From the NCBI GenBank assembly GCA_038049695.1, contig CP142456.1, positions 45,674,001-45,738,000 on the forward strand: a stretch of DNA of 64,000 bases, read 5' to 3'. The notes beneath the pieces were generated by a model that made no database searches, was not told the origin of the DNA, and saw nothing but the letters and a program-made list of their open reading frames with translations. A program made the position numbers and the translations under genes. This document shows, piece by piece, positions 1 through 64,000 of this stretch (its first letter is position 1; every line of letters begins with the position of its first letter). Source of the stretch: Cinnamomum chago (lineage: Eukaryota; Streptophyta; Magnoliopsida; Laurales; Lauraceae).

Positions 1-814
1 TTCTATCTTTCAAAAAATTGTTAAAATTCGGACACTGGACCCAGGTCATGGACCAAATTCTGCAGTGCAGAAAATCCAGCAGGTTAACTTGGATTTGTGT
101 GCGTAATAATGAAGGGTTATGTTTAGAAAAAATTCATGAAAATTTTACAGGAGCCTCCTCTTCGGGTGTTTTAAGTCTCATAAAATTTTTAGAATAATTA
201 GAGGTCTGTAGAAATTGTAAAAATTCGGAGAGTGGACCTATGTCAGGGGCCAGATTCTGCAGTGCAGAAATTCTAGCATTTATATTCAGATTTGTGTCCA
301 CTCTTTCATAAGGTTTCAATACTCAGAAAAATCCAGAAATTAATATGGGACTTTAGCATCACATTCACTGAATCCCTATAAAAATTGAGACCAATCCAAG
401 TTATAGAAAAAATATTAAAAATTGGACAACAAGCATGCAGCAACCCATAAAATTCAAGATTATGTCACCTATTTCCTATTTCAGCTATTTTTCTTTCTTT
501 TCTTCCAAATGCATGGAACTTAGTCTTATCTCTCATCTCGAATCGTAAAGATGGACTGAACCCCCATAATAATGACCCAAAATAATGTTGACGAGACCAT
601 CACGCGTCGCCGGTGGCGTTGTGATGAGTGAGACCCTTGATTTCCCGCATGGAGGCGATCAAACGGAGTCATGGCCGTTTACCATGACTGGCGATCACAC
701 GTTTTTACCATTTCTATGATTAGTCGGGAATCCTCGGAATCGGTTGGTACTTTCGAGTATCGCTTTATATAACACTGTGATTCCACCCACATCGGGTCCG
801 GAAATCACATCTGA
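1..814. other. Unassigned flank with imperfect tandem repeat
   Basis: No convincing gene. Bases 17-213 and 214 to about 400 form two diverged copies of a unit of about 197 bp. Both contain an AAATTCGGA motif, then a CTGCAGTGCAGAAA motif; a weak third start is near 414. The rest (about 480-814) shows no homology to other parts of the window that I could see. It may be the outer part of the LTR whose inner part is the direct repeat at 815-1360, but the corresponding stretch near 36500-37260 does not match it. Confidence 0.4.
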
Positions 815-1360
815 CAACTTCTTTTCCAAATAAATTTCAAATCTGATTGATGTGCAAATTTTTGAAGCCAAGGTGGACCCACTATGGGCATGCAACAACT
901 TAAAAAAAAAAAACATGTTGGACGTTCATCTCTCCCTGGCATTTTTTTCTTTCTTTAATTTATTTCTTCTGTGGGCCCCAAGAAATTGATTTTCCCTACA
1001 AAAATACAAATAATATAATCAATGATCAAAGAATTATCTATTTATGTAGGAAAAGAACATTACAAGATGCGGGCCCCAATTCACACTAAATAGATGCATA
1101 AAATGTCACAATTTTATCAAGTTTTCCCTAATTAAATCAATGGTGCAAAGACAATTCATCATTTTATGTGTGAATAAGAAATTTGTGACTTTCAATGCCA
1201 ATAAATAAAGAAATTCATGATTTTATGTGAAAATGCGATTTTTCAATGAATTTTGACTCGAATTCAAAACTTTGATGCCCAAAACACACAGAATCATGAT
1301 TTTTTACTAAAATGGTGCATGATTTGATGATTAAGTCCTTAATTACTCTAAAATGGTGAT
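815..1360 (-). repeat. Direct repeat copy 1, probable gypsy LTR fragment
   Basis: This stretch matches 37264-37825 in the same orientation, with small indels and point differences. Both copies share an oligo-A run before CATGTTGGACGTT, a GATGCGGGCCCCAATTCACA block and the ending TTAATTACTCTAAAATG. The second copy lies in the LTR of a reverse gypsy-type element, so this copy is most simply a remnant of that element's other LTR. Clean TG/CA ends are not visible at 1360 or 37825. Confidence 0.5.
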
Positions 1361-1945
1361 GACTTGACCAGGTAAACCCCCAGATCAGTGGTGGGGTTGC
1401 GATGCGTTACAAGGGTCCCACTTAAAAACCACCTTCTAAAACAAAAGACTTATCTCCCTTATCTAATGGGACAAGACTTGCCTAGACATCGATCCAATCA
1501 AGAAAGGCAGCTTATTTGACTTTCCAAAAAAATAACTAAGCTTCTTAGAAAAAATTCAAGCAAGTTTTTAAGAGTCCTTTTAAATTTAAAAACAACTAAA
1601 ACAACTGACTTTCCAATGAAAGTTCTGAAATTTTCAAATTTTGCCAAATTTGGTGGCCAAAAAGCCGAATTTGCACGATCTAAGACTTGCCTTTGTGACG
1701 TAAAGTTCCAGAAATTTTTCGAAACTATAAAAACCTAAAAGTTTGACAAATAACTGATTTTAACACACCTTAATTAATCCTAACCAGCAACTAAAAAAAA
1801 TGAACTAAACTAGTCCAAACTAGAACAAGTAAACTAGGCAATTTTCCGAAATTGATGTGATTTTCCAGATCTGAAATAGTTCCAATTTTATCAAAAATCA
1901 GAGATTAAAAGTCCACTTTTTATTGCAATAGAGCTGGTCCAAACA
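1361..1945 (-). other. Interior of outermost gypsy-type element, non-coding
   Basis: AT-rich sequence without a usable reading frame. It is continuous with 35829-35956 once the nested S solo LTR (1951-35823) is removed. That makes an interior of only about 0.7 kb between the direct repeat at 815-1360 and the primer site at 35937-35950. The element therefore looks non-autonomous or deleted. Confidence 0.4.
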
Positions 1946-4689
1946 TTCCATGAAAGTCTGGGATCCTAACCCTAGAGGGGGGTTGTTTGTATGGACTCAA
2001 TCCAAATCCATCAGTTGATGTAATAAATTGATTAATTTCTTCATTTATCAATGAAATCATGCTTTCCTTTCATGAGATGAATGATATTTTATGACTTAAT
2101 GCACATAACCAATACATATGACATAATGGTTCATGAGATGAACCGGATCCCATTAATATATTAGATGTGATATATGTATATTGATGAGATCCACATACGG
2201 GAGATATGTGTCACAAATCTTATACTTAAAAATATCTTCACAACCATTGATGAGACTGGGCATCTCATCTGATAAGGTTGCAGCACTTTGATCACTATAA
2301 GATAGTGTGATTTGTCTCGATCATCAGAATGAAAGATTCTAGGTCACAGTGATGCTGGTACATCGGATGTATTGAAGGACCATGAGAAGCACCTTATGAA
2401 TACTGTCTCGATTTTAAGGTCTGCTCTCATAATTCCCTAGCAATAGGCTCTCAATCATGAGACATTGATGAACTCAAGTTTTTACTTTGAGTCACCAATG
2501 AGTGAGGCCGACTGTAGGTCAACACCTCGGTGTCTTGGGTATGTGGTAGTAGGACTTTGGCTCCATCTATCTATATTATCCCCTTGTGCCAATTAATGGA
2601 TTTATCATTAGTAAGTGCACACCTATCTCGATTAAGAGTTAATTGGATGGTACTGATGATCACTGTGATTTGTTGGGGCTCAAGGATAATAAGATGTGGG
2701 TCTTAGATTGGATGGGACAAATTTATTCCAATTGATCCATGGATAATGATGGAGGGGCCTACTTGTCGTAATTGGTAAGTATAGAGTCTTCATTGTAATT
2801 TATTCCTGAGACTCGAGTGCAATTGCATTTATATAGTGTTGTTATTTGCAGTTAACTGTGGGCCCGGATTACACATGAGATGTGAGGTCGCGAGTCTCAG
2901 TTGGAGCCAGCTTTTTAAGGAATCCCTAGTGGTCCCCACGCTAGCCCAAGTTATTAGATATTAATCCTACTTGAACTCCAAAAGGAAGGAATGTGAGAAC
3001 CCGACCCCTAATCTCTTGGATTAGTTTCTTTTAGTGGGATTAGTATTTGTTGGGTTGAGTTTATGAGCTAGAATGGTTTTTCTCTAGTTTTGGGGAATTT
3101 TGAGGGCCTTTGTGATTAGTGGGACCCTTTGGGGGTTCTTTTAGTGACTTTGCGCGAGATTGGGAGATTATTCGAATTCCTGATAATTCTTATTTTAGTC
3201 TCATTTGACTCATTTTGTTAACCTCTACAACTTTCGTGTTGACTCCGTACCCATTCGAAGCTCCGAAAATCAGTTTTTCCATCCCGGAGGGCAAAACAGT
3301 CTTTTCACACCAAATATGGACCCAAATTTCGAGATCTCGAAACCATGCCAAAGTTATACTTTTTGGAAACTAGATTTTTTGAGAAACATCTTTCTCTCCT
3401 TCGTCGATCGCATCCGAGGCCCACAAATAGATGTTTTACCCTTTGCAAGCTTTGAGTGTAGTGGGACCCACACCCACCCATTATATAAGTGACTCCACTC
3501 TCTTTCTCCCTCATTTCTCCATTCCATCGACTGAAACCTCCATAGCTACAGTGCCAGCAGCCCCTCTTCTCCGTTTCTTCCATTTCTCTTGCTCTAATGG
3601 AGCCTCCAAGCCACCAATCCGACGAGGGAACTCCGGCAACTTCTTCTCCTTCATCTCCTCTCTTGTTTGACACCATTCTTGTGCAAAACCAAGGTGGGCA
3701 GCCCCTATTGCAAGCTCCTTCTTGTTCATTCATGACTCTAGAGGTAAAGACTCTTTCCCATTTTCCTTGGATGTGCAATGGCTTTCCCTTAGGTTCTATT
3801 TCCTAGCTTGGTTTGAGCCCTTTCCTTGTCTTTCATTGTTTAACCCATTTTAGGGTTTGTTTTGGGGGTTTTTTTGTAGAGATTGTGATCTTGAGCTTGA
3901 GAGGTGATTAGAAGCTTGATTTGCTAGCTTGGAACCCAAGGCAAGTGGATGAATGGATGGTTTGAATGTTATCAAAGTTTTATGAGAAAATCCTAAATTT
4001 TATTACTTGTCCTTGATCATTGGATACATGGTTTCACATGTGCTTCTTGCCACATATATATTGATTTCGAAGTTTGCATATCAATGGTTGTTTCTCTCTT
4101 GTTAATTTCTTGGAAAGATATGCTTTCAAATTGTCAAAGTTGCTCGCATGGTCTTGAAATGAATGGGGTTGGTTTCCCCACCCATGTTATGTTTACTAGC
4201 TTGTATGGATTTGAAATAGAAGCTCATTTAAAGAGTTTGGCCAACAAATCCATTGTTTTGGAAATGGGCTCAATGGTTTTTAATTACCCCCTTGATTATG
4301 GCAAATGGACCCTTGTATACAATGGAGATTCTTCCCTTTTAGTTTGGTTTTAAGTGAGAAGAAAGGAGATGTTTAGTTTTACTTTTTCCTTGGAGTTTTC
4401 ATGAGGAATGTGGTTGGCTAAGTCATTTAATGTTTTGTAAACATGTTGGTTTAGTATGTATTGTCCTTTGGTTATATCCTATATGAATGCTTGTGAAATG
4501 GTTCCCTTCTTTCTTTAATTGCATTGGATTTGATATTGATGGAAGAAGTGATGGAATGAACACATGATGGAGTATTGGAGAAGTGTAGATGGATGCATTG
4601 GAGGAGCTCTTAGCTCAATTTTATTGTAAGGACTCAGTAGAAGTGGGGAGAATGGTTTTAAGGAGGAGAAATGGCTAAAAATCTGATTA

Positions 4690-5070
4690 CAGTGGGTGTT
4701 CCCGCACCTGGCGGTCAGCCTGCGGTCACCTTGCGGCTAGCCGCCTGGTGACTGGCGGCTAACCGCCAGCTAGCCGAAATGTCACGGTGGCTTTTCCAGA
4801 GAGCACACTTCTCCTCCTCAAAACTCAGTCAACTCCACGGTTGGCCAGCGGCTAACCGCCGAACACATCGGCGGCTAACCGCCAGCTAACCGCACTTGGC
4901 GGTCAGCTTTCCAGTAAGCTGCATTTCTGCAGCCCAGCCGCGGTCAGCTGTGCGGTCAGCCAGCGGCTAGCCGCCTGCCCCAGCGGCGGCTAACCGCCAG
5001 GTAACCGAAATTCCCCAGATTTCGAAAAGCTCCCCGCTCGAACGAACTCTTCGGTTCGTTCGAGCGTTGA
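4690..5070 (+). repeat. Palindrome cluster, GCGGCTAGCCGC type
   Basis: About six copies of GCGGCTARCCGC or close variants near 4726, 4761, 4847, 4870, 4957 and 4985, interspersed with GCGGTCAGC words. The cluster ends in a second dyad, GCTCGAACGAA...TTCGTTCGAGC (5035-5065). It is strikingly GC-rich compared with the surrounding AT-rich LTR. Copies C and D of related LTRs hold unrelated palindromes at the comparable place. Confidence 0.8.
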
Positions 5071-5499
5071 GCTTTGTCGATCAAAGGAGATTCACTAAGC
5101 ATTGTATGAGGCCATTCGAGAAAGAAACCATATCACAAGGATGTCATTCAAAGTTTTGAAAAGTGTAAAAGTGCATAAGGAGCCCGGAATGTCTTCAAAC
5201 TCAAGGAGTACCAAGTCATTTCAATAATCGACATACGGGACCCCTATTCACTTATATAGATCTTGAAATCAATATTTTCCCGAAATTGTTATAGTTCATT
5301 GCTTCACCTCTTTTCCCGAGATTTGCATTACATGACTTGTTTTCCCGAAAGCATTGGAGTTACTCTAGTAACAGTTACTTGTCCCGAAGTGCATTGCACC
5401 ATATGATATGTTAGTGTGCCCTTGAGCACCCCCGTCTTGCCCGTTTGATTTTGTATTCATACTTGATTTACTTGCATTGTCTCGATTGGATTTGACCTA

Positions 5500-5785
5500 T
5501 GAGTCGGCACCACTAAGCTTGGATCCCGCTACCCGGTTATTACCGTGGTCCCGTCCCGATACCCTGTTATTACCGTGGTCTTGTCCCGATACCGCAGATT
5601 GCTACTGTGGTCCCCGATGCCCGGCTCGCTACCGTGGTCCCGTATAGTATATGTATATGCATTCATGAGATCCCCTGTTTCTCCTCACCTCGAGTGACTG
5701 AGATCAGGGCCTAGTATATGTATATGTATTGATATGAGATCCCCTGTTTCTCCTCACCTCGAGTGACTGAGATCAGGGCCTAGTT
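5500..5785 (+). repeat. Two tandem-repeat blocks in LTR A
   Basis: The first block (about 5520-5645) has four units of about 40 bp built on CCCGRTACCC...TTACCGTGGTCCC. The second (about 5646-5785) is two nearly identical copies of about 70 bp containing GAGATCCCCTGTTTCTCC and CTCGAGTGACTGAGATC. Related but shorter versions occur in reverse near 13560-13700 and 58780-58850. Confidence 0.75.
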
Positions 5786-5989
5786 ATTGCTCTATCGCTT
5801 TAGTGATAGTGGACTTAGCTTCGTGTGGTTGCCATCTTGCCAGTTTTCGATTCCTTGGATACCCGACATGTTTTATATTGCTTTTATGTTTTCTGATAAA
5901 TGATTCGTTTCCTTTATGAAAGTTGTTATTTAAACAAGTGTTAATATTCTCCAATGTAAATTCAGTTATTATTATATTGCCTTCTGTTC

Positions 5990-6420
5990 TTTGTACCCGC
6001 ACATGTTTTAAATAAATGCCGGTTGGGCGAATACCCATGCTCTTACATATGTTTCACACGATCAATGATTTTACTTGATTTGTACGATTGCCCAAGTTTT
6101 AAATGGATACCCGTATTATTAAATATCTGATTTGCTAAATATCCCTGCCTTGAAATATGTTTTAAATGAACCTTAGTTCGCCAGATTTCTTGGTTACACA
6201 TTTGTTTTAAATGAACGTTTGTTTGTCAAACTTCTATACTTACACATGTTTCAGACGAACACCCGATGTCAAATACCTATGCTTTTATAGATGATGTAAA
6301 TGAACATATGCTTTATTAGATCTTCCTGTTTTAACCATGTTTGAAAAGAATACATGTTTTATCCGAGATTCCTGAGTTTTCACCCGTTTAATTATATGCA
6401 GCATTTTGAGCAAATAGTAT
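5990..6420 (+). repeat. Degenerate 50-65 bp array in LTR A
   Basis: Irregular tandem units share CATGTTTTAAATGAA and a following ACCCG or CCCGAT word. The same array in reverse is at about 13060-13380, 30820-30995 and 57940-58490, so it is a conserved part of the G LTR. Confidence 0.65.
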
Positions 6421-7140
6421 GATTTATCATTTGTATTATTATTCGCTATATTGTGTTCTTTTCATCCACCTGCCAGACCGTCGTGTCTGACCCACTACTT
6501 TTGGTACTCAGGTTCAGATTTCTTCGCCCCGAGTTGAGTGTTTTTGTTGGCTGTGGAGCCATGCCTTGCAGGTTGTTTTGTCGGCTATGTCATGTAGACA
6601 TTGAGCTTGACATCGGAGCTACGTCACATTGGGTAGTAGTTTATAGCTTATTGTTGTATGGCTTTTGTTAGCCTTTTCCTTGGGATTCTTAATTAATGTA
6701 CATTGATAATTGTAACTTGAACATATTTGGGAATGTAATATCCTGTTACCGTCAGCTCTGTATTTTATTGTGACGGGTTACTGCAGTCTGAGATGATTCT
6801 TGATATGATAGCTATGTGCTAAAGGTTGAGTGCGACGCGGAATCCGATGGCCACGGACTTCGGGTCGCAACGCCACAAATGCTTCCGCAAAATATTCAGA
6901 ATGTGTTGGAATGTGTTGTCTTCACACACGCGGATCCTGGGAGAAGTAAAATACAATTATTCCTTAATCCCATCTCCCGCCCCCGAGGTTTCGGTTCGGG
7001 GGTGTGACAAGGAATTAGAAAGTTTCTACTTCTATTTGAAGTGGGACTTCTAATAGTAGTAATAGTAATCTACTAATTAGTGTGGAAGTGAGACTTCTAA
7101 TTCAATTAGTAAGAGAGGTAGAGAGGGGATTGTTTTAGGG

Positions 7141-7149
7141 CTATAAATA
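7141..7149 (+). promoter_or_regulatory. Copia1 5' LTR TATA box
   Basis: CTATAAATA in the 5' LTR, matched by CTATAAATA at 33522-33530 in the 3' LTR. It sits downstream of the LTR body in the position expected for the U3 promoter. Confidence 0.7.
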
Positions 7150-7661
7150 AGGGTTGCATCCCCTTGGACGTTTTTACACATTGATTCACACCCAAGGCCC
7201 GTTTGTGTAAGTGTTGCACAATTCTATTTCTCCTCTTCTCTCTTCTCTAGTTCTCTTCTAGTTTCTTGTAGTTTCTAGTAGGGTTTTCTCTTGGAGATCT
7301 CACCCATCTTCTCGAGAAAAGAGATTCTGATTAGAGGGTCATAGCGTGGAAGATCAATAGGTCTTGGAGATTCTTGTTTGATACGTGAAAGAGTTTCATC
7401 ATCAAAGAAAGACGCAACTTCTCCATTAGAGCACAACCGAGCTCCTAAGGTATAATCTACTTCCTTGCATGTTGTAGATTTTTATGGATGCTTGTTGGCT
7501 GCTGTACTATCTTCTAGATAGGTTTATTTACTGATCATGATGGCTGAGATTGAGGACATGGATCCTGGATTGGGTTTGATAGCCCTCTGGATACTTGATC
7601 CCTGAGTCAAGTGGGTCAAAAGTTTTGAAAACCTATCCACGAGGCCCACCTATTTCCAACA

Positions 7662-7676
7662 ATTGGTATCAGAGTC
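7662..7676 (+). other. Copia1 primer-binding site (tRNA-iMet type)
   Basis: ATTGGTATCAGAGTC immediately after the LTR end. TGGTATCAGAG is the common plant copia site complementary to the 3' end of initiator methionine tRNA. The last bases differ from the usual GAGC(C), which fits decay. Confidence 0.9.
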
Positions 7677-9432
7677 ATACCTCATCTCTAATCATGTTAG
7701 ATCAGTAAACTTGTTCTAATCTTTGCATGAGATGCGAAGAGGATAGAGCAAGAGCTATGTACGGATCAATTTTTGATGGATTTTCTTTGTTTATTAGTGA
7801 ATCTATGTTTGGATAGTGACAAAAGGATTTAATAATGATGGAAGGATGGTAGGATGCCATTGAGAGCCTTCAAAAGTGTTTTGGAGGTATTTGTACTCGA
7901 ATTGAGAAAATCCAATTTTCTGCCTTCGTCAAGCGGGTTGACCTGGCCCCGTGCTCAGTCGACCGGGTGCCTGTAGGGTCGGTCGACCGAGCCCTCTGGC
8001 CGCTCGACCCCTGCCGGGGGACACCCCCGAACCCTCTTTACGAAGTGCTTGTTTTTAAAAGGTTGGCAACATTTGGCATCTTATTTTTCCATTGTGGTTT
8101 GGTAACCTGGTTTTGTGAGATGCTTTGTTATATGAGATACTAACTTGCAGGTGATAATGTCCTCTCCATGTGGCCCACAAGACTTTTACTTTCTTTTTAT
8201 GGTTATTGGTTTATTTGAGGCTAAGTGTAGGTCATCATGGTTTCCTTGGGTTCCCGTGAAAGGGCAAGGCATGGTGAATTTCCCTATAGCCCTTTTATTT
8301 CCATGTTTAGATTGCCATGTAAGTCTCATAATAGGGACATAGGAATTTATGTAATTTTTCAAAAAATTGTAAATTCTGGAGATGTCCAAGACGAAGAAGG
8401 AAAGTGAAGATGGACTCCTAATCAAAGAGTTTGAAGACTACCAAAAGGATCTTAGAGATGCCCAAAGAGTTTGAGGAATCCCTAAGTTTTGGATAGTCTA
8501 GAAGTCCAAGAAGTCTATTCCGCATGGGCCATGTGGAGGAGATGACTAGTTTCTAATTTTAGCACTTTTTATTTATGGATGAATGCTTAATTTAGATAGT
8601 ATCCAAATCTGATCCAAGCATAGCAATTACCAAAATTGGTCAAATCAAATTAATTTTTGGAAAGAGTTCTAATTAGAGTTGGTGGGCCCATGAGATGGAT
8701 CCATTGGTAACACTAATTTAAGAAACTGGACTTTTCATAAAATAACTTGACTTGGAACCAATCATTGGACATATCATGAGATGATTTAATGTCTATATAT
8801 GTGGGCCCAATATACCTAAAAGGAAATCCTCAATTCTAAAATATTAAGTGGGAGCGGGGCATATAAATTTAGAAAGCCCCATGGTTTTCCACTATAGGTC
8901 CATTGTAAGGAAAGTATTAGCCTCGTGCCATCTTGAGAATGACCGTTCCCCACGGAGGGCTTTTACTTGTCTGGTTACTAGATATGGATCTCCTATGGAT
9001 AGTGTTGGTGAGACGAGGCGGGGGCCCACTCCCCAAGGAGGAGCTGCTCGTAACGGTTGTCATCCAATGCTGGTTGGTGGGCCCCACTTAACTAAAATAA
9101 TGATGTAGTATCCCCAAGGATTTACCTCATGTATTTTAGAAACCAAAGCTAATTGGGAGTCATTCATTATTTGGTATGAGATACCTAGATAATAATGAAT
9201 GAAGGGGATCATGGATAGTTAGTCTTAATCCTAGTTTTGACCAACTTTGATCCGTACCAATCTAGGTGGAATTAACACTCCCCAAGGAGGCATACCCCGG
9301 GGATTAGGATTCCGATGTATTCTACATTTAGTGGTTATGAGGATTCCCACATAAATTTGGCAGAATACTAAACCTTAATGTCATTTAAATTCATTAATTA
9401 AATGTATGGTTATGTGCTACAGTATTTCAAGC
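7677..9432 (+). other. Copia1 5' leader, non-coding
   Basis: About 1.75 kb between the primer site and gag, the same size as the leader of Copia2. No gene is visible. It contains a GC-rich palindrome cluster at about 7925-8020 and repeated CCCCAAGGAGG words near 9031 and 9280. Short open frames here have no recognisable motif. Confidence 0.65.
7925..8020 (+). repeat. Palindrome cluster, GGTCGACC type, in copia leader
   Basis: GTTGACC, AGTCGACCGGG, GGTCGGTCGACCGAGCC and GCTCGACCCC occur within about 90 bp of GC-rich DNA. This is the motif found in the S-family LTRs, but the flanking sequence is not S-family and the location is a copia leader. Confidence 0.7.
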
Positions 9433-12400
9433 ATGAATTCAAATACTTTCAATCTACTTGCGACCATCCTCAATCAGAATAAGTTGGTGGGACCCAACTA
9501 TGTAGATTGGAAACGGAACCTGGATATTACCTTGACCGCCTCAAGTTATAAATATGTCCTTACGAAAACCCCCCTTGATGAGCCTGGCCTGGATGCACCG
9601 GAAGAAGAAAAGGAACTTTACACCAAGTGGACCAAAGATGATGAGATGGCCAGATGTTACATTCTGGCATCCATGTCTAGTGTTTTGTAACACCAACATC
9701 AATCCTATAAGACTGCATACGATATTATATCGAACTTAAAGGAGATGTTTACGGAATAGGGCAGGCCTGCTAGGCAGGCAGCCATGAGGGTGCTCATTAG
9801 CACCAAGATGGTTGAAGGTACATCAGTATAGGAACACATGTTGAAAGTGATGGACTCATTAAATGAGTTAGATGTGATGGGAGCTGCAATTAATGCAGAA
9901 TTGCAGATCGACATAATCCTTGAGTCACTATCAGAGTCATTCAACAATTTCAAGGTTAATTATAATATGAATAAGATGAATCTGACTCTGGCAGAGTTGT
10001 CTAGCCAGTTGGTGGTGACTGAAGGGATTACGAAGAAGAAGCTAACTGCCCTAGTGACAGAAAAGTCAAATGCCAAGTCCAAGCCGAAAGGCAAAGGGTG
10101 GAAAGGCAAAAAGAAATCAGTTCCGAAAGGTCCTAAGGTGGAGAATGGTCCTAATGGAGGCGTGGCCAAGGCTAAAGGTTTAGGGTCTAAAGGAAAGTGT
10201 TTCCATTGTGGTAAGACAGGACATTGGAAAAGTAATTGTCTGGAATATCTGTCTAAAAAGAAGACCTCAGGTATGATTGAGTCACTTATTTCTGAAGTTA
10301 GTTTTGCAACTGGTACTTCAGAATCTTGGTGTGTGGACTCCGAGGCAACTAATCACATATGTAATTCATTGCAGGGGTTCAGGGAAACCAGGAGGCTTAG
10401 TGACGGAGAATTCATTGTCAACCTAGGATCTGACGCTAAGGCAGAGGCTGTTTCAGTGGGAGTTATTACTTTATATTTTTCAAACAATAAATTGGCTTTG
10501 TTAGACACATTATATGTACCGTCTTTACGGCGAAATTTAATTTCAATTTCTAGTTTGGTGAATTATAATTATTCCATTACTTTTGGTACTGAAGTTGTCA
10601 TAAAGAGGAATGGTACTTTTATATGTTCTGGCAAGGTAACTAATGGGCTTTATTTATTAACTCCTACAATGTATGAGATACATGATACTGAAACAATTAA
10701 TAGACCATCATTAACGAGGAAGTCACCTTCATCTAATCCAACAAAACTTTGGCACTTGAGGCTAGGTCATATAAACCTGAACGGGATTGACGGGCTAGTG
10801 AAAGATGGTATCTTGCCTTCATTGGTGGTAGAACCAATGCATGTCTGCGAGTTCTGTCTGGAAGGGAAAATGGCCAAAAGACCATTTTCATTTAAGGGCA
10901 ATAGGGCCAAAGATTTATTGGAATTAGTGCATACTGATGTGTGTGGACCCATTAATGTCAAGACCAGAAGAGAATATGAGTATTTCATCACTTTCACAGA
11001 TGATTACTCAAGATATGGATACATATACCTTATGCACCGCAAGTCCGAGGCTTTTGAAAAGTTCAAAGAGTTTCGAGCTAAAGCGGAAAAGCAATTAGGT
11101 AAAAGTATCAACATTCTTCGATTAGATCGAGGAGGGGAATATCTCTCTGCTGATTTTATGGGATACTTATCAGAAAATGAGATTCTATCACAGTTGTCTG
11201 CTCCTGGCATGCCTCAACAGAATGGAGTAGCAGAAAGAAGGAACAAGACTCTTTTAGATATGATCAGGTCTATGCTGAGTTTCTCAGGATTACCTATATC
11301 CTTTTGGGGATACGCCTTAGATACTGCACTGTGCATACTAAATCTCGTACCATCTAAGTTTGTACCTAAGACTCCCCGGGAGTTGTGGTCCGGGCAAAAG
11401 CCTAGTCTACAACATTTACATATTTGAGGCTGTCCTGCACATGTGCTAAAGGTTAAGACGGAAAAGTTAGAAATGAAGTCGGAAGTGTGCACGTTTGTAG
11501 GATATCCTAAAGGAACTAAAGGTTGGTTATTCTATAATCCCAGAGGGCAAAAAGTGCTGGTGAGCACTGATGCGGTTTTTCTGGAGGAAGATTATATGAT
11601 GGATCAAAAATCTTTAGAAAAGGTGATCTTGGAAGAAATTCAAGAGCAATCAATTCCAAATCCAAGTATGACCGAACTTGAGGAAGAACCGCCCTTACCA
11701 GACCCAGTAGTTACAACAGTGCCTCATCGTAGTGGGAGGATTGTCAGAGCCCCTGACAGGTTCTCGTTCTTGGGAGAGTCTTACGAGGCAATCCCAGAAG
11801 AACCGAAACAAGCTCCCCGTAACTATGATGGAGCAATTAATGACATAGATTCGGGACGTTGGCAAGATGCTATGAAAGCTGAGATGGAGTCTATGTACTC
11901 CAATCAGGTCTGGACACTTGTGGACTTGCCTACCAATATTAAACCTATTGGGTGCAAGTGGGTCTACAAGAGAAAGAGAGGACCAGATGGTAGAGTGGAG
12001 ACCATTAAGGCCAGGCTTGTTGCGAAAGGGTATACTCAGAAAAAGGGTCTCGACTGTGAGGAAACTTTCTCATTGGTAGCCATGCTCAAGTCCATCAGGA
12101 TACTCTTATCCATTGCGGCTCATCTCGATTATGAGATTTGGCAAATGGATGTCAAGATGGCATTTCTCAACGACCATCTTAAGGAAGACATCTATATGGT
12201 GCAGCTAGACGGTTTTGTAGCTAAAAACCAAGAGCAAAAAGTTTGTAAGCTGCAGAAGTCTATTTATGGACTAAAGCAGGCATCCCGAAGCTGGAACATC
12301 CGTTTTGATCAAGCAATCAAGTCATTTGGTTTTTGTTAAAATCCGGATGAGTCATGTGTGTACACGAAAAGTGAAGGTGATAGGGTAGTATTTCTGGTTT

Positions 12401-12521
12401 TATATGTCGACGACATCCTACCCCTTGGAAAAGATGTGGGAATGTTATCAACAGTAAAAGTTTGGTTAGCCAAGACTTTTGATATGAAGGACTTGGGAGA
12501 AGCTAGCTACAGCCTAGGAAT
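9433..12521 (+). pseudogene. Copia1 gag-pol, 5' part (Gag to RT)
   Basis: One reading frame interrupted by stops at 9688, 9757, 9829, 11425 and 12337. It starts at the ATG at 9433; an in-frame ATG at 9406 is also possible. The order is Gag (UBN2-like, with GPNYVDWKRNL), a CCHC zinc knuckle starting at 10198, protease, integrase and the first part of RT. The protease loop reads DSEATNH where Copia2 has DSGATNH. Integrase shows the HHCC zinc region near 10747-10870, the catalytic HTDVCG and FTDDYSR segments, and PQQNGVAERRN. RT shows the QMDVKMAFLN and LYVDD motifs. The frame is cut inside RT by G1 at 12522 and resumes at 31495. It closely resembles the fragment at 38790-40122 and is more distant from Copia2. 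Confidence 0.92.
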
Positions 12522-13059
12522 TGTCACGCCCACTTACCGCAACCTCGGGGGCGCGAATGGGATTAAGGATAAATATAATTTCTCCCAAGAGCCGTGTGTG
12601 TGAAGACAACACATTCCAACACACTCTGAATATTTTGCGGAAGGTTTTGTGGCGTTACGACCCAGAGTTCGTGGCCATCGGATTCTGTGTTGCACTCAAC
12701 CGTTAGCATATAGCTATTATATCAAGAATCATATTAGACTGGAATAGACCATTACAACCGAGTACATAGCTGACAGTAACATGATATTACATTCCCATCT
12801 TGTTCAAGTTACAATTATCAATGTGCATTAATTAAAAATCCCAAGAAAAGGCTAAGAGAAGCCATACAAGTATAATCTAAATGAATACTACCCCATATGT
12901 GACGTAGCTTTGATGTCAACCTCAATGTCTGCACTCAGCTCGGGGTGAAGAAGTCTAGACCTGAGTACCAAAATAGTGGGTCAGACATGACGGTCTGGCA
13001 GGTGAGTGAAAAGATAACACATATACTGAAGAATAAAACATGTGATAAATCATGTTATT

Positions 13060-13380
13060 TGATCAAATGTTGCATATAATTAAAATGGGTGGAAAGATCA
13101 TGTATATCTGACAAATCATGTATTCATGTAAAACGGGTGTAAAACATGGATATCAAACAAATCATGTATTCATTTAAAGCATGAGTAAAACATGGAGATC
13201 TAACAAAACATGTGTTCATTTACAACATCTGTAAAAGCATGGATATTGGACAAAACGGGTGTTCCTTTAAAACATGTGTGAACAAAGAGATCTGGCAAAA
13301 CAAGTGTCCATTTGAAACATATGTAAAAGAACGGATGTTCGACAAATCGGGTATTCATTTAAAGCATATGAGTGTAACAA
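13060..13380 (-). repeat. Degenerate 50-65 bp array in G1 3' LTR
   Basis: Reverse version of the array in LTR A. Units share ATTCATTTAAAACATG-like words followed by an ATC(T)GACAAA word. Confidence 0.6.
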
Positions 13381-14314
13381 GGAACGGAAAACAATATAAC
13401 AATAGCTTTCATAAAAGAAATGAATCATTTATTGAAAAACAAATAAGCAATATAAAACATGTAAGGTATCCAAGGAATCGAGAACTAGCAAGATGGCAAC
13501 CACACGAAGCTAAGTCCTCTATCACCGAAGTGGCAGAGCAATATCAAGGCGTTGATCTCAGTCACACGAGGTGAGGAGAAACAACGGAATATATACATAT
13601 ACATATACTATACATGACCACGGTAGCAACCGGGCATCGGGAACCACAGTAGCAATCTGCAGCATCGGGACAAGACCACGGTAATAACAGGGTAGCGGGA
13701 TCCAAACTGCAGCTGGCAGGCCAAGAGGGGGATCTCCATGTCAGTGGATCAGACTAACAAGGTTATCCAAGCTTAGTGGGGCCGAATCATAGGTCAAATA
13801 ACAAATTGAGACATGTATAAAATACATAAGGTGCATTTATATAAACAGGCGGGACGGGGTGCTCGAAGGCACAAATGTCATCTCATATCGGGCAATGCAC
13901 ATCAGGGCTAGCAAAATGCTATAAATACAACTTCATGTTAGGGATTTTGTAGATTGCAATTTGATGGATGCATTATCATTCTAGCATCATTTGATTTAAA
14001 CACATATGCATTGTTTTAAGAAATCTTGAAATCTTGTTTTAAACATGCATTGTTTTTAAGATTTGTAAAAGTATCAATTTATGCATGTTTTGTTTTTAAT
14101 CTTGGATGCATTTGATTTGAAAAGAGTTTTAAGAAAATCAAGCTAGCCTATGAGTTTTAAATCTTTCAAAATGTTTTAGGCTTTTTATGTTCCATGTTTT
14201 AAATCCCTTAGAATGATTTAAAACATGTTTTTAAGCTTGATTTAGTGGCCCAAATGTTCCACAAAGAAAATCTTTGAAATATGCAAAGTTGGAATTTTTG
14301 GCCCCTGCAGTGTG

Positions 14315-14480
14315 GCCAGTCGACAGGCCCAGGGGTCCCGGTCTACCGGGAACACTGCAGGCCGTCAGGGCCAAAGTGCTCCAACGGTCAGAAATTTGAC
14401 CGTTGTGTGATCCCGGTTGACCGAGACCTGTTTGCAGGTCGACCGAGGACTAGCCATTGGGCACTTTTTGCTATAAATAT
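14315..14480 (+). promoter_or_regulatory. E1 LTR palindrome cluster and TATA box
   Basis: AGTCGACAGG (14318), CCCGGTCTACCGGG (14337-14350), CGGTTGACCGAG (14414) and GGTCGACCGAGG (14437) stand directly upstream of CTATAAATAT at 14471-14480. A separate weaker dyad, CAACGGTCA...TGACCGTTG, lies between them. The spacing to TATA suggests an upstream promoter element or a hairpin in U3. Confidence 0.75.
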
Positions 14481-15179
14481 GAGTTCTTTCCTTTGCCAAA
14501 AGTTGGGATTTTTAAGGCCCTCCTTGAGGGGTTTTGAGGCATATTCAAGGGAAATGAACTAAGGGATGAAGGGGATCATTAGGAAAGCTAAAGCTTGGAT
14601 TAATGAAGTTAAATCACCAAGTAGGCTCTACTTTCCTTAATCATATGTTTTCATGGTTTATTTTATTTTTGGTAAATCATTTGTAGCATGATAAACTATG
14701 TTGTGTTGTATCCTTAACATGTTTTATGTTTTGAATTGATTTATTGTTTTGGATACATCACCATTGATTCAATCCAAGTAGTACTTAATCTTTGGTAAAT
14801 CTAAGTAGATCATGTTAATGGAAACATCTTTGAAATTAGATGTAACATGATCCATATACTTGGTTGAATCTTTGGTTGTTGTTTTCCAACATAAGAAAAT
14901 CACTTTCAAAACTATCTTATGTTTTGGATTCAACTTCTTTACAAATCATATGTTTTCATGTTTTGTTTTATCTTTGATAAATCTTTTGTAGCATGTTAAT
15001 CTATGATGTGTTGTATCCTTAGCATGTTCTATATTTTGAATTGATCTATTGTTTTGGATGCATCACCATTTGATTCAATCCAAGTAGTACTTTATTTGGT
15101 AAATCTAAGTAGATCATGTTAATGGAAAAATCTTTGTAATCATTGTTAGGGATTTTGTATTTGCAATTTGATTGATGCA

Positions 15180-16120
15180 TTTGCATCTTTGCTCATTTAG
15201 TTATATTTCATTTATGCAAATTGATTTTGATATCTTACTTTGCTTGGTTAGATATGATTTCATTGATTTGCATGTTTGTGCCTATTTTGGTATATAGTTT
15301 CATCAATGCAAATTAATGAGTGTTTATGTGCTTTATAGTAAAATCTTGTATTTGAGCTTTTTAAGTACATATGTGATTTTATGTGCTAAGTTAATTTGAT
15401 ATAAACCTCATATCTTTTTCCATTGCATTGTAAGCTTAGTGCATTTGCTAAGAGTGGAGATGTTACATGATAGCTTAATGAATCATTTTAGATGAATTGG
15501 AATTAAACCATTGTTCTTAATAGGTATATCCATTTATGTGGTCCATCTTCATCTTTATGTGATCCATGATGTCTCTCTAACTTCATACCTTCTTGTGCTT
15601 ACATAGTTATATTCTTTATTGATGATATGGTATGAGTTAGATCTTGAGTGTTGATTGATCCTCTCTATGCAAATGTCAAATTGTTCTATGTATGGTTGTG
15701 TTATTTATTATATTTGTAGAAACCATACTAGAACTCAAATCCATCCTCTATGCTTTATAGTCTTTTCTTTTTGGATGGTTATGATGTTGATTCATGTATA
15801 TTCTCTAAGTGATATCATCCTTAGACATGTTTCAACTTCATAGTAGTGATCTTGATCATATGAAACTCTTTGAAATCCATTCCTCATATTTCTATGTGTT
15901 TGATGGATAACTTAGATGTTGAATTCATATGATTTAGTCACTTTTTAAATTGCATGCATTTCAAAGTCATATCCTTGTGCATTGCAATTTATCTTGTTCA
16001 TCACTATGCTCAATAGTTAAATCTTTAAAAGTGATGAATATGCATTTATGATGCTTGATGGAATTTTGTGTTTGCCACATTCTTGCTCTTTATCATGTTA
16101 TCAAATTCAATTGGTTTCAA
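15180..16120 (+). repeat. Interior-type sequence replacing the E1a 5' LTR
   Basis: This stretch matches the interior of E2 in reverse (about 44870-45700), not an LTR. Bases 15655-16115 also match 18440-18905 within E1a at roughly 85% by eye. The right junction is GGTTTCAATTGGTATCAG; the paralogous site near 18890 reads GGTTTCATTTGGTAT, so a microhomology join to the primer site is likely. Confidence 0.75.
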
Positions 16121-16134
16121 TTGGTATCAGAGCC
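16121..16134 (+). other. E1a primer-binding site (tRNA-iMet type)
   Basis: TTGGTATCAGAGCC, the canonical plant copia site. It is preceded here by interior sequence rather than by an LTR end. Gag starts 85 bp downstream. Confidence 0.88.
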
Positions 16135-16219
16135 TCGTGCTCTATCTTTTAGGATCAAGTGTTTGGAACTCTTGATTAGGTGTAAAAACCTAGAGTTTAA
16201 ACCCTAGAGTTGTCCTTGC

Positions 16220-17761
16220 ATGAAAATCATTAGAATGGACTCCACTTTGCTAGATCTTGTAGATTCTTCTAGACCCCTCCTTCTTCCTTCTATTGGAGAT
16301 TCAAACTTTCAATCTAATGAATCTCAATGTGACATAAAAGAGGAAGAAAATGATTATGATGAAGATGATCTTCAACAAGCCTATAATGAATTATATACAT
16401 TATCTTCCAAGCTTGATAAGAGAAATAGAAGTTTAAGAGAAGAATCTATGAAACTAAACAAAGAGCTAGTCTCTTCAAAAGATGAGCTTAGAGAGAAAGA
16501 AGAAGTAATAAATTGTTTAGAATCTAAGTTCATGATCTCTTTAAATAATCTATCTAACATTCAAGATGAGCTAAAAGAATTAAAGATGGATTATGATAAT
16601 GTCAATAAGGAAAATTTAAAACTAAGAGATCAATTACAAAGGCAAGATAAAGACTTTAACAATCTTGAATCTAAATTGACTATCTCTAAGGAAAATTTAT
16701 CTAATGCTCAAGATGAATTAAATGAGATTAAGATAAATTGTGATGAGCTTAAAAATGAAAATTTGAACCTAAGAGATACAATTAAAAGACAAGATGAAAA
16801 CATTAACTATTTAAATTCCAAGTTGACAATTTCCAATGAAAATTTGTCTAATGCTCAAAGTAATTTAAAAACTTTAGAACTTGGATCAAATGTTGTTAAT
16901 GAGCTTAAATCTAAGTTAAAACTTGCCTATGAAGAGCTAAACAATTTTAAGGGAATTGAAAATGAACTAACAAAAGTTAAAAATGAAAATTCAACCCTTA
17001 AAACAAAAGTCACTCAACTTGAAGAGTATAAACAAAAGTATGAGTGCAAGTTTACCCAAAGTGAAGATAGACTTGAAAAATTATTTAAATTGGGTAAACC
17101 TCATGGAGATAGGACGGGTATTGGATTTAATAGGAATATGTCTTATGACCCTAAATTCACCAACACATTTGTGAAAGGTGGGTCCTCTTTCTCTAGCACT
17201 CTTTGTCACTTGCCTAAAACAAAATGTGATTATTGTGGCAATGAAGGACACTTTAGGTTTGAGTGCAAACTAAGAAGAAGCAATGTGTCTAATCCCATCT
17301 TTGAACCAAAGAAAGTAAAATCATACTTGAAGGGTAAGACACTAAAATCCAAGGAGTCTCCCAAGATAGATTCTAAAAAGCTTAAACAAGTTAAACCAAG
17401 CTTGAAAGAATCTAAGAACAAAAAGCTTCTCAACCTACCTCCCTTATATGAACCCATGAAAGAACTTTTGAAGAAAGTTGCAAAGTTAAATCTAAAATTC
17501 AAAAGTCAAGTAAAGGGAGAAAGTAAGAAGAAAAGAAAAGTGAAACAATCCCCAAAGAAACAAACTCACCAACATCAAAAGACTAATCACCATTCTAAGC
17601 CAAATTTAGTAAAATCTAAATATCATGGTGATAAGTTCAAATTGAAAATTTATCAAGTTAAATCTCCTATAGTTGGTGAGAAGTCCAAACTAGACCTCAA
17701 AGTTCAACCCTCCCAAGACCTTAGGTGGATTCCTAAAGTTATCTACTTAGACAAACCTTAA
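16220..17761 (+). CDS. gag: Sirevirus-type Gag-like protein, coiled coil plus CCHC
   Basis: An intact frame of 513 residues; a second ATG at 16235 gives a protein five residues shorter. Residues about 25-50 are acidic. Residues about 50-290 are a long, Leu/Asn/Lys-rich predicted coiled coil with three internal repeats of about 49 residues (near 97, 146 and 195), each containing an ESK or NSK then NLSN motif. A CCHC knuckle, CDYCGNEGHFRFEC, starts near residue 337. The rest is Lys-rich, with KKKRKVK near 437, and ends LRWIPKVIYLDKP. Plant Sirevirus Gag is normally longer, with an N-terminal UBN2-type domain, and continues into protease. Both flanks are missing here, so this is an N-terminally shortened Gag with pol removed. 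It may assemble with full-length Gag from relatives; that is inference. Confidence 0.85.
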   Translation: MKIIRMDSTLLDLVDSSRPLLLPSIGDSNFQSNESQCDIKEEENDYDEDDLQQAYNELYTLSSKLDKRNRSLREESMKLNKELVSSKDELREKEEVINCLESKFMISLNNLSNIQDELKELKMDYDNVNKENLKLRDQLQRQDKDFNNLESKLTISKENLSNAQDELNEIKINCDELKNENLNLRDTIKRQDENINYLNSKLTISNENLSNAQSNLKTLELGSNVVNELKSKLKLAYEELNNFKGIENELTKVKNENSTLKTKVTQLEEYKQKYECKFTQSEDRLEKLFKLGKPHGDRTGIGFNRNMSYDPKFTNTFVKGGSSFSSTLCHLPKTKCDYCGNEGHFRFECKLRRSNVSNPIFEPKKVKSYLKGKTLKSKESPKIDSKKLKQVKPSLKESKNKKLLNLPPLYEPMKELLKKVAKLNLKFKSQVKGESKKKRKVKQSPKKQTHQHQKTNHHSKPNLVKSKYHGDKFKLKIYQVKSPIVGEKSKLDLKVQPSQDLRWIPKVIYLDKP

Positions 17762-19760
17762 GGCCTTGAACCCCTTGACCAACCTATTCTTTAATAGTTA
17801 AATCATTATTGTTGGTCTTGTTGCTTTGCATTTTGTTCTTTCTTAGTTACAATTATTTAAATGCATTGTTCTTTATGATCAATTGATTTTGTTTTCATAC
17901 ACCTTTCTAAGTTACACTTCATGGTTTTCAAAATCTTTTGATTATAATTTCATCATGTTTGATTTGCTTTTTGCACTCATATGTCTTGCATTGCATTTCT
18001 ACATGATTAATTGATTGTGTTTTTAAAAGCTTTCATAGCTAATTTATTCATGATCAATTGTTGTTGAATCATTTGTGTAGATATCATAGTTAGATTATTT
18101 GATCAAATGATTTGAATCAATTCAAGTTTTTCCATGGATTCCTAAGTTATATTTTCATATGGAAAATCATTGTTTTGAATAATCAACTTGTATGTGTTTC
18201 AATTAAGTTATATCTTTTAAAATACAATGTTGAAAATTGATCTTCAAAATCATTCTTTTTATGCTCATTGTTGGATTTTGTTTTTCAAAATGATTTGAAG
18301 ATTATTTGAATGGAAATGCCTATAACATCTTTAGTTATATTCATCTAAAGCATGTTCCATGTTTTCATTTCCTTTTCTTTTGGTTTCATTATCTTAGAAA
18401 TGGAAATGTATGTTGTTTGCATCCTTGCTTGTTTATTTACATTCTTTTTATAGGCAAATGACTATAGGTTCCATGTATGGTTGTGATCTTAGTTACATTT
18501 GTAGAAATCATACTAGATCCCAAATCCATCCTCTATGCCTTCTAGTCATTTCTTTTTGGATGGTTGTGATGTTGACTCGTGTAGATTCTCTTGATATCAT
18601 CCTTATACATGTCTCAACTTCATAATAGTGTTCTTAATCATATGAAACTCTTTGAAATCTATTCCTCATATTTCTATATGTTTGATGGATATCTTAGATG
18701 TTGAATTCATATGATTTTGACACTTTGAAAATTGCATGCTTTACCAAGTCAAATACTTTTACATTGCAATTTACCTTGTTCATCACTATGCTCAATAGTC
18801 ATATCTTAAAAGTGATGAATTTGCATTTATGATGCTTGATGGAATTTTGTGTTTGTCACATCCTTGCTTTTAATCATGTTATCATATTCAATTGGTTTCA
18901 TTTGGTATAATTTTCCATTGATTTCATATCCAATTGATGACTTATCTTGTGTATGTGATAGACCTTGTGTGCATTGGATTGAGCTTGATAGTAATATGAT
19001 TGTTCCATGTCACACACCATTAGCATCATAATGTTCATGTTGCCACCTCTCTTGCTCATATAGGTATATCTCATGACCACCATGTTTATGTGTTCATAAT
19101 ATGGGTTGGTTATTAGTAGAGGTAGGCTTCATGTTTGAATTTCATTTCACTCATTCTTGCACATTAATAGTCATATTTAATGTTTGAATGAAATGATTTC
19201 AAAAACTTTCATAGCATATGATTTTCATAGTTATATTGTTTGATGCTATGTTTAGTAAACCCCATTGCATCATGGATAGCTCTAATTTGGATTTATCTTA
19301 ATAGTTATACTCTTTACAACTCCATTTTAGAGTGATTGATTTAATAGTCATATCCTTAAATCTCAATTGGTATTCTTTGTTTTTTTCCAATTGATATCCA
19401 TGATTGCTTTTCACCTTGACCTTGTTTTCTTTTGGTAATTTGATCATTTTGTGCTTTTTAGTTAAATGAATCTAATCCTTTTCTTGAAGTTGACCCTCAT
19501 TTGGCTATACCATCTTCTTCTTGCATCTCATAGTTAAATCTTGTCAAAAGTTTGACAAAAGAAGAGATTGGATTGAGGGGGAGTGTAAACCTTCATAGGA
19601 AGAATTAGTATTGATCAAATTCACCCGTAGATTGACTTTGAACCCTTAGAGTCTTCTTCCATACATGATAGCCTGTTATGATTATCATTTTCGATTTCTT
19701 TTGTTAACAGGTGCTACTAAAAGGTATTTTCCTTATTTCATGTGTGTAGGTACCTTTGCA
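17762..19760 (+). other. E1a 3' interior, non-coding
   Basis: AT-rich sequence with no recognisable protein, occupying the place where protease-integrase-RT would lie. It is homologous in reverse to the E2 interior (about 44100-46350), so it is a shared non-coding body of this non-autonomous family. Recurrent words such as TAGTTATAT/TAGTCATAT and CAATTGATTTTG give it a low-complexity, periodic look. An imperfect match to the interior stretch at 15655-16115 lies at 18440-18905. Confidence 0.7.
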
Positions 19761-19764
19761 ATTT

Positions 19765-20192
19765 AATGTCAAAGGGGGAGAGAGAGTTCAAGTTCAAGAA
19801 CTCAAAGATCTCCTACTCTTCAAAGGGGGAGAAAGAATTCAAGTTCTCAAAAGGGTGAAGAGAATGTCCAAGCTTCCTAAGGGGAGGTTTTGTATGATCT
19901 TCTACAAGGGGAGAGAATACATACCTTGCTAAAGGGAGAAAGAGGCATGGTCAAAGGGGGAGAGCTAAGAGAAGAAAGAAAGCTTGGAAGCTAAAGAAGA
20001 TGCTTGGTTAAAGAAAGAAAGATTGAAGAATGATCAAGCACCAAGCATCATGAAGAATGAAGAAAAGAGCCCAAGCTAAGAGAATGAGCATCCAAGAAGA
20101 TTTCAAGACTTGTTCAGCTTAGGGGGAGCTGAAGACTTGGTGTGTTAATTTCAATGATGAGTAAGTTGCCATCAAATTGCAAAGGGGGAGAT
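19765..20192 (+). repeat. Multiple polypurine tracts before E1a 3' LTR
   Basis: Eight or more copies of AAAGGGGGAG or AAGGGGAG variants, at about 19770, 19817, 19879, 19908, 19935, 19956, 20121 and 20181. The last, AAAGGGGGAGAT, directly precedes the LTR and is the likely plus-strand primer. Multiple polypurine tracts upstream of the 3' LTR are a described Sirevirus feature. The reverse counterpart in E2 is 43587-44040. Confidence 0.85.
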
Positions 20193-20692
20193 TGTTAGGG
20201 ATTTTGTATTTGCAATTTGATTGATGCATTTGCACTTTAGCATCATTTGATATTTCACACATGCATTGATTTAAAATATCTTGAAATCTTATTTTATACA
20301 TACATAGCTTTTAAGATTTGGAAAAGTTTTTGTTTTATGCATGTTTTGGTTCTAAACTTGGATGCATTAGTTTTAGAACCCAAACTCTTTTGAAAACCTA
20401 ATTCTTTGTGCATTATGTTTGGAAAATCATGTTGAGAATTTAGGTTTGAGCCTTGCATACATTCTTCACAAAAAGAATAATTTTTGTATGCATTTTCATT
20501 TGAAAAGAGTTTTGTCAAATCAAGCTAGCCTTTGGTTTTAATCTTTTGAATCATTTTAGGCTTTGGGTGTTTCATGTTTTTAAACATCTTAGAATGTCTT
20601 AAAACATGTATTCTAACTTGGTTTAATGGCCCAAAAAATTCCCAACCAAAATTACTTTAGAAAAATACATTTTTGGGAAAACAGGACCTTTA

Positions 20693-20849
20693 GTGGCGGA
20701 AAAACCACTTTTAGCGGCGGTTTCTGTGTCCGCCGCTAAAAGCAGTTTTTCAAACGGTCATTTTTTTGCCCGTTGTGTGATCCCGGTCGACCGAGACCTG
20801 TTCCTAGGTCGACCGAGGACTAGCCGTTGGATACTTTTTGGCTATAAAG
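20693..20849 (+). promoter_or_regulatory. E1a LTR palindromes (mixed type) and TATA box
   Basis: The upstream part carries TTTTAGCGGCGG...CCGCCGCTAAAA, an inverted repeat with a spacer of about 10 bp (20707-20745). Other S LTRs have GGTCGACC-type palindromes at this place. The downstream part keeps CGGTCGACCGAG (20783) and GGTCGACCGAGG (20807), followed by CTATAAAG at 20842. Confidence 0.78.
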
Positions 20850-21644
20850 TCCATTCATTTCCAACCTTTTTCAAGGCTTGACTCATGAACCTTTGAGAGC
20901 ATTTTGGAGCCATTGAAAGGGGATGAAGTTGGAAAGGCTAGGAGGTGATTAGGAGAGCTAAAGCTTGGATTAAGAGTTAAACCACCAAGTAAGCTCTACC
21001 TTTGTTAATCATAGTTTTCATGTTTTATTTAAGCTATTGGTAAATGATTTTGTACATGATAACTATGATGTGTTGAATCCATTCTTCTCCTAATCTTTGA
21101 TCTAATTAAGATTGGATTCTTCACTTTGGTTTCAATCCAAGTAGTTTCTAAAACCTTCTTAATCATGCTTAGTATAAATCTTTGATTTCCTTTTTATGGC
21201 ATGATTCATTTTCTTGGTTGAGACCTAATTTGTTGTTTTCATTCATTTGAACTTTAGTAAAATTAATTTGGTTTTGAAAACAACATTGCACATGCATCAC
21301 ATGTTCTAAGTTAGTCATTTTCATACAACTTGTGATTCTTTGATTTTCATATCATTAACAAGTTATTTTTCATACATGTGATTTGCATTAGACTTCAATC
21401 AAATCTTTCATGAGCTTTGAGCTTTGAAATGCTTCAAGCATATATTTGATTAAGCTTTCTTTTTAAACTTGATTGAAGTCATCACACACACACATCATGA
21501 GCATTCATCTTTGCATTCATATAGTGTTTGTGTGAGTTTGTTTTAAACTTTCAAATCCGCCTAATTAAGAGGCAATTTCATTGAGCTTAAATTGTATCTA
21601 TTAGAGTGATCTTTTGTGAAGACACTTTCTTAGAGAAATCTTGA

Positions 21645-21815
21645 TTTGTAAAGGTTATTGTTTAGCCTAAGAAAAGCATCTTGTAAGGTTATTGCTTAGC
21701 CTAAGAAAAGCATTTTGTAAAGGTTATTGCTTAGCCTAGAAAAGCACATTGAGAGGTTGTTGTTTAGCCTAGAAAAACATCATTGTAAGGGTTATTGCTT
21801 AGCCTAGTAAAAAGC
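21645..21815 (+). repeat. S LTR U5 minisatellite (E1a)
   Basis: Five units of about 33-38 bp built on AAGGTTATTGCTTAGCCTA followed by GAAAAGCAT. CTTAGCCTAAG is an inverted repeat with a one-base loop. Confidence 0.85.
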
Positions 21816-22689
21816 ATACATAGTGGAAATCCGGTGGGGTGTTGGATGCACAAGCCGGTAGTGGATGTAGGCACGTTGGCCGAACCACTATAAATATTGT
21901 GTTGTGGTGATTGTTTTTGTTTAGCTTCCGCATTTTATATGATTAATCATCACATTTGACTAGTTTGTGTTAAGAAGTTAAAATTGGTTTAAATTAGTCA
22001 TAATTGTACCTCACCCTATTCACATCCCCCCCCCCATCTAGGGTTAGGATCCCAAGGACTTTTAATCATATGTAACATGATCCATATACTTGGTTGAATC
22101 TTTGGGTGTTGTTTTTCATCATAAGAAAATTTCTTTCAAAATATATCTTATGTTGTGGATTCAACATCTTTACAAATCATATGTATATTATTGTTTTAAA
22201 GTTTCACAACTTGCCTTACTTTGATAGGTATATCTTATTCAAGTTGTATTTATAATTACATATGATTTGTCCCCTTATTTCAATCAAATCTATTTTTATG
22301 TTTTGAGCTACATTGTTGATTTGATTGACATCCCTATGCATCACATGTTTAGAGCTAATTCATTTCATACAACTTGTGTATCTTTGACATCATTAACAAG
22401 TTGTTACTTTTAACATGTGACTTGCATTCTTTCCTCAATCATAAATGTTTTTGAGCTAAAACTTTCAAAAGCCTTAGGCATACATTTATGAGCTTTCATT
22501 TTTAAAATGATTGAGGACATCACACACACACACATCATGTGCTTTCATCTTTGCATTCATAGTGTGAGTGTGTATTAGATTTTCACTTCCATATCCGCCT
22601 AATTAAGAGGCATTGTATTGAGCTTAATTGAATCTCCATCAAGTGTATGTTAGACACTAATTTAGTGAGATAACCAACCTATGGTTGAA

Positions 22690-22825
22690 GAGGTTATTGC
22701 TTAGCCTATAAAAGCATAGTGTATAGGTTGATGTTGAGCCTTGAAAACATCATTGTAAAGGTCATTGCTAAGCCTTGAAAAGCATATTGTAAAGGTTATT
22801 GCTTAGCCTATTGAAAAGCATATAT
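22690..22825 (+). repeat. S LTR U5 minisatellite (E1)
   Basis: Four units of the GGTTATTGCTTAGCCTA type, more diverged than in E1a (one unit reads GTCATTGCTAAGCC). Confidence 0.8.
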
Positions 22826-23499
22826 AGTGGAAATCCGGTGGGGTGTTGGTTCACAAGCCGGTAGTGGATGTAGGCATTGAGGCTGAACCACTATAAATCC
22901 TTGTGTGATGGTGATTGCTTTGTGGTGATTCTTTTGTTAGCTTCCGCATCTTGAATGATTAATCATCACATGTGACTAGTTTGTTTTAAAGAAGTTAAAA
23001 TTGGTTATAATTGGTCATAAATGAATCTCACCCTATTCACCCCCCCTCTAGGGTTCGGATCCCCAGGACTTTCACTTCAGTGTTTTTGGGAATCTTAATT
23101 CATAAATCATGAATATTCGGGAGTGCATATCAAAATTCAGGAACAATGGGAATACAATTGAACTTTTGACATTTTGGGAAAAATATCGGGTTCAAGATTT
23201 GTTTAAGGTGAATAGGGGTCCCGTATGTCGATTTAATAACAACTTGGTACTCCTTGAGTTTGGGAGACATACCGGGCTCCTTATACAACTCAGTGATTTC
23301 AAAATCTCAAATGAATCTTCATATTGTGGGTTCTTTCTCAAACAGTTTCATACCTTGTCTATTAGGTCTCCCAGACACATAGCGGGTTCTTAATGGACCT
23401 CTCAAAACATTTAAACACCTCCTTATTACACCAAACATAGCCCCATATGAACAGTGTCCATCGCTCGAGCGGACCAGGGGACATAGCCCCATACTTTTT

Positions 23500-26096
23500 C
23501 CCCATACTTTTGATATGGATCGTATCGGTTTCCGTGTGATTGTGATCTTGATTTCATTTGAATGATTTTCCTATGTGTTACAACTTTCGTCTTAAGCTCA
23601 TTCATGTTTGAAGCCCAAAAACCCATGTTTTAGCCCAATGAGGGTAAAATTGTCTTTTATGCACAAATCTGGACACAATTTTCGAGATCTCAAAACCATG
23701 TAAAAAATATACTTTTTGGAAATTAGATATTTTGAGGATCGTTTTATCCTTCTTCGTCGAAGTCATTCGAGGCTCACAAGATCATGTTTTCGTCGTTTCA
23801 AAGTTCAAGTCATTTGGGGCCCATTGTCATCACTTAAACCCCATCTCCCTCTCTTTTCATTCATTTCCCCCAAATCTCTGCAACTTCTTGACCTAGGGCT
23901 GAAAACCCTTTTTTCCCTTCCACTTCATTTCTCTTGCATGTTCTAGCTATAGATCTCCAAAGAAGATTCCAAGGCCATCATCTTCTTCCTCTCATCTCAA
24001 GCTTCCTATTGATATCTTCTTCTTGAAAGCTAAAGTTGGGAAAGCTCTCCATTTGTTTTCATTCCTTTTGTTTGGGCATTTCTAGGTAAGAGCTTCAACC
24101 CATATTTTTCATAGAGTTATTTTGGTTCCCTAAGATCTTTTTTTCATTTGAAAACCCTTTTTGTGAAAATGGGTTTCTTATTTTCAAGATTGTGTGGAGT
24201 TTGAGTGGATTTCCCTTGGGTTTCTTGTAGTGTTGGAATAGCTTGAGTGAAGTGCTTGAAGAGGAGTGTTTAGCATTGGTCAAGGCAAGTAATCTCTATA
24301 GGAAATGATGCATGTGTATTTTGATTACATTGTTATTTTAGAAATTATGCATATAAATTGTTTACAAGCTTCATGATTATGTTTTCATTGGATTTGGATG
24401 CTTGAAATGGTGATAAATGAACCCTTGGTGAGCATGAAGGCTCGAGGGATTGTATGTGAGTTAAGGATGAGAAGAAGGAGAAGAATGTAGTGAAGGTTGT
24501 ATAAGAGAAAGGCATTTTCTGCACTCAGCGAGCACATGCAGAAGCTTGTCCGCTCGAGTGACCCTTGGATCCGCTCGAGCGACCAAGCCTCTGTTTGTTC
24601 CGAGCGCAGACAGAGAGCTGTTCGTTCGAGCGCACCTTATATCCGCTCGAGAGAACTGTCTCGCTCGAGCGAAGTGTCAACACCTTACAAGGTCCGCTCG
24701 AGCGAACCTGCCAGATTCAGGAAGAAGAATTATTTCATTTCTGTATTTTCTTGAAGGTTGAAAAAACTAGACTATGTTAAGGGTTTTGACTTGACATTGT
24801 GTAAATGGAACTTCAAAATGCAACCCAACTTCGGGGACACCAATTCTTATATATATTCCAACATTTGGGGTCCCAATTACACAAAGGTCAATTAGCAGCC
24901 TTAACACATGCTTATCAGATTTCGTGTTTGAATTCCGTTTTGGTACGATAAGAACCATCGTGTACTAGTTTTGGATTTCAAGTATAAGCTTGTTTTGAAG
25001 AATTGTTTCAAGAAAAATGGGATCACTTCCTAAGCGTGTTATGCATATTAATTATGCCTTTGCTAGTCGTGTTCATCGTGTTTTGATAAGTGATTTCCCC
25101 CTTTTTATCTCGACATGTTTTGATAGTGTTTCGCATGTTTTGTGCATTCATGAATTAAGTAAACACCACTGAGCTTGGACTGCCCTTTCAGTTTGATCCA
25201 CTGTCTGGGGGTCTTTAAACATGTGAACTGTCTGTAGACTGGTCGTGTATTGATTACACATCGTGCGTGTCCGGTTCCGCAGCCGGATTTCCCGTATTTA
25301 TGGGAAATCGTGTCGTGATTATATTATGTATATCGTGCTTGTCGTGCGTGCTTGCTCTTTTCATTATATAAATGATAGAGAAAGGATGGACTCTTTGTGG
25401 ATGATGACAATTCATGATATATTATGTACTCATGCTAGTTTGTTTTAGTATCCTAACTTTATTATGTATTCTCGAAATGTATCTCAGCTATTGTAGTATT
25501 TCAAATCAAGGATTTGCCTACATGTTTTCTTAAAACGTTTATTGGTTCATGCTTGCACCTAAATTGATTACCTGCCAAACCGTTGTGTTTGACCCTTGTT
25601 TATTGGTGCCCAGGTGCAGGAGATGTTGCCTTTGAGGAGGAGCGTCGGGAGGAGGCTCTTGAGCCACCCCCAGTGAGAGAGTGGCAGCCCGACGATGTCA
25701 TCTAGACGTCGGGCGGTTTCTTGAGTTACGCAACATTTTGTCATGGGGTTTCTTATATTATTTTGAGAAGTGTATTGGTCTCTGTTGGCCTCTTATGGGA
25801 TGTAACTAAAACTTAACTTACTTTGTGTAGTCTTATAACTTGAATTATGTTGGGAATGCCAAGTTAGCTTCTTTCTTTCATACTATGTCTTGTTAGTAAT
25901 TGTTATAGCACTTAAAGATTTATTGGTGCTTATCATGATGTGTTTTGCTACACGCTTCCGCAAATTTGATCGTGTGAGTCAGATTCCGCGTGTCTTTAGG
26001 AATCCTCACCGCGGGAACCTATGGGAAACAATAAACATAATCAATGAAATCAACAACACCGTCGCGGGCTCGGGGTTCCGTTCCGTGGTCGCGACA
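23500..26096 (+). mobile_element. D: truncated G-related LTR joined into G1 3' LTR
   Basis: Forward sequence resembling LTR A in order: a TACAACTTTCGT block (23578), a CGAGATCTCAAAACCATG block (23679), a palindrome cluster, a GACGATGTCATCTAGACGTC block (25692), TTCCGC (25955) and the end GGTTCCGT...GTCGCGACA (26096). The start expected by comparison with A (about 500 bp) is absent and no TSD is visible on the left. D therefore joined G1 with loss of both its own start and part of G1. It is much diverged from A and C. Left boundary uncertain by about 100 bp. Confidence 0.6.
24535..24715 (+). repeat. Palindrome cluster, CCGCTCGAGCGA type
   Basis: Six copies of CGCTCGAGYGA or close variants (near 24550, 24570, 24623, 24643, 24661, 24693) in about 170 bp. 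One further copy, TCGCTCGAGCGGA, is in the G1 LTR at 23461. Confidence 0.85.
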
Positions 26097-27074
26097 GGGT
26101 GTGATTGACGCAAAAGGGAAAAAATGTTTCTCATAAAATCTAGTTTTCAAAAAGTATACTTTTGTCATGGTTCTGGGATCTAGAAATTTGGGTCAAGATT
26201 CAATGTGAAAAGACCGATTTTGCCCCTAGGGCAAGAAAAACTGATTTTTGGAGCTTCGAATGGGCACGGAGTGAACACGAAAGTTGTAGGGAACGACGAG
26301 AATCGTCAAACAAAGCAGAAATGGGAATTTTTGGGAATCACGAAGAACCTCTGTAAGATTATCACACAAAACAAGTAGGACCCTACGGTCATTGTCTAGG
26401 TTCACTGGCTCTCAAAACTCCCCAAAACTAGTGAAAAACCATTCTAGCTCACAAACTCAACCAAACAAACAGTAATTCCACTTAGAGAAACTAATCCACA
26501 AATAAAACAACACTAATCCAGGAAATTAGGGGCCGGGATCTCACATCCTCCCCCCCTTAGAACATTTGGTCCTCCAAATGAATTAAACAAAGCCAACAAC
26601 AAGTGGGGACATTAATCCCACACTTCGAAAGCAAAACCATAAACGACTGCTCCAATTCGGTCCTCTCAGAAGCACCTGAACTCGCTTTCATCCTCGCTGT
26701 TGAATGTTAGGGATTTTGTATTTGCAATTTGATGCATGCATTAACATTTGAGCATCATTTGATTCACACACTTGCATTGATTTAGAAAATCTTGAAATCT
26801 TGATTTTCACATGCATTGGTTTTTAGACTTGTAGAAATCTTGATTTATGCATGTTTTGGTTTTAGATATTGGATGCATTTAAATTTGAAAAGAGTTTTAT
26901 CAAATCAAGCAAGCCATTGGATTTAAAGTTTCGAATCATTTTAGGCTTTTTGTGTTTCATGTTTTTAAACATCTTAGTTTGATTTAAAACATGTTTCCAA
27001 GCTTGATTTAATGGCCCAAAAATCCCCTCCTAGAAAAACCTTCAAATATGCAATTTTTGGGAATTTTTGGTCCC

Positions 27075-27270
27075 AGGGGGTCGACCTGCTGTGTGGCTGG
27101 TCGACCGGCCCAGGGGACCCTGTCGACCGGCCACACAGCAGGTCGACCGGGTAAAGTGCCGTTGCCCTTTTTCAAACTGTCAAATTTATGACCGTTGTGA
27201 AGGCCAGGTCGACCGGGGATAGGGCAGGTCGACCGGGGGCACGCAGGAACCCACTTTTTGGGTATAAATT
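27075..27270 (+). promoter_or_regulatory. F LTR palindrome cluster and TATA box
   Basis: Six GTCGACC words (near 27079, 27101, 27121, 27142, 27206, 27227), several extended to GGTCGACCGG. They stand directly upstream of GTATAAATT at 27262. The inverted-repeat pair CTGCTGTGTGGC...GCCACACAGCAG spans two of the words (27087-27142). Confidence 0.82.
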
Positions 27271-28069
27271 GTAGTTCATTCCTTTTCAAAAGTTGGAGAT
27301 TTTGAAGATTCTTTTGAGGTGCTTTGAGACAAAGAAAAGGGGATGAACTAAGAGAGACCAAAGAGTCATTTGGAGAGCTAAAGCTTGGATTAATGAAGTT
27401 AAATCTCTAAGTAAGCTCTACCTCTCTTAATCATAGTTTATATGCTTTGTTTAAGTTATTGGTAAATGATTTTGAGCATGATAACTATGATGTGTTGAAT
27501 CCATTCTTATCTTATTCTTTGATCTAATTAGGATTGGATTCTTCACTTTGTTTTCAATCCAAGTTGTTTTTAAATCTTCCTTAATCATGCTTAGCCTAAA
27601 TCTTTGATTTCTTTTATATAGCATGATTCATTTTCTTGGTTGAAACATTACTTGTTGTTTTCATTCATTTAAACCTTAGTCAAATTTATTTGTTTTTGAA
27701 AACAACATTGCACATGCGTCACATGTTCTAAGTTAGTCATTTTCATACAACTTGTGAAGCTCTTGATTTTCATGTCATTAACAAGTTGATTTTTATACAT
27801 GTGATTTGCATTAGACTTCAATCAAATCTTTTATGAGCCTTAAACTTTGAATTGCTTTAAGCTATATATTAATTGAGCTTTGTTTTTAACTTGATTGAAG
27901 TTATCACACACACACACATCATGAGCATACATCTTTGCATTCATTTAGTGTTTGTGTGAGTTAGTTTTTCACTTTCATATTAGCCTATTTCAGAGGCAAT
28001 TTCATTGAGCTTAAATTGTATCTCTTAGAGTGATCTTTTGTGAAGACACCTTCTTAGAGAAATCTTTCT

Positions 28070-28210
28070 TTTGTAAAGGTTATTGCTTAGCCTAAGAAAA
28101 GCATTGTGTAAAGGTTATTGCTTAGCCTAGAAAAGCATCTTGTAAAGGTTGTTGTTTAGCCTAGAAAAACAACATTGTAAAGGTTATTGTTTAGCCTATT
28201 GAAAAGCATA
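28070..28210 (+). repeat. S LTR U5 minisatellite (F)
   Basis: Four units of AAAGGTTATTGCTTAGCCTA plus GAAAAGCAT, about 35 bp each. Confidence 0.83.
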
Positions 28211-30208
28211 GATAGTGGAAATCCGGTGGGGTGATTGGATCACAAGCCGGTAGTGGATGTAGGCATTGAGGCCGAACCACTATAAACCTTTGTGTTGTGG
28301 TGTATGCTTGTGGTGATTGTTTATATTAGCTTCCGCATCTTGTTTGATTAATCATCACTTGTGACTAGTTGTTTTAAAGAAATTAAAATTTGTCTATATT
28401 GGTCACAATTGTAGCACACCCTATTCACCCCCCCCCCTCTAGGGTTAGATCCCAGGACTTTCATAGAACTCTTCTGTCAACTATCAACCGTTGTCAGACA
28501 TTTTCCCACTGGCTCGAATCCGTTACTGCCCTGCCAATCTGACTGCTCAAGAATCTTGCCAACTCTGACTCCTTCTAAGTTCCACCAAGTCTCTCGCTTT
28601 TAGCCACCATGATACAGAAAACTCTTGGAACAACTCTGTCAACTTCATCACAACTATCGAAGCTAGGGTCTCATATCAAACGCACAATCTTCAATGTGAA
28701 CTCTTTCTGGCTCTAACTTTTCTGTTCATTTCTCTTGATCCACTGCACAACAGTCGGTCTCTGACACTATCATTCTTGTCCCTTCGTCATTCTTCAGTAT
28801 TAGAAGCTCTGCATTCACTTTTGCAAGTGTTTTGCCGAATTTGTTGTCCCCAACAAACTAGAAATAATTGACTTCCAGCTCCGTGTATCTGTACGTTGTA
28901 ATCCGATGTTCCTCATGTCGATAAAATTCACAAAATCTTCGTTGTCAGGCGTTCAAGTAATTTTTTTTAAATATAGTCTTATCCTTTTAATTGCCCTTGG
29001 CTTCGGAAAATTGGCGACGCTAAGTACTACACTTCTGTCATCTTTGTCAAAGTTGTCGAAATTAGGTCTCTTGCCAATGCACAATCTTCGAGGTGAATGA
29101 CTTGAAAATCTGCCACTTCTTCATATGCCAAGTTGATCCAATCAAATGTCTGAACGATCCTTTGAACACTTCACTCATCTTTACCTGCTTGTCGAAAACA
29201 CAAGGTTCACAACTCTGTAAGTTTCCAGCTCTGACTAGACCCGCTAACACTTTAACTGTCATGCTACTCCACATGTCCAAACTTCATGAGGCGTGCTTCT
29301 GTCAAACTCATTCTTCTCTGAATCTTTCAACTGTCATTGTCCATAGGTGATGATTCTCCTGCTCGTATCTGTACTTTGTCCAAATTGATGTTCCACAAGT
29401 CGGTAGAATCTATGAAATCTTCTTTATCATGTGATCAGGTAGCAATCAATTCCAAATACAACTCTCTCCACACTGCTGTTGAAAACTACTTGCCTATGCT
29501 TTTAACCATCCACTGACACACCTTGCTGAGTCGACTTCACCATCATTCTGCAATCATTGAAAATCAATTAACACTTATCCGACAAAAGTCTATCAATTTC
29601 CAAGAAATTTCTAACTTTTCACATCTTCTTGGAGCTGTACCACTGAAAATCGCCTCAAGCCTCATAGAGTCCACCACTTATTCGACTTATGGAGCCATCT
29701 GACTTAGGAAAAATAATCCAAGTTTATCCAAAAATCCACACTTAGTTGCCTAATACACCCTCTGACAGTCCACGTTCATTTGTAATTGGATCTCGATATG
29801 CTGTTCATATTCCTTGCTGACTAACAACTGTTCACATATTCCTTCTCTAGCTCCATCTGTGACATCGAAAAGCTGGAAATTCTGCCAAAGTCCTTCGAGA
29901 AACACATGCTAAGTCCACAAAACTCCGACTCTCTGGAACGAAAACAAGGAAAAGGTACTAAATGTGGGTGCAGAGACATTAAATTCTCCCCCACTAAAAA
30001 AGAATTTGGTCCCCCAAATTCCCTAACAACAAGGACAAGAAAACAAGACAAAGATAGTCTCCCCCACTAGAAGAAAAATAGACACAAAATCGCAGAAACA
30101 ATGGCTAGCCAAAAGGAAAACCGACACAACTAAACGAGTCCTTGCCACACGTCTTAAGGTTCCTAGAGTGTTTTATTTCCTAAAAACCTGCCCGCTCTGA
30201 TACTAGTC

Positions 30209-31494
30209 TATCACGCCCCCTTACCGAAACCTCGGGGGCGCGAATGGGATTAAGGATAAATATATTTTCTCCCAAGATCCGCGTGTGTGAAGACAACACA
30301 TTCCAACAGACTCTGAATATTTTGCGGAAGCTTTCGTGGCGTTGCGACCCAGAGTTCGTGGCCATCGGATTCTGTGTTGCACTCAACCGTTAGCATATAG
30401 CTATTATATCAAGAATCATATTAGACTGGAATAAACCATTACAACCGAGTACAAAGCTGATAGTAACAGGATATTATATTCTCATACATGCTCAATACAA
30501 TTATTAATGTGCATTACTTAAAAATCCCAAGAAAAGGCTAAGAGAAGCCATATAAGTACAATCTAAATGAATACTACCCCACATGTGACGTAGCTCCGAT
30601 GTCAAGCTCAATGTCTGCATGACATAGTGGACACTACAACCTGTAAACTCATGGCTCCGCAGCCAAAGCAAGCACTCAGCTCGGGGTGAAGAAGTCTAGA
30701 CCTGAGTACCAAAATAGTGGGTCAGACATGACGGTCTGGCAGGTGAGTGAAAAGATAACACATATACTGAAGAATAAAACATGTGATAAATCATGTTATT
30801 TGATCAAATGTTGCATATAATTAAAATGGGTGGAAAGATCATGTATATCTGACAAATCATGTATTCATGTAAAACGGGTGTAAAACATGGATATCAAACA
30901 AATCATGTATTCATTTAAAGCATGAGTAAAACATGGAGATCTAACAAAACATGTGTTCATTTACAACATCTGTAAAAGCATGGATATTGGTCAAAATAAT
31001 GGAAAATTTGCGATTTCAAGGGTTAAAACATCGATTTTTGGGCCTCGGGTGCGATTGACGCAAAAGGGAAAAATGTTTCTAATAAAATCTAGTTTTCAAA
31101 AAGTATAATTTTGGCATGGTTCTGGGATCTCGAAATTTGGGTCCAGATTCAATGTGAAAAGACCGATTTTGCCCCCAAGGTTGGAAAAATTGATTTTTGG
31201 AGTTTCGAATGGGTACGAAGTGAACACGAAAGTTGTAGGGAACGAAGAGATTCATCAAACGAAGCCAAAATGGGAATTTTTATGAATCATGAAGAACCTC
31301 TCTAAGCTTATCACACAAAACAAGTAGGACCCTACGGTCACTGTCTAGGTTCACTGGCTCTCAAAACTCCCCAAAACTAGTGGAAAACCATTCTAGCTCA
31401 CAAACTCAACCAAAGAAACAGTAATCCCACTTAGAGAAACTAATCCACAAATAAAACAACACTAATCCAGGAAATCAAGGGTCGGGGTCTCACG
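30209..31494 (-). repeat. G1 5' LTR, internally deleted
   Basis: Only 1286 bp against about 4 kb for A and C. It keeps the primer-proximal end (TATCACGCCCCC, where others read TGTCACG), the 50-65 bp array to about 30995, and the outer end from about 31040 (ATTGACGCAAAAGGGAAAA, shared with 26105). The middle, including any palindrome cluster, is missing. Confidence 0.78.
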
Positions 31495-32352
31495 GGGATC
31501 AAACTCCATCGAGACCGGAAAAATAGGATGATTGGCTTATCCCAAGCTGCATACATAGATAAGGTACTGGTACGATTGGCCATGCAAGACTTTAAGAAGG
31601 GTATTACACCTTTCAGGCAAGGAGTGCACCTTTCCAAGGATCAGTGTCCTAAGACACATGAGGAAAAGGAGCAGATGAGGTCGATACCATACGCTTCGGC
31701 TGTTTGTAGCCCCATGTATGCTATGCTATATACTAGACCGGATATCTGTTATGCAGTGGGCTTAGTTAGCAGATATTAGTCTAATCCAGGACCTGAACAT
31801 TGGACTGCTGTAAAGTGTATTCTCAAATACTTGAGAAGGACTAGAGATTACATGTTAATTTATGGCAGTGATGAGCTGATTCCAGTTGGATACACAGATT
31901 CTAACTTCATGTCAGATAAGGATTCCAGAAAACCCACCTCTGGTTATGTATTTATGCTTGGTGGCAGAGCTATCAGCTGGAGGAGTACAAAAAAGGAATG
32001 TACCGCTGATTCCACCTCGGAGGCTGAATATGTAGCAGCTAAAGAAGCAGTATGGCTCAAGAGATTCCTTATGGAACTCGGGGTGGTACCTTTGGCACGG
32101 CAGCCGCTCACAGTTTACTGTGACGGCAATGGGGTAGTCGCTCAGTCCAAGGAGCCCAGCCATAAAAGCTAAAAGCATGTACAAAGGAAATATCATTTAG
32201 TCAGAGAGATTGTACAGAGAGGTGATATTGCTATTACCAAGATAGCCTCTGCAGACAATCTGACATATCCCTTTACTAAGCCATTTACTACCAAAGTCTT
32301 TGAGCAGCATGTAGACGGGATGGGCATGAGATGCAACCCTGACTGGAATTGA
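31495..32352 (+). pseudogene. Copia1 gag-pol, 3' part (RT end and RNase H)
   Basis: Continues the same frame as 9433-12521 across G1. It starts IKLHRDRKNRMIGLSQ and shows TRPDICYAVG, then RNase H with SRKPTSGY and EAEYVAAKEAVW. Stops are at 31777 and 32170. The usual C-terminal ADPFTK motif reads TYPFTK. The frame ends with TGA at 32350. Confidence 0.9.
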
Positions 32353-32356
32353 GGCC

Positions 32357-32367
32357 AAGTGGGAGAT
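32357..32367 (+). other. Copia1 polypurine tract
   Basis: AAGTGGGAGAT immediately upstream of the 3' LTR. The same AAGTGGGAGAT is found in reverse before the Copia2 3' LTR. Confidence 0.8.
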
Positions 32368-34042
32368 TGTTAGATTGTATGGACTCAATCCATCAATTGA
32401 TTTAATAAATTGATTAATTTCTTCATTTATCAATGAAATCATTCTTTCCTTTCATGAGATGAATGGTATTTTATTACTTAATGCACATAACCAATACATA
32501 TGACATAATGGTTTATGAGATGAACCGGGTCCCATTAATATATTAGATGTAATATATATATATGGATGAGATCCACATACGGGAGATATGTGTCACAAAT
32601 CTTATACTTAAAATATCTTCACAACCATTAATGAGACTGGGCATCTCATCTGATAAGGTTGCAGTACTTTGATCATTATGAGATAGTGTGATTTGTCTCA
32701 ATCATCAGAATGGAAGATTCTGGATCACAATGCTGGTACATTGGATGTATTAAAGGACCATGAGAAGCACCTTATGAATACTGTCTCGATTTTAAGGTCT
32801 GCTCTCATAATTCCCTAGCAATAGGCTCTCAATCCTGAGACATTAACTCAAGTTTCTATCTATTCATTTGCTTTGAGTCACCAATGAGTGAGGCCAACTG
32901 TAGGTCAACACCTCGGTGTCTTGGGTACGTGGTTGTAGAACTATGGGAACATCCAATGATCAAGATGGAATCTATCTATATTATCCCCTTGTGCCAATTA
33001 ATGGATTTATCATTAGTAAGTGTGCACCCATCTCGATTAAGAGTGAATTGGTTGGTACTGATGATCACTGTGATAAATTGGGCTCAAGGATAATAAGATG
33101 TGGTTCTCAGATTGGATGGGACAGATTTATTCCAATTGATCCATGGATAATGATGGAGGGGCCTACTTGTGGTAATTGGGAAGTATAGGGTCTTTATTGT
33201 AATTTATTCCTAAGACTGGAGTGTAATTGTATTTATATAGTGGTGTTATTTGCAATTAATTGTGCGCCCGGATTGCACATGAGATGTGGGGTCGCGAGTC
33301 CCAGTTGGAGCTAGCTTTCTAAGGAATCCCTAGTAGTCCCCACGCTAGCCCAAGTTATTAGATACTAATCCTACTTGAACTCCAAAAGGAAGGAATTAGA
33401 AAGTTACTATTTCTATTTGAAATGGGACTTCTAATAGTGGTAATAGTACGCTACTAATTAGTGTGGAAGTGAGACTTCTAATTCAATTAGTAAGAGAGGT
33501 AGAGAGGAGATTGTTTTAGGGCTATAAATAAAGGTTGCATCCCCTTGGACGTTTTTACACATTGATTCACGCCCAAGGCCCTTTTCGATAAGTGTTGCAC
33601 AATTCTATTTCTCCTCTTCTCTCTTCTCTAGTACTCTTCTAGTTTTTTGGAGTTTCAAGTAGGGTTTTCTCTTGGAGATCCCACCCATTTTCTTGAGAAA
33701 AGAGATTCTGATTAGAGGGTCATAGTGTGGAAGATCAATAGGTCTTAGAGATTCTTGTTTGATACGTGAAAGAGTTTCATCATCAAATAAAGATGCAACT
33801 TCTCCATTAGAGTACAACTGAGCTCCTAAGGTATAATCTATTTCCTTGCATGTTGTAGATTTTTATGGATGCTTGTTGGCTGCTGTACTATCTTCTAGAT
33901 AGGTTTATTTACTGATCATGATGACTGAGATTGAGGACATGGATCCTGGATTGGGTTTGATAGCCTTCTCGATATTTGATCCCTGAGTCAAGTGGGTCAA
34001 AAGTTTTGAAAACATATCCACGAGGCCCACCTATTTCCAACA
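32368..34042 (+). repeat. Copia1 3' LTR
   Basis: 1675 bp, TGTTAGATTG to TTTCCAACA. It preserves the uninterrupted target of LTR A near 33400 and a CTATAAATA TATA box at 33522-33530. Confidence 0.9.
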
Positions 34043-34299
34043 GGGGTGAATAGGGTGAGCCACAAATTAGTGACCAATTATGACAAATTACAAATTAGTG
34101 ACCAATTATGAAAAATTTTAACTTCTTTAAAATTGACTAGTCACAAGTGATGATTATAAAATTAAATGCGAAAGCTAACGAAAACAATCACCAAAGGCAT
34201 GCACCATCTCATAAATATTTATAGTGGTTCGGCCTCCATGCCTACATCCACTACCGGCTTGTGATCTAACACCCCACCGGATTTCCACTATCTATGCTT

Positions 34300-34465
34300 T
34301 TTAATTGGCTAAGCAATAACCTTTACAATGATGTTTTTCTAGGCTAAACAACAACCTATCAATGTGTTTTTCTAGGCTAAGCAATAACCTTTACAAGATG
34401 TTTTTCAAGGCTAAGCAATAACCTCTACACTATGTTTTTCTTAGGCTAAGCAATAACCTTTACAA
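34300..34465 (-). repeat. S LTR U5 minisatellite (S1)
   Basis: Five reverse units of TAGGCTAAGCAATAACCTTT with ATG(T/C)TTTTC between them. Confidence 0.83.
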
Positions 34466-35304
34466 GAAGAATAATTTCTCTCAAAGTAGTGTCTACACAA
34501 ACACTAAAAGAGATACAATTTAAGCTTAATTACAATGCCTCTAAAATAGGCGAATATGAAATTGAAAATCTAACTCACACAAACACTATATGAATGCAAA
34601 GGTGTATGCTCATGATGTGTGTGTGTGTGATAACTTCAATCAAGTTAAAAGGTAAGCTCAATCAATATATGCTCAAAGCATTTAAAAGTTTAAGGCACAT
34701 AAAAAGTTTTGATTGAAGTGAAATGCAAATCACATGTATGAATACTAATTTGTTGATGAAGTGAAAATCAAAGGCTCATAAGTTGTAAGAAACTAATTAA
34801 CTCTAAACATGTGATGCATGTGCAATATTTTTTTCAAAACCAAACTAATTTAACTAAGGTTCAAATGAATGAAAACAACAAATAAAGATTCAACCAAGTA
34901 AATGAATCATGCTATAAAAGAAATCAAAGATTTTGGCTAAGCATGATTAAAGAAGATTTTAAAACAAACTTGGTTTGAAATCAAGGTGAAGAATCCAATC
35001 CAACATAGATCAAAGATTAAATGAAGAATGGATTCAACACATCATAGTTATCATGCTAAAATTCATTTACCAAAAATTTAAACAAAGCATATAACATATG
35101 ATTAGTAAAAAGTAAAGCTTACTTAAAGATTTAACTTCACTGATCCAAGCTTTAGCTTCACTAATGACCCCTTGGTCTCTCTTAGTTCATTCCCCTTTTT
35201 TCTTGTCTCCAAACTCCTCAAGAGTGGCTCTTAGTTCCTCGCTTTTTCAACTCCTTTTACAAAGGAATGGACCTCATTTTATACTAAAAAATTGAGTTCC
35301 TGTG

Positions 35305-35460
35305 AGTCCCCGGTCGACCTAGGCTCAATGGTCATAAATCTGACCGTTTGAAAAAGACCTCCAACAGCTCTTTCCCGGTTGACCTACAATGTGGTCGTTC
35401 GACCGAGTCCATGGGCTCGGTCGACCAAGCTCACTACAAGTCGATCCGGGCCCAGGGACC
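35305..35460 (-). promoter_or_regulatory. S1 LTR palindrome cluster
   Basis: CGGTCGACCTAG (35310), CCGGTTGACC, GTTCGACCGAG, CTCGGTCGACCAAG (35416) and AGTCGATCCGG, all more diverged than in E2. A degenerate TATA (ATTTTATACT, reverse) lies at about 35275. Confidence 0.7.
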
Positions 35461-35828
35461 AATTTCCCCAAAAAAGCATATTAAAAGAAAATTTCTTGTG
35501 GGGACTTTTGGGCCATTAAATCAAGCTTGGAATCATGATTTAAATCAAACTAAGAGGATTAAAAACATGAAACATAAAAAGCCTAAAATGATTTGAAATA
35601 TTTAAAACATAGTCTAGCTTGATTTATAAAACTTCTTTTCAAATTAAAATGCATCCAAGTTTAAAATCAAAACATGCATAAATCAATATTTCTACAAGTC
35701 TAAAAAACAATGCGTTTGTAAATCAATATTTCAAGATTTTATAAATCAATGCACGTGTGAAAATTCAAATGATGCTAAAATGATATTACATCCATCAAAT
35801 TGCAATATACAAAATCCCTAACATTCCA

Positions 35829-35956
35829 TGCATGCTACCTTTAGATCTAGAATGACCGCGGAATAGTAAAGGCAAATTCACAAAGAAATTAAAAAGATTG
35901 GTTGGAAAAATTACCTCAAGCAAAGAAAAAAATCCCTGGCAACGGCGCCCAAAACT
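35829..35956 (-). other. Outer gypsy-type interior with primer site
   Basis: TGGCAACGGCGCCC at 35937-35950 is the reverse of GGGCGCCGTTGCCA. That is a primer-site block found next to LTRs of several plant Ty3/gypsy groups. It is separated by a few bases from the LTR that begins at 35957. Confidence 0.7.
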
Positions 35957-37825
35957 TGATCGTCAGCCCTAAGTGCAAGGCCACGATGTAGTAATAACTC
36001 AGTGAAGTCCGAGGTCGATCCAAAGGGAGTAATTAATCGTGCAAAATCTGTCCTATTGTAAAACTAGTTCTAGCCTAAAAAAAACTATACAAATCAAATG
36101 TCCTACTTTAATTAAAAATTAATTACATGTCTGAAAAATTAATTACAACCAAAGAATAAGAAAAATCCTAATTTAGAAACCTAATCTAACCACTGCATTC
36201 ACCATAAGATTTGTCAGTCCAACCAATTGCAATAATTATTAAGATGCATAAAAATAAAATAAAATAACATCAAAGAACAAAAAAATGGATTTTAATTCTA
36301 AAACTTTGCAACGGTTACTTTGCTTGATGCCATCAAGAAAAATCAAGAACATCGCACCAAGTGCGCATTGTCACTACGCACAAAAATCTGACGTTGACCG
36401 ATTGGTGAAGACCAAGACCCCATAAACTTGATTTATTAATGAAAGACCCATTACAAGCAAATAACCATTACAAAATTATTTAAATTAAAATAAAGTGTAT
36501 CCAACCTAACCCTAGACACATGAAACACCTTACCCTAGACACATTAAACACTAAACGGAGGAGAGGGACTCGCGGTCTCGAACAGCCATCCAACCGGCTC
36601 TCATCTCGCGTTATGAAATCCAAGCAAGAAAAGATGATGAATGGCTGGTCCAATGGTGGAGCGGCGGTAGCAGCGGCGTAAAAACCCAAATAGTGGTAGC
36701 CTTAGAGAAGATCTTGGGTGAGTGAGGATGGTAGGGAGAGATGGAGAAAAAGTGATGGAGCATGGGCTGGTTGCTGGTCATCCAAAGGAGAGGGGGATAT
36801 AGGATGGATATTCAGCCCCTTTTGGTGTCTTTTTTTATATTTCTGGATAACTTGGGTTGTAAGGTTTTGGTTGGGTAAGGATTAGTAGTGTTGGGTCCAA
36901 GTTGGATTAGGATTAGGAGGGTTTTGAGAGAGTCTCAAGGGATTGGCCCACAATCCTAGTGAAATTAGGATTCTTCTTATCTCATGCAACTTTATCTCTT
37001 GGACCCACTTTGAAGAAAAACTTGCAAATCTAAATTTTCAGCTTTAAATCAAAATTTGAAACCATATGAGCAACCCCTTTTTCTTTGGACGTGTGATAGC
37101 ATGGGATAGAGGTGTTGGACATGTGAAACTTCTTTGGATAAATCTTGGTTGCAATCTTCAAAACTTGAAGCCTATCTTCTTAGATTCTCTCATGAAATCT
37201 CTTTGTGCACCCTTCCTTAAAATATTAGTACTCCTTTGGTAGCTTCCCATTCCTCCACTTGGCCCCACTTCTTTTCCAAATAAATCTCAAATAAGAAAAT
37301 CATATTTGATGTGCAAATTTTTGAAGCCAAGGTGAACCAACTATGAGCATGCAACAACTTAAAAAAAAAAAAACCATGTTGGACGTTTATCTCTCTCTTG
37401 GCATTTTGTTTCCTTCTTTAATTTATTTCTTCCGCCGGCCCCAAGAAATTGATTTTCCCTACAAAAATACAAATAATATAATCAATGACCAAAGAATTAT
37501 CTATTTATGTAGGAAAGGAACATTGCAAGATGCGGGCCCCAATTCACACTAAATAGATGCATAAAATGTCACCATTTTATTAAGTTTTCTTTAATTAAAT
37601 AAATGGTGCAAAGACAATTCATCGTTTCATGTGTGAATAAGAAATTTGTGACTTTCAATGCCAAGAAATAGAGAAATACATGTTTTTATGTGAAAATGCG
37701 ATTTTTCAATGAATTTTGACTCGAATTCAAACTTTGATGCCCAAAAAACATAGAATCATGATTTTTTTTACTAAAATGGTGCATGATTTGATGATTAAGT
37801 CCTTAATTACTCTAAAATGATGATG
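35957..37825 (-). repeat. Gypsy-type LTR of outermost element
   Basis: The inner end TGATCGTCAGCCC and the following CAGTGAAGTCCGAGGTCGATC block are typical of plant gypsy LTR ends beside a TGGCGCCGTTGCC primer site. The outer limit is taken from the end of homology with 815-1360. No coding sequence is seen; short frames near 36480 and 37343 look spurious. Confidence 0.6.
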
Positions 37826-38789
37826 AAATTATGCATTTTTAAGTTCTTATCACTTGTATAGAATACAAACCTTCCTCTAATGATCATCGTCGCCATCATC
37901 AACTCACCATTAAAAGGAACACAAACTGAAATCCTTAAGATCATTTTAGTTTTGTTAAAAGCCGAAGACAGAGAGTGAAATTTGGTTTTCATCATTTATT
38001 CGATAAAAAGACTCATTTTGCATCATATAGAAAATAAGGGACTCTTTGCAGAGGTGGAAAGGGAACGAGGTAGGATCGCCGTCGCTCTCTTCAGCCATCT
38101 ACCATCCTCGATCTAGATATAGAAAACTTGTAGAGATTCTTGGAGCTCTTTGTCAACAATTTAATCCCTTTTTCAATACCTATTAAAACTATATATATAT
38201 ATGCACTTGTTTTTACTTGAAAATTAACCATATCCATCCAACACCCAACCTGTAAGTCAACCTCAACAAGCACCTGACTTGCAAATCAACCCAACACATC
38301 CACGATTCATTTGTTTTTTCATCATCTGCATCCCACCAGTAGAACTCTTGGTCAAAACCTGAAGATCCACCCAATCCATTACTCACCTTAACTACAAATC
38401 ACTCCAACCCAATATGCACCCACCTATTCCCTCCCCTCATCACAAAGCTGTGTAAAGAGAGGGGCTGGGCAAGGATCCGGCCTTGGTAGAGGGGGGGAAC
38501 GAAGAGGGAGGGAGGGATATCATTTGGTAAGGAAAAGAGAGAGAAATTAGGGGGAGATTTGCTGAGTGAGGGAGAGAAGCATAAACTTCGAGAATTTGTT
38601 GTGTGATGGTTTCGGTAAAGAGGGATGAAGAAACATTTTAGAGATGGATTTGTGCCAGTGAGTCTACTATGGGAAAAAAATGAAATTTAATTGTTTTCAA
38701 TTTCTTTATCCCACAGGTCATGTTTTATGAAATTGGTCTAGTGAAAACGTCTATGGGGAATGACGAACATGTTCCGAATGGTTTTATCC
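37826..38789. other. Unassigned sequence
   Basis: No gene recognised. It holds an AT dinucleotide run near 38193 and a purine-rich stretch, GAGGGAGGGAGGGA-like, at about 38450-38580. It may be the flank into which the copia fragment at 38790 was inserted or recombined. Confidence 0.4.
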
Positions 38790-40122
38790 CATGGGAACTA
38801 GAGAACGCTCTGTTAATGAAGGAGAGATCATTGTGAATCTTGAATCGGAAGCAAATACAGAGGCGGTGTTAGTGGTAGTAGTTATTTTAAAAATTTTAAA
38901 TATTGATTTGATTTTGTTAGACATTCTGTATATACCATCTTTAAAACGGGATTTAATTTCAGTATCAAGTTTAGTGAATAATGGTTATTCTGTCAACTTC
39001 GGTACCGAAGTGGTAATTAAGAGGAATGGTTCCTTTATATGTTTTGGCAAGGTAATCAACGGTTTATATTTGTTAACTCCTATAATGTATGAGATGCAAG
39101 ACATCAAAATAGAAATCAAGTAAAATAGACCATCATTAAAGAGAAAGTCACCTTCATCTAATCCAACGAAACTTTGGCATGCACCTAAGGCTAGGTCACA
39201 TTAACCTTGATAGGATTGCCAAGCTATTTGGTATCTTGCCTTCATTGGTGGTAGAACCAATACCTCCATGGAACGTAAAATGATAAAAAGACCATTTTCT
39301 TCTAAGGCCAATCAGGCCAAAGATTTATTGGAATTAGTCCATACTAATGTATGCGGTCGATGAATGTAAGAGCGAGAGGTGGTTTAGAGTACTTTATCAC
39401 TTTCACAGATGAATACTCAAAGTATGAATGCATATACATGATGCACCGCAAGTTCGAGGCTCTTGAAAAGTCAAAGAGTTTTGAACGGAACTGGAGAGAC
39501 AATTAGGTAAAAGTATCAAGGCTCTTCGATCGGATCGAGGAGGAAAATACCTTTCATCTGAATTTATGGGATACTTACTAGGATTTGGGTTCTATCACAA
39601 TTGTTTTCTCTTGGAATGCCTCAACAAAATAGAGTAGCAGAAAGAAGGAATATGACTCTTTTAGATATAATTAGGTCTATGTTAATTTTCTCGGGATTAC
39701 CCACATCCTTTTGGGGATATGCCTTGGATACTGCGATATACATACTAAATCTCATACCATCTAAGTCTGTACCTAAGACTCTCCAGGGATTTTGGTATAG
39801 GCGAAAGCCTAGTCTGTAGCATTTACACATTTGTGGTTGTCCAACACATGTGTTGAAGGTAAAGACGGATAAGTTAGAATTGAAATCGGAAGTTTGCACT
39901 TTTGTAAGATATCCAAAAGGAACTAAAGGTTGTGGTTGTTCTATAATCCTGGAGAGCAAAAGTTGCTTGTTAGCACCAATGAGGTTTTTCTAGAAGAAGA
40001 TTATATGATTGACCAGAGAGCCTTATATCGGGTTGTCCTAGAAGTGATTCAAGAGAAAACAATACTAAGTCCAGTAAGAACCAACTCGAGAATCCACACT
40101 TACCTGAACTGTTGTTGTTGAC
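38790..40122 (+). pseudogene. Copia fragment: protease end to integrase
   Basis: Homologous to Copia1 from just after the protease active site through integrase to the region before RT. Recognisable pieces are 38791-39123 (LISVSSLVNNGYS, GTEVVIKRNGSFIC), the HHCC zone near 39160-39290, PQQNRVAERRN near 39618 and the FLEEDYMIDQ segment near 39988. It carries a stop at 39121 and several frameshifts between 39124 and 39600 and near 39935. RT, RNase H and LTRs are absent, so it is a fragment, not an element. It is closer to Copia1 than to Copia2. Confidence 0.88.
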
Positions 40123-41128
40123 ACAAAAAAAAATGTCACTTTGCCTCTTCATACCCTTTCAAACATTAAGAAACCGAATGAAGTTCCATCCAACCACAAC
40201 AGGCAATGCTACCTCAAGCATCAAATCTTGTCAAAATCATCTAGAAACTTCAAGATCCTTCAAAAGAGTCATAAGGAGAGTATACATGAAGTTTTGGGCC
40301 ATTTCGACATCATTTGGCCTAACATCACTCTTCCAACAGCCGAACAGGAGCTCCCGGCGGCGATGAATCTAGAGACTTTGTTTCACAAAATAGAGCATAT
40401 AGTTGGGCTCAAAATGCCACTAAAAAGTACTGTAGCAAATTCCAGGCCATTCTGACACTGTTTGGCCCCAAAAGCAAAGAGTCGCATGTGGTTTGGGAAT
40501 TTAACACGCTAGGTTAGAATGTGAAATGGTTTGGATTAATTGTAATTGGTGGCCTTAGATGGGTTGAATTACTAGCTAGCCTGATTTGTGATGAATGGGA
40601 AGGATGGAGGCACTTTTTCTGCATGTTTGGCCATGAAATGGTCTGAGGAGGAAGTGGCAGAAAGCCCATTTTCGGGGCTGCAGTATGCTATCCGATCGAT
40701 CAGTCGCACTATTCGATCGATCAGACAAGGGACATGCCTCAGTTACTAAGGTCGTCCACTGTTCGATCGATCGGGCACTATCGGACAGAGGAAACCTTGG
40801 ATAACTGGGAGGTGCCCAGGTCTAATTGATTGGGCCCTTTGTTTGATCGATCAAACAGCGTCACTAACTGGGAGTAATTCAGTGTTGTCCGATCGATCAG
40901 AGAGTAATTGCTTCCCTGGACATAATGACTTCGAACCTTTATAACTTTTAATTCGTCTGTTGGATTTCTACATGTTACATATTGATGGAAAGCCCTTGAG
41001 ATGTAGAATCCAATGGTTCTGGTTTTACTACGATCGGAGATCGAGAAGTGATGGAAAAACCCAGATAAATGATCCATCTCATGTTTATTTGGAAATGAGA
41101 CTGTTAACCTAGGTTTGAGACTTAGGTA
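40123..41128 (+). other. Unassigned LTR-like stretch with GATCGATC palindromes
   Basis: No gene is visible. It continues at 50046 once the S solo LTR E3 is removed. The palindrome cluster at 40690-40915 and the LTR-3'-like sequence around 51100-51200 suggest one large, diverged gypsy-like LTR, but no boundaries can be fixed. Confidence 0.4.
40690..40915 (+). repeat. Palindrome cluster, GATCGATC type
   Basis: CCGATCGATCAG (40691), TTCGATCGATCAGA (40712), TTCGATCGATCGGG (40755), TTGATCGATCAAA (40843) and CCGATCGATCAG (40890). Confidence 0.82.
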
Positions 41129-41629
41129 CTGGGTGAAAGTCCTGGATCCTAACCCTAGAGGGGGGGGGGGTGAATAGGGTGAGGTACAATATGTGACCAA
41201 TTATGACAAATTTTAACTTCTTAACATAAACTAGTGACAAGTGATGATAAACAAACAAAATACGGAAGCTAATAAAACAATCACCACAAGCAAACACCAC
41301 TACACAAAGATTTATAGTGGTTCGGCCTCAATGCCTACATCCACTACCGGCTTGTGATCCAATCACTGAAAGTCCGGGGATCCGAACCCTAGAGGGGGGG
41401 GGGGTGAATAGGGTGAGCTTCATTTATGACCAATTTTAATCAATTTTAACTTCTTTAAAACGAACTAGTCACAAGTGATGATTACACATAAAATGCGGAA
41501 GCTTAATAACAACAATCACCACAAAGCAATCACCATCACACAAGGATTTATAGTGGTTCCGCCTCAATGCCTACATCCACTACCGGCTTGTGAACCAACT
41601 CCCCACCGGATTTCCACTATTTATGCTTT

Positions 41630-41755
41630 TCAATAGGCTAAGCAATAACCTTTACAATATGCTTTTCAAGGCTTAGCAATAACCTTTACAATGATATTTT
41701 TCAAGGCTTAACATCAACCTCTACACTATGCTTTTCTTAGGCTAAGCAATAACCT
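41630..41755 (-). repeat. S LTR U5 minisatellite (E2 3' LTR)
   Basis: Four reverse units of AGGCTTAGCAATAACCTTT type. Confidence 0.83.
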
Positions 41756-43040
41756 CTTCAACCACAAGGTTGGTTATCTCACTAAGATAGTGTCTATAAT
41801 ACACTTGATGGAGATTCAATTAAGCTCATTACATTGCCTCTTAATTAGGCGGATATGGAAGTGTAAAACTAACTCACACAAACACTTAATGAATGCAAAG
41901 ATGTATGCTCATGATGTGTGTGTGTGATGTCCTCAATCATTTTGAAAATGAAAGCTCATAAATGTATGCCTAAGGCTTTTGAAAGTTTTAGCTCAAAAAC
42001 ATTTATGATTGAGGAAATAATGCAAGTCACATGTTAAAAGTAACAACTTGTTAATGATGTCAAAGATACACAAGTTGTATGAAATGAATTAGCTCTAAAC
42101 ATGTGATGCATAGGGATGTCAATCAACTCAACAATGTAGCTCAAAACATAAAAATAGATTTGATTGAAATTAGGGGACAAATCATATGTAATTATAAATA
42201 CAACTTGAAAAAGATATACCTATCAAAGTAAGGCAAGTTGTGAAACTTTAAAACAATAATACACATATGATTTGTAAAGATGTTGAATCCACAACATAAG
42301 ATATATTTTGAAAGAGATTTTCTTATGATGAAAAACAACACCCAAAGATTCAACCAAGTATATGAATCATGTTACATATAATTTCAAAGATTATTCCATT
42401 AACATGATCTACTTAGATTTCCCAAATAAAGTACTACTTGGATTGAATCAATGGTGATGCATCCAAAACAATAGATCAATTCAAAATATAAAACATGCTA
42501 AGGATACAACACATCATAGGTTAACATGCTACTAAAGATTTATCAAAGATAAAACAAAACATGAAAACATATGATTTGTAAAGAAGTTGAATCCAAAACA
42601 TAAGATAGTTTTGAAAGTGATTTTCTTATGATGGAAAACAACAACCATAGATTCAACCAAGTATAGGAATCATGTTACATATAATTTCAAAGGTTCTTTC
42701 ATTAACATGATCTACTTAGATTTACCAAAGATAAAGTACTACTTGGATTGAATCAATGGTGATGTATCCAAAACAATAAATCAATTCAAAACATAAAACA
42801 TGTTAAGGATACAACACAACATAGTTTATCATGCTACAAATGATTTACCAAAAAAAAAACAAAGCATGAAAACATATGATTAAGGAAAGTAGAGCCTACT
42901 TGGTGATTTAACTTCATTAATCCAAGCTTTAGCTTTCCTAATGATCTCCTTCATCCCTTAGTTCATTTCCCTTTGATATGCCTCAAAACCCCTCAAGGAG
43001 GGCCTTAAAATTCCCAACTTTTGGCAAAGGAAAGAACTCA

Positions 43041-43215
43041 TATTTATAGCAAAAAGTGCCCAACGGCTAGTCCTCGGTCAACCTGCAAACAGGTCTCGGT
43101 CGACCGAGATCACACAGCGGTCAGAAAAATGACCGTTGGTGCATCAGGGCCACTTTCCGCCTGCAGTTTTCCCGGTCGACCGGGACCCCTGGGCCGGTCT
43201 ACCGGCCACACTGCT
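43041..43215 (-). promoter_or_regulatory. E2 3' LTR palindromes and TATA box
   Basis: Reverse TATA TATTTATAGC at 43041-43050. Just above are CGGTCAACCTG (43075), TCGGTCGACCGAGA (43097), CCCGGTCGACCGGG (43171) and GGCCGGTCTACCGGCC (43193). Confidence 0.8.
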
Positions 43216-43586
43216 GGGGCCAAAAATTCCAACTTTGCATTTTTCAAAGATTTTCTTTGTGGAACTTTTTGGGCCACTAAACCAAGCTTGAATACATGAA
43301 TTAAATCATTCTAAGATGGTTTAAAAATATGAAACATAAAAAGCCTAAAATGATTCAAAAGTTTAAAACCAAAGGCTAGCTTGATTTCTAAAACTCTTTT
43401 AAAAAACAAATGCATCCAAGTTTTAAAAGCAAATCATGCATAAATTGATACTTTTACAAATCTTAAAAGCAATGCATGAATAAAATAAGATTTCAAGATT
43501 TCTTAAATTAATGCATATGTGTGTGAATCAAATGATGCTAGAATGATTATGCATCCATCAAATTGCAATCTACAAAAACCCTAACA

Positions 43587-44040
43587 ATCTCCCCCTTTGC
43601 AATTTGATGGCAACTTACTCATCATTGAAATTACACAGTTAATCTTCAGCTCCCCCTAAGCTGGACAAGTCTTGAAATCTTCTTGGATGCTCCTCCTCTT
43701 AGCTTGGGCTCTTGGGCTCTTTTCTTCAATCTTCTTGATGCTTGGAGCTTGATCATTCTTCAAGCTTTCTTTTCATCTTCCTCTCTATGGCCAAGCATCT
43801 TCTTTAGCTCCAAGCTTTCTTTCTTCTATTTGCTCTCCCCCTTTGACCATGCCTCTCTCTCCCTTTGGCAAGGTATGCATTCTCTCCCCTTGTAGAAGAT
43901 CATACACAACTCTCCTTAGGAAGCTTGGACATTCTCTTCACCTTTAGAGAACTTGAAAGCTCTCTCCCCCTTTGAAGAGTAGGAGATCTTTGAGTACTTG
44001 AACTTTCTCTCCCCCTTTGCCATTAAATTGCAAAGGTACC
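43587..44040 (-). repeat. E2 multiple polypurine tracts (reverse)
   Basis: Repeated CTCCCCCTTTG or CTCCCCTT words at about 43590, 43640, 43835, 43860, 43885, 43965 and 44010. The one touching the LTR (ATCTCCCCCTTTG, 43587) is the expected primer. Confidence 0.83.
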
Positions 44041-46612
44041 TACACACATGAAATAAGGAAAATACCTTTAGTAGCACCTGTTAACAAATGAAATCGAAAA
44101 TGAAATACATAACAGGCTATCATGTATGGAAGTTATCTCTAAGGGCTCAAAGGCAATCCAATGGTCAATTTGATCAAAACTAATACTTCCTATGAAGGTT
44201 TACACTCCCCTTCAATCCATTCTCTTCTTTTGTCAAACTTTTGACAAGATATAACTATTTGGTTCAAGAAGTAGATGGTTTAACCAAATGAGGGTCAACT
44301 TCAAGGAAAGGATTAGATTCATTTAACTATAAGGCTCAATATGATCAAATTACCAAAAGAAAGCAAGGTCTAATGAGAAAAACAATCATGGATACCAATT
44401 GGAAAAATAAAGAATACCAATTGAGATTTAGGGATAAGTCTATTAAACACAATCACTCTAAAATGGATTTAAAGATATACCTATTAGGAAAAATCCAAAT
44501 TAGAGCTATCCATGATGAAATGGGGTTTATTAATCATAGCATCAAATAATCTAACTATGGAAAGCATATGCTATGAAGGTTTTGAAAACATTTCATTCAA
44601 TCAATAAATATGACTATTAAAGTGCAAGATGAGTGAAATGAAATTCAAACATGAAGCCAACCTCAACTAATAACCAACCAATATTATGAACACATAAACA
44701 TGGTGGTCATGAGATATACCTATATGAGCAAGAGAGGTGGCAAACATGAACATTATGATGCTAATGGTGTGTGACATGGAACAAATATATAACTATCAAG
44801 CTCAATCCAATGTACACAATGTCTATCACATTCACAAGAAATCAAATCAAACGAAAATTTTACCAATTGAATTTGACAATATGATAAAGAGCAAGGATGT
44901 GACAAACACAAAATTTCATCAAGCATCATAAATGGATATTCATCACTTTTAAAGATATGACTAATGTGCATAGTGATGAACAAGAGCAATGCAAAAGGAT
45001 ATAACTTTGTAATGCATGCAATTTCTAAAGTGACTAAATCATATGAATTCAACATCTAAGTTATCCATCAAACACATAGAAATATGAGGAATGGATTTCA
45101 AAGAGTTTCATATGATCAAGATCACTACTATGAAGTTGAAACATGTATAAGAATGACATCATTTAGAGAATACACATGAATCAACATCATAACCATCCAA
45201 ATAGAAATGACTATAAGGCATAGAGGATGGATTTGAGTTCTAGTATGGTTTCTACAAATATAATAAATATCACAACCATACATAGAACAATTTGACATTT
45301 GCATAGAGAGGATCAATCAACACTCAAGATCTAACTCATACCATATCATCAATAAAAAATATAACTATGTAATCACAAGAAGGTATGAAGTTAAAGGTAT
45401 CAATCTATCATGTAACATCTCCACTCTTAGCAAATGTACTAAGCTTACAATGCAATGGAAAATGGATATGAGGTTTAAACCAAATGAACTTAGCACATAA
45501 AATCACATATGTACATAAAAAGCTCAAAAACAAGATTTTACTATAAAGCACATAAACAATCATCAAATTGAATTAATGAGAATATACCAAGTTAGGCACA
45601 AACATGCAAATCAATGAAACCATATCCAACCAAGCAATGTAAGACATCAAAATCAATTTGCATAAAGAATGTAACTAAATGAGCAAAGATGCAAATTGTT
45701 TGTAAAAACTATTTCCTTCCAAAAGATATAATCATAATTAAGCACAAGGAAATAAATTCAAGGAAAATGCTTCTATAAATACAACCAATCAAGCTTAGAA
45801 CATTTTCCAAAGTTTCTCAAATCACTTCAACATTTGAAATTCGAACAAGGAATCATTTAGAATTAAGAGCAAGTGAATTTGAAAAACAAGAAGTGTACAA
45901 TTATAAATTGAACACATATTTTCCATACCAAGAGATATAACTTTGAAAACTCAATGGAAAACTAAAATTGCTTCAAATCATTTGATTTACAAAAAGGATC
46001 TAACTATGACAAACATCAAATGATTTTCCAACATCAATTGATCATGAAAAATCTAGCTATGAAAGCATTTGTAATCACAATCAATTGATCATGAATAGAT
46101 AAGCACTACAAGAGATATAACTATATGAACAAAATGCAAATCCATCATGAAAGTATTGCAATCAAATGATTTTGAAAACCAAGAGATATAACTTAAAAGT
46201 TCATGAAGACAAAATCAAATGATCACAAAGAAACATTGCATTTTAAAAGATGTGACTTAAAAAAACAAAATGTAAATGTACTATGACCAACAAATAGATA
46301 TAACTAAAAAGATTAGGTTGGTCTAGGGGGATCAAGGCCTAAAGGTTAGTCTAAATGAGTACCAATGAAGATTCACCAAAGGTCTTGATAAGGATGTCCT
46401 TGAGCGATCACTTTGAGGACTCACCAACTCTTAAAGATATAACTTGAAAAAGTCTTAGAGTGGTGCAAAGAAACTAGGGGAAAATCCATTTTCAAACATA
46501 GTGGAAATCTTTAAAAAGATATGCAATAAATCACAACACTAGGGTTCAAATCTAGCAAGGATCAACTCCGGGTTGTTAAACCCTAAAATGGAGTAACCCG
46601 CTCTGATACCAA
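44041..46612 (-). other. E2 non-coding interior and primer site
   Basis: AT-rich body homologous to 17700-19760 of E1a. The primer site, CTCTGATACCAATT in reverse, is at about 46600-46612, directly next to the LTR end. Sequence near 46320-46400 corresponds to the 3' end of gag in E1a but has no open frame. Confidence 0.75.
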
Positions 46613-46879
46613 TTGAAAGTCTCGGGATCCGAACCCTAGAGGGGGGGGGGGGTGAATAGGGTGAGCTTCATTTATGACCAATTTTAATCAATTTTAACTT
46701 CTTTAAAACAAACTAGTCACAAGTGATGATTACACATAAAATGCGGAAGCTTAATAACAACAATCACCACAAAGCAATCACCATCACACAAGGATTTATA
46801 GTGGTTCCGCCTCAATGCCTACATCCACTACCGGCTTGTGAACCAACTCCCCACCGGATTTCCACTATTTATGCTTTTC

Positions 46880-47005
46880 AATAGGCTAAGCAATAACCTT
46901 TACAATATGCTTTTCAAGGTTTAGCAATAACCTTTACAATGATGTTTTTCAAGGCTTAACATCAACCTCTACACTATGCTTTTCTTAGGCTAAGCAATAA
47001 CCTCT
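46880..47005 (-). repeat. S LTR U5 minisatellite (E2 5' LTR)
   Basis: Four reverse units of AGGCTAAGCAATAACCT type, matching 41630-41755 almost base for base. Confidence 0.83.
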
Positions 47006-47982
47006 TCAACCACAAGGTTGGTTATCTCACTAAGATAGTGTCTATAATACACTTGATGGAGATTCAATTAAGCTCATTACATTGCCTCTTAATTAGGCGG
47101 ATATGGAAGTGTAAAACTAACTCACACAAACACTTAATGAATGCAAAGATGTATGCTCATGATGTGTGTGTGATGTCCTCAATCATTTTGAAAATGAAAG
47201 CTCATAAATGTATGCCTAAGGCTTTTGAAAGTTTTAGCTCAAAAACATTTATGATTGAAGAAATAATGCAAGTCACATGTTAAAAGTAACAACTTGTTAA
47301 TGATGTCAAAGATACACAAGTTGTATGAAATGAATTAGCTCTAAACATGTGATGCATAGGGATGTCAATCAACTCAACAATGTAGCTCAAAACATAAAAA
47401 TAGATTTGATTGAAATTAGGAGACAAATCATATGTAATTATAAATACAACTTGAAAAAGATATACCTATCAAAGTAAGGCAAGTTGTGAAACTTTAAAAC
47501 AATAATACACATATGATTTGTAAAGATGTTGAATCCACAACATAAGATATATTTTGAAAGAGATTTTCTTATGATGAAAAACAACACCCAAAGATTCAAC
47601 CAAGTATATGAATAATGTTATATATAATTTCAAAGGTTCTTTCATTAACATGATCTACTTAGATTTACCAAAGATAAAGTACTACTTGGATTGAATCAAT
47701 GGTGATGTATCCAAAACAATAAATCAATTCAAAACATAAAACATGTTAAGGATACAACACAACATAGTTTATCATGCTACAAATGATTTACCAAAAAAAA
47801 AACAAAGCATGAAAACATATGATTAAGGAAAGTAGAGCCTACTGGTGATTTAACTTCATTAATCCAAGCTTTAGCTTTCCTAATGATCCCCTTCATCCCT
47901 TAGTTCATTTCCCTTTGATATGCCTCAAAACCCCTCAAGGAGGGCCTTAAAATTCCCAACTTTTGGCAAATGAAAGAACTCA

Positions 47983-48155
47983 TATTTATAGCAAAAAGTG
48001 CCCAACGGCTAGTCCTCGGTCAACCTGCAAACAGGTCTCGGTCGACCGAGATCACACAGCGGTCAGAAAAATGACCGTTGGTGCATCAGGGCCACTTTCT
48101 GCCTGCAGTGTTCCCGGTCGACCGGGACCCCTGGGCCGGTCGACCGGCCACACTG
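47983..48155 (-). promoter_or_regulatory. E2 5' LTR palindromes and TATA box
   Basis: Reverse TATA at 47983-47992. The three strongest palindromes are TCGGTCGACCGAGA (48038), CCCGGTCGACCGGG (48113) and GCCGGTCGACCGGC (48135). The last reads GTCTACC in the 3' LTR, a single-base difference between the two LTRs. Confidence 0.8.
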
Positions 48156-48554
48156 CTGGGGCCAAAAATTCCAACTTTGCATTTTTCAAAGATTTTCGTT
48201 GTGGAACTTTTTGGGCCACTAAACCAAGCTTGAATACATGAATTAAATCATTCTAAGATGGTTTAAAAACATGAAACATAAAAAGCCTAAAATGATTCAA
48301 AAGTTTAAAACCAAAGGCTAGCTTGATTTCTAAAACTCTTTTCAAAAACAAATGCATCCAAGTTTTAAAAGCAAATCATGCATAAATTGATACTTTTACA
48401 AATCTTAAAAGCAATGCATGAATAAAACAAGATTTCAAGATTTCTTAAATTAATGCATATGTGTGTGAATCAAATGATGCTAGAATGATTATGCATCCAT
48501 CAAATTGCAATATACAAAAACCCTAACAATCACCCCACCAGATTTCCACTATCT

Positions 48555-48700
48555 ATGCTTTTCAATAGGCTAAGCAATAACCTTTACAATGTTGTTTTTC
48601 TAGGCTAAACAACAACCTTTACAAGATGCTTTTCCAAGGCTAAGCAATAACCTCTACACTAATGCTTTTTTTAGGCTAAGCAATAACCTTTACAATAAAA
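48555..48700 (-). repeat. S LTR U5 minisatellite (E3)
   Basis: Four reverse units of AGGCTAAGCAATAACCTTT type. Confidence 0.82.
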
Positions 48701-49490
48701 GGATTTTCTCTCAATGTAGTGTCTACACAAACACTTTAAGAGATACAATTAAAGCTCAATATATTTGCCTCTAAAATAGGCGGATATGAAAGTGAAAAAC
48801 TAACTCACACAAACACTAAATGAATGCAAAGATGTATGCTCATGATGTGAGTGTGTGATAACTTCAATCAAGTTAAAAACAAAGCTCAATTAATATTTGC
48901 TTAAAGCATTTCAAAGTTTAAGGCACATAAAAGATTTCATTGAAGTTTAATGCAAATCACATGTATGAATATCAACTTGTTAATGATATGAAAATCAAAG
49001 ATTCACAAGTTGTATGAAAATGACTAACTTAAAACATGTGATGCATATACAATGTTGTTTTTAAAACTAAACAAATTTGACTAAGGTTTAAATGAATTAA
49101 AACAAAAAATAATGTTTCAACCAAGTAAATGAATCATGCTAAAAAAGAAATCAAAGATTTAGGCTAAGCATGATTAATGAAGATTTTAAAACAAAACTTG
49201 GTTTGAAATCAAGGGTGAAGAATCCAATCCAACTTAGATCAAAGATTAAATGAAGAATGGATTCAACACATCATAGTTAACATGCTAAAAATCATTTACC
49301 AAAGATTTAAACAAAGCATCTAACATATGATTAAGAAAGATAAAGCTTACTTAGAGATTTAACTTCATTAATCCAAGCTTTAGCTTTCCAAATGACCCTT
49401 GATCTCTCTTAGTTCATTCCCTTTTTCCTTGTCTCCAAACACCTCAAGGATGGCTTAAAAATCTCTCACTTTGGCAAAGGAATAAACTTC

Positions 49491-49670
49491 ATTTTATAGC
49501 CAAAAAATGCCCAACAGTTAGTCCCCAGTCGACCTGGACCCTTACCCGGTCGACCTGGTACACAACGGTCATAAAATTGACCATTTTACAAGAGCCCCAA
49601 CAGCTCTTTCCCGGTCGATCGGGTCCCCTGGGCCAGTCGACCGGCCACACTGCGGGTCGACCCGGGCCTG
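49491..49670 (-). promoter_or_regulatory. E3 LTR palindromes and TATA-like box
   Basis: Reverse TATA-like ATTTTATAGC at 49491-49500. Above it are CAGTCGACCTGG, CGGTCGACCTGG (49547), CCGGTCGATCGGG, CAGTCGACCGGCC and GGGTCGACCCGGG. Confidence 0.75.
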
Positions 49671-50045
49671 GGACCAAAATTCCCAAAAAATGTATTTTTC
49701 AAAGTATTTTCTTGAGGGAACTTTTGGGCCATTAAATCAAGCTTGGAATCATGATTTAAATCAAACTAAGAGGCTTAAAATCATGAAACACAAAAAGCCT
49801 AAAATGATTTGAAAGATTTAAAACATAGGCTTGCTTAATTTCTAAAACTTCTTTTCAAAATGAATTCCATCCAAGTTTAAAATCAAAACATGCACAAAAC
49901 AATATTTCTACAAGTCTAAAAACCAATGCATGTGTAAATTAAGATTTCAAGATTTTCTAAATCAATGCATATGTGTGTAAATCAAATGATGCTAAAATGT
50001 TAATGCATCCATCAAATTGCAATATACAAAATTCCTAACATTGGG

Positions 50046-51957
50046 AACCATGAACCTACTCTCACCTGACCATTAATGGGGATTAAAATCAAAGCATGTG
50101 GCTTGGTGTGCTTCGATGGTTCTCTAGGTATTCGTGTACCATGCATGGCTTAACCAAATGCGTATGGAATTGTCTAAATAGATTGTTGACATCATTGATC
50201 CAATTTCCACACATACTCTGTAAGAACATGTACGGTACAGGGATCACACCACTTTGCCTAGGTTTGGATTATAATTCCTCCTGAACTTATGAACTATATC
50301 CATTGATGACATTTCCTTGTACACTCTCTTGGCATAAGACACTTAATTAATTATGAAACATAAATCCTTGTTGGACTAGGACTTGGACCTGACTTAGAGT
50401 GTATCTTAGGAACCATGTGTCATGTATTTGATAAACATGATTGGCTATCATCTAAGGGATTTTCATATAGATAACTTGTCTTGTATTGTCTTGAATGAGA
50501 TAATCCCTATGAGCATGTCTTGTGTGTTTAGCTAGCCAGACTTTCTTGTCTTGGTTTCCCTCATGTCAATACCACTTCATTACCATTACCCGACTATAGT
50601 GGGATTTACTGTAGAGAGGTTTACATGTCATGGCCAACTGTAGTTTGGGAGTTTACTGATGGGCCAGCTACTCGGACATCGGGGTGGGCAGTTGGCGTAG
50701 GACAGCGTCCATGGCGTTGAATATTTGGGAGCGGGCTAGGACCGTGCTACTATTCCCGGGACCGGGAGCTAGGATCCTCCGGAGCCGGACTTTGGTATCA
50801 ATAGTCTGGGTTGGATTGTAACTGATACCCCATGAGGTGGGTAGGACATCCTCGGAGTCTTCCTCTTAATACTTACATTGCATTGCATGGATAGTGGTTA
50901 TTGCTAGAGATGTTAGGATTCCTGTCATTATTTTTTATTATGATTATTCATGCTTTCGTGCCTAGCATTGTTTCCTTGTATTCACTTGATTATTATACTT
51001 GTCATTATTCTAATATTTGATGCATGCCATGTTCATTTATATCTTGCTTATCTATTGCTCAACATGTTGTTGACTCTATTCCTTGGTGTGCAGACACCCT
51101 AGGTGAGTATTACGAGGAGCAGGTACGTGAGGAGATCCCAGAGGAACTCTAACCAGCAGAGGAGGAACGAGAGTGGCATGCCGATGATGTAGAGTAGCGT
51201 CATCACTCCCGGTACGAGAGAGTCACATGGGATATTCATTAGAATTTTTTTTTGTTTATTTATTATTCATCGTTGAACCCTTCTTTCATTGACTTTATGT
51301 TATTAAATGGTCTTGGATATTGGGATGACCATTGTAATAATTTAACTTCTTCTTTTAGTTCTATTTATTCTTGATGCAACTCTAATTAATTAATGAAATT
51401 TGATATTCATTGTTTTGATATTTAATATGCCTCAAATTGTATGAATTCCGCAGTTCTTGTATTACTTAAGGTTTGAAATGTAATATCCTCACAGCGAACT
51501 TACGATCCTTGGACCTAAAAGTCAAAATTTTAACTAACCCTAAAATTCACTCCCCGGATCCGGTTTATTCTCTAATCGGGTTTAGGGGATATGGCAACTT
51601 GTTTTGTAACTCAGCTCGACTGGAGTAGTCCCTATACTATGGTCTTGTATATTGAACTAGCCAGATATGCTTGTCTTGATTCTTATGTCAAGCACAATAT
51701 CACTACCCATTATCCATCCACAGTACATTCCACTATGGGGAGGATTGCGTTTCATGACCAGTTACAGTTTGGAGGGTTTAGGTGGGTTGGTTACTTGGAC
51801 ACAAGGATGGACAGTCGGCTCGGACGATGTTCATGGTGTCCTGGTATTTCTAGGACTATGAGCTTGAATCCCCTTGGAGCCAGACTTTGGTATGAGTGAT
51901 CCGGATAGGACAACTACTGGTACCTCGAGAGGTTGTTTGGACATCCTCTGAGTCTCC
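50046..51957 (+). other. Unassigned LTR-like sequence with internal duplication
   Basis: No gene recognised. About 50460-50880 and 51590-51960 are diverged direct repeats: both have a CTAGCCAGA...CTTGTCTTG block, a CACTATGGGG or GACTATAGTGGG block and GAGCC(G/A)GACTTTGGTAT. Around 51090-51190 is a purine-rich GAGGAG stretch with GATGATGTAGAG, resembling the 3' part of LTRs A and D. Confidence 0.45.
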
Positions 51958-51962
51958 CTTGC

Positions 51963-53976
51963 TGAAAGGTTTATGCATTACAGATCTGAATGTTGACTGC
52001 CATGGCTGATTTTGGTTTTTCAAGTTTTAAAACAAGAAACCCAGATCTGATTTTCCAGCCATGAAAACATGCATAGAAATCCATGAAATCATGATCAACA
52101 TGTGTCTAAAGAAAGGAGAAGATAGAGGACTATCACCTTGATGATTTGAATGCCTCAAAACTCTGAAAAGAAAGACTTCAAAGGACTGATATCAGCGTGC
52201 AACCAGCAATACAGGTGCAGGAATTTGTTGCAGGAATTTCTCCTTTGATCTTCTCTTCTATTCCACTTCCCAATCTTATTGGTCTTGATGGTGGGATCAA
52301 ACTATGGAATCCTAAGAAGGGTTTTCAGAATTACTCTTTGTGGAACAAGACCTGAACCTGATCTCCACTCTTCAATCTATGAAGAAGAAGATGCAATCGG
52401 CTGGGCGTGAATACCTCTCACTTGTCTTGGGCGGCCAATGGGGTTTCTTAATAGTTGCAAGCCCTAGGGTAGAATTCCAGCCACTTGGTTTCTTCTTATG
52501 TGTTGCACGCCCAAAGGAGTCTCCCTTATATTTATAAAGATTAGATTCCTTTAAGGAATCCTCTTTCTAATAGGAATGACAATCCCTAAAAAATAGCAAC
52601 CAGCCACCTTTAGTTGTGCAATCCTTTCTAATTAAAGACACTAAAATTTAGTAACTTTAATTATAGGAATCCTTACCCAAAAAGGAGTTGTTCCTTCCAA
52701 GTAAAGATACCTGGTCATACTTGGAAACCTCACACAAGTGGCTCCCCTTATGGCTGGCCCACAAGATTGATAAACACACCATGGCCCACTAGTTAATAAT
52801 TTTGCTAGAGTTAAATTCATGTATGCCATAAAAAGCCTATTTGAATTTAAACTCAAAATTATTCTTCCACATAATTAATTCAACCACATATCATTTAATT
52901 AAATAAGGAAACCATGCCAATATAGGAAAGTGGCTAGAAGAGGGACCAAAAGACATATTTGCCCTTGGCTCCCAAAATGACCAAAATGTCCATGCTAACC
53001 CCATAGCAACATTAGGATCATTTTAACCCTAACTCATTCCACTAAAGAGTTATGGTTGTACTCCAGGGACAAATATTAAATTGCAAATTAAGCTCATCAT
53101 AAACCAACGATTGTCTTTGACCTACCAAGTGCAATGACCATAATGCCCCTCTATGTAACATCCATAATCAAGTAGGTTAACCGATGTACTATCCACCTTC
53201 TTGATTACATCTCAACCTTAGAACTTCATACCCTTGACTTAATCATCATCCGGATATCATTCTTTTGATCCAGGGAGCGACCCACAAGTTCAATATCCAT
53301 ATAGAACATCCATATACTAAGATCTTATATTCTGATGATTAATCGGATAATTCTAAGGGGACGATCATTCCATCATATGATGGCATAGATTCCATATTGC
53401 ATTTGCACGTCCCAACTAATCAAGCCCGAGCACCCAAAACACAGAGCTGTTGACCCATGAACAGGATCTCACCCATAGTGAATTAAAGCACAAGAACTTG
53501 ACTTCGTCAGTTCATCCGCAAATGCTCAAGATTAAGAGCACTGGTCACTCAGTAGCAAGAGGTGAGTTGATCTCTCTCTGTGATAGTACTATTTTAGAGA
53601 TCACACCTACAAGTGGTCCTGTTCAATGCATGACACATGCACTAATGAGATAAATCCGGAAAAGACCTCCCGTGACTAAGGTAAGTCACCCTGAATATAG
53701 GAGAGTATCTCATTATAACTTATACCAAGATGAAGTGCCCAACTCCATCTCTCAGTTATGAACAAGTTTATTGTTTCGAGTGTCCATGACTCAGACCTTA
53801 CTGTGTGTAGCCACTACACACCTGAGTCATTTACTAGAAAACAATGGGCCTTACACAACCATACATATACACAAGTATAAAGAGAAAGATGTCATTCCAT
53901 TAAATAACCAATAAATATCCAGTAACAGAGATGTGAGTGCAGTCAGTGGGCTTTAGGGCATACACCAATCCCAACA
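51963..53976 (-). repeat. Copia2 3' LTR
   Basis: About 2014 bp, TGAAAGGTTTATGC to CCCAACA (TGTTGGG to CCTTTCA in element orientation). A reverse TATA, TATTTATAAAG, lies near 52529-52540. End coordinate is good to one or two bases. Confidence 0.88.
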
Positions 53977-53987
53977 ATCTCCCACTT
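53977..53987 (-). other. Copia2 polypurine tract
   Basis: ATCTCCCACTT on the + strand, i.e. AAGTGGGAGAT, directly beside the 3' LTR. It is the same tract as in Copia1. Confidence 0.8.
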
Positions 53988-53990
53988 GCA

Positions 53991-56900
53991 CTAAAGATCA
54001 CTACGACCTAACCTAACTCCCATAGACTCAACATGTGAAGTAAATACTTTCTCAGTAAGAGTCTTAGTAAATGGGTCAGCTAAGTTATTTGCTGAGGCAA
54101 TCTTCTCTACCACTATTTCTCCATCCTGGATGAATTCCCGGATCAAGTGGTACTTTCTCTGAATATGCTTGCCTTTCTTGTGATTCCTGGGCTCTTTGTA
54201 GTTAGCTACTGCTCCAGTATTGTCGCAGTACCTGACAATCGGTTTTTGCACTGCAGGAACTACTCCCAATTCCAATAGGAATTTTCTGAGCCATACTGCT
54301 TCCTTCGCAGCTTCCGATGCCGCCACATACTCTGCCTCCATGGTAGAATCAGCAGTACAATCTTGCTTGACACTTCTCCATGTTATAGCCCCTCCTGATA
54401 GAGTAAAGACGTATCCTGAGGTAGACTTTCTGCCATCTACATCCGACTAGAAATCAGAGTCTGTATACGCCAGTGGCGTTAGATCATCTGCTCGGTAAGT
54501 CAGCATATAATCTTTCGTTCTCCGAAGATACTTGAATATATGCTTAACAGCTGTCCAGTGCACAGGTCCAGGGCTTGATTGATATCTACTAACCATGCCA
54601 ACGGCAAAGCAGATATCTGGTCTAGTACACAACATTGCATACATGAGGCTTCCAACAGCTGATGCATTTGGTACTCTCCTCATGCTTTCTATCTCCTCTG
54701 GTGTCTTCGGACATTGATTCCGAGATAGTGGTACTCCATGTCTAGAAGGTAGCAAGCCCTTCTTGGAGTCATGCATGTTATACTTGACCAGTATCTTCTC
54801 AATATACGAAGATTGGGATAAGGCTAACATCTTGTTCTTGCGATCTCGCAAAAGCTTGATCCCTAAGACATAGCTCGCCTCACCCAAATCCTTCATCTGA
54901 AATTGAGATGATAACCAAACCTTAGCAGATGACAACATGCCAACATCATTTCCAATGAGTAATATGTCATCCACATATAGGACTAAAAATGCAACTGCGT
55001 TTCCACTCCCTTTCTTATACACACATGGTTCATCAATGTTTTGATCAAAGCCAAAAGATTTGACTGCCTGATGAAACTTGATGTTCCATGCCCTAGATGC
55101 TTGCTTAAGTCCATAAATGGACTTTTTAAGTTTACAGACCATGTTCTCTTGGCCACCAGCAATGAATCCCTCTGGTTGCATCATATAGATGCATTCGTCA
55201 AGACTTCCATTTAGAAAAGCTGTCTTGACATCCATCTGCCATATCTCGTAGTCATAATGACATGCGATGGCTAAGAGAATCCTTATGGACTTGAGCATGG
55301 CTACTGGCGAGAAGGTTTCCTCATAATCGATACCCTCTTTCTGAGTATATCCTTTCGCCACCAGTCTTGCTTTGAAGGTTTCAACCTTCCCATCCACTCC
55401 TCTCTTTCTCTTGTAGATCCACTTGCACCCTATGGGTTTGATCCCTTCAGGTGCATCCACAAGTTCCCAGACTTGATTGGAATACAGAGAATCTAATTCA
55501 GATTTCATCGCTTGCTGCCACATGTCAGCATCTATATCCGTTACTGCTTCATCGTAACTAGTAGGATCCTCAACCAGATCCTCGGAGTCTGTCATAAAAG
55601 ACACTCCTAGGTATCTATCTGGTGGTCTAGAAATTCTCCCACTACGACGAGGCTCCGGAGTGTTAAAAGGAATGTCTTGATTTTCTACAGTCTCAGGATC
55701 TGGCACAGATGTTGCAGGAGTTTCTGAAAGAATCTCCTCAAGTGTTTCTTTACAACCAAGCTCTTGGTGCATCATGCAATCATCCTCCAAGTATCTAGCA
55801 TGAGTGCTGATAAGCACTTTTTGCTCCTTTGGATGATAAAAGATGCCTCCTCTTGTTCCCTTAGGATACACAATGAAGTAGCACATTTCCGATCTAGGTT
55901 CTAGCTTGGTAGCTTTATCATTCAGTACATAGGTTGGACAACCCCAAATGTGGATGTGTCTTAAACTGGGTTTTCGACCTGTCCACATTTCTTGAGGTGT
56001 CCTAGGTACTGATTTAGAAGGTACCAGATTCAAAATGTATGCTGCTGCTTCTAGGGCATATCCCCAAAAAGATATGGGTAGGGTTGCATGACTCATCATG
56101 GACCTTACCATATCAAGAAGGGTACTGTTTCTTCTCTCTGCTACACCATTTTGCTGGGGTGTACCCGGTGCAGACAACTGAGACACAATCCCATGTTGTG
56201 TGAGGTACTCCTTGAACTCACCCAGGAGGTACTCGCTACCTCGATCAAATCGAAGAGCTTTGATATGTTTCCCTAGTTGTAACTCCGCCTCAGCCTTGAA
56301 TTGTTTGAACTTATCAAACGCTTCAGACTTGCGTCGCATTAGGTACACATATCCATACCTAGAGTAATCATCAGTGAAGGTGATGAAATACTCATAACCT
56401 CCTCTAGCTAGTTTGTTCATAAGACCACACACATCAGTGTGAACCAATTCTAACAACTCCTTTGACCTCAGTCCCTTTCCAGAGAATGACCTTTTTGTCA
56501 TCTTTCCCATGAGACAAGATTCACACTGAGCTAAAGGTTCGAGATCTAATGAGCTCAAGAGCCCATCCTCTACCAACCTCTGAATCCGTTTTAGGTTAAT
56601 ATGACCCAAACGTAAGTGCCAAAGATAAGTGTCATTGGTCGAAGATACCTTCCTCTTGAGGGAAGATGAGCTTTCTAGTTGTACATTATGCAGTGTGGGA
56701 GCAATAGGATAGATATAAAATAAGTTGTCATGCATTCTACCAGAACATATGATATTTCCATTTCTACTGATATCAACACCAGAATGGAAAGAAACTGAAT
56801 AATGAAATTCAATAAGTCTGGAAACTGAAATTAAATTCTTCCTTATGTCCGGAACATAGATAACATTATTTAAAACTAATATCCTATCATGCGGAAAATG

Positions 56901-57332
56901 TAAAGTAGCAGCTCCCACTGCAACAGCCCAGATCTTTGCTCCATTTCCAACTCTAAGGTCAAACTCCCCTTTCTCAAGCTTTTTCATTATCTGAAACCCC
57001 TGCAATGAATTGCAGATATGATTAGTGGCTCCAGAGTCTACTATCCAAGAATCAGTAGAATCAACCACATGACAGGTTTCAATGTAGTAGGAAAGAGATA
57101 TACCTTTCTTATCTGAGCCTAGGAGCTTGGGACAATCTTTCTTCCAGTGACCTTTGAGGCCGCACTTGAAGCATTTCCCTTTGGGCTTTTCACCTGTACC
57201 TTTATCCTTCTTCCCAGCATTGCCCTTTTTCTGTCCTTTTCCCTTACCTTGCTTCTTCTTGAACTTTTTCCCTTTCGGGTTCAGTTTAGAGGAAAACTGG
57301 GAAAAGTGAAGTTGGCCTTTAGGCTTCATGAT
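53991..57332 (-). pseudogene. Copia2 Gag end, protease, integrase, RT, RNase H
   Basis: One frame of over 1100 codons with a single stop, TAG at 54447-54449. In order it shows a Lys-rich Gag end, CCHC knuckle CFKCGLKGHWKKDC, protease DSGATNH, integrase HHCC region (WHLRLGH...CESC), HTDVCG, FTDDYSR and PQQNGVAERRN. RT follows with QMDVKTAFLNG and LYVDD, then RNase H with TDSDF, EAEYVAASEAAKEAVW and LADPFTKT. All catalytic motifs that I can recognise are present. The stop lies at a position occupied by Gln in most copia relatives. The frame begins in the TSD of LTR C; the upstream part of gag is at 61278-61888. Confidence 0.93.
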
Positions 57333-57939
57333 TGTCACGCCCCCAAACCGAAACCTCGGGGGCGGGAAATGGGATTAAGCATAAATGTATTTTACTTCTC
57401 CCAAGATCCGCGTGTGTGAAGACAACACATTCTGAATATTTTGCGGAAGCATTTGTGGAAAGCGACCCGAAGTCCGTGGCCATCGGATTCCGCGTCGCAC
57501 TCAACCTTTAGCACATAGCTATTATATCAAGAATCATATCAGACTGGAGTAACCATCACAATAAATTACAGAGCTGACGGTAACAGGATATTACATTCCC
57601 AAATATGTTCAAGTTACAATTATCAATGTACATTAATTAAGAATCCCTGGAAAAGGCTAATAAAAGCCATACAACAATAAGCTATAAACTACTACCCAAA
57701 TGTGACGTAGCTCCGATGTCAGGCTCAATGTCTACATGACATAGCCGACAAAACAACCTGCAAGGCATGGCTCCAAAGCCAACAAAACACTCAACTCGGG
57801 GCGAAGAAATCTGAACCTGAGTACCAAAAGTAGTGGGTCAGACACAACGGTCTGGCAGGTGGATGAAAAGATCACAAATATACTAAAGAATAAAACATAT
57901 AATAAATCATGCTAATCGATCAAATGCTACATATAATTA

Positions 57940-58490
57940 AACGGGTGCAAAAGTCGGAAATCTCGGGAAAGCCTGTATTCATTTCAAGCATGGGTGAAAC
58001 GTGAAGATCTAATAAAACATGTATTCATTTACATCATCTATAATCATAGATATTTGACAATCGGGTATTCGTCTAAAACATGTATAAATATAGTGGTTTG
58101 ACAAAACAAACGTTCATTTGAAACTTAAGTAAAACACAAGTATACAACAAATCAGGTATCCATAACAGTCTAGCAAAAACCAATGTCCATTTGAAAGATA
58201 TGTGAAACTACAGATATTTAACAAAACCGGTATAAACACAGTGATCTGGCAAAACAAGTGTCATTTGAAACATATTTCAAAGCATGGGCATTTAACAATT
58301 CGGGTATTCATTTAAAAACAAGTATAAACATAGGAATCTCACAAGTCAAATGTCATTTAAAACAAAGCACAGATATTTAACAATTCGGGTATTCCTTTAA
58401 AACATGTGTAATCATATAAATCTAGCAAAATCATTGATCGTTTGAAACATATGTAAAAGCATGGTTATTCACCCAACCGGCATTCATTTA
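57940..58490 (-). repeat. Degenerate 50-65 bp array in LTR C
   Basis: About nine irregular units with TCGGGTATTCATTTAAAACA-type words. This is the longest version of the array in the window. Confidence 0.7.
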
Positions 58491-59769
58491 AAACATGTGC
58501 GGGTACAAAGAATAGAAGACAATATAACAATAACTGAATTTACATTGGAGAATATTAACACTTGTTTAAATAACAACTTTCATAAAGGAAATGAATCATT
58601 TATTGGAAAGCAAGTAAGCAATATAAAACATGTCGGGTATCCAAGGAATCGGGAACTGGCAAGATGGCAATCACAAGAAGCTAAGTCCTCTATCACCGAA
58701 GTGACAAGAGTATAACGGGACGTTGGTCTCAGTCACACAAGGTGAGCAGACTCAACGTAAATCATATATACAATATAAATATACGGGAACGGGACCACGG
58801 TAGCGAACCGGGTATCGGGACGGGACCACGGTAATAACCGGGTATCGGGATCCAAACTGCAGCTGGCGGGACGGGAGAGGGATTTCCAAGTCGGTGGATC
58901 AAACCGACAAGGTATCCAAGCTTAGTGATGCTGACTCATAGGTCAAAACCAATCGAGACATATGTAAGTAAATCAAGTACAATAAATAAACGGGTAAAAC
59001 GGGGGTGCTCAAGGGCACACTGTCACTTCATATCGGGCAATACATTTCGGGACACTTAACTGTTACTAGTGTAACTTCAATGCTTTCGGGAAAACAAGTC
59101 ATGTAATGCAAATCTCGGGAAAAGAGGTGAAACAATGAACTATAACAATTTCGGGAAAAGTATTAATTTCAAGATCTATTTAAGTGAATAGGGGTCCCGT
59201 ATGTCGATTATAATCATTACTTGGTACTCCTTGAGTTTGAAGACATTCCGGGCTCCTTATGCACTTTTACTATTTCCAAAACTTAAAATGAGCTTATGGG
59301 TAGTACTAGATGTTACAATAGCAAGAATCAAGATTATATACGGTCCATCCTAGGCATGACATTAATCCGGAAACATCGAGCAACCTATTCAGTCACCGAA
59401 AGGAATAGAATTCACAATAACCAAGGAAAGGCTCGTGTTTAGATATAAAGAAGATATCGCGTCGTTCCATCCCGTTCAAGATTGAAATGGATTGAACTTC
59501 GATGCCACCGAACTAACCGTGAGGCGTGTTGGCTCAAGACATTCTCACACTTGGTCCAAACAGTCCAAAAAGGGTAGCCAGAGTCCCACCTAGGACCAAG
59601 AATTAGTGTCTAAATCAACACCATTCTTTTCTTTTAGTTCCCTAGTCTTAGAGACCTTAGATTAGGGTACAATTGGTCTTAACACTAAGGTATATACATC
59701 TAGGACTCATAGAAGGCCCAAAGGTTTCCAAAAAAACACAATATCAAATTTCACTGGACTCAAACTGAG

Positions 59770-59905
59770 TCCTCCGATCGATCGGTCGAAATTTTTGTAC
59801 CAGAAATGTACAGGGTCCGATCGATCGGCCCAAAAAGCCTTACTGTTAAAAGACAGGCCGATCGATCGGCCTGTAGGTCCGATCGATCGGACCTGGGCGC
59901 AGTGC
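59770..59905 (-). repeat. Palindrome cluster, CCGATCGATCGG type
   Basis: Four exact CCGATCGATCGG words (near 59775, 59818, 59860, 59880), the third extended to GGCCGATCGATCGGCC. This replaces the GCGGCTAGCCGC cluster of LTR A. Confidence 0.85.
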
Positions 59906-61277
59906 AGGTCCGGGAACTTGATTTTTTTCCTTTTTGTTTCCTTTCCAACACTTAAACCACTAGCATTTCTCTTCCATAATCACTTCAAAACCTCATTAAA
60001 ACTCCAATGAACAATTAAATTCAAACACCTCTTTAAACGGGTATCAATTTCAAGTCAATGTAACTTATAAATATAACCATGAATAGCCAATCCAACCTCA
60101 TTCCTTTTAAAACCATATGAACAAACTTGACCAAATGAAAGCACATTTTTCCAAGAGATTAACAAGAGAGAAACCACTATTAATATGCAATTTCGAAATC
60201 AATAGAAATATGACAAGAAGCATGTGTAGAAACATATATCACATTATCAAGAACAAGTAATAAAACTTAGGATTTTCTCATAAAACTTAATAACATTCAA
60301 ACCATCCATTCATCCACTTGCCTTTGACTCTAATCAAGCAAATCAAGCTCCTAATCACCTCTCAAGCTCAAGATCCACAATCTCTACAAAAACCCCCAAA
60401 ACAACCCTAAAATGGGTTAAACAATGAAATGACCATGAAACCTTTCAATAATCAAGGTGGAGCTTCTCTAAGGCTAGAAGATTACAAATCTAGAAGATGA
60501 AGAAGAACACTTACTTGGAAGGTCCTCTAATGGACAAGGTAAGCTCAAAGGAAGTCTTGTGATGGAGGGTTCTCTTCACAAATGGTATCAATGGAAAGCT
60601 TGCAAGATGAGGAAGAAGAAGGTGGTCTCCATTTCTTGATTGATGAACTCTTGGTGTGTCTTGGAGATGGAGAAGCAAGAAGAAGAAGAAGAAGTTGCAA
60701 GAAAAGCCCTAGGCTCAGCTGGAACAATGGAGAATGGAGTGAATGAAGGAGATGGGTTCCCCTTATAAGCAAGTGGGGTTTGGGTCCCACAACTTAAGGG
60801 ACTTGGGTGGCTGAAATCATCTAATTCGGAACCTCGGATGGATTCGACGAAGAAGGAAGAAATGATCGTCGAAATATCTAGTTTCCAAAAAGTATATGTT
60901 TCGCGGGTTTCGAGAATATCGAGTTTTGGGTACAGATTTGGTGAGAAAAGACTGTTTTGCCCTCAAGGCCAAGAAATCGGTTTTCGGGTTCTCGAATGGA
61001 TATGGGATCAACATGAAAGTTGTAGGGTTCCTCAAGATGAATGCAATGGGCCAAAAACACAATACGAAGCAAATCGGGAAAATCTCACAAGTAAAAGCAA
61101 AGCCGAAAAGGGAACCCCCAAAGGGCCCCACAAGCTACCAAAGCACTCAAAAGCCCAAAACTAGAAGAAAACCATTCTAGCTCACAAACTCAACCCAACA
61201 AATACTAATCCCACTGAAAGAACTAATCCACAAATAAAACAACACTAATCCAAGAGATTAGGGGTCGGGTTCTCACA

Positions 61278-61888
61278 ATGATGGCCTCTGCCGCCTGGAG
61301 TTCTTTCATTAACTCAGAGAGAGTCATGTCCATCTTGCTCATGTTGAAGTTGAGCTTGAACTGGTTGAAAGACCCCAGCAGAGTTTCGAGAATCATATCA
61401 GTCTGACTCCCTGCATCAATCTCAGCCCCTAGGATCTCAGCTTCATTGAAACAATCCATCATTTTGAGCATGTTCTCTCTGACAGGTGTTCCCTCAGCCA
61501 TCCTAGAATTCATGATTGTCCTTAAAGCAGCTTGCCTAGCTGGCCTGCTTTTGTCTGCGAACATCTCAGACAAGGACAACATGATATCTGAAGCTGTGTC
61601 CATTTGCTCATGCTACGTTTGCAACACGTTGGACATGGAAGCAAGCATGTAACATTTGGCCATGCTATTCGCCTTTTTCCATTTCCTTTCAGCCTCTAGC
61701 TGGTCATCTGTAGAATAATCATCAATGGTAGGACAGGGTTCCGACAAAACAAACTTGTACTCCTCAGCGGTGAGTACTATGTTAAGGTTTCTTTTCCAGT
61801 CTACGTAATTTGGGCCAGTCAATTTGTTCTCACGCAAAATACTCATCAACGGGCTAAAAGAATCCTTCCCCATCTCTCTGGATATATA
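61278..61888 (-). pseudogene. Copia2 Gag, N-terminal part
   Basis: UBN2-like Gag starting at the Met of MGKDSFSP (about 61874) with GPNYVDWKRNL. An upstream in-frame ATG at 61961-61963 is less likely. One TAG stop is at 61613-61615, followed by continuous Gag (SRPARQAALR and GAEIDAGSQTDMIL) up to the insertion point of C. The position of the stop is Gln in Copia1. The frame resumes at 57332 on the other side of C. Confidence 0.88.
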
Positions 61889-63750
61889 ACAGGTTATAAT
61901 TAGACAGGCAGTATATATGTAACATGTATATGGTGCTTGTAATAAAAGGAAAAACATGCACAAGACTTTTTACATTATTTAACCCTAATTATAATGTATC
62001 AGTGTCTCAACCTCCTCATAGACCCTCCATCGAAGGGATGGCCGAGCCTACAGTCACGTTGAGTTAAGGTCTGCTTATTTGGATCATCACTGTCTGGATA
62101 CGCATATCCAGTGATAGTCCAATCACTGATTGGTTTGGCCTCATATGACAAACAACTCTAACTGCTAGGGAGAGGTCATTACTGTCTTATGTCAAGTGTA
62201 TTACCATCTTTTATGAACGTTCCCAGAATGTCTATGACTTAAGTCCTCCGAAGGGAAGTGACTCCAATCAACCCTTGAAGTGAGCCTTAGTAAAGAGCTC
62301 CACTGAAGGGATGGCCGCTCCCACCAACACTTCATTGACATTCTATAGAAGTGATCTTTAGTGAAGAACTCCACCGAAAGGATGGCCGCTCCCACTAACA
62401 CCTCATTACGAATATTCACATTAGTTCACCCACTAACCCATCGAAGCGATCTTTAGTAAAGAACTCCACCGAAGGGATGGCCGCTCCCACTAACACTCTA
62501 ATGAGATAGCATGAACCTAAAATGGAAGGCCGTGGGGTTTTCCCAAACCCCTCTCCCACTTGATTATTTTAACACTAGGGTTTTGAAAAAACTCTTTTGA
62601 CCTTAGCATCGTTACCTTAGCATCGTTACTCAAACCTTGTTTAAATCTAGCAAACTTAGTTAACAATTTTCATGACTCAATTGCTTAAGTCATCTCAAAA
62701 AAATAAATAACCTTTGCTTTAAAACATATTGAGTAAAGGTCTTGGGACCAGTGGGTTATGGGCCCACTAGGGTAGCAACTTATTAGATTTTAGTTTGGCC
62801 TCTTATGGAAACTAAGGGTACTAAGAAAAACTAAACCCTATCCAATTTTTAAACCTTAGACAAATAGAAGGTGCTGGTCTAAGATCCGTTTAAAAACAAT
62901 CAGCCAAACAAAAAACAATCCAATATAGAAAGATGCCAATTTTAGGAACCTAGTGGTGGCCATGTTACTAGGTGATAAACATAGCAAATATATAAAGCAT
63001 TCAACCATGCATTCCATATATAAAAGCAAATAAAAATGCAATCCTTGATGGCTCCCTGCTCTTCGGACTTCAAATCCTTATCCAACTAGGAATCTTGGTT
63101 AAGAGTCCTTTTCGCATTAGGAAACCTTCGTTGCCTCCACCACCATGGAATCCTTTTCTACTTGCAACCATGCAATCTTTGAAACTTTCTTCTCCTTGCT
63201 TGTTACAATAAATTAATTTATACAAGCAAACCCATGAAAAACAAAACCAAAGATTACATTGGATATACCTATGCTTTTCAAGAAAGCTTACATCAAGACT
63301 AGTTGAAATATAAACAAGGAAATATTACAACCTCCTATGATTGCTAACCGCGCAATCGTACACTTTCCAACTAATTAAAAACATCCAAATCCACACACAT
63401 ACATGCGAACCATCAAGGATGCAATTATATGGCTGCAACCAAAAAGATTAGTGCATTCAAAGTGCAGTGTACAGCACTATTCATCATTCTGAAATTGTTC
63501 CAGCAGCCTGGAAAAAATTTCTGCACACTATTTATGCAGTAAACAGCAATCTGAAATTGTTCCAGCAGCCTGGAAAAAATTTCTGCACTCCTAACATGCA
63601 GTAAACTGTGCTCTGGGCAAATTCCAGAAACCTGAAATAATTACTGCACTCCTTACAAGCAGTAAATAGCAACCTAAAGGGTGCCACCATGCCCTTAATT
63701 AATCTAGGATTGATATTAACACATCATGGGATCATGATATCACATGGAGA
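61889..63750 (-). other. Copia2 5' leader with two repeat blocks
   Basis: About 1.8 kb, no gene. Block 1 (about 62035-62510) repeats a GAAGGGATGGCCGCTCCCA word at 62303, 62371 and 62467, with a weaker copy near 62033. Block 2 (63465-63670) has three units of about 61 bp built on ATTGTTCCAGCAGCCTGG and TTTCTGCAC. No GTCGAC-type palindrome cluster is present, unlike the Copia1 leader. Confidence 0.7.
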
Positions 63751-63764
63751 GGCTCTGATACCAC
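63751..63764 (-). other. Copia2 primer-binding site
   Basis: GGCTCTGATACCAC, reverse of GTGGTATCAGAGCC, abutting the LTR at 63765. Confidence 0.92.
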
Positions 63765-64000
63765 TGAAAGGTTTATGCATTACAGATCTGAATGTTGACT
63801 GCCATGGCTGATTTTGGTTTTTCAAGTTTTAAAACAAGAAACCCAGATCTGATTTTCCAGCCATGAAAACATGCATAGAAATCCATGAAATCATGATCAA
63901 CATGTGTCTAAAGAAAGGAGAAGATAGAGGACTATCACCTTGATGATTTGAATGCCTCAAAACTCTGAAAAGAAAGACTTCAAAGGACTGATATCAGCGT
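63765..64000 (-). repeat. Copia2 5' LTR, cut by window end
   Basis: The first 236 bp on this side read the same as 51963-52198, which identifies the LTR and shows a recent insertion. Confidence 0.92.

Follow-up and report, generated by a model that had tools for sequence, protein, structure and literature searches.

Arrays of short GC-rich palindromic boxes in Sirevirus-like and other retrotransposon sequences of a Cinnamomum chago window

The analysis covered one 64-kb stretch of Cinnamomum chago DNA (the window), in which 12 GC-rich palindrome clusters, a count well above that of shuffled DNA, were found between positions 4690 and 59905 (Table 1). They lie in the LTRs of Sirevirus-like elements (S), in LTRs of the G family, in the 5' leader of Copia1 and in an unassigned stretch. 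All four palindromes named in the original prediction were present, with 18, 4, 4 and 2 exact copies of GGTCGACC, CCGATCGATCGG, CGCTCGAGCG and GCGGCTAGCCGC, respectively. Near-palindromes (GGCGGCTAACCGCC and others) dominate cluster A, which has two perfect copies, and the boxes of cluster D are mostly one or two changes away from CCGATCGATCGG, with the 10-bp core intact in one of the five counted boxes. The prediction is corrected at these two places and at 23462, where a single box stands by itself.

Table 1. Retrotransposon features and box arrays in the window
Feature	Position	Strand	Details
G1, solo LTR of the G family, 4.0 kb	2992..7009	+	Ends TGTGAGAACC..GTGTGACA; TSD AGGAA
Cluster A in G1, array of CGGCTAGCCG / CGGCTAACCG boxes	4690..5030	+	
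Side hairpin of cluster A, CGCTCGAACG..CGTTCGAGCG	5035..5066	+	14-bp stem
Cluster B, four CGGTCGACCG-type boxes, Copia1 5' leader	7930..8015	+	
S14 array, S LTR 13937-15143 (truncated)	14335..14450	+	TATA 14472
S20 array, two CGGTCGACCG-type boxes and an unrelated hairpin	20690..20820	+	TATA 20843
Lone CGCTCGAGCG box near conserved block of G3 3' LTR	23462..23471		
Cluster C, six CGCTCGAGCG-type boxes, G3 3' LTR	24540..24720		
S27 array, six boxes, S LTR 26705-28463	27070..27240	+	TATA 27263
S35 array, four boxes	35305..35430	-	TATA 35283
Cluster D, CCGATCGATCGG-type array in unassigned stretch, interrupted by solo LTR S3	40690..40902	+	
S2, Sirevirus-like element	41367..48528	-	TSD ATCAC; four AGGGGGAG tracts; CAATTGGTATCAGAGC junction
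S43 array, 3' LTR of S2	43070..43205	-	TATA 43048
S48 array, 5' LTR of S2	48012..48150	-	TATA 47990
S49 array, solo LTR S3 (50040-48534 + 41366-41134)	49520..49667	-	TATA 49498
G2, solo LTR of the G family, inside Copia3 gag	57333..61277	-	TSD ATGAT
Cluster E in G2, four CCGATCGATCGG boxes	59770..59900	-	

The comparison with dinucleotide-shuffled DNA that had been proposed with the prediction (60 shuffles in 1-kb blocks) gave 27 real palindromes with arms of at least 5 and a core GC of at least 50%, versus 9.0 ± 2.8 after shuffling (maximum 16). In the palindrome test on 8-mers with at least 75% GC, 44 were counted versus 16.3 ± 4.1 (maximum 28), and groups of at least two such 8-mers within 150 bp numbered 10 versus 0.5 (maximum 3). 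When each interval was shuffled by itself, A, B, S14 and S49 (4 of 13 intervals) missed p < 0.05 in either palindrome test. The predicted TCGA centre was sharpened to the frame CG-N-TCGA-N'-CG, with 21 exact matches versus 0.05 expected (40 shuffles, maximum 1), 20 of them inside clusters. With a symmetric variable pair, this frame covers three of the four box types; the array of cluster A has a CTAG centre and lies outside it, and only the side hairpin of A fits. Dyad symmetry was highest across the inner 8 bp, where 38-44 of 44 sites were symmetric; at positions 5-8 this fell to 24-27 of 44, mostly not above permutation. The shuffle counts and the frame counts rule out a chance origin, confirming that the clusters are real.

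Judged by non-coding hallmarks, the S copies appear to be Sireviruses. Four AGGGGGAG tracts were found at 19772-20182 (+) and four at 43597-44017 (-), an CAATTGGTATCAGAGC LTR/PBS junction follows the 5' LTR of S2 at 46610 (-), and a candidate for the C-rich integrase signal, TCACCCCCCC, stands at five S LTR ends. Where both LTR ends are present, the S pieces measure 1.76-2.2 kb, slightly above the published range of 0.54-1.68 kb, which is not part of the definition. No pol ORF or RT was found in the S copies of the window. CAATTGGTATCAGAGC also occurs at 16120 (+), after DNA that was not recognised as an S LTR.

CGG-CCG dyad boxes, two to six per LTR, lie upstream of TATA in all seven S copies. 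In every one of these seven copies, the last box is centred 31.5-32.5 bp upstream of TATA, and in six of them a second box is centred 52.5-54.5 bp upstream; the seven copies are related, and S48 is not independent of S43 because both are LTRs of the single element S2. In S20, a hairpin (TTTTAGCGGCGG..CCGCCGCTAAAA, 20700-20750) occupies the place of boxes in the other copies. The boxes were 88% and the spacers 68% identical (14 pairs among six S copies, omitting S20 and the S43-S48 pair), a comparison that is biased because the boxes were picked by motif. The CGGTCGACCG boxes of the S clusters are the published, already known Sirevirus RM boxes, the Vitis RM box in Table 3 of Bousios et al. (2010; PMC2829016) being identical to the CGGTCGACCG of S and B. 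In the available parts of that paper, palindromic RM boxes (3-14 per 3' LTR in Table 3) lie mostly in the upper LTR half and form CpG islands, TATA follows the island after 37 bp on average, and the boxes are described as Sirevirus-specific and absent from a classic Copia set.

What is new is that boxes of this style also occur in LTRs of about 4 kb that lack Sirevirus hallmarks, in the 5' leader of a Copia element and in a stretch without assignment, which differs from the Sirevirus-only distribution given in the available text of PMC2829016. The G LTRs are 3.9-4.0 kb long; G1 sits in Copia1 LTR sequence, with an empty counterpart near 33390. In the G elements there is no ATTGG before the PBS, the junction being GTGATAGACTAGTATCAGAGC, none of the five window matches of the C-rich integrase signal falls in G, and AAGGGGGAG was not found in G; two GGGGGAGA copies, at 29992 and 30065, are near the 5' LTR and not the 3' LTR. 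None of four ORF pieces from the G3 internal region matched Pfam when gypsy pol and gag domains were sought, and the gypsy-like affiliation is putative. The host of cluster C is less certain because its 2.7-kb stretch, flanked in the G3 3' LTR by two blocks that can be aligned to G, does not itself align to G1 or G2 except for an inverted 0.2-kb piece. Cluster B is located about 270 bp downstream of the Copia1 PBS (7663); in the search for Sirevirus features, the Copia1 LTR/PBS junction read CAATTGGTATCAGAGT (15 of 16 positions), and no box array was found in the Copia1 LTR sequence of the window. The CGG-CCG signature of RM boxes is missing from the C, D and E cores (CGCTCGAGCG and CGATCGATCG). 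TATA motifs near the non-S arrays were unconvincing: none lies within 400 bp of B or C, and the nearest are 173 bp from A, 74 bp from E and 38 bp from D.

With the boxes masked, the non-S clusters showed no homology to S or to each other (25 pairs within A-E and between A-E and three of the seven S copies; maximum z 3.4, B-E). At the level of detectable similarity, this rejects captured S-LTR fragments as their source, and the predicted occurrence of non-chance clusters outside the S family is upheld. Box modules are replaced as units. Between G1 and G2, the flanks are 83% identical before and 81-90% identical after a module of about 700 bp (each aligned piece was one base shorter at both ends), and the modules themselves gave no BLAST match and differ in box type.

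Adjacent boxes in B-E are separated by 20-22 bp in 6 of 15 gaps (null 1.16; 2 of 5000 placements did as well), a range chosen post hoc after the spacing had been noticed. With S27 added, 10 of 20 gaps fall in this range, which none of 5000 placements reached, and with all A boxes added to B-E, 8 of 27 do (null 2.37; 11 of 5000 placements). Helical phasing at 10.5 bp was weak, with a peak at 10.30 bp for B-E (p 0.040) and at 10.45 bp with S27 (p 0.035); the joint peak moved to 11.5 once all A boxes were added, A alone also peaking at 11.5, and B, C, D and E were each non-significant alone.

The best reading, which we hold tentatively, is that the arrays are dyad sites for dimeric host DNA-binding proteins and serve as retrotransposon control modules. 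Putative dimers would occupy boxes of a common style, a 10-bp palindrome bounded by CG, usually of the frame described above and often 20-22 bp apart. In S LTRs, the box centres stand about three and five helical turns upstream of TATA, with further boxes higher up. Outside S, in G LTRs, in the leader of Copia1 and in the D stretch, the style may have arisen independently or via very short transfers, and the module is replaced as a unit, leaving the flanks alike. The boxes, their spacing in this window, the TATA distance in S and the module replacement were observed directly; from them we infer the putative protein binding, the activation and the host origin of the factor. The common selected role, such as protein binding, that had been proposed for the palindromes gains some support from the spacing and from the fixed TATA distance. 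The position of B downstream of the PBS counts against a control module, as do the unconvincing TATA motifs of the non-S arrays and folding in excess of what the boxes alone contribute.

A strong rival, although one that we regard as rather unlikely, is that the arrays persist, whether retained or tolerated, as structured RNA that gives small RNAs or serves packaging or dimerisation, the DNA symmetry being a by-product. In an unguided folding scan, 12 of the 13 segments in the top 2% overlapped clusters, and 27079-27148 in S27 is predicted to fold into one long hairpin. Each of the 12 clusters outperformed 197 or more of 200 dinucleotide shuffles on the plus and the minus strand alike (z -2.5 to -11.5), which sets the clusters apart from chance more strongly than the palindrome counts do. 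With the boxes kept and the spacers shuffled, at most 10 of 200 shuffles equalled the real plus strand in 11 of 12 clusters (48 in S20); with 18-mers kept (given for 10 of 12 clusters), the effect was lost in E and on the minus strand of A and was weak in S35. In both of these tests, the fourth D box stood 3 bases out of register. Moreover, small-RNA hotspots at maize Sirevirus palindromes are described in the available parts of PMC5311732 and PMC10760457, where those palindromes likewise form a variable, strongly folding LTR module and one is common to two TE types, Copia and Helitron, although their own sequence, CACCGGACNNNGTCCGGTG, is different. The suggestion of hairpin RNA fits the folding results, but not the covariation term of RNAalifold for six S copies, which was unfavourable (+2.91; double changes in 3 of 32 pairs). 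Site by site, covariation did not exceed permutation at 10 of 11 positions (k=8 gave p 0.033, uncorrected), and no compensatory change beyond k=8 attested long hairpins. Nor would folding lead one to expect a constant TATA distance.

It is unlikely that template switching or recombination carried the arrays from one family to another, with Sireviruses bearing other RM boxes as one conceivable source. B and S have CGGTCGACCG in common, D and E have CCGATCGATCGG, the core of the A boxes is the same as that of the Citrus Sirevirus RM box, CGGCTWRCCG (PMC2829016, Table 3), and modules are replaced in G1/G2 and in S20/S27. However, the box-masked comparisons lend the proposed exchange no support outside the boxes, although transfers of the boxes alone may have occurred, and the shared cores may be coincidence because few palindromic box types are possible. 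Neutral, minisatellite-like growth, in which small CG-rich units multiply by duplication and then decay, serving no function, is quite improbable: short tandem rows at 27201-27238 and 24644-24678, an internal duplication in A and inter-box flank similarity (z 5.5 for A right, 3.6 for C left, 2.7 for E left and S49 right) agree with it, but the flanks of B are unrelated (z 0.4 and 0.0), those of S27 are weakly related (0.9 and 2.1), the TATA distance is constant in S and unrelated hosts carry the same box style. On the tandem-row and flank data, a plain tandem repeat was rejected as a full account.

The available text of PMC2829016 does not discuss box spacing. In the Tnt1 superfamily, the U3 control region likewise diversifies and the remainder stays alike; the available part of PMC1838419 describes no dyad-box arrays there. 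A literature text search with three literal 10-mers returned no plant retrotransposon title among the matches listed, which cannot show absence because PMC2829016 holds CGGTCGACCG yet was not among them. Rfam gave no matches at gathering thresholds. Searches for independent plant DNA found none. The box pattern occurred at nine loci in viral contigs (GC 0.56-0.71), which had no GGTATCAGAG match and were taken as unrelated. Copia pol, RT and the S gag-like ORF as queries gave no relatives, and Sirevirus junction patterns gave none in viral contigs and two bacterial records in genome contigs.

The original interpretation is supported in part. As a more speculative and improbable extension, the boxes might form a control-box code shared by unrelated retroelements, with the CG-N-TCGA-N'-CG frame and two-turn spacing held constant and the symmetric N pair (G, C or A) as a family-specific letter; a letter change with a module swap would let a family change host factor or escape small RNAs directed against another family, with the architecture left unchanged. 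The findings suggest that a feature so far ascribed to a single group is shared more widely, and the boxes may dock host proteins or form hairpin RNA. If boxes with the same spacing do recur beyond Sireviruses, they would point to a common host factor or a common pressure on the control regions of plant retrotransposons, and a testable rule of box frame, spacing and TATA distance would replace an unexplained palindrome cluster.

The window had the look of plant DNA (GC 37%; CpG observed/expected 0.46) and was densely filled with nested LTR elements, which were revealed by self-comparison, junctions and Pfam. Position 33390 in the other Copia1 LTR copy was the empty counterpart of the G1 insertion. 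Additionally, G LTRs carried 46-bp tandem repeats of differing copy number in their 3' portion (13099-13367 and 30821-30987), and the Copia2 pol piece held an isolated 16-bp palindrome, ACTTCGGTACCGAAGT, at 38996-39011.

LTR elements and their parts in the window
Feature	Position	Strand	Remarks
Copia1 pol pieces	9.8-12.6 kb; 31.5-32.2 kb		second piece by position and sequence
Copia1 LTR sequence	within 1987-7661 and 32375-34042		approximate at outer ends
Copia1 PBS	7663		
Copia2 pol piece	38.8-40.1 kb		
Copia3 pol	57.4-54.0 kb	minus	
Copia3 gag	62.0-61.2 kb	minus	
Copia3 237-bp repeat	51962 and 63764		100% identity between copies
G family LTRs			3.9-4.0 kb long
G1 solo LTR	2992-7009		5-bp TSD AGGAA
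G2 solo LTR	61277-57333		TSD ATGAT
G3	about 31493-12522	minus	5' LTR with internal deletion; 3' LTR interrupted by S DNA
S family			seven copies covering cluster region, including S2
S2	48528-41367		TSD ATCAC; inside solo LTR S3

As originally predicted, palindromes were more numerous and more clustered than in dinucleotide shuffles within 1-kb blocks. In this single window, with boxes (short GC-rich palindromes) picked by motif and tests made post hoc, CG-N-TCGA-N'-CG occurred exactly at 21 sites (0.05 expected), 20 of them inside clusters. When one of the eight fixed letters was allowed to differ, 45 sites were found (2.9 expected), of which 43 lay inside clusters and two outside, at 656 and at the lone box 23462. 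The predicted TCGA centre could be narrowed to this longer motif; cluster A, in G1, was centred on CTAG. N was G in the Sirevirus-like family S and in cluster B (Copia1 leader, 3' of the PBS), C in cluster C, and A in clusters D (unassigned stretch) and E (G2); it was asymmetric in five of the exact sites (5035, 5057, 24623, 35396 and 49612).

The S arrays are already known. The S boxes correspond to the Vitis RM, the palindromic repeat boxes of Sirevirus LTRs, and the family shows the non-coding Sirevirus hallmarks, with LTRs slightly above the length range, in the available text of PMC2829016. No RT was found in the S copies of the window. The box nearest the TATA was centred 31.5-32.5 bp upstream in all seven copies (3.0-3.1 turns) and the second 52.5-54.5 bp upstream in six of seven (5.0-5.2 turns), distances that are not independent, the copies being related and S43 and S48 belonging to one element. 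CpG observed/expected was 0.76-1.36 in S clusters versus 0.03-0.28 in the remainder of the same LTRs. In S20, an unrelated GCGGCGG hairpin (TTTTAGCGGCGG..CCGCCGCTAAAA) partly replaced the array at 20700-20750, where other copies carry CGGTCGACCG boxes; its flanks were still about 82% alike to those of S27.

An S-type internal ORF (16208-17758, plus strand, 517 aa) without accompanying pol was coiled-coil rich with a CCHC knuckle by eye and had no match in a Pfam search. Two proteins of 521 and 504 aa align to it at 77% and 65% identity, and the ORF therefore seems to encode the complete gag-like protein of a Sirevirus-like lineage that is non-autonomous. The PBS at 16120 was preceded by sequence (15179-16118) that matched S2 internal DNA instead of an S LTR, and the first S element therefore seems rearranged.

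Spacing was examined with an idea drawn from the same data: in B, C, D and E, 6 of 15 adjacent gaps were 20-22 bp (null 1.16; reached in 2/5000 placements), in B-E plus all A boxes 8 of 27 (null 2.37; 11/5000), and in B-E plus S27 10 of 20 (0/5000). The helical-phase signal was weaker: 50.6 out of a maximum of 93 at 10.30 bp for B-E (p 0.040), 62.7 of 129 at 10.45 bp with S27 (p 0.035), and 88.5 of 165 at 10.50 bp with six intact-frame A boxes as well (p 0.002). Inclusion of the full set of thirteen A boxes shifted the peak to 11.5 bp, and none of B, C, D and E was significant singly.

Considering this spacing, the TATA distance in S and the box symmetry, which peaks in the inner 8 bp, we tentatively favour the arrays as control modules on DNA that would be contacted by protein dimers. 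No TATA was found within 400 bp downstream of B or C, and therefore their role may be a different one. RNA structure is a less probable but serious alternative. In a folding scan with sliding 120-nt windows, the lowest 2% formed 13 segments, 12 overlapping the twelve clusters (the thirteenth was Copia1 coding sequence at 11721), and folding exceeded what the boxes alone give, which speaks for this alternative; covariation lent it no support.

Outside S, the putatively gypsy-like G family differed from Sireviruses in LTR/PBS junction, C-rich signal and tracts. Both G1 and G2 carried an array, with different box types. Identity between them was 83% ahead of this module and 81-90% beyond it (72% in the initial 0.5 kb), with no mutual match across the intervening 700 bp or so. 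Cluster C lay in the G3 3' LTR between two G-alignable blocks, within a 2.7-kb stretch that did not align to G1 or G2 except for an inverted 0.2-kb piece, making a further nested element possible. The cluster D box at 40841-40856 was GTTTGATCGATCAAAC, and several D changes resembled CpG transitions from CCGATCGATCGG, suggesting that D possibly represents an old array of the E type. Copia1 LTR sequence and the Copia3 LTR side showed no array. Once the boxes were masked, no convincing alignment emerged from comparing 25 pairs, both within A-E and of A-E with three of the seven S copies; the non-S clusters are thus not detectable S-LTR fragments, in agreement with the original prediction. Arrival of the arrays by exchange appears improbable, and neutral growth slightly more so.

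In the available text of PMC2829016, RM "is a Sirevirus specific feature". A literature search, with most subscription papers outside its reach, retrieved no report of box arrays in non-Sirevirus LTR elements, the nearest case in the accessible texts being a maize palindrome common to Copia and Helitron. The new part lies in the box arrays of the non-S elements.
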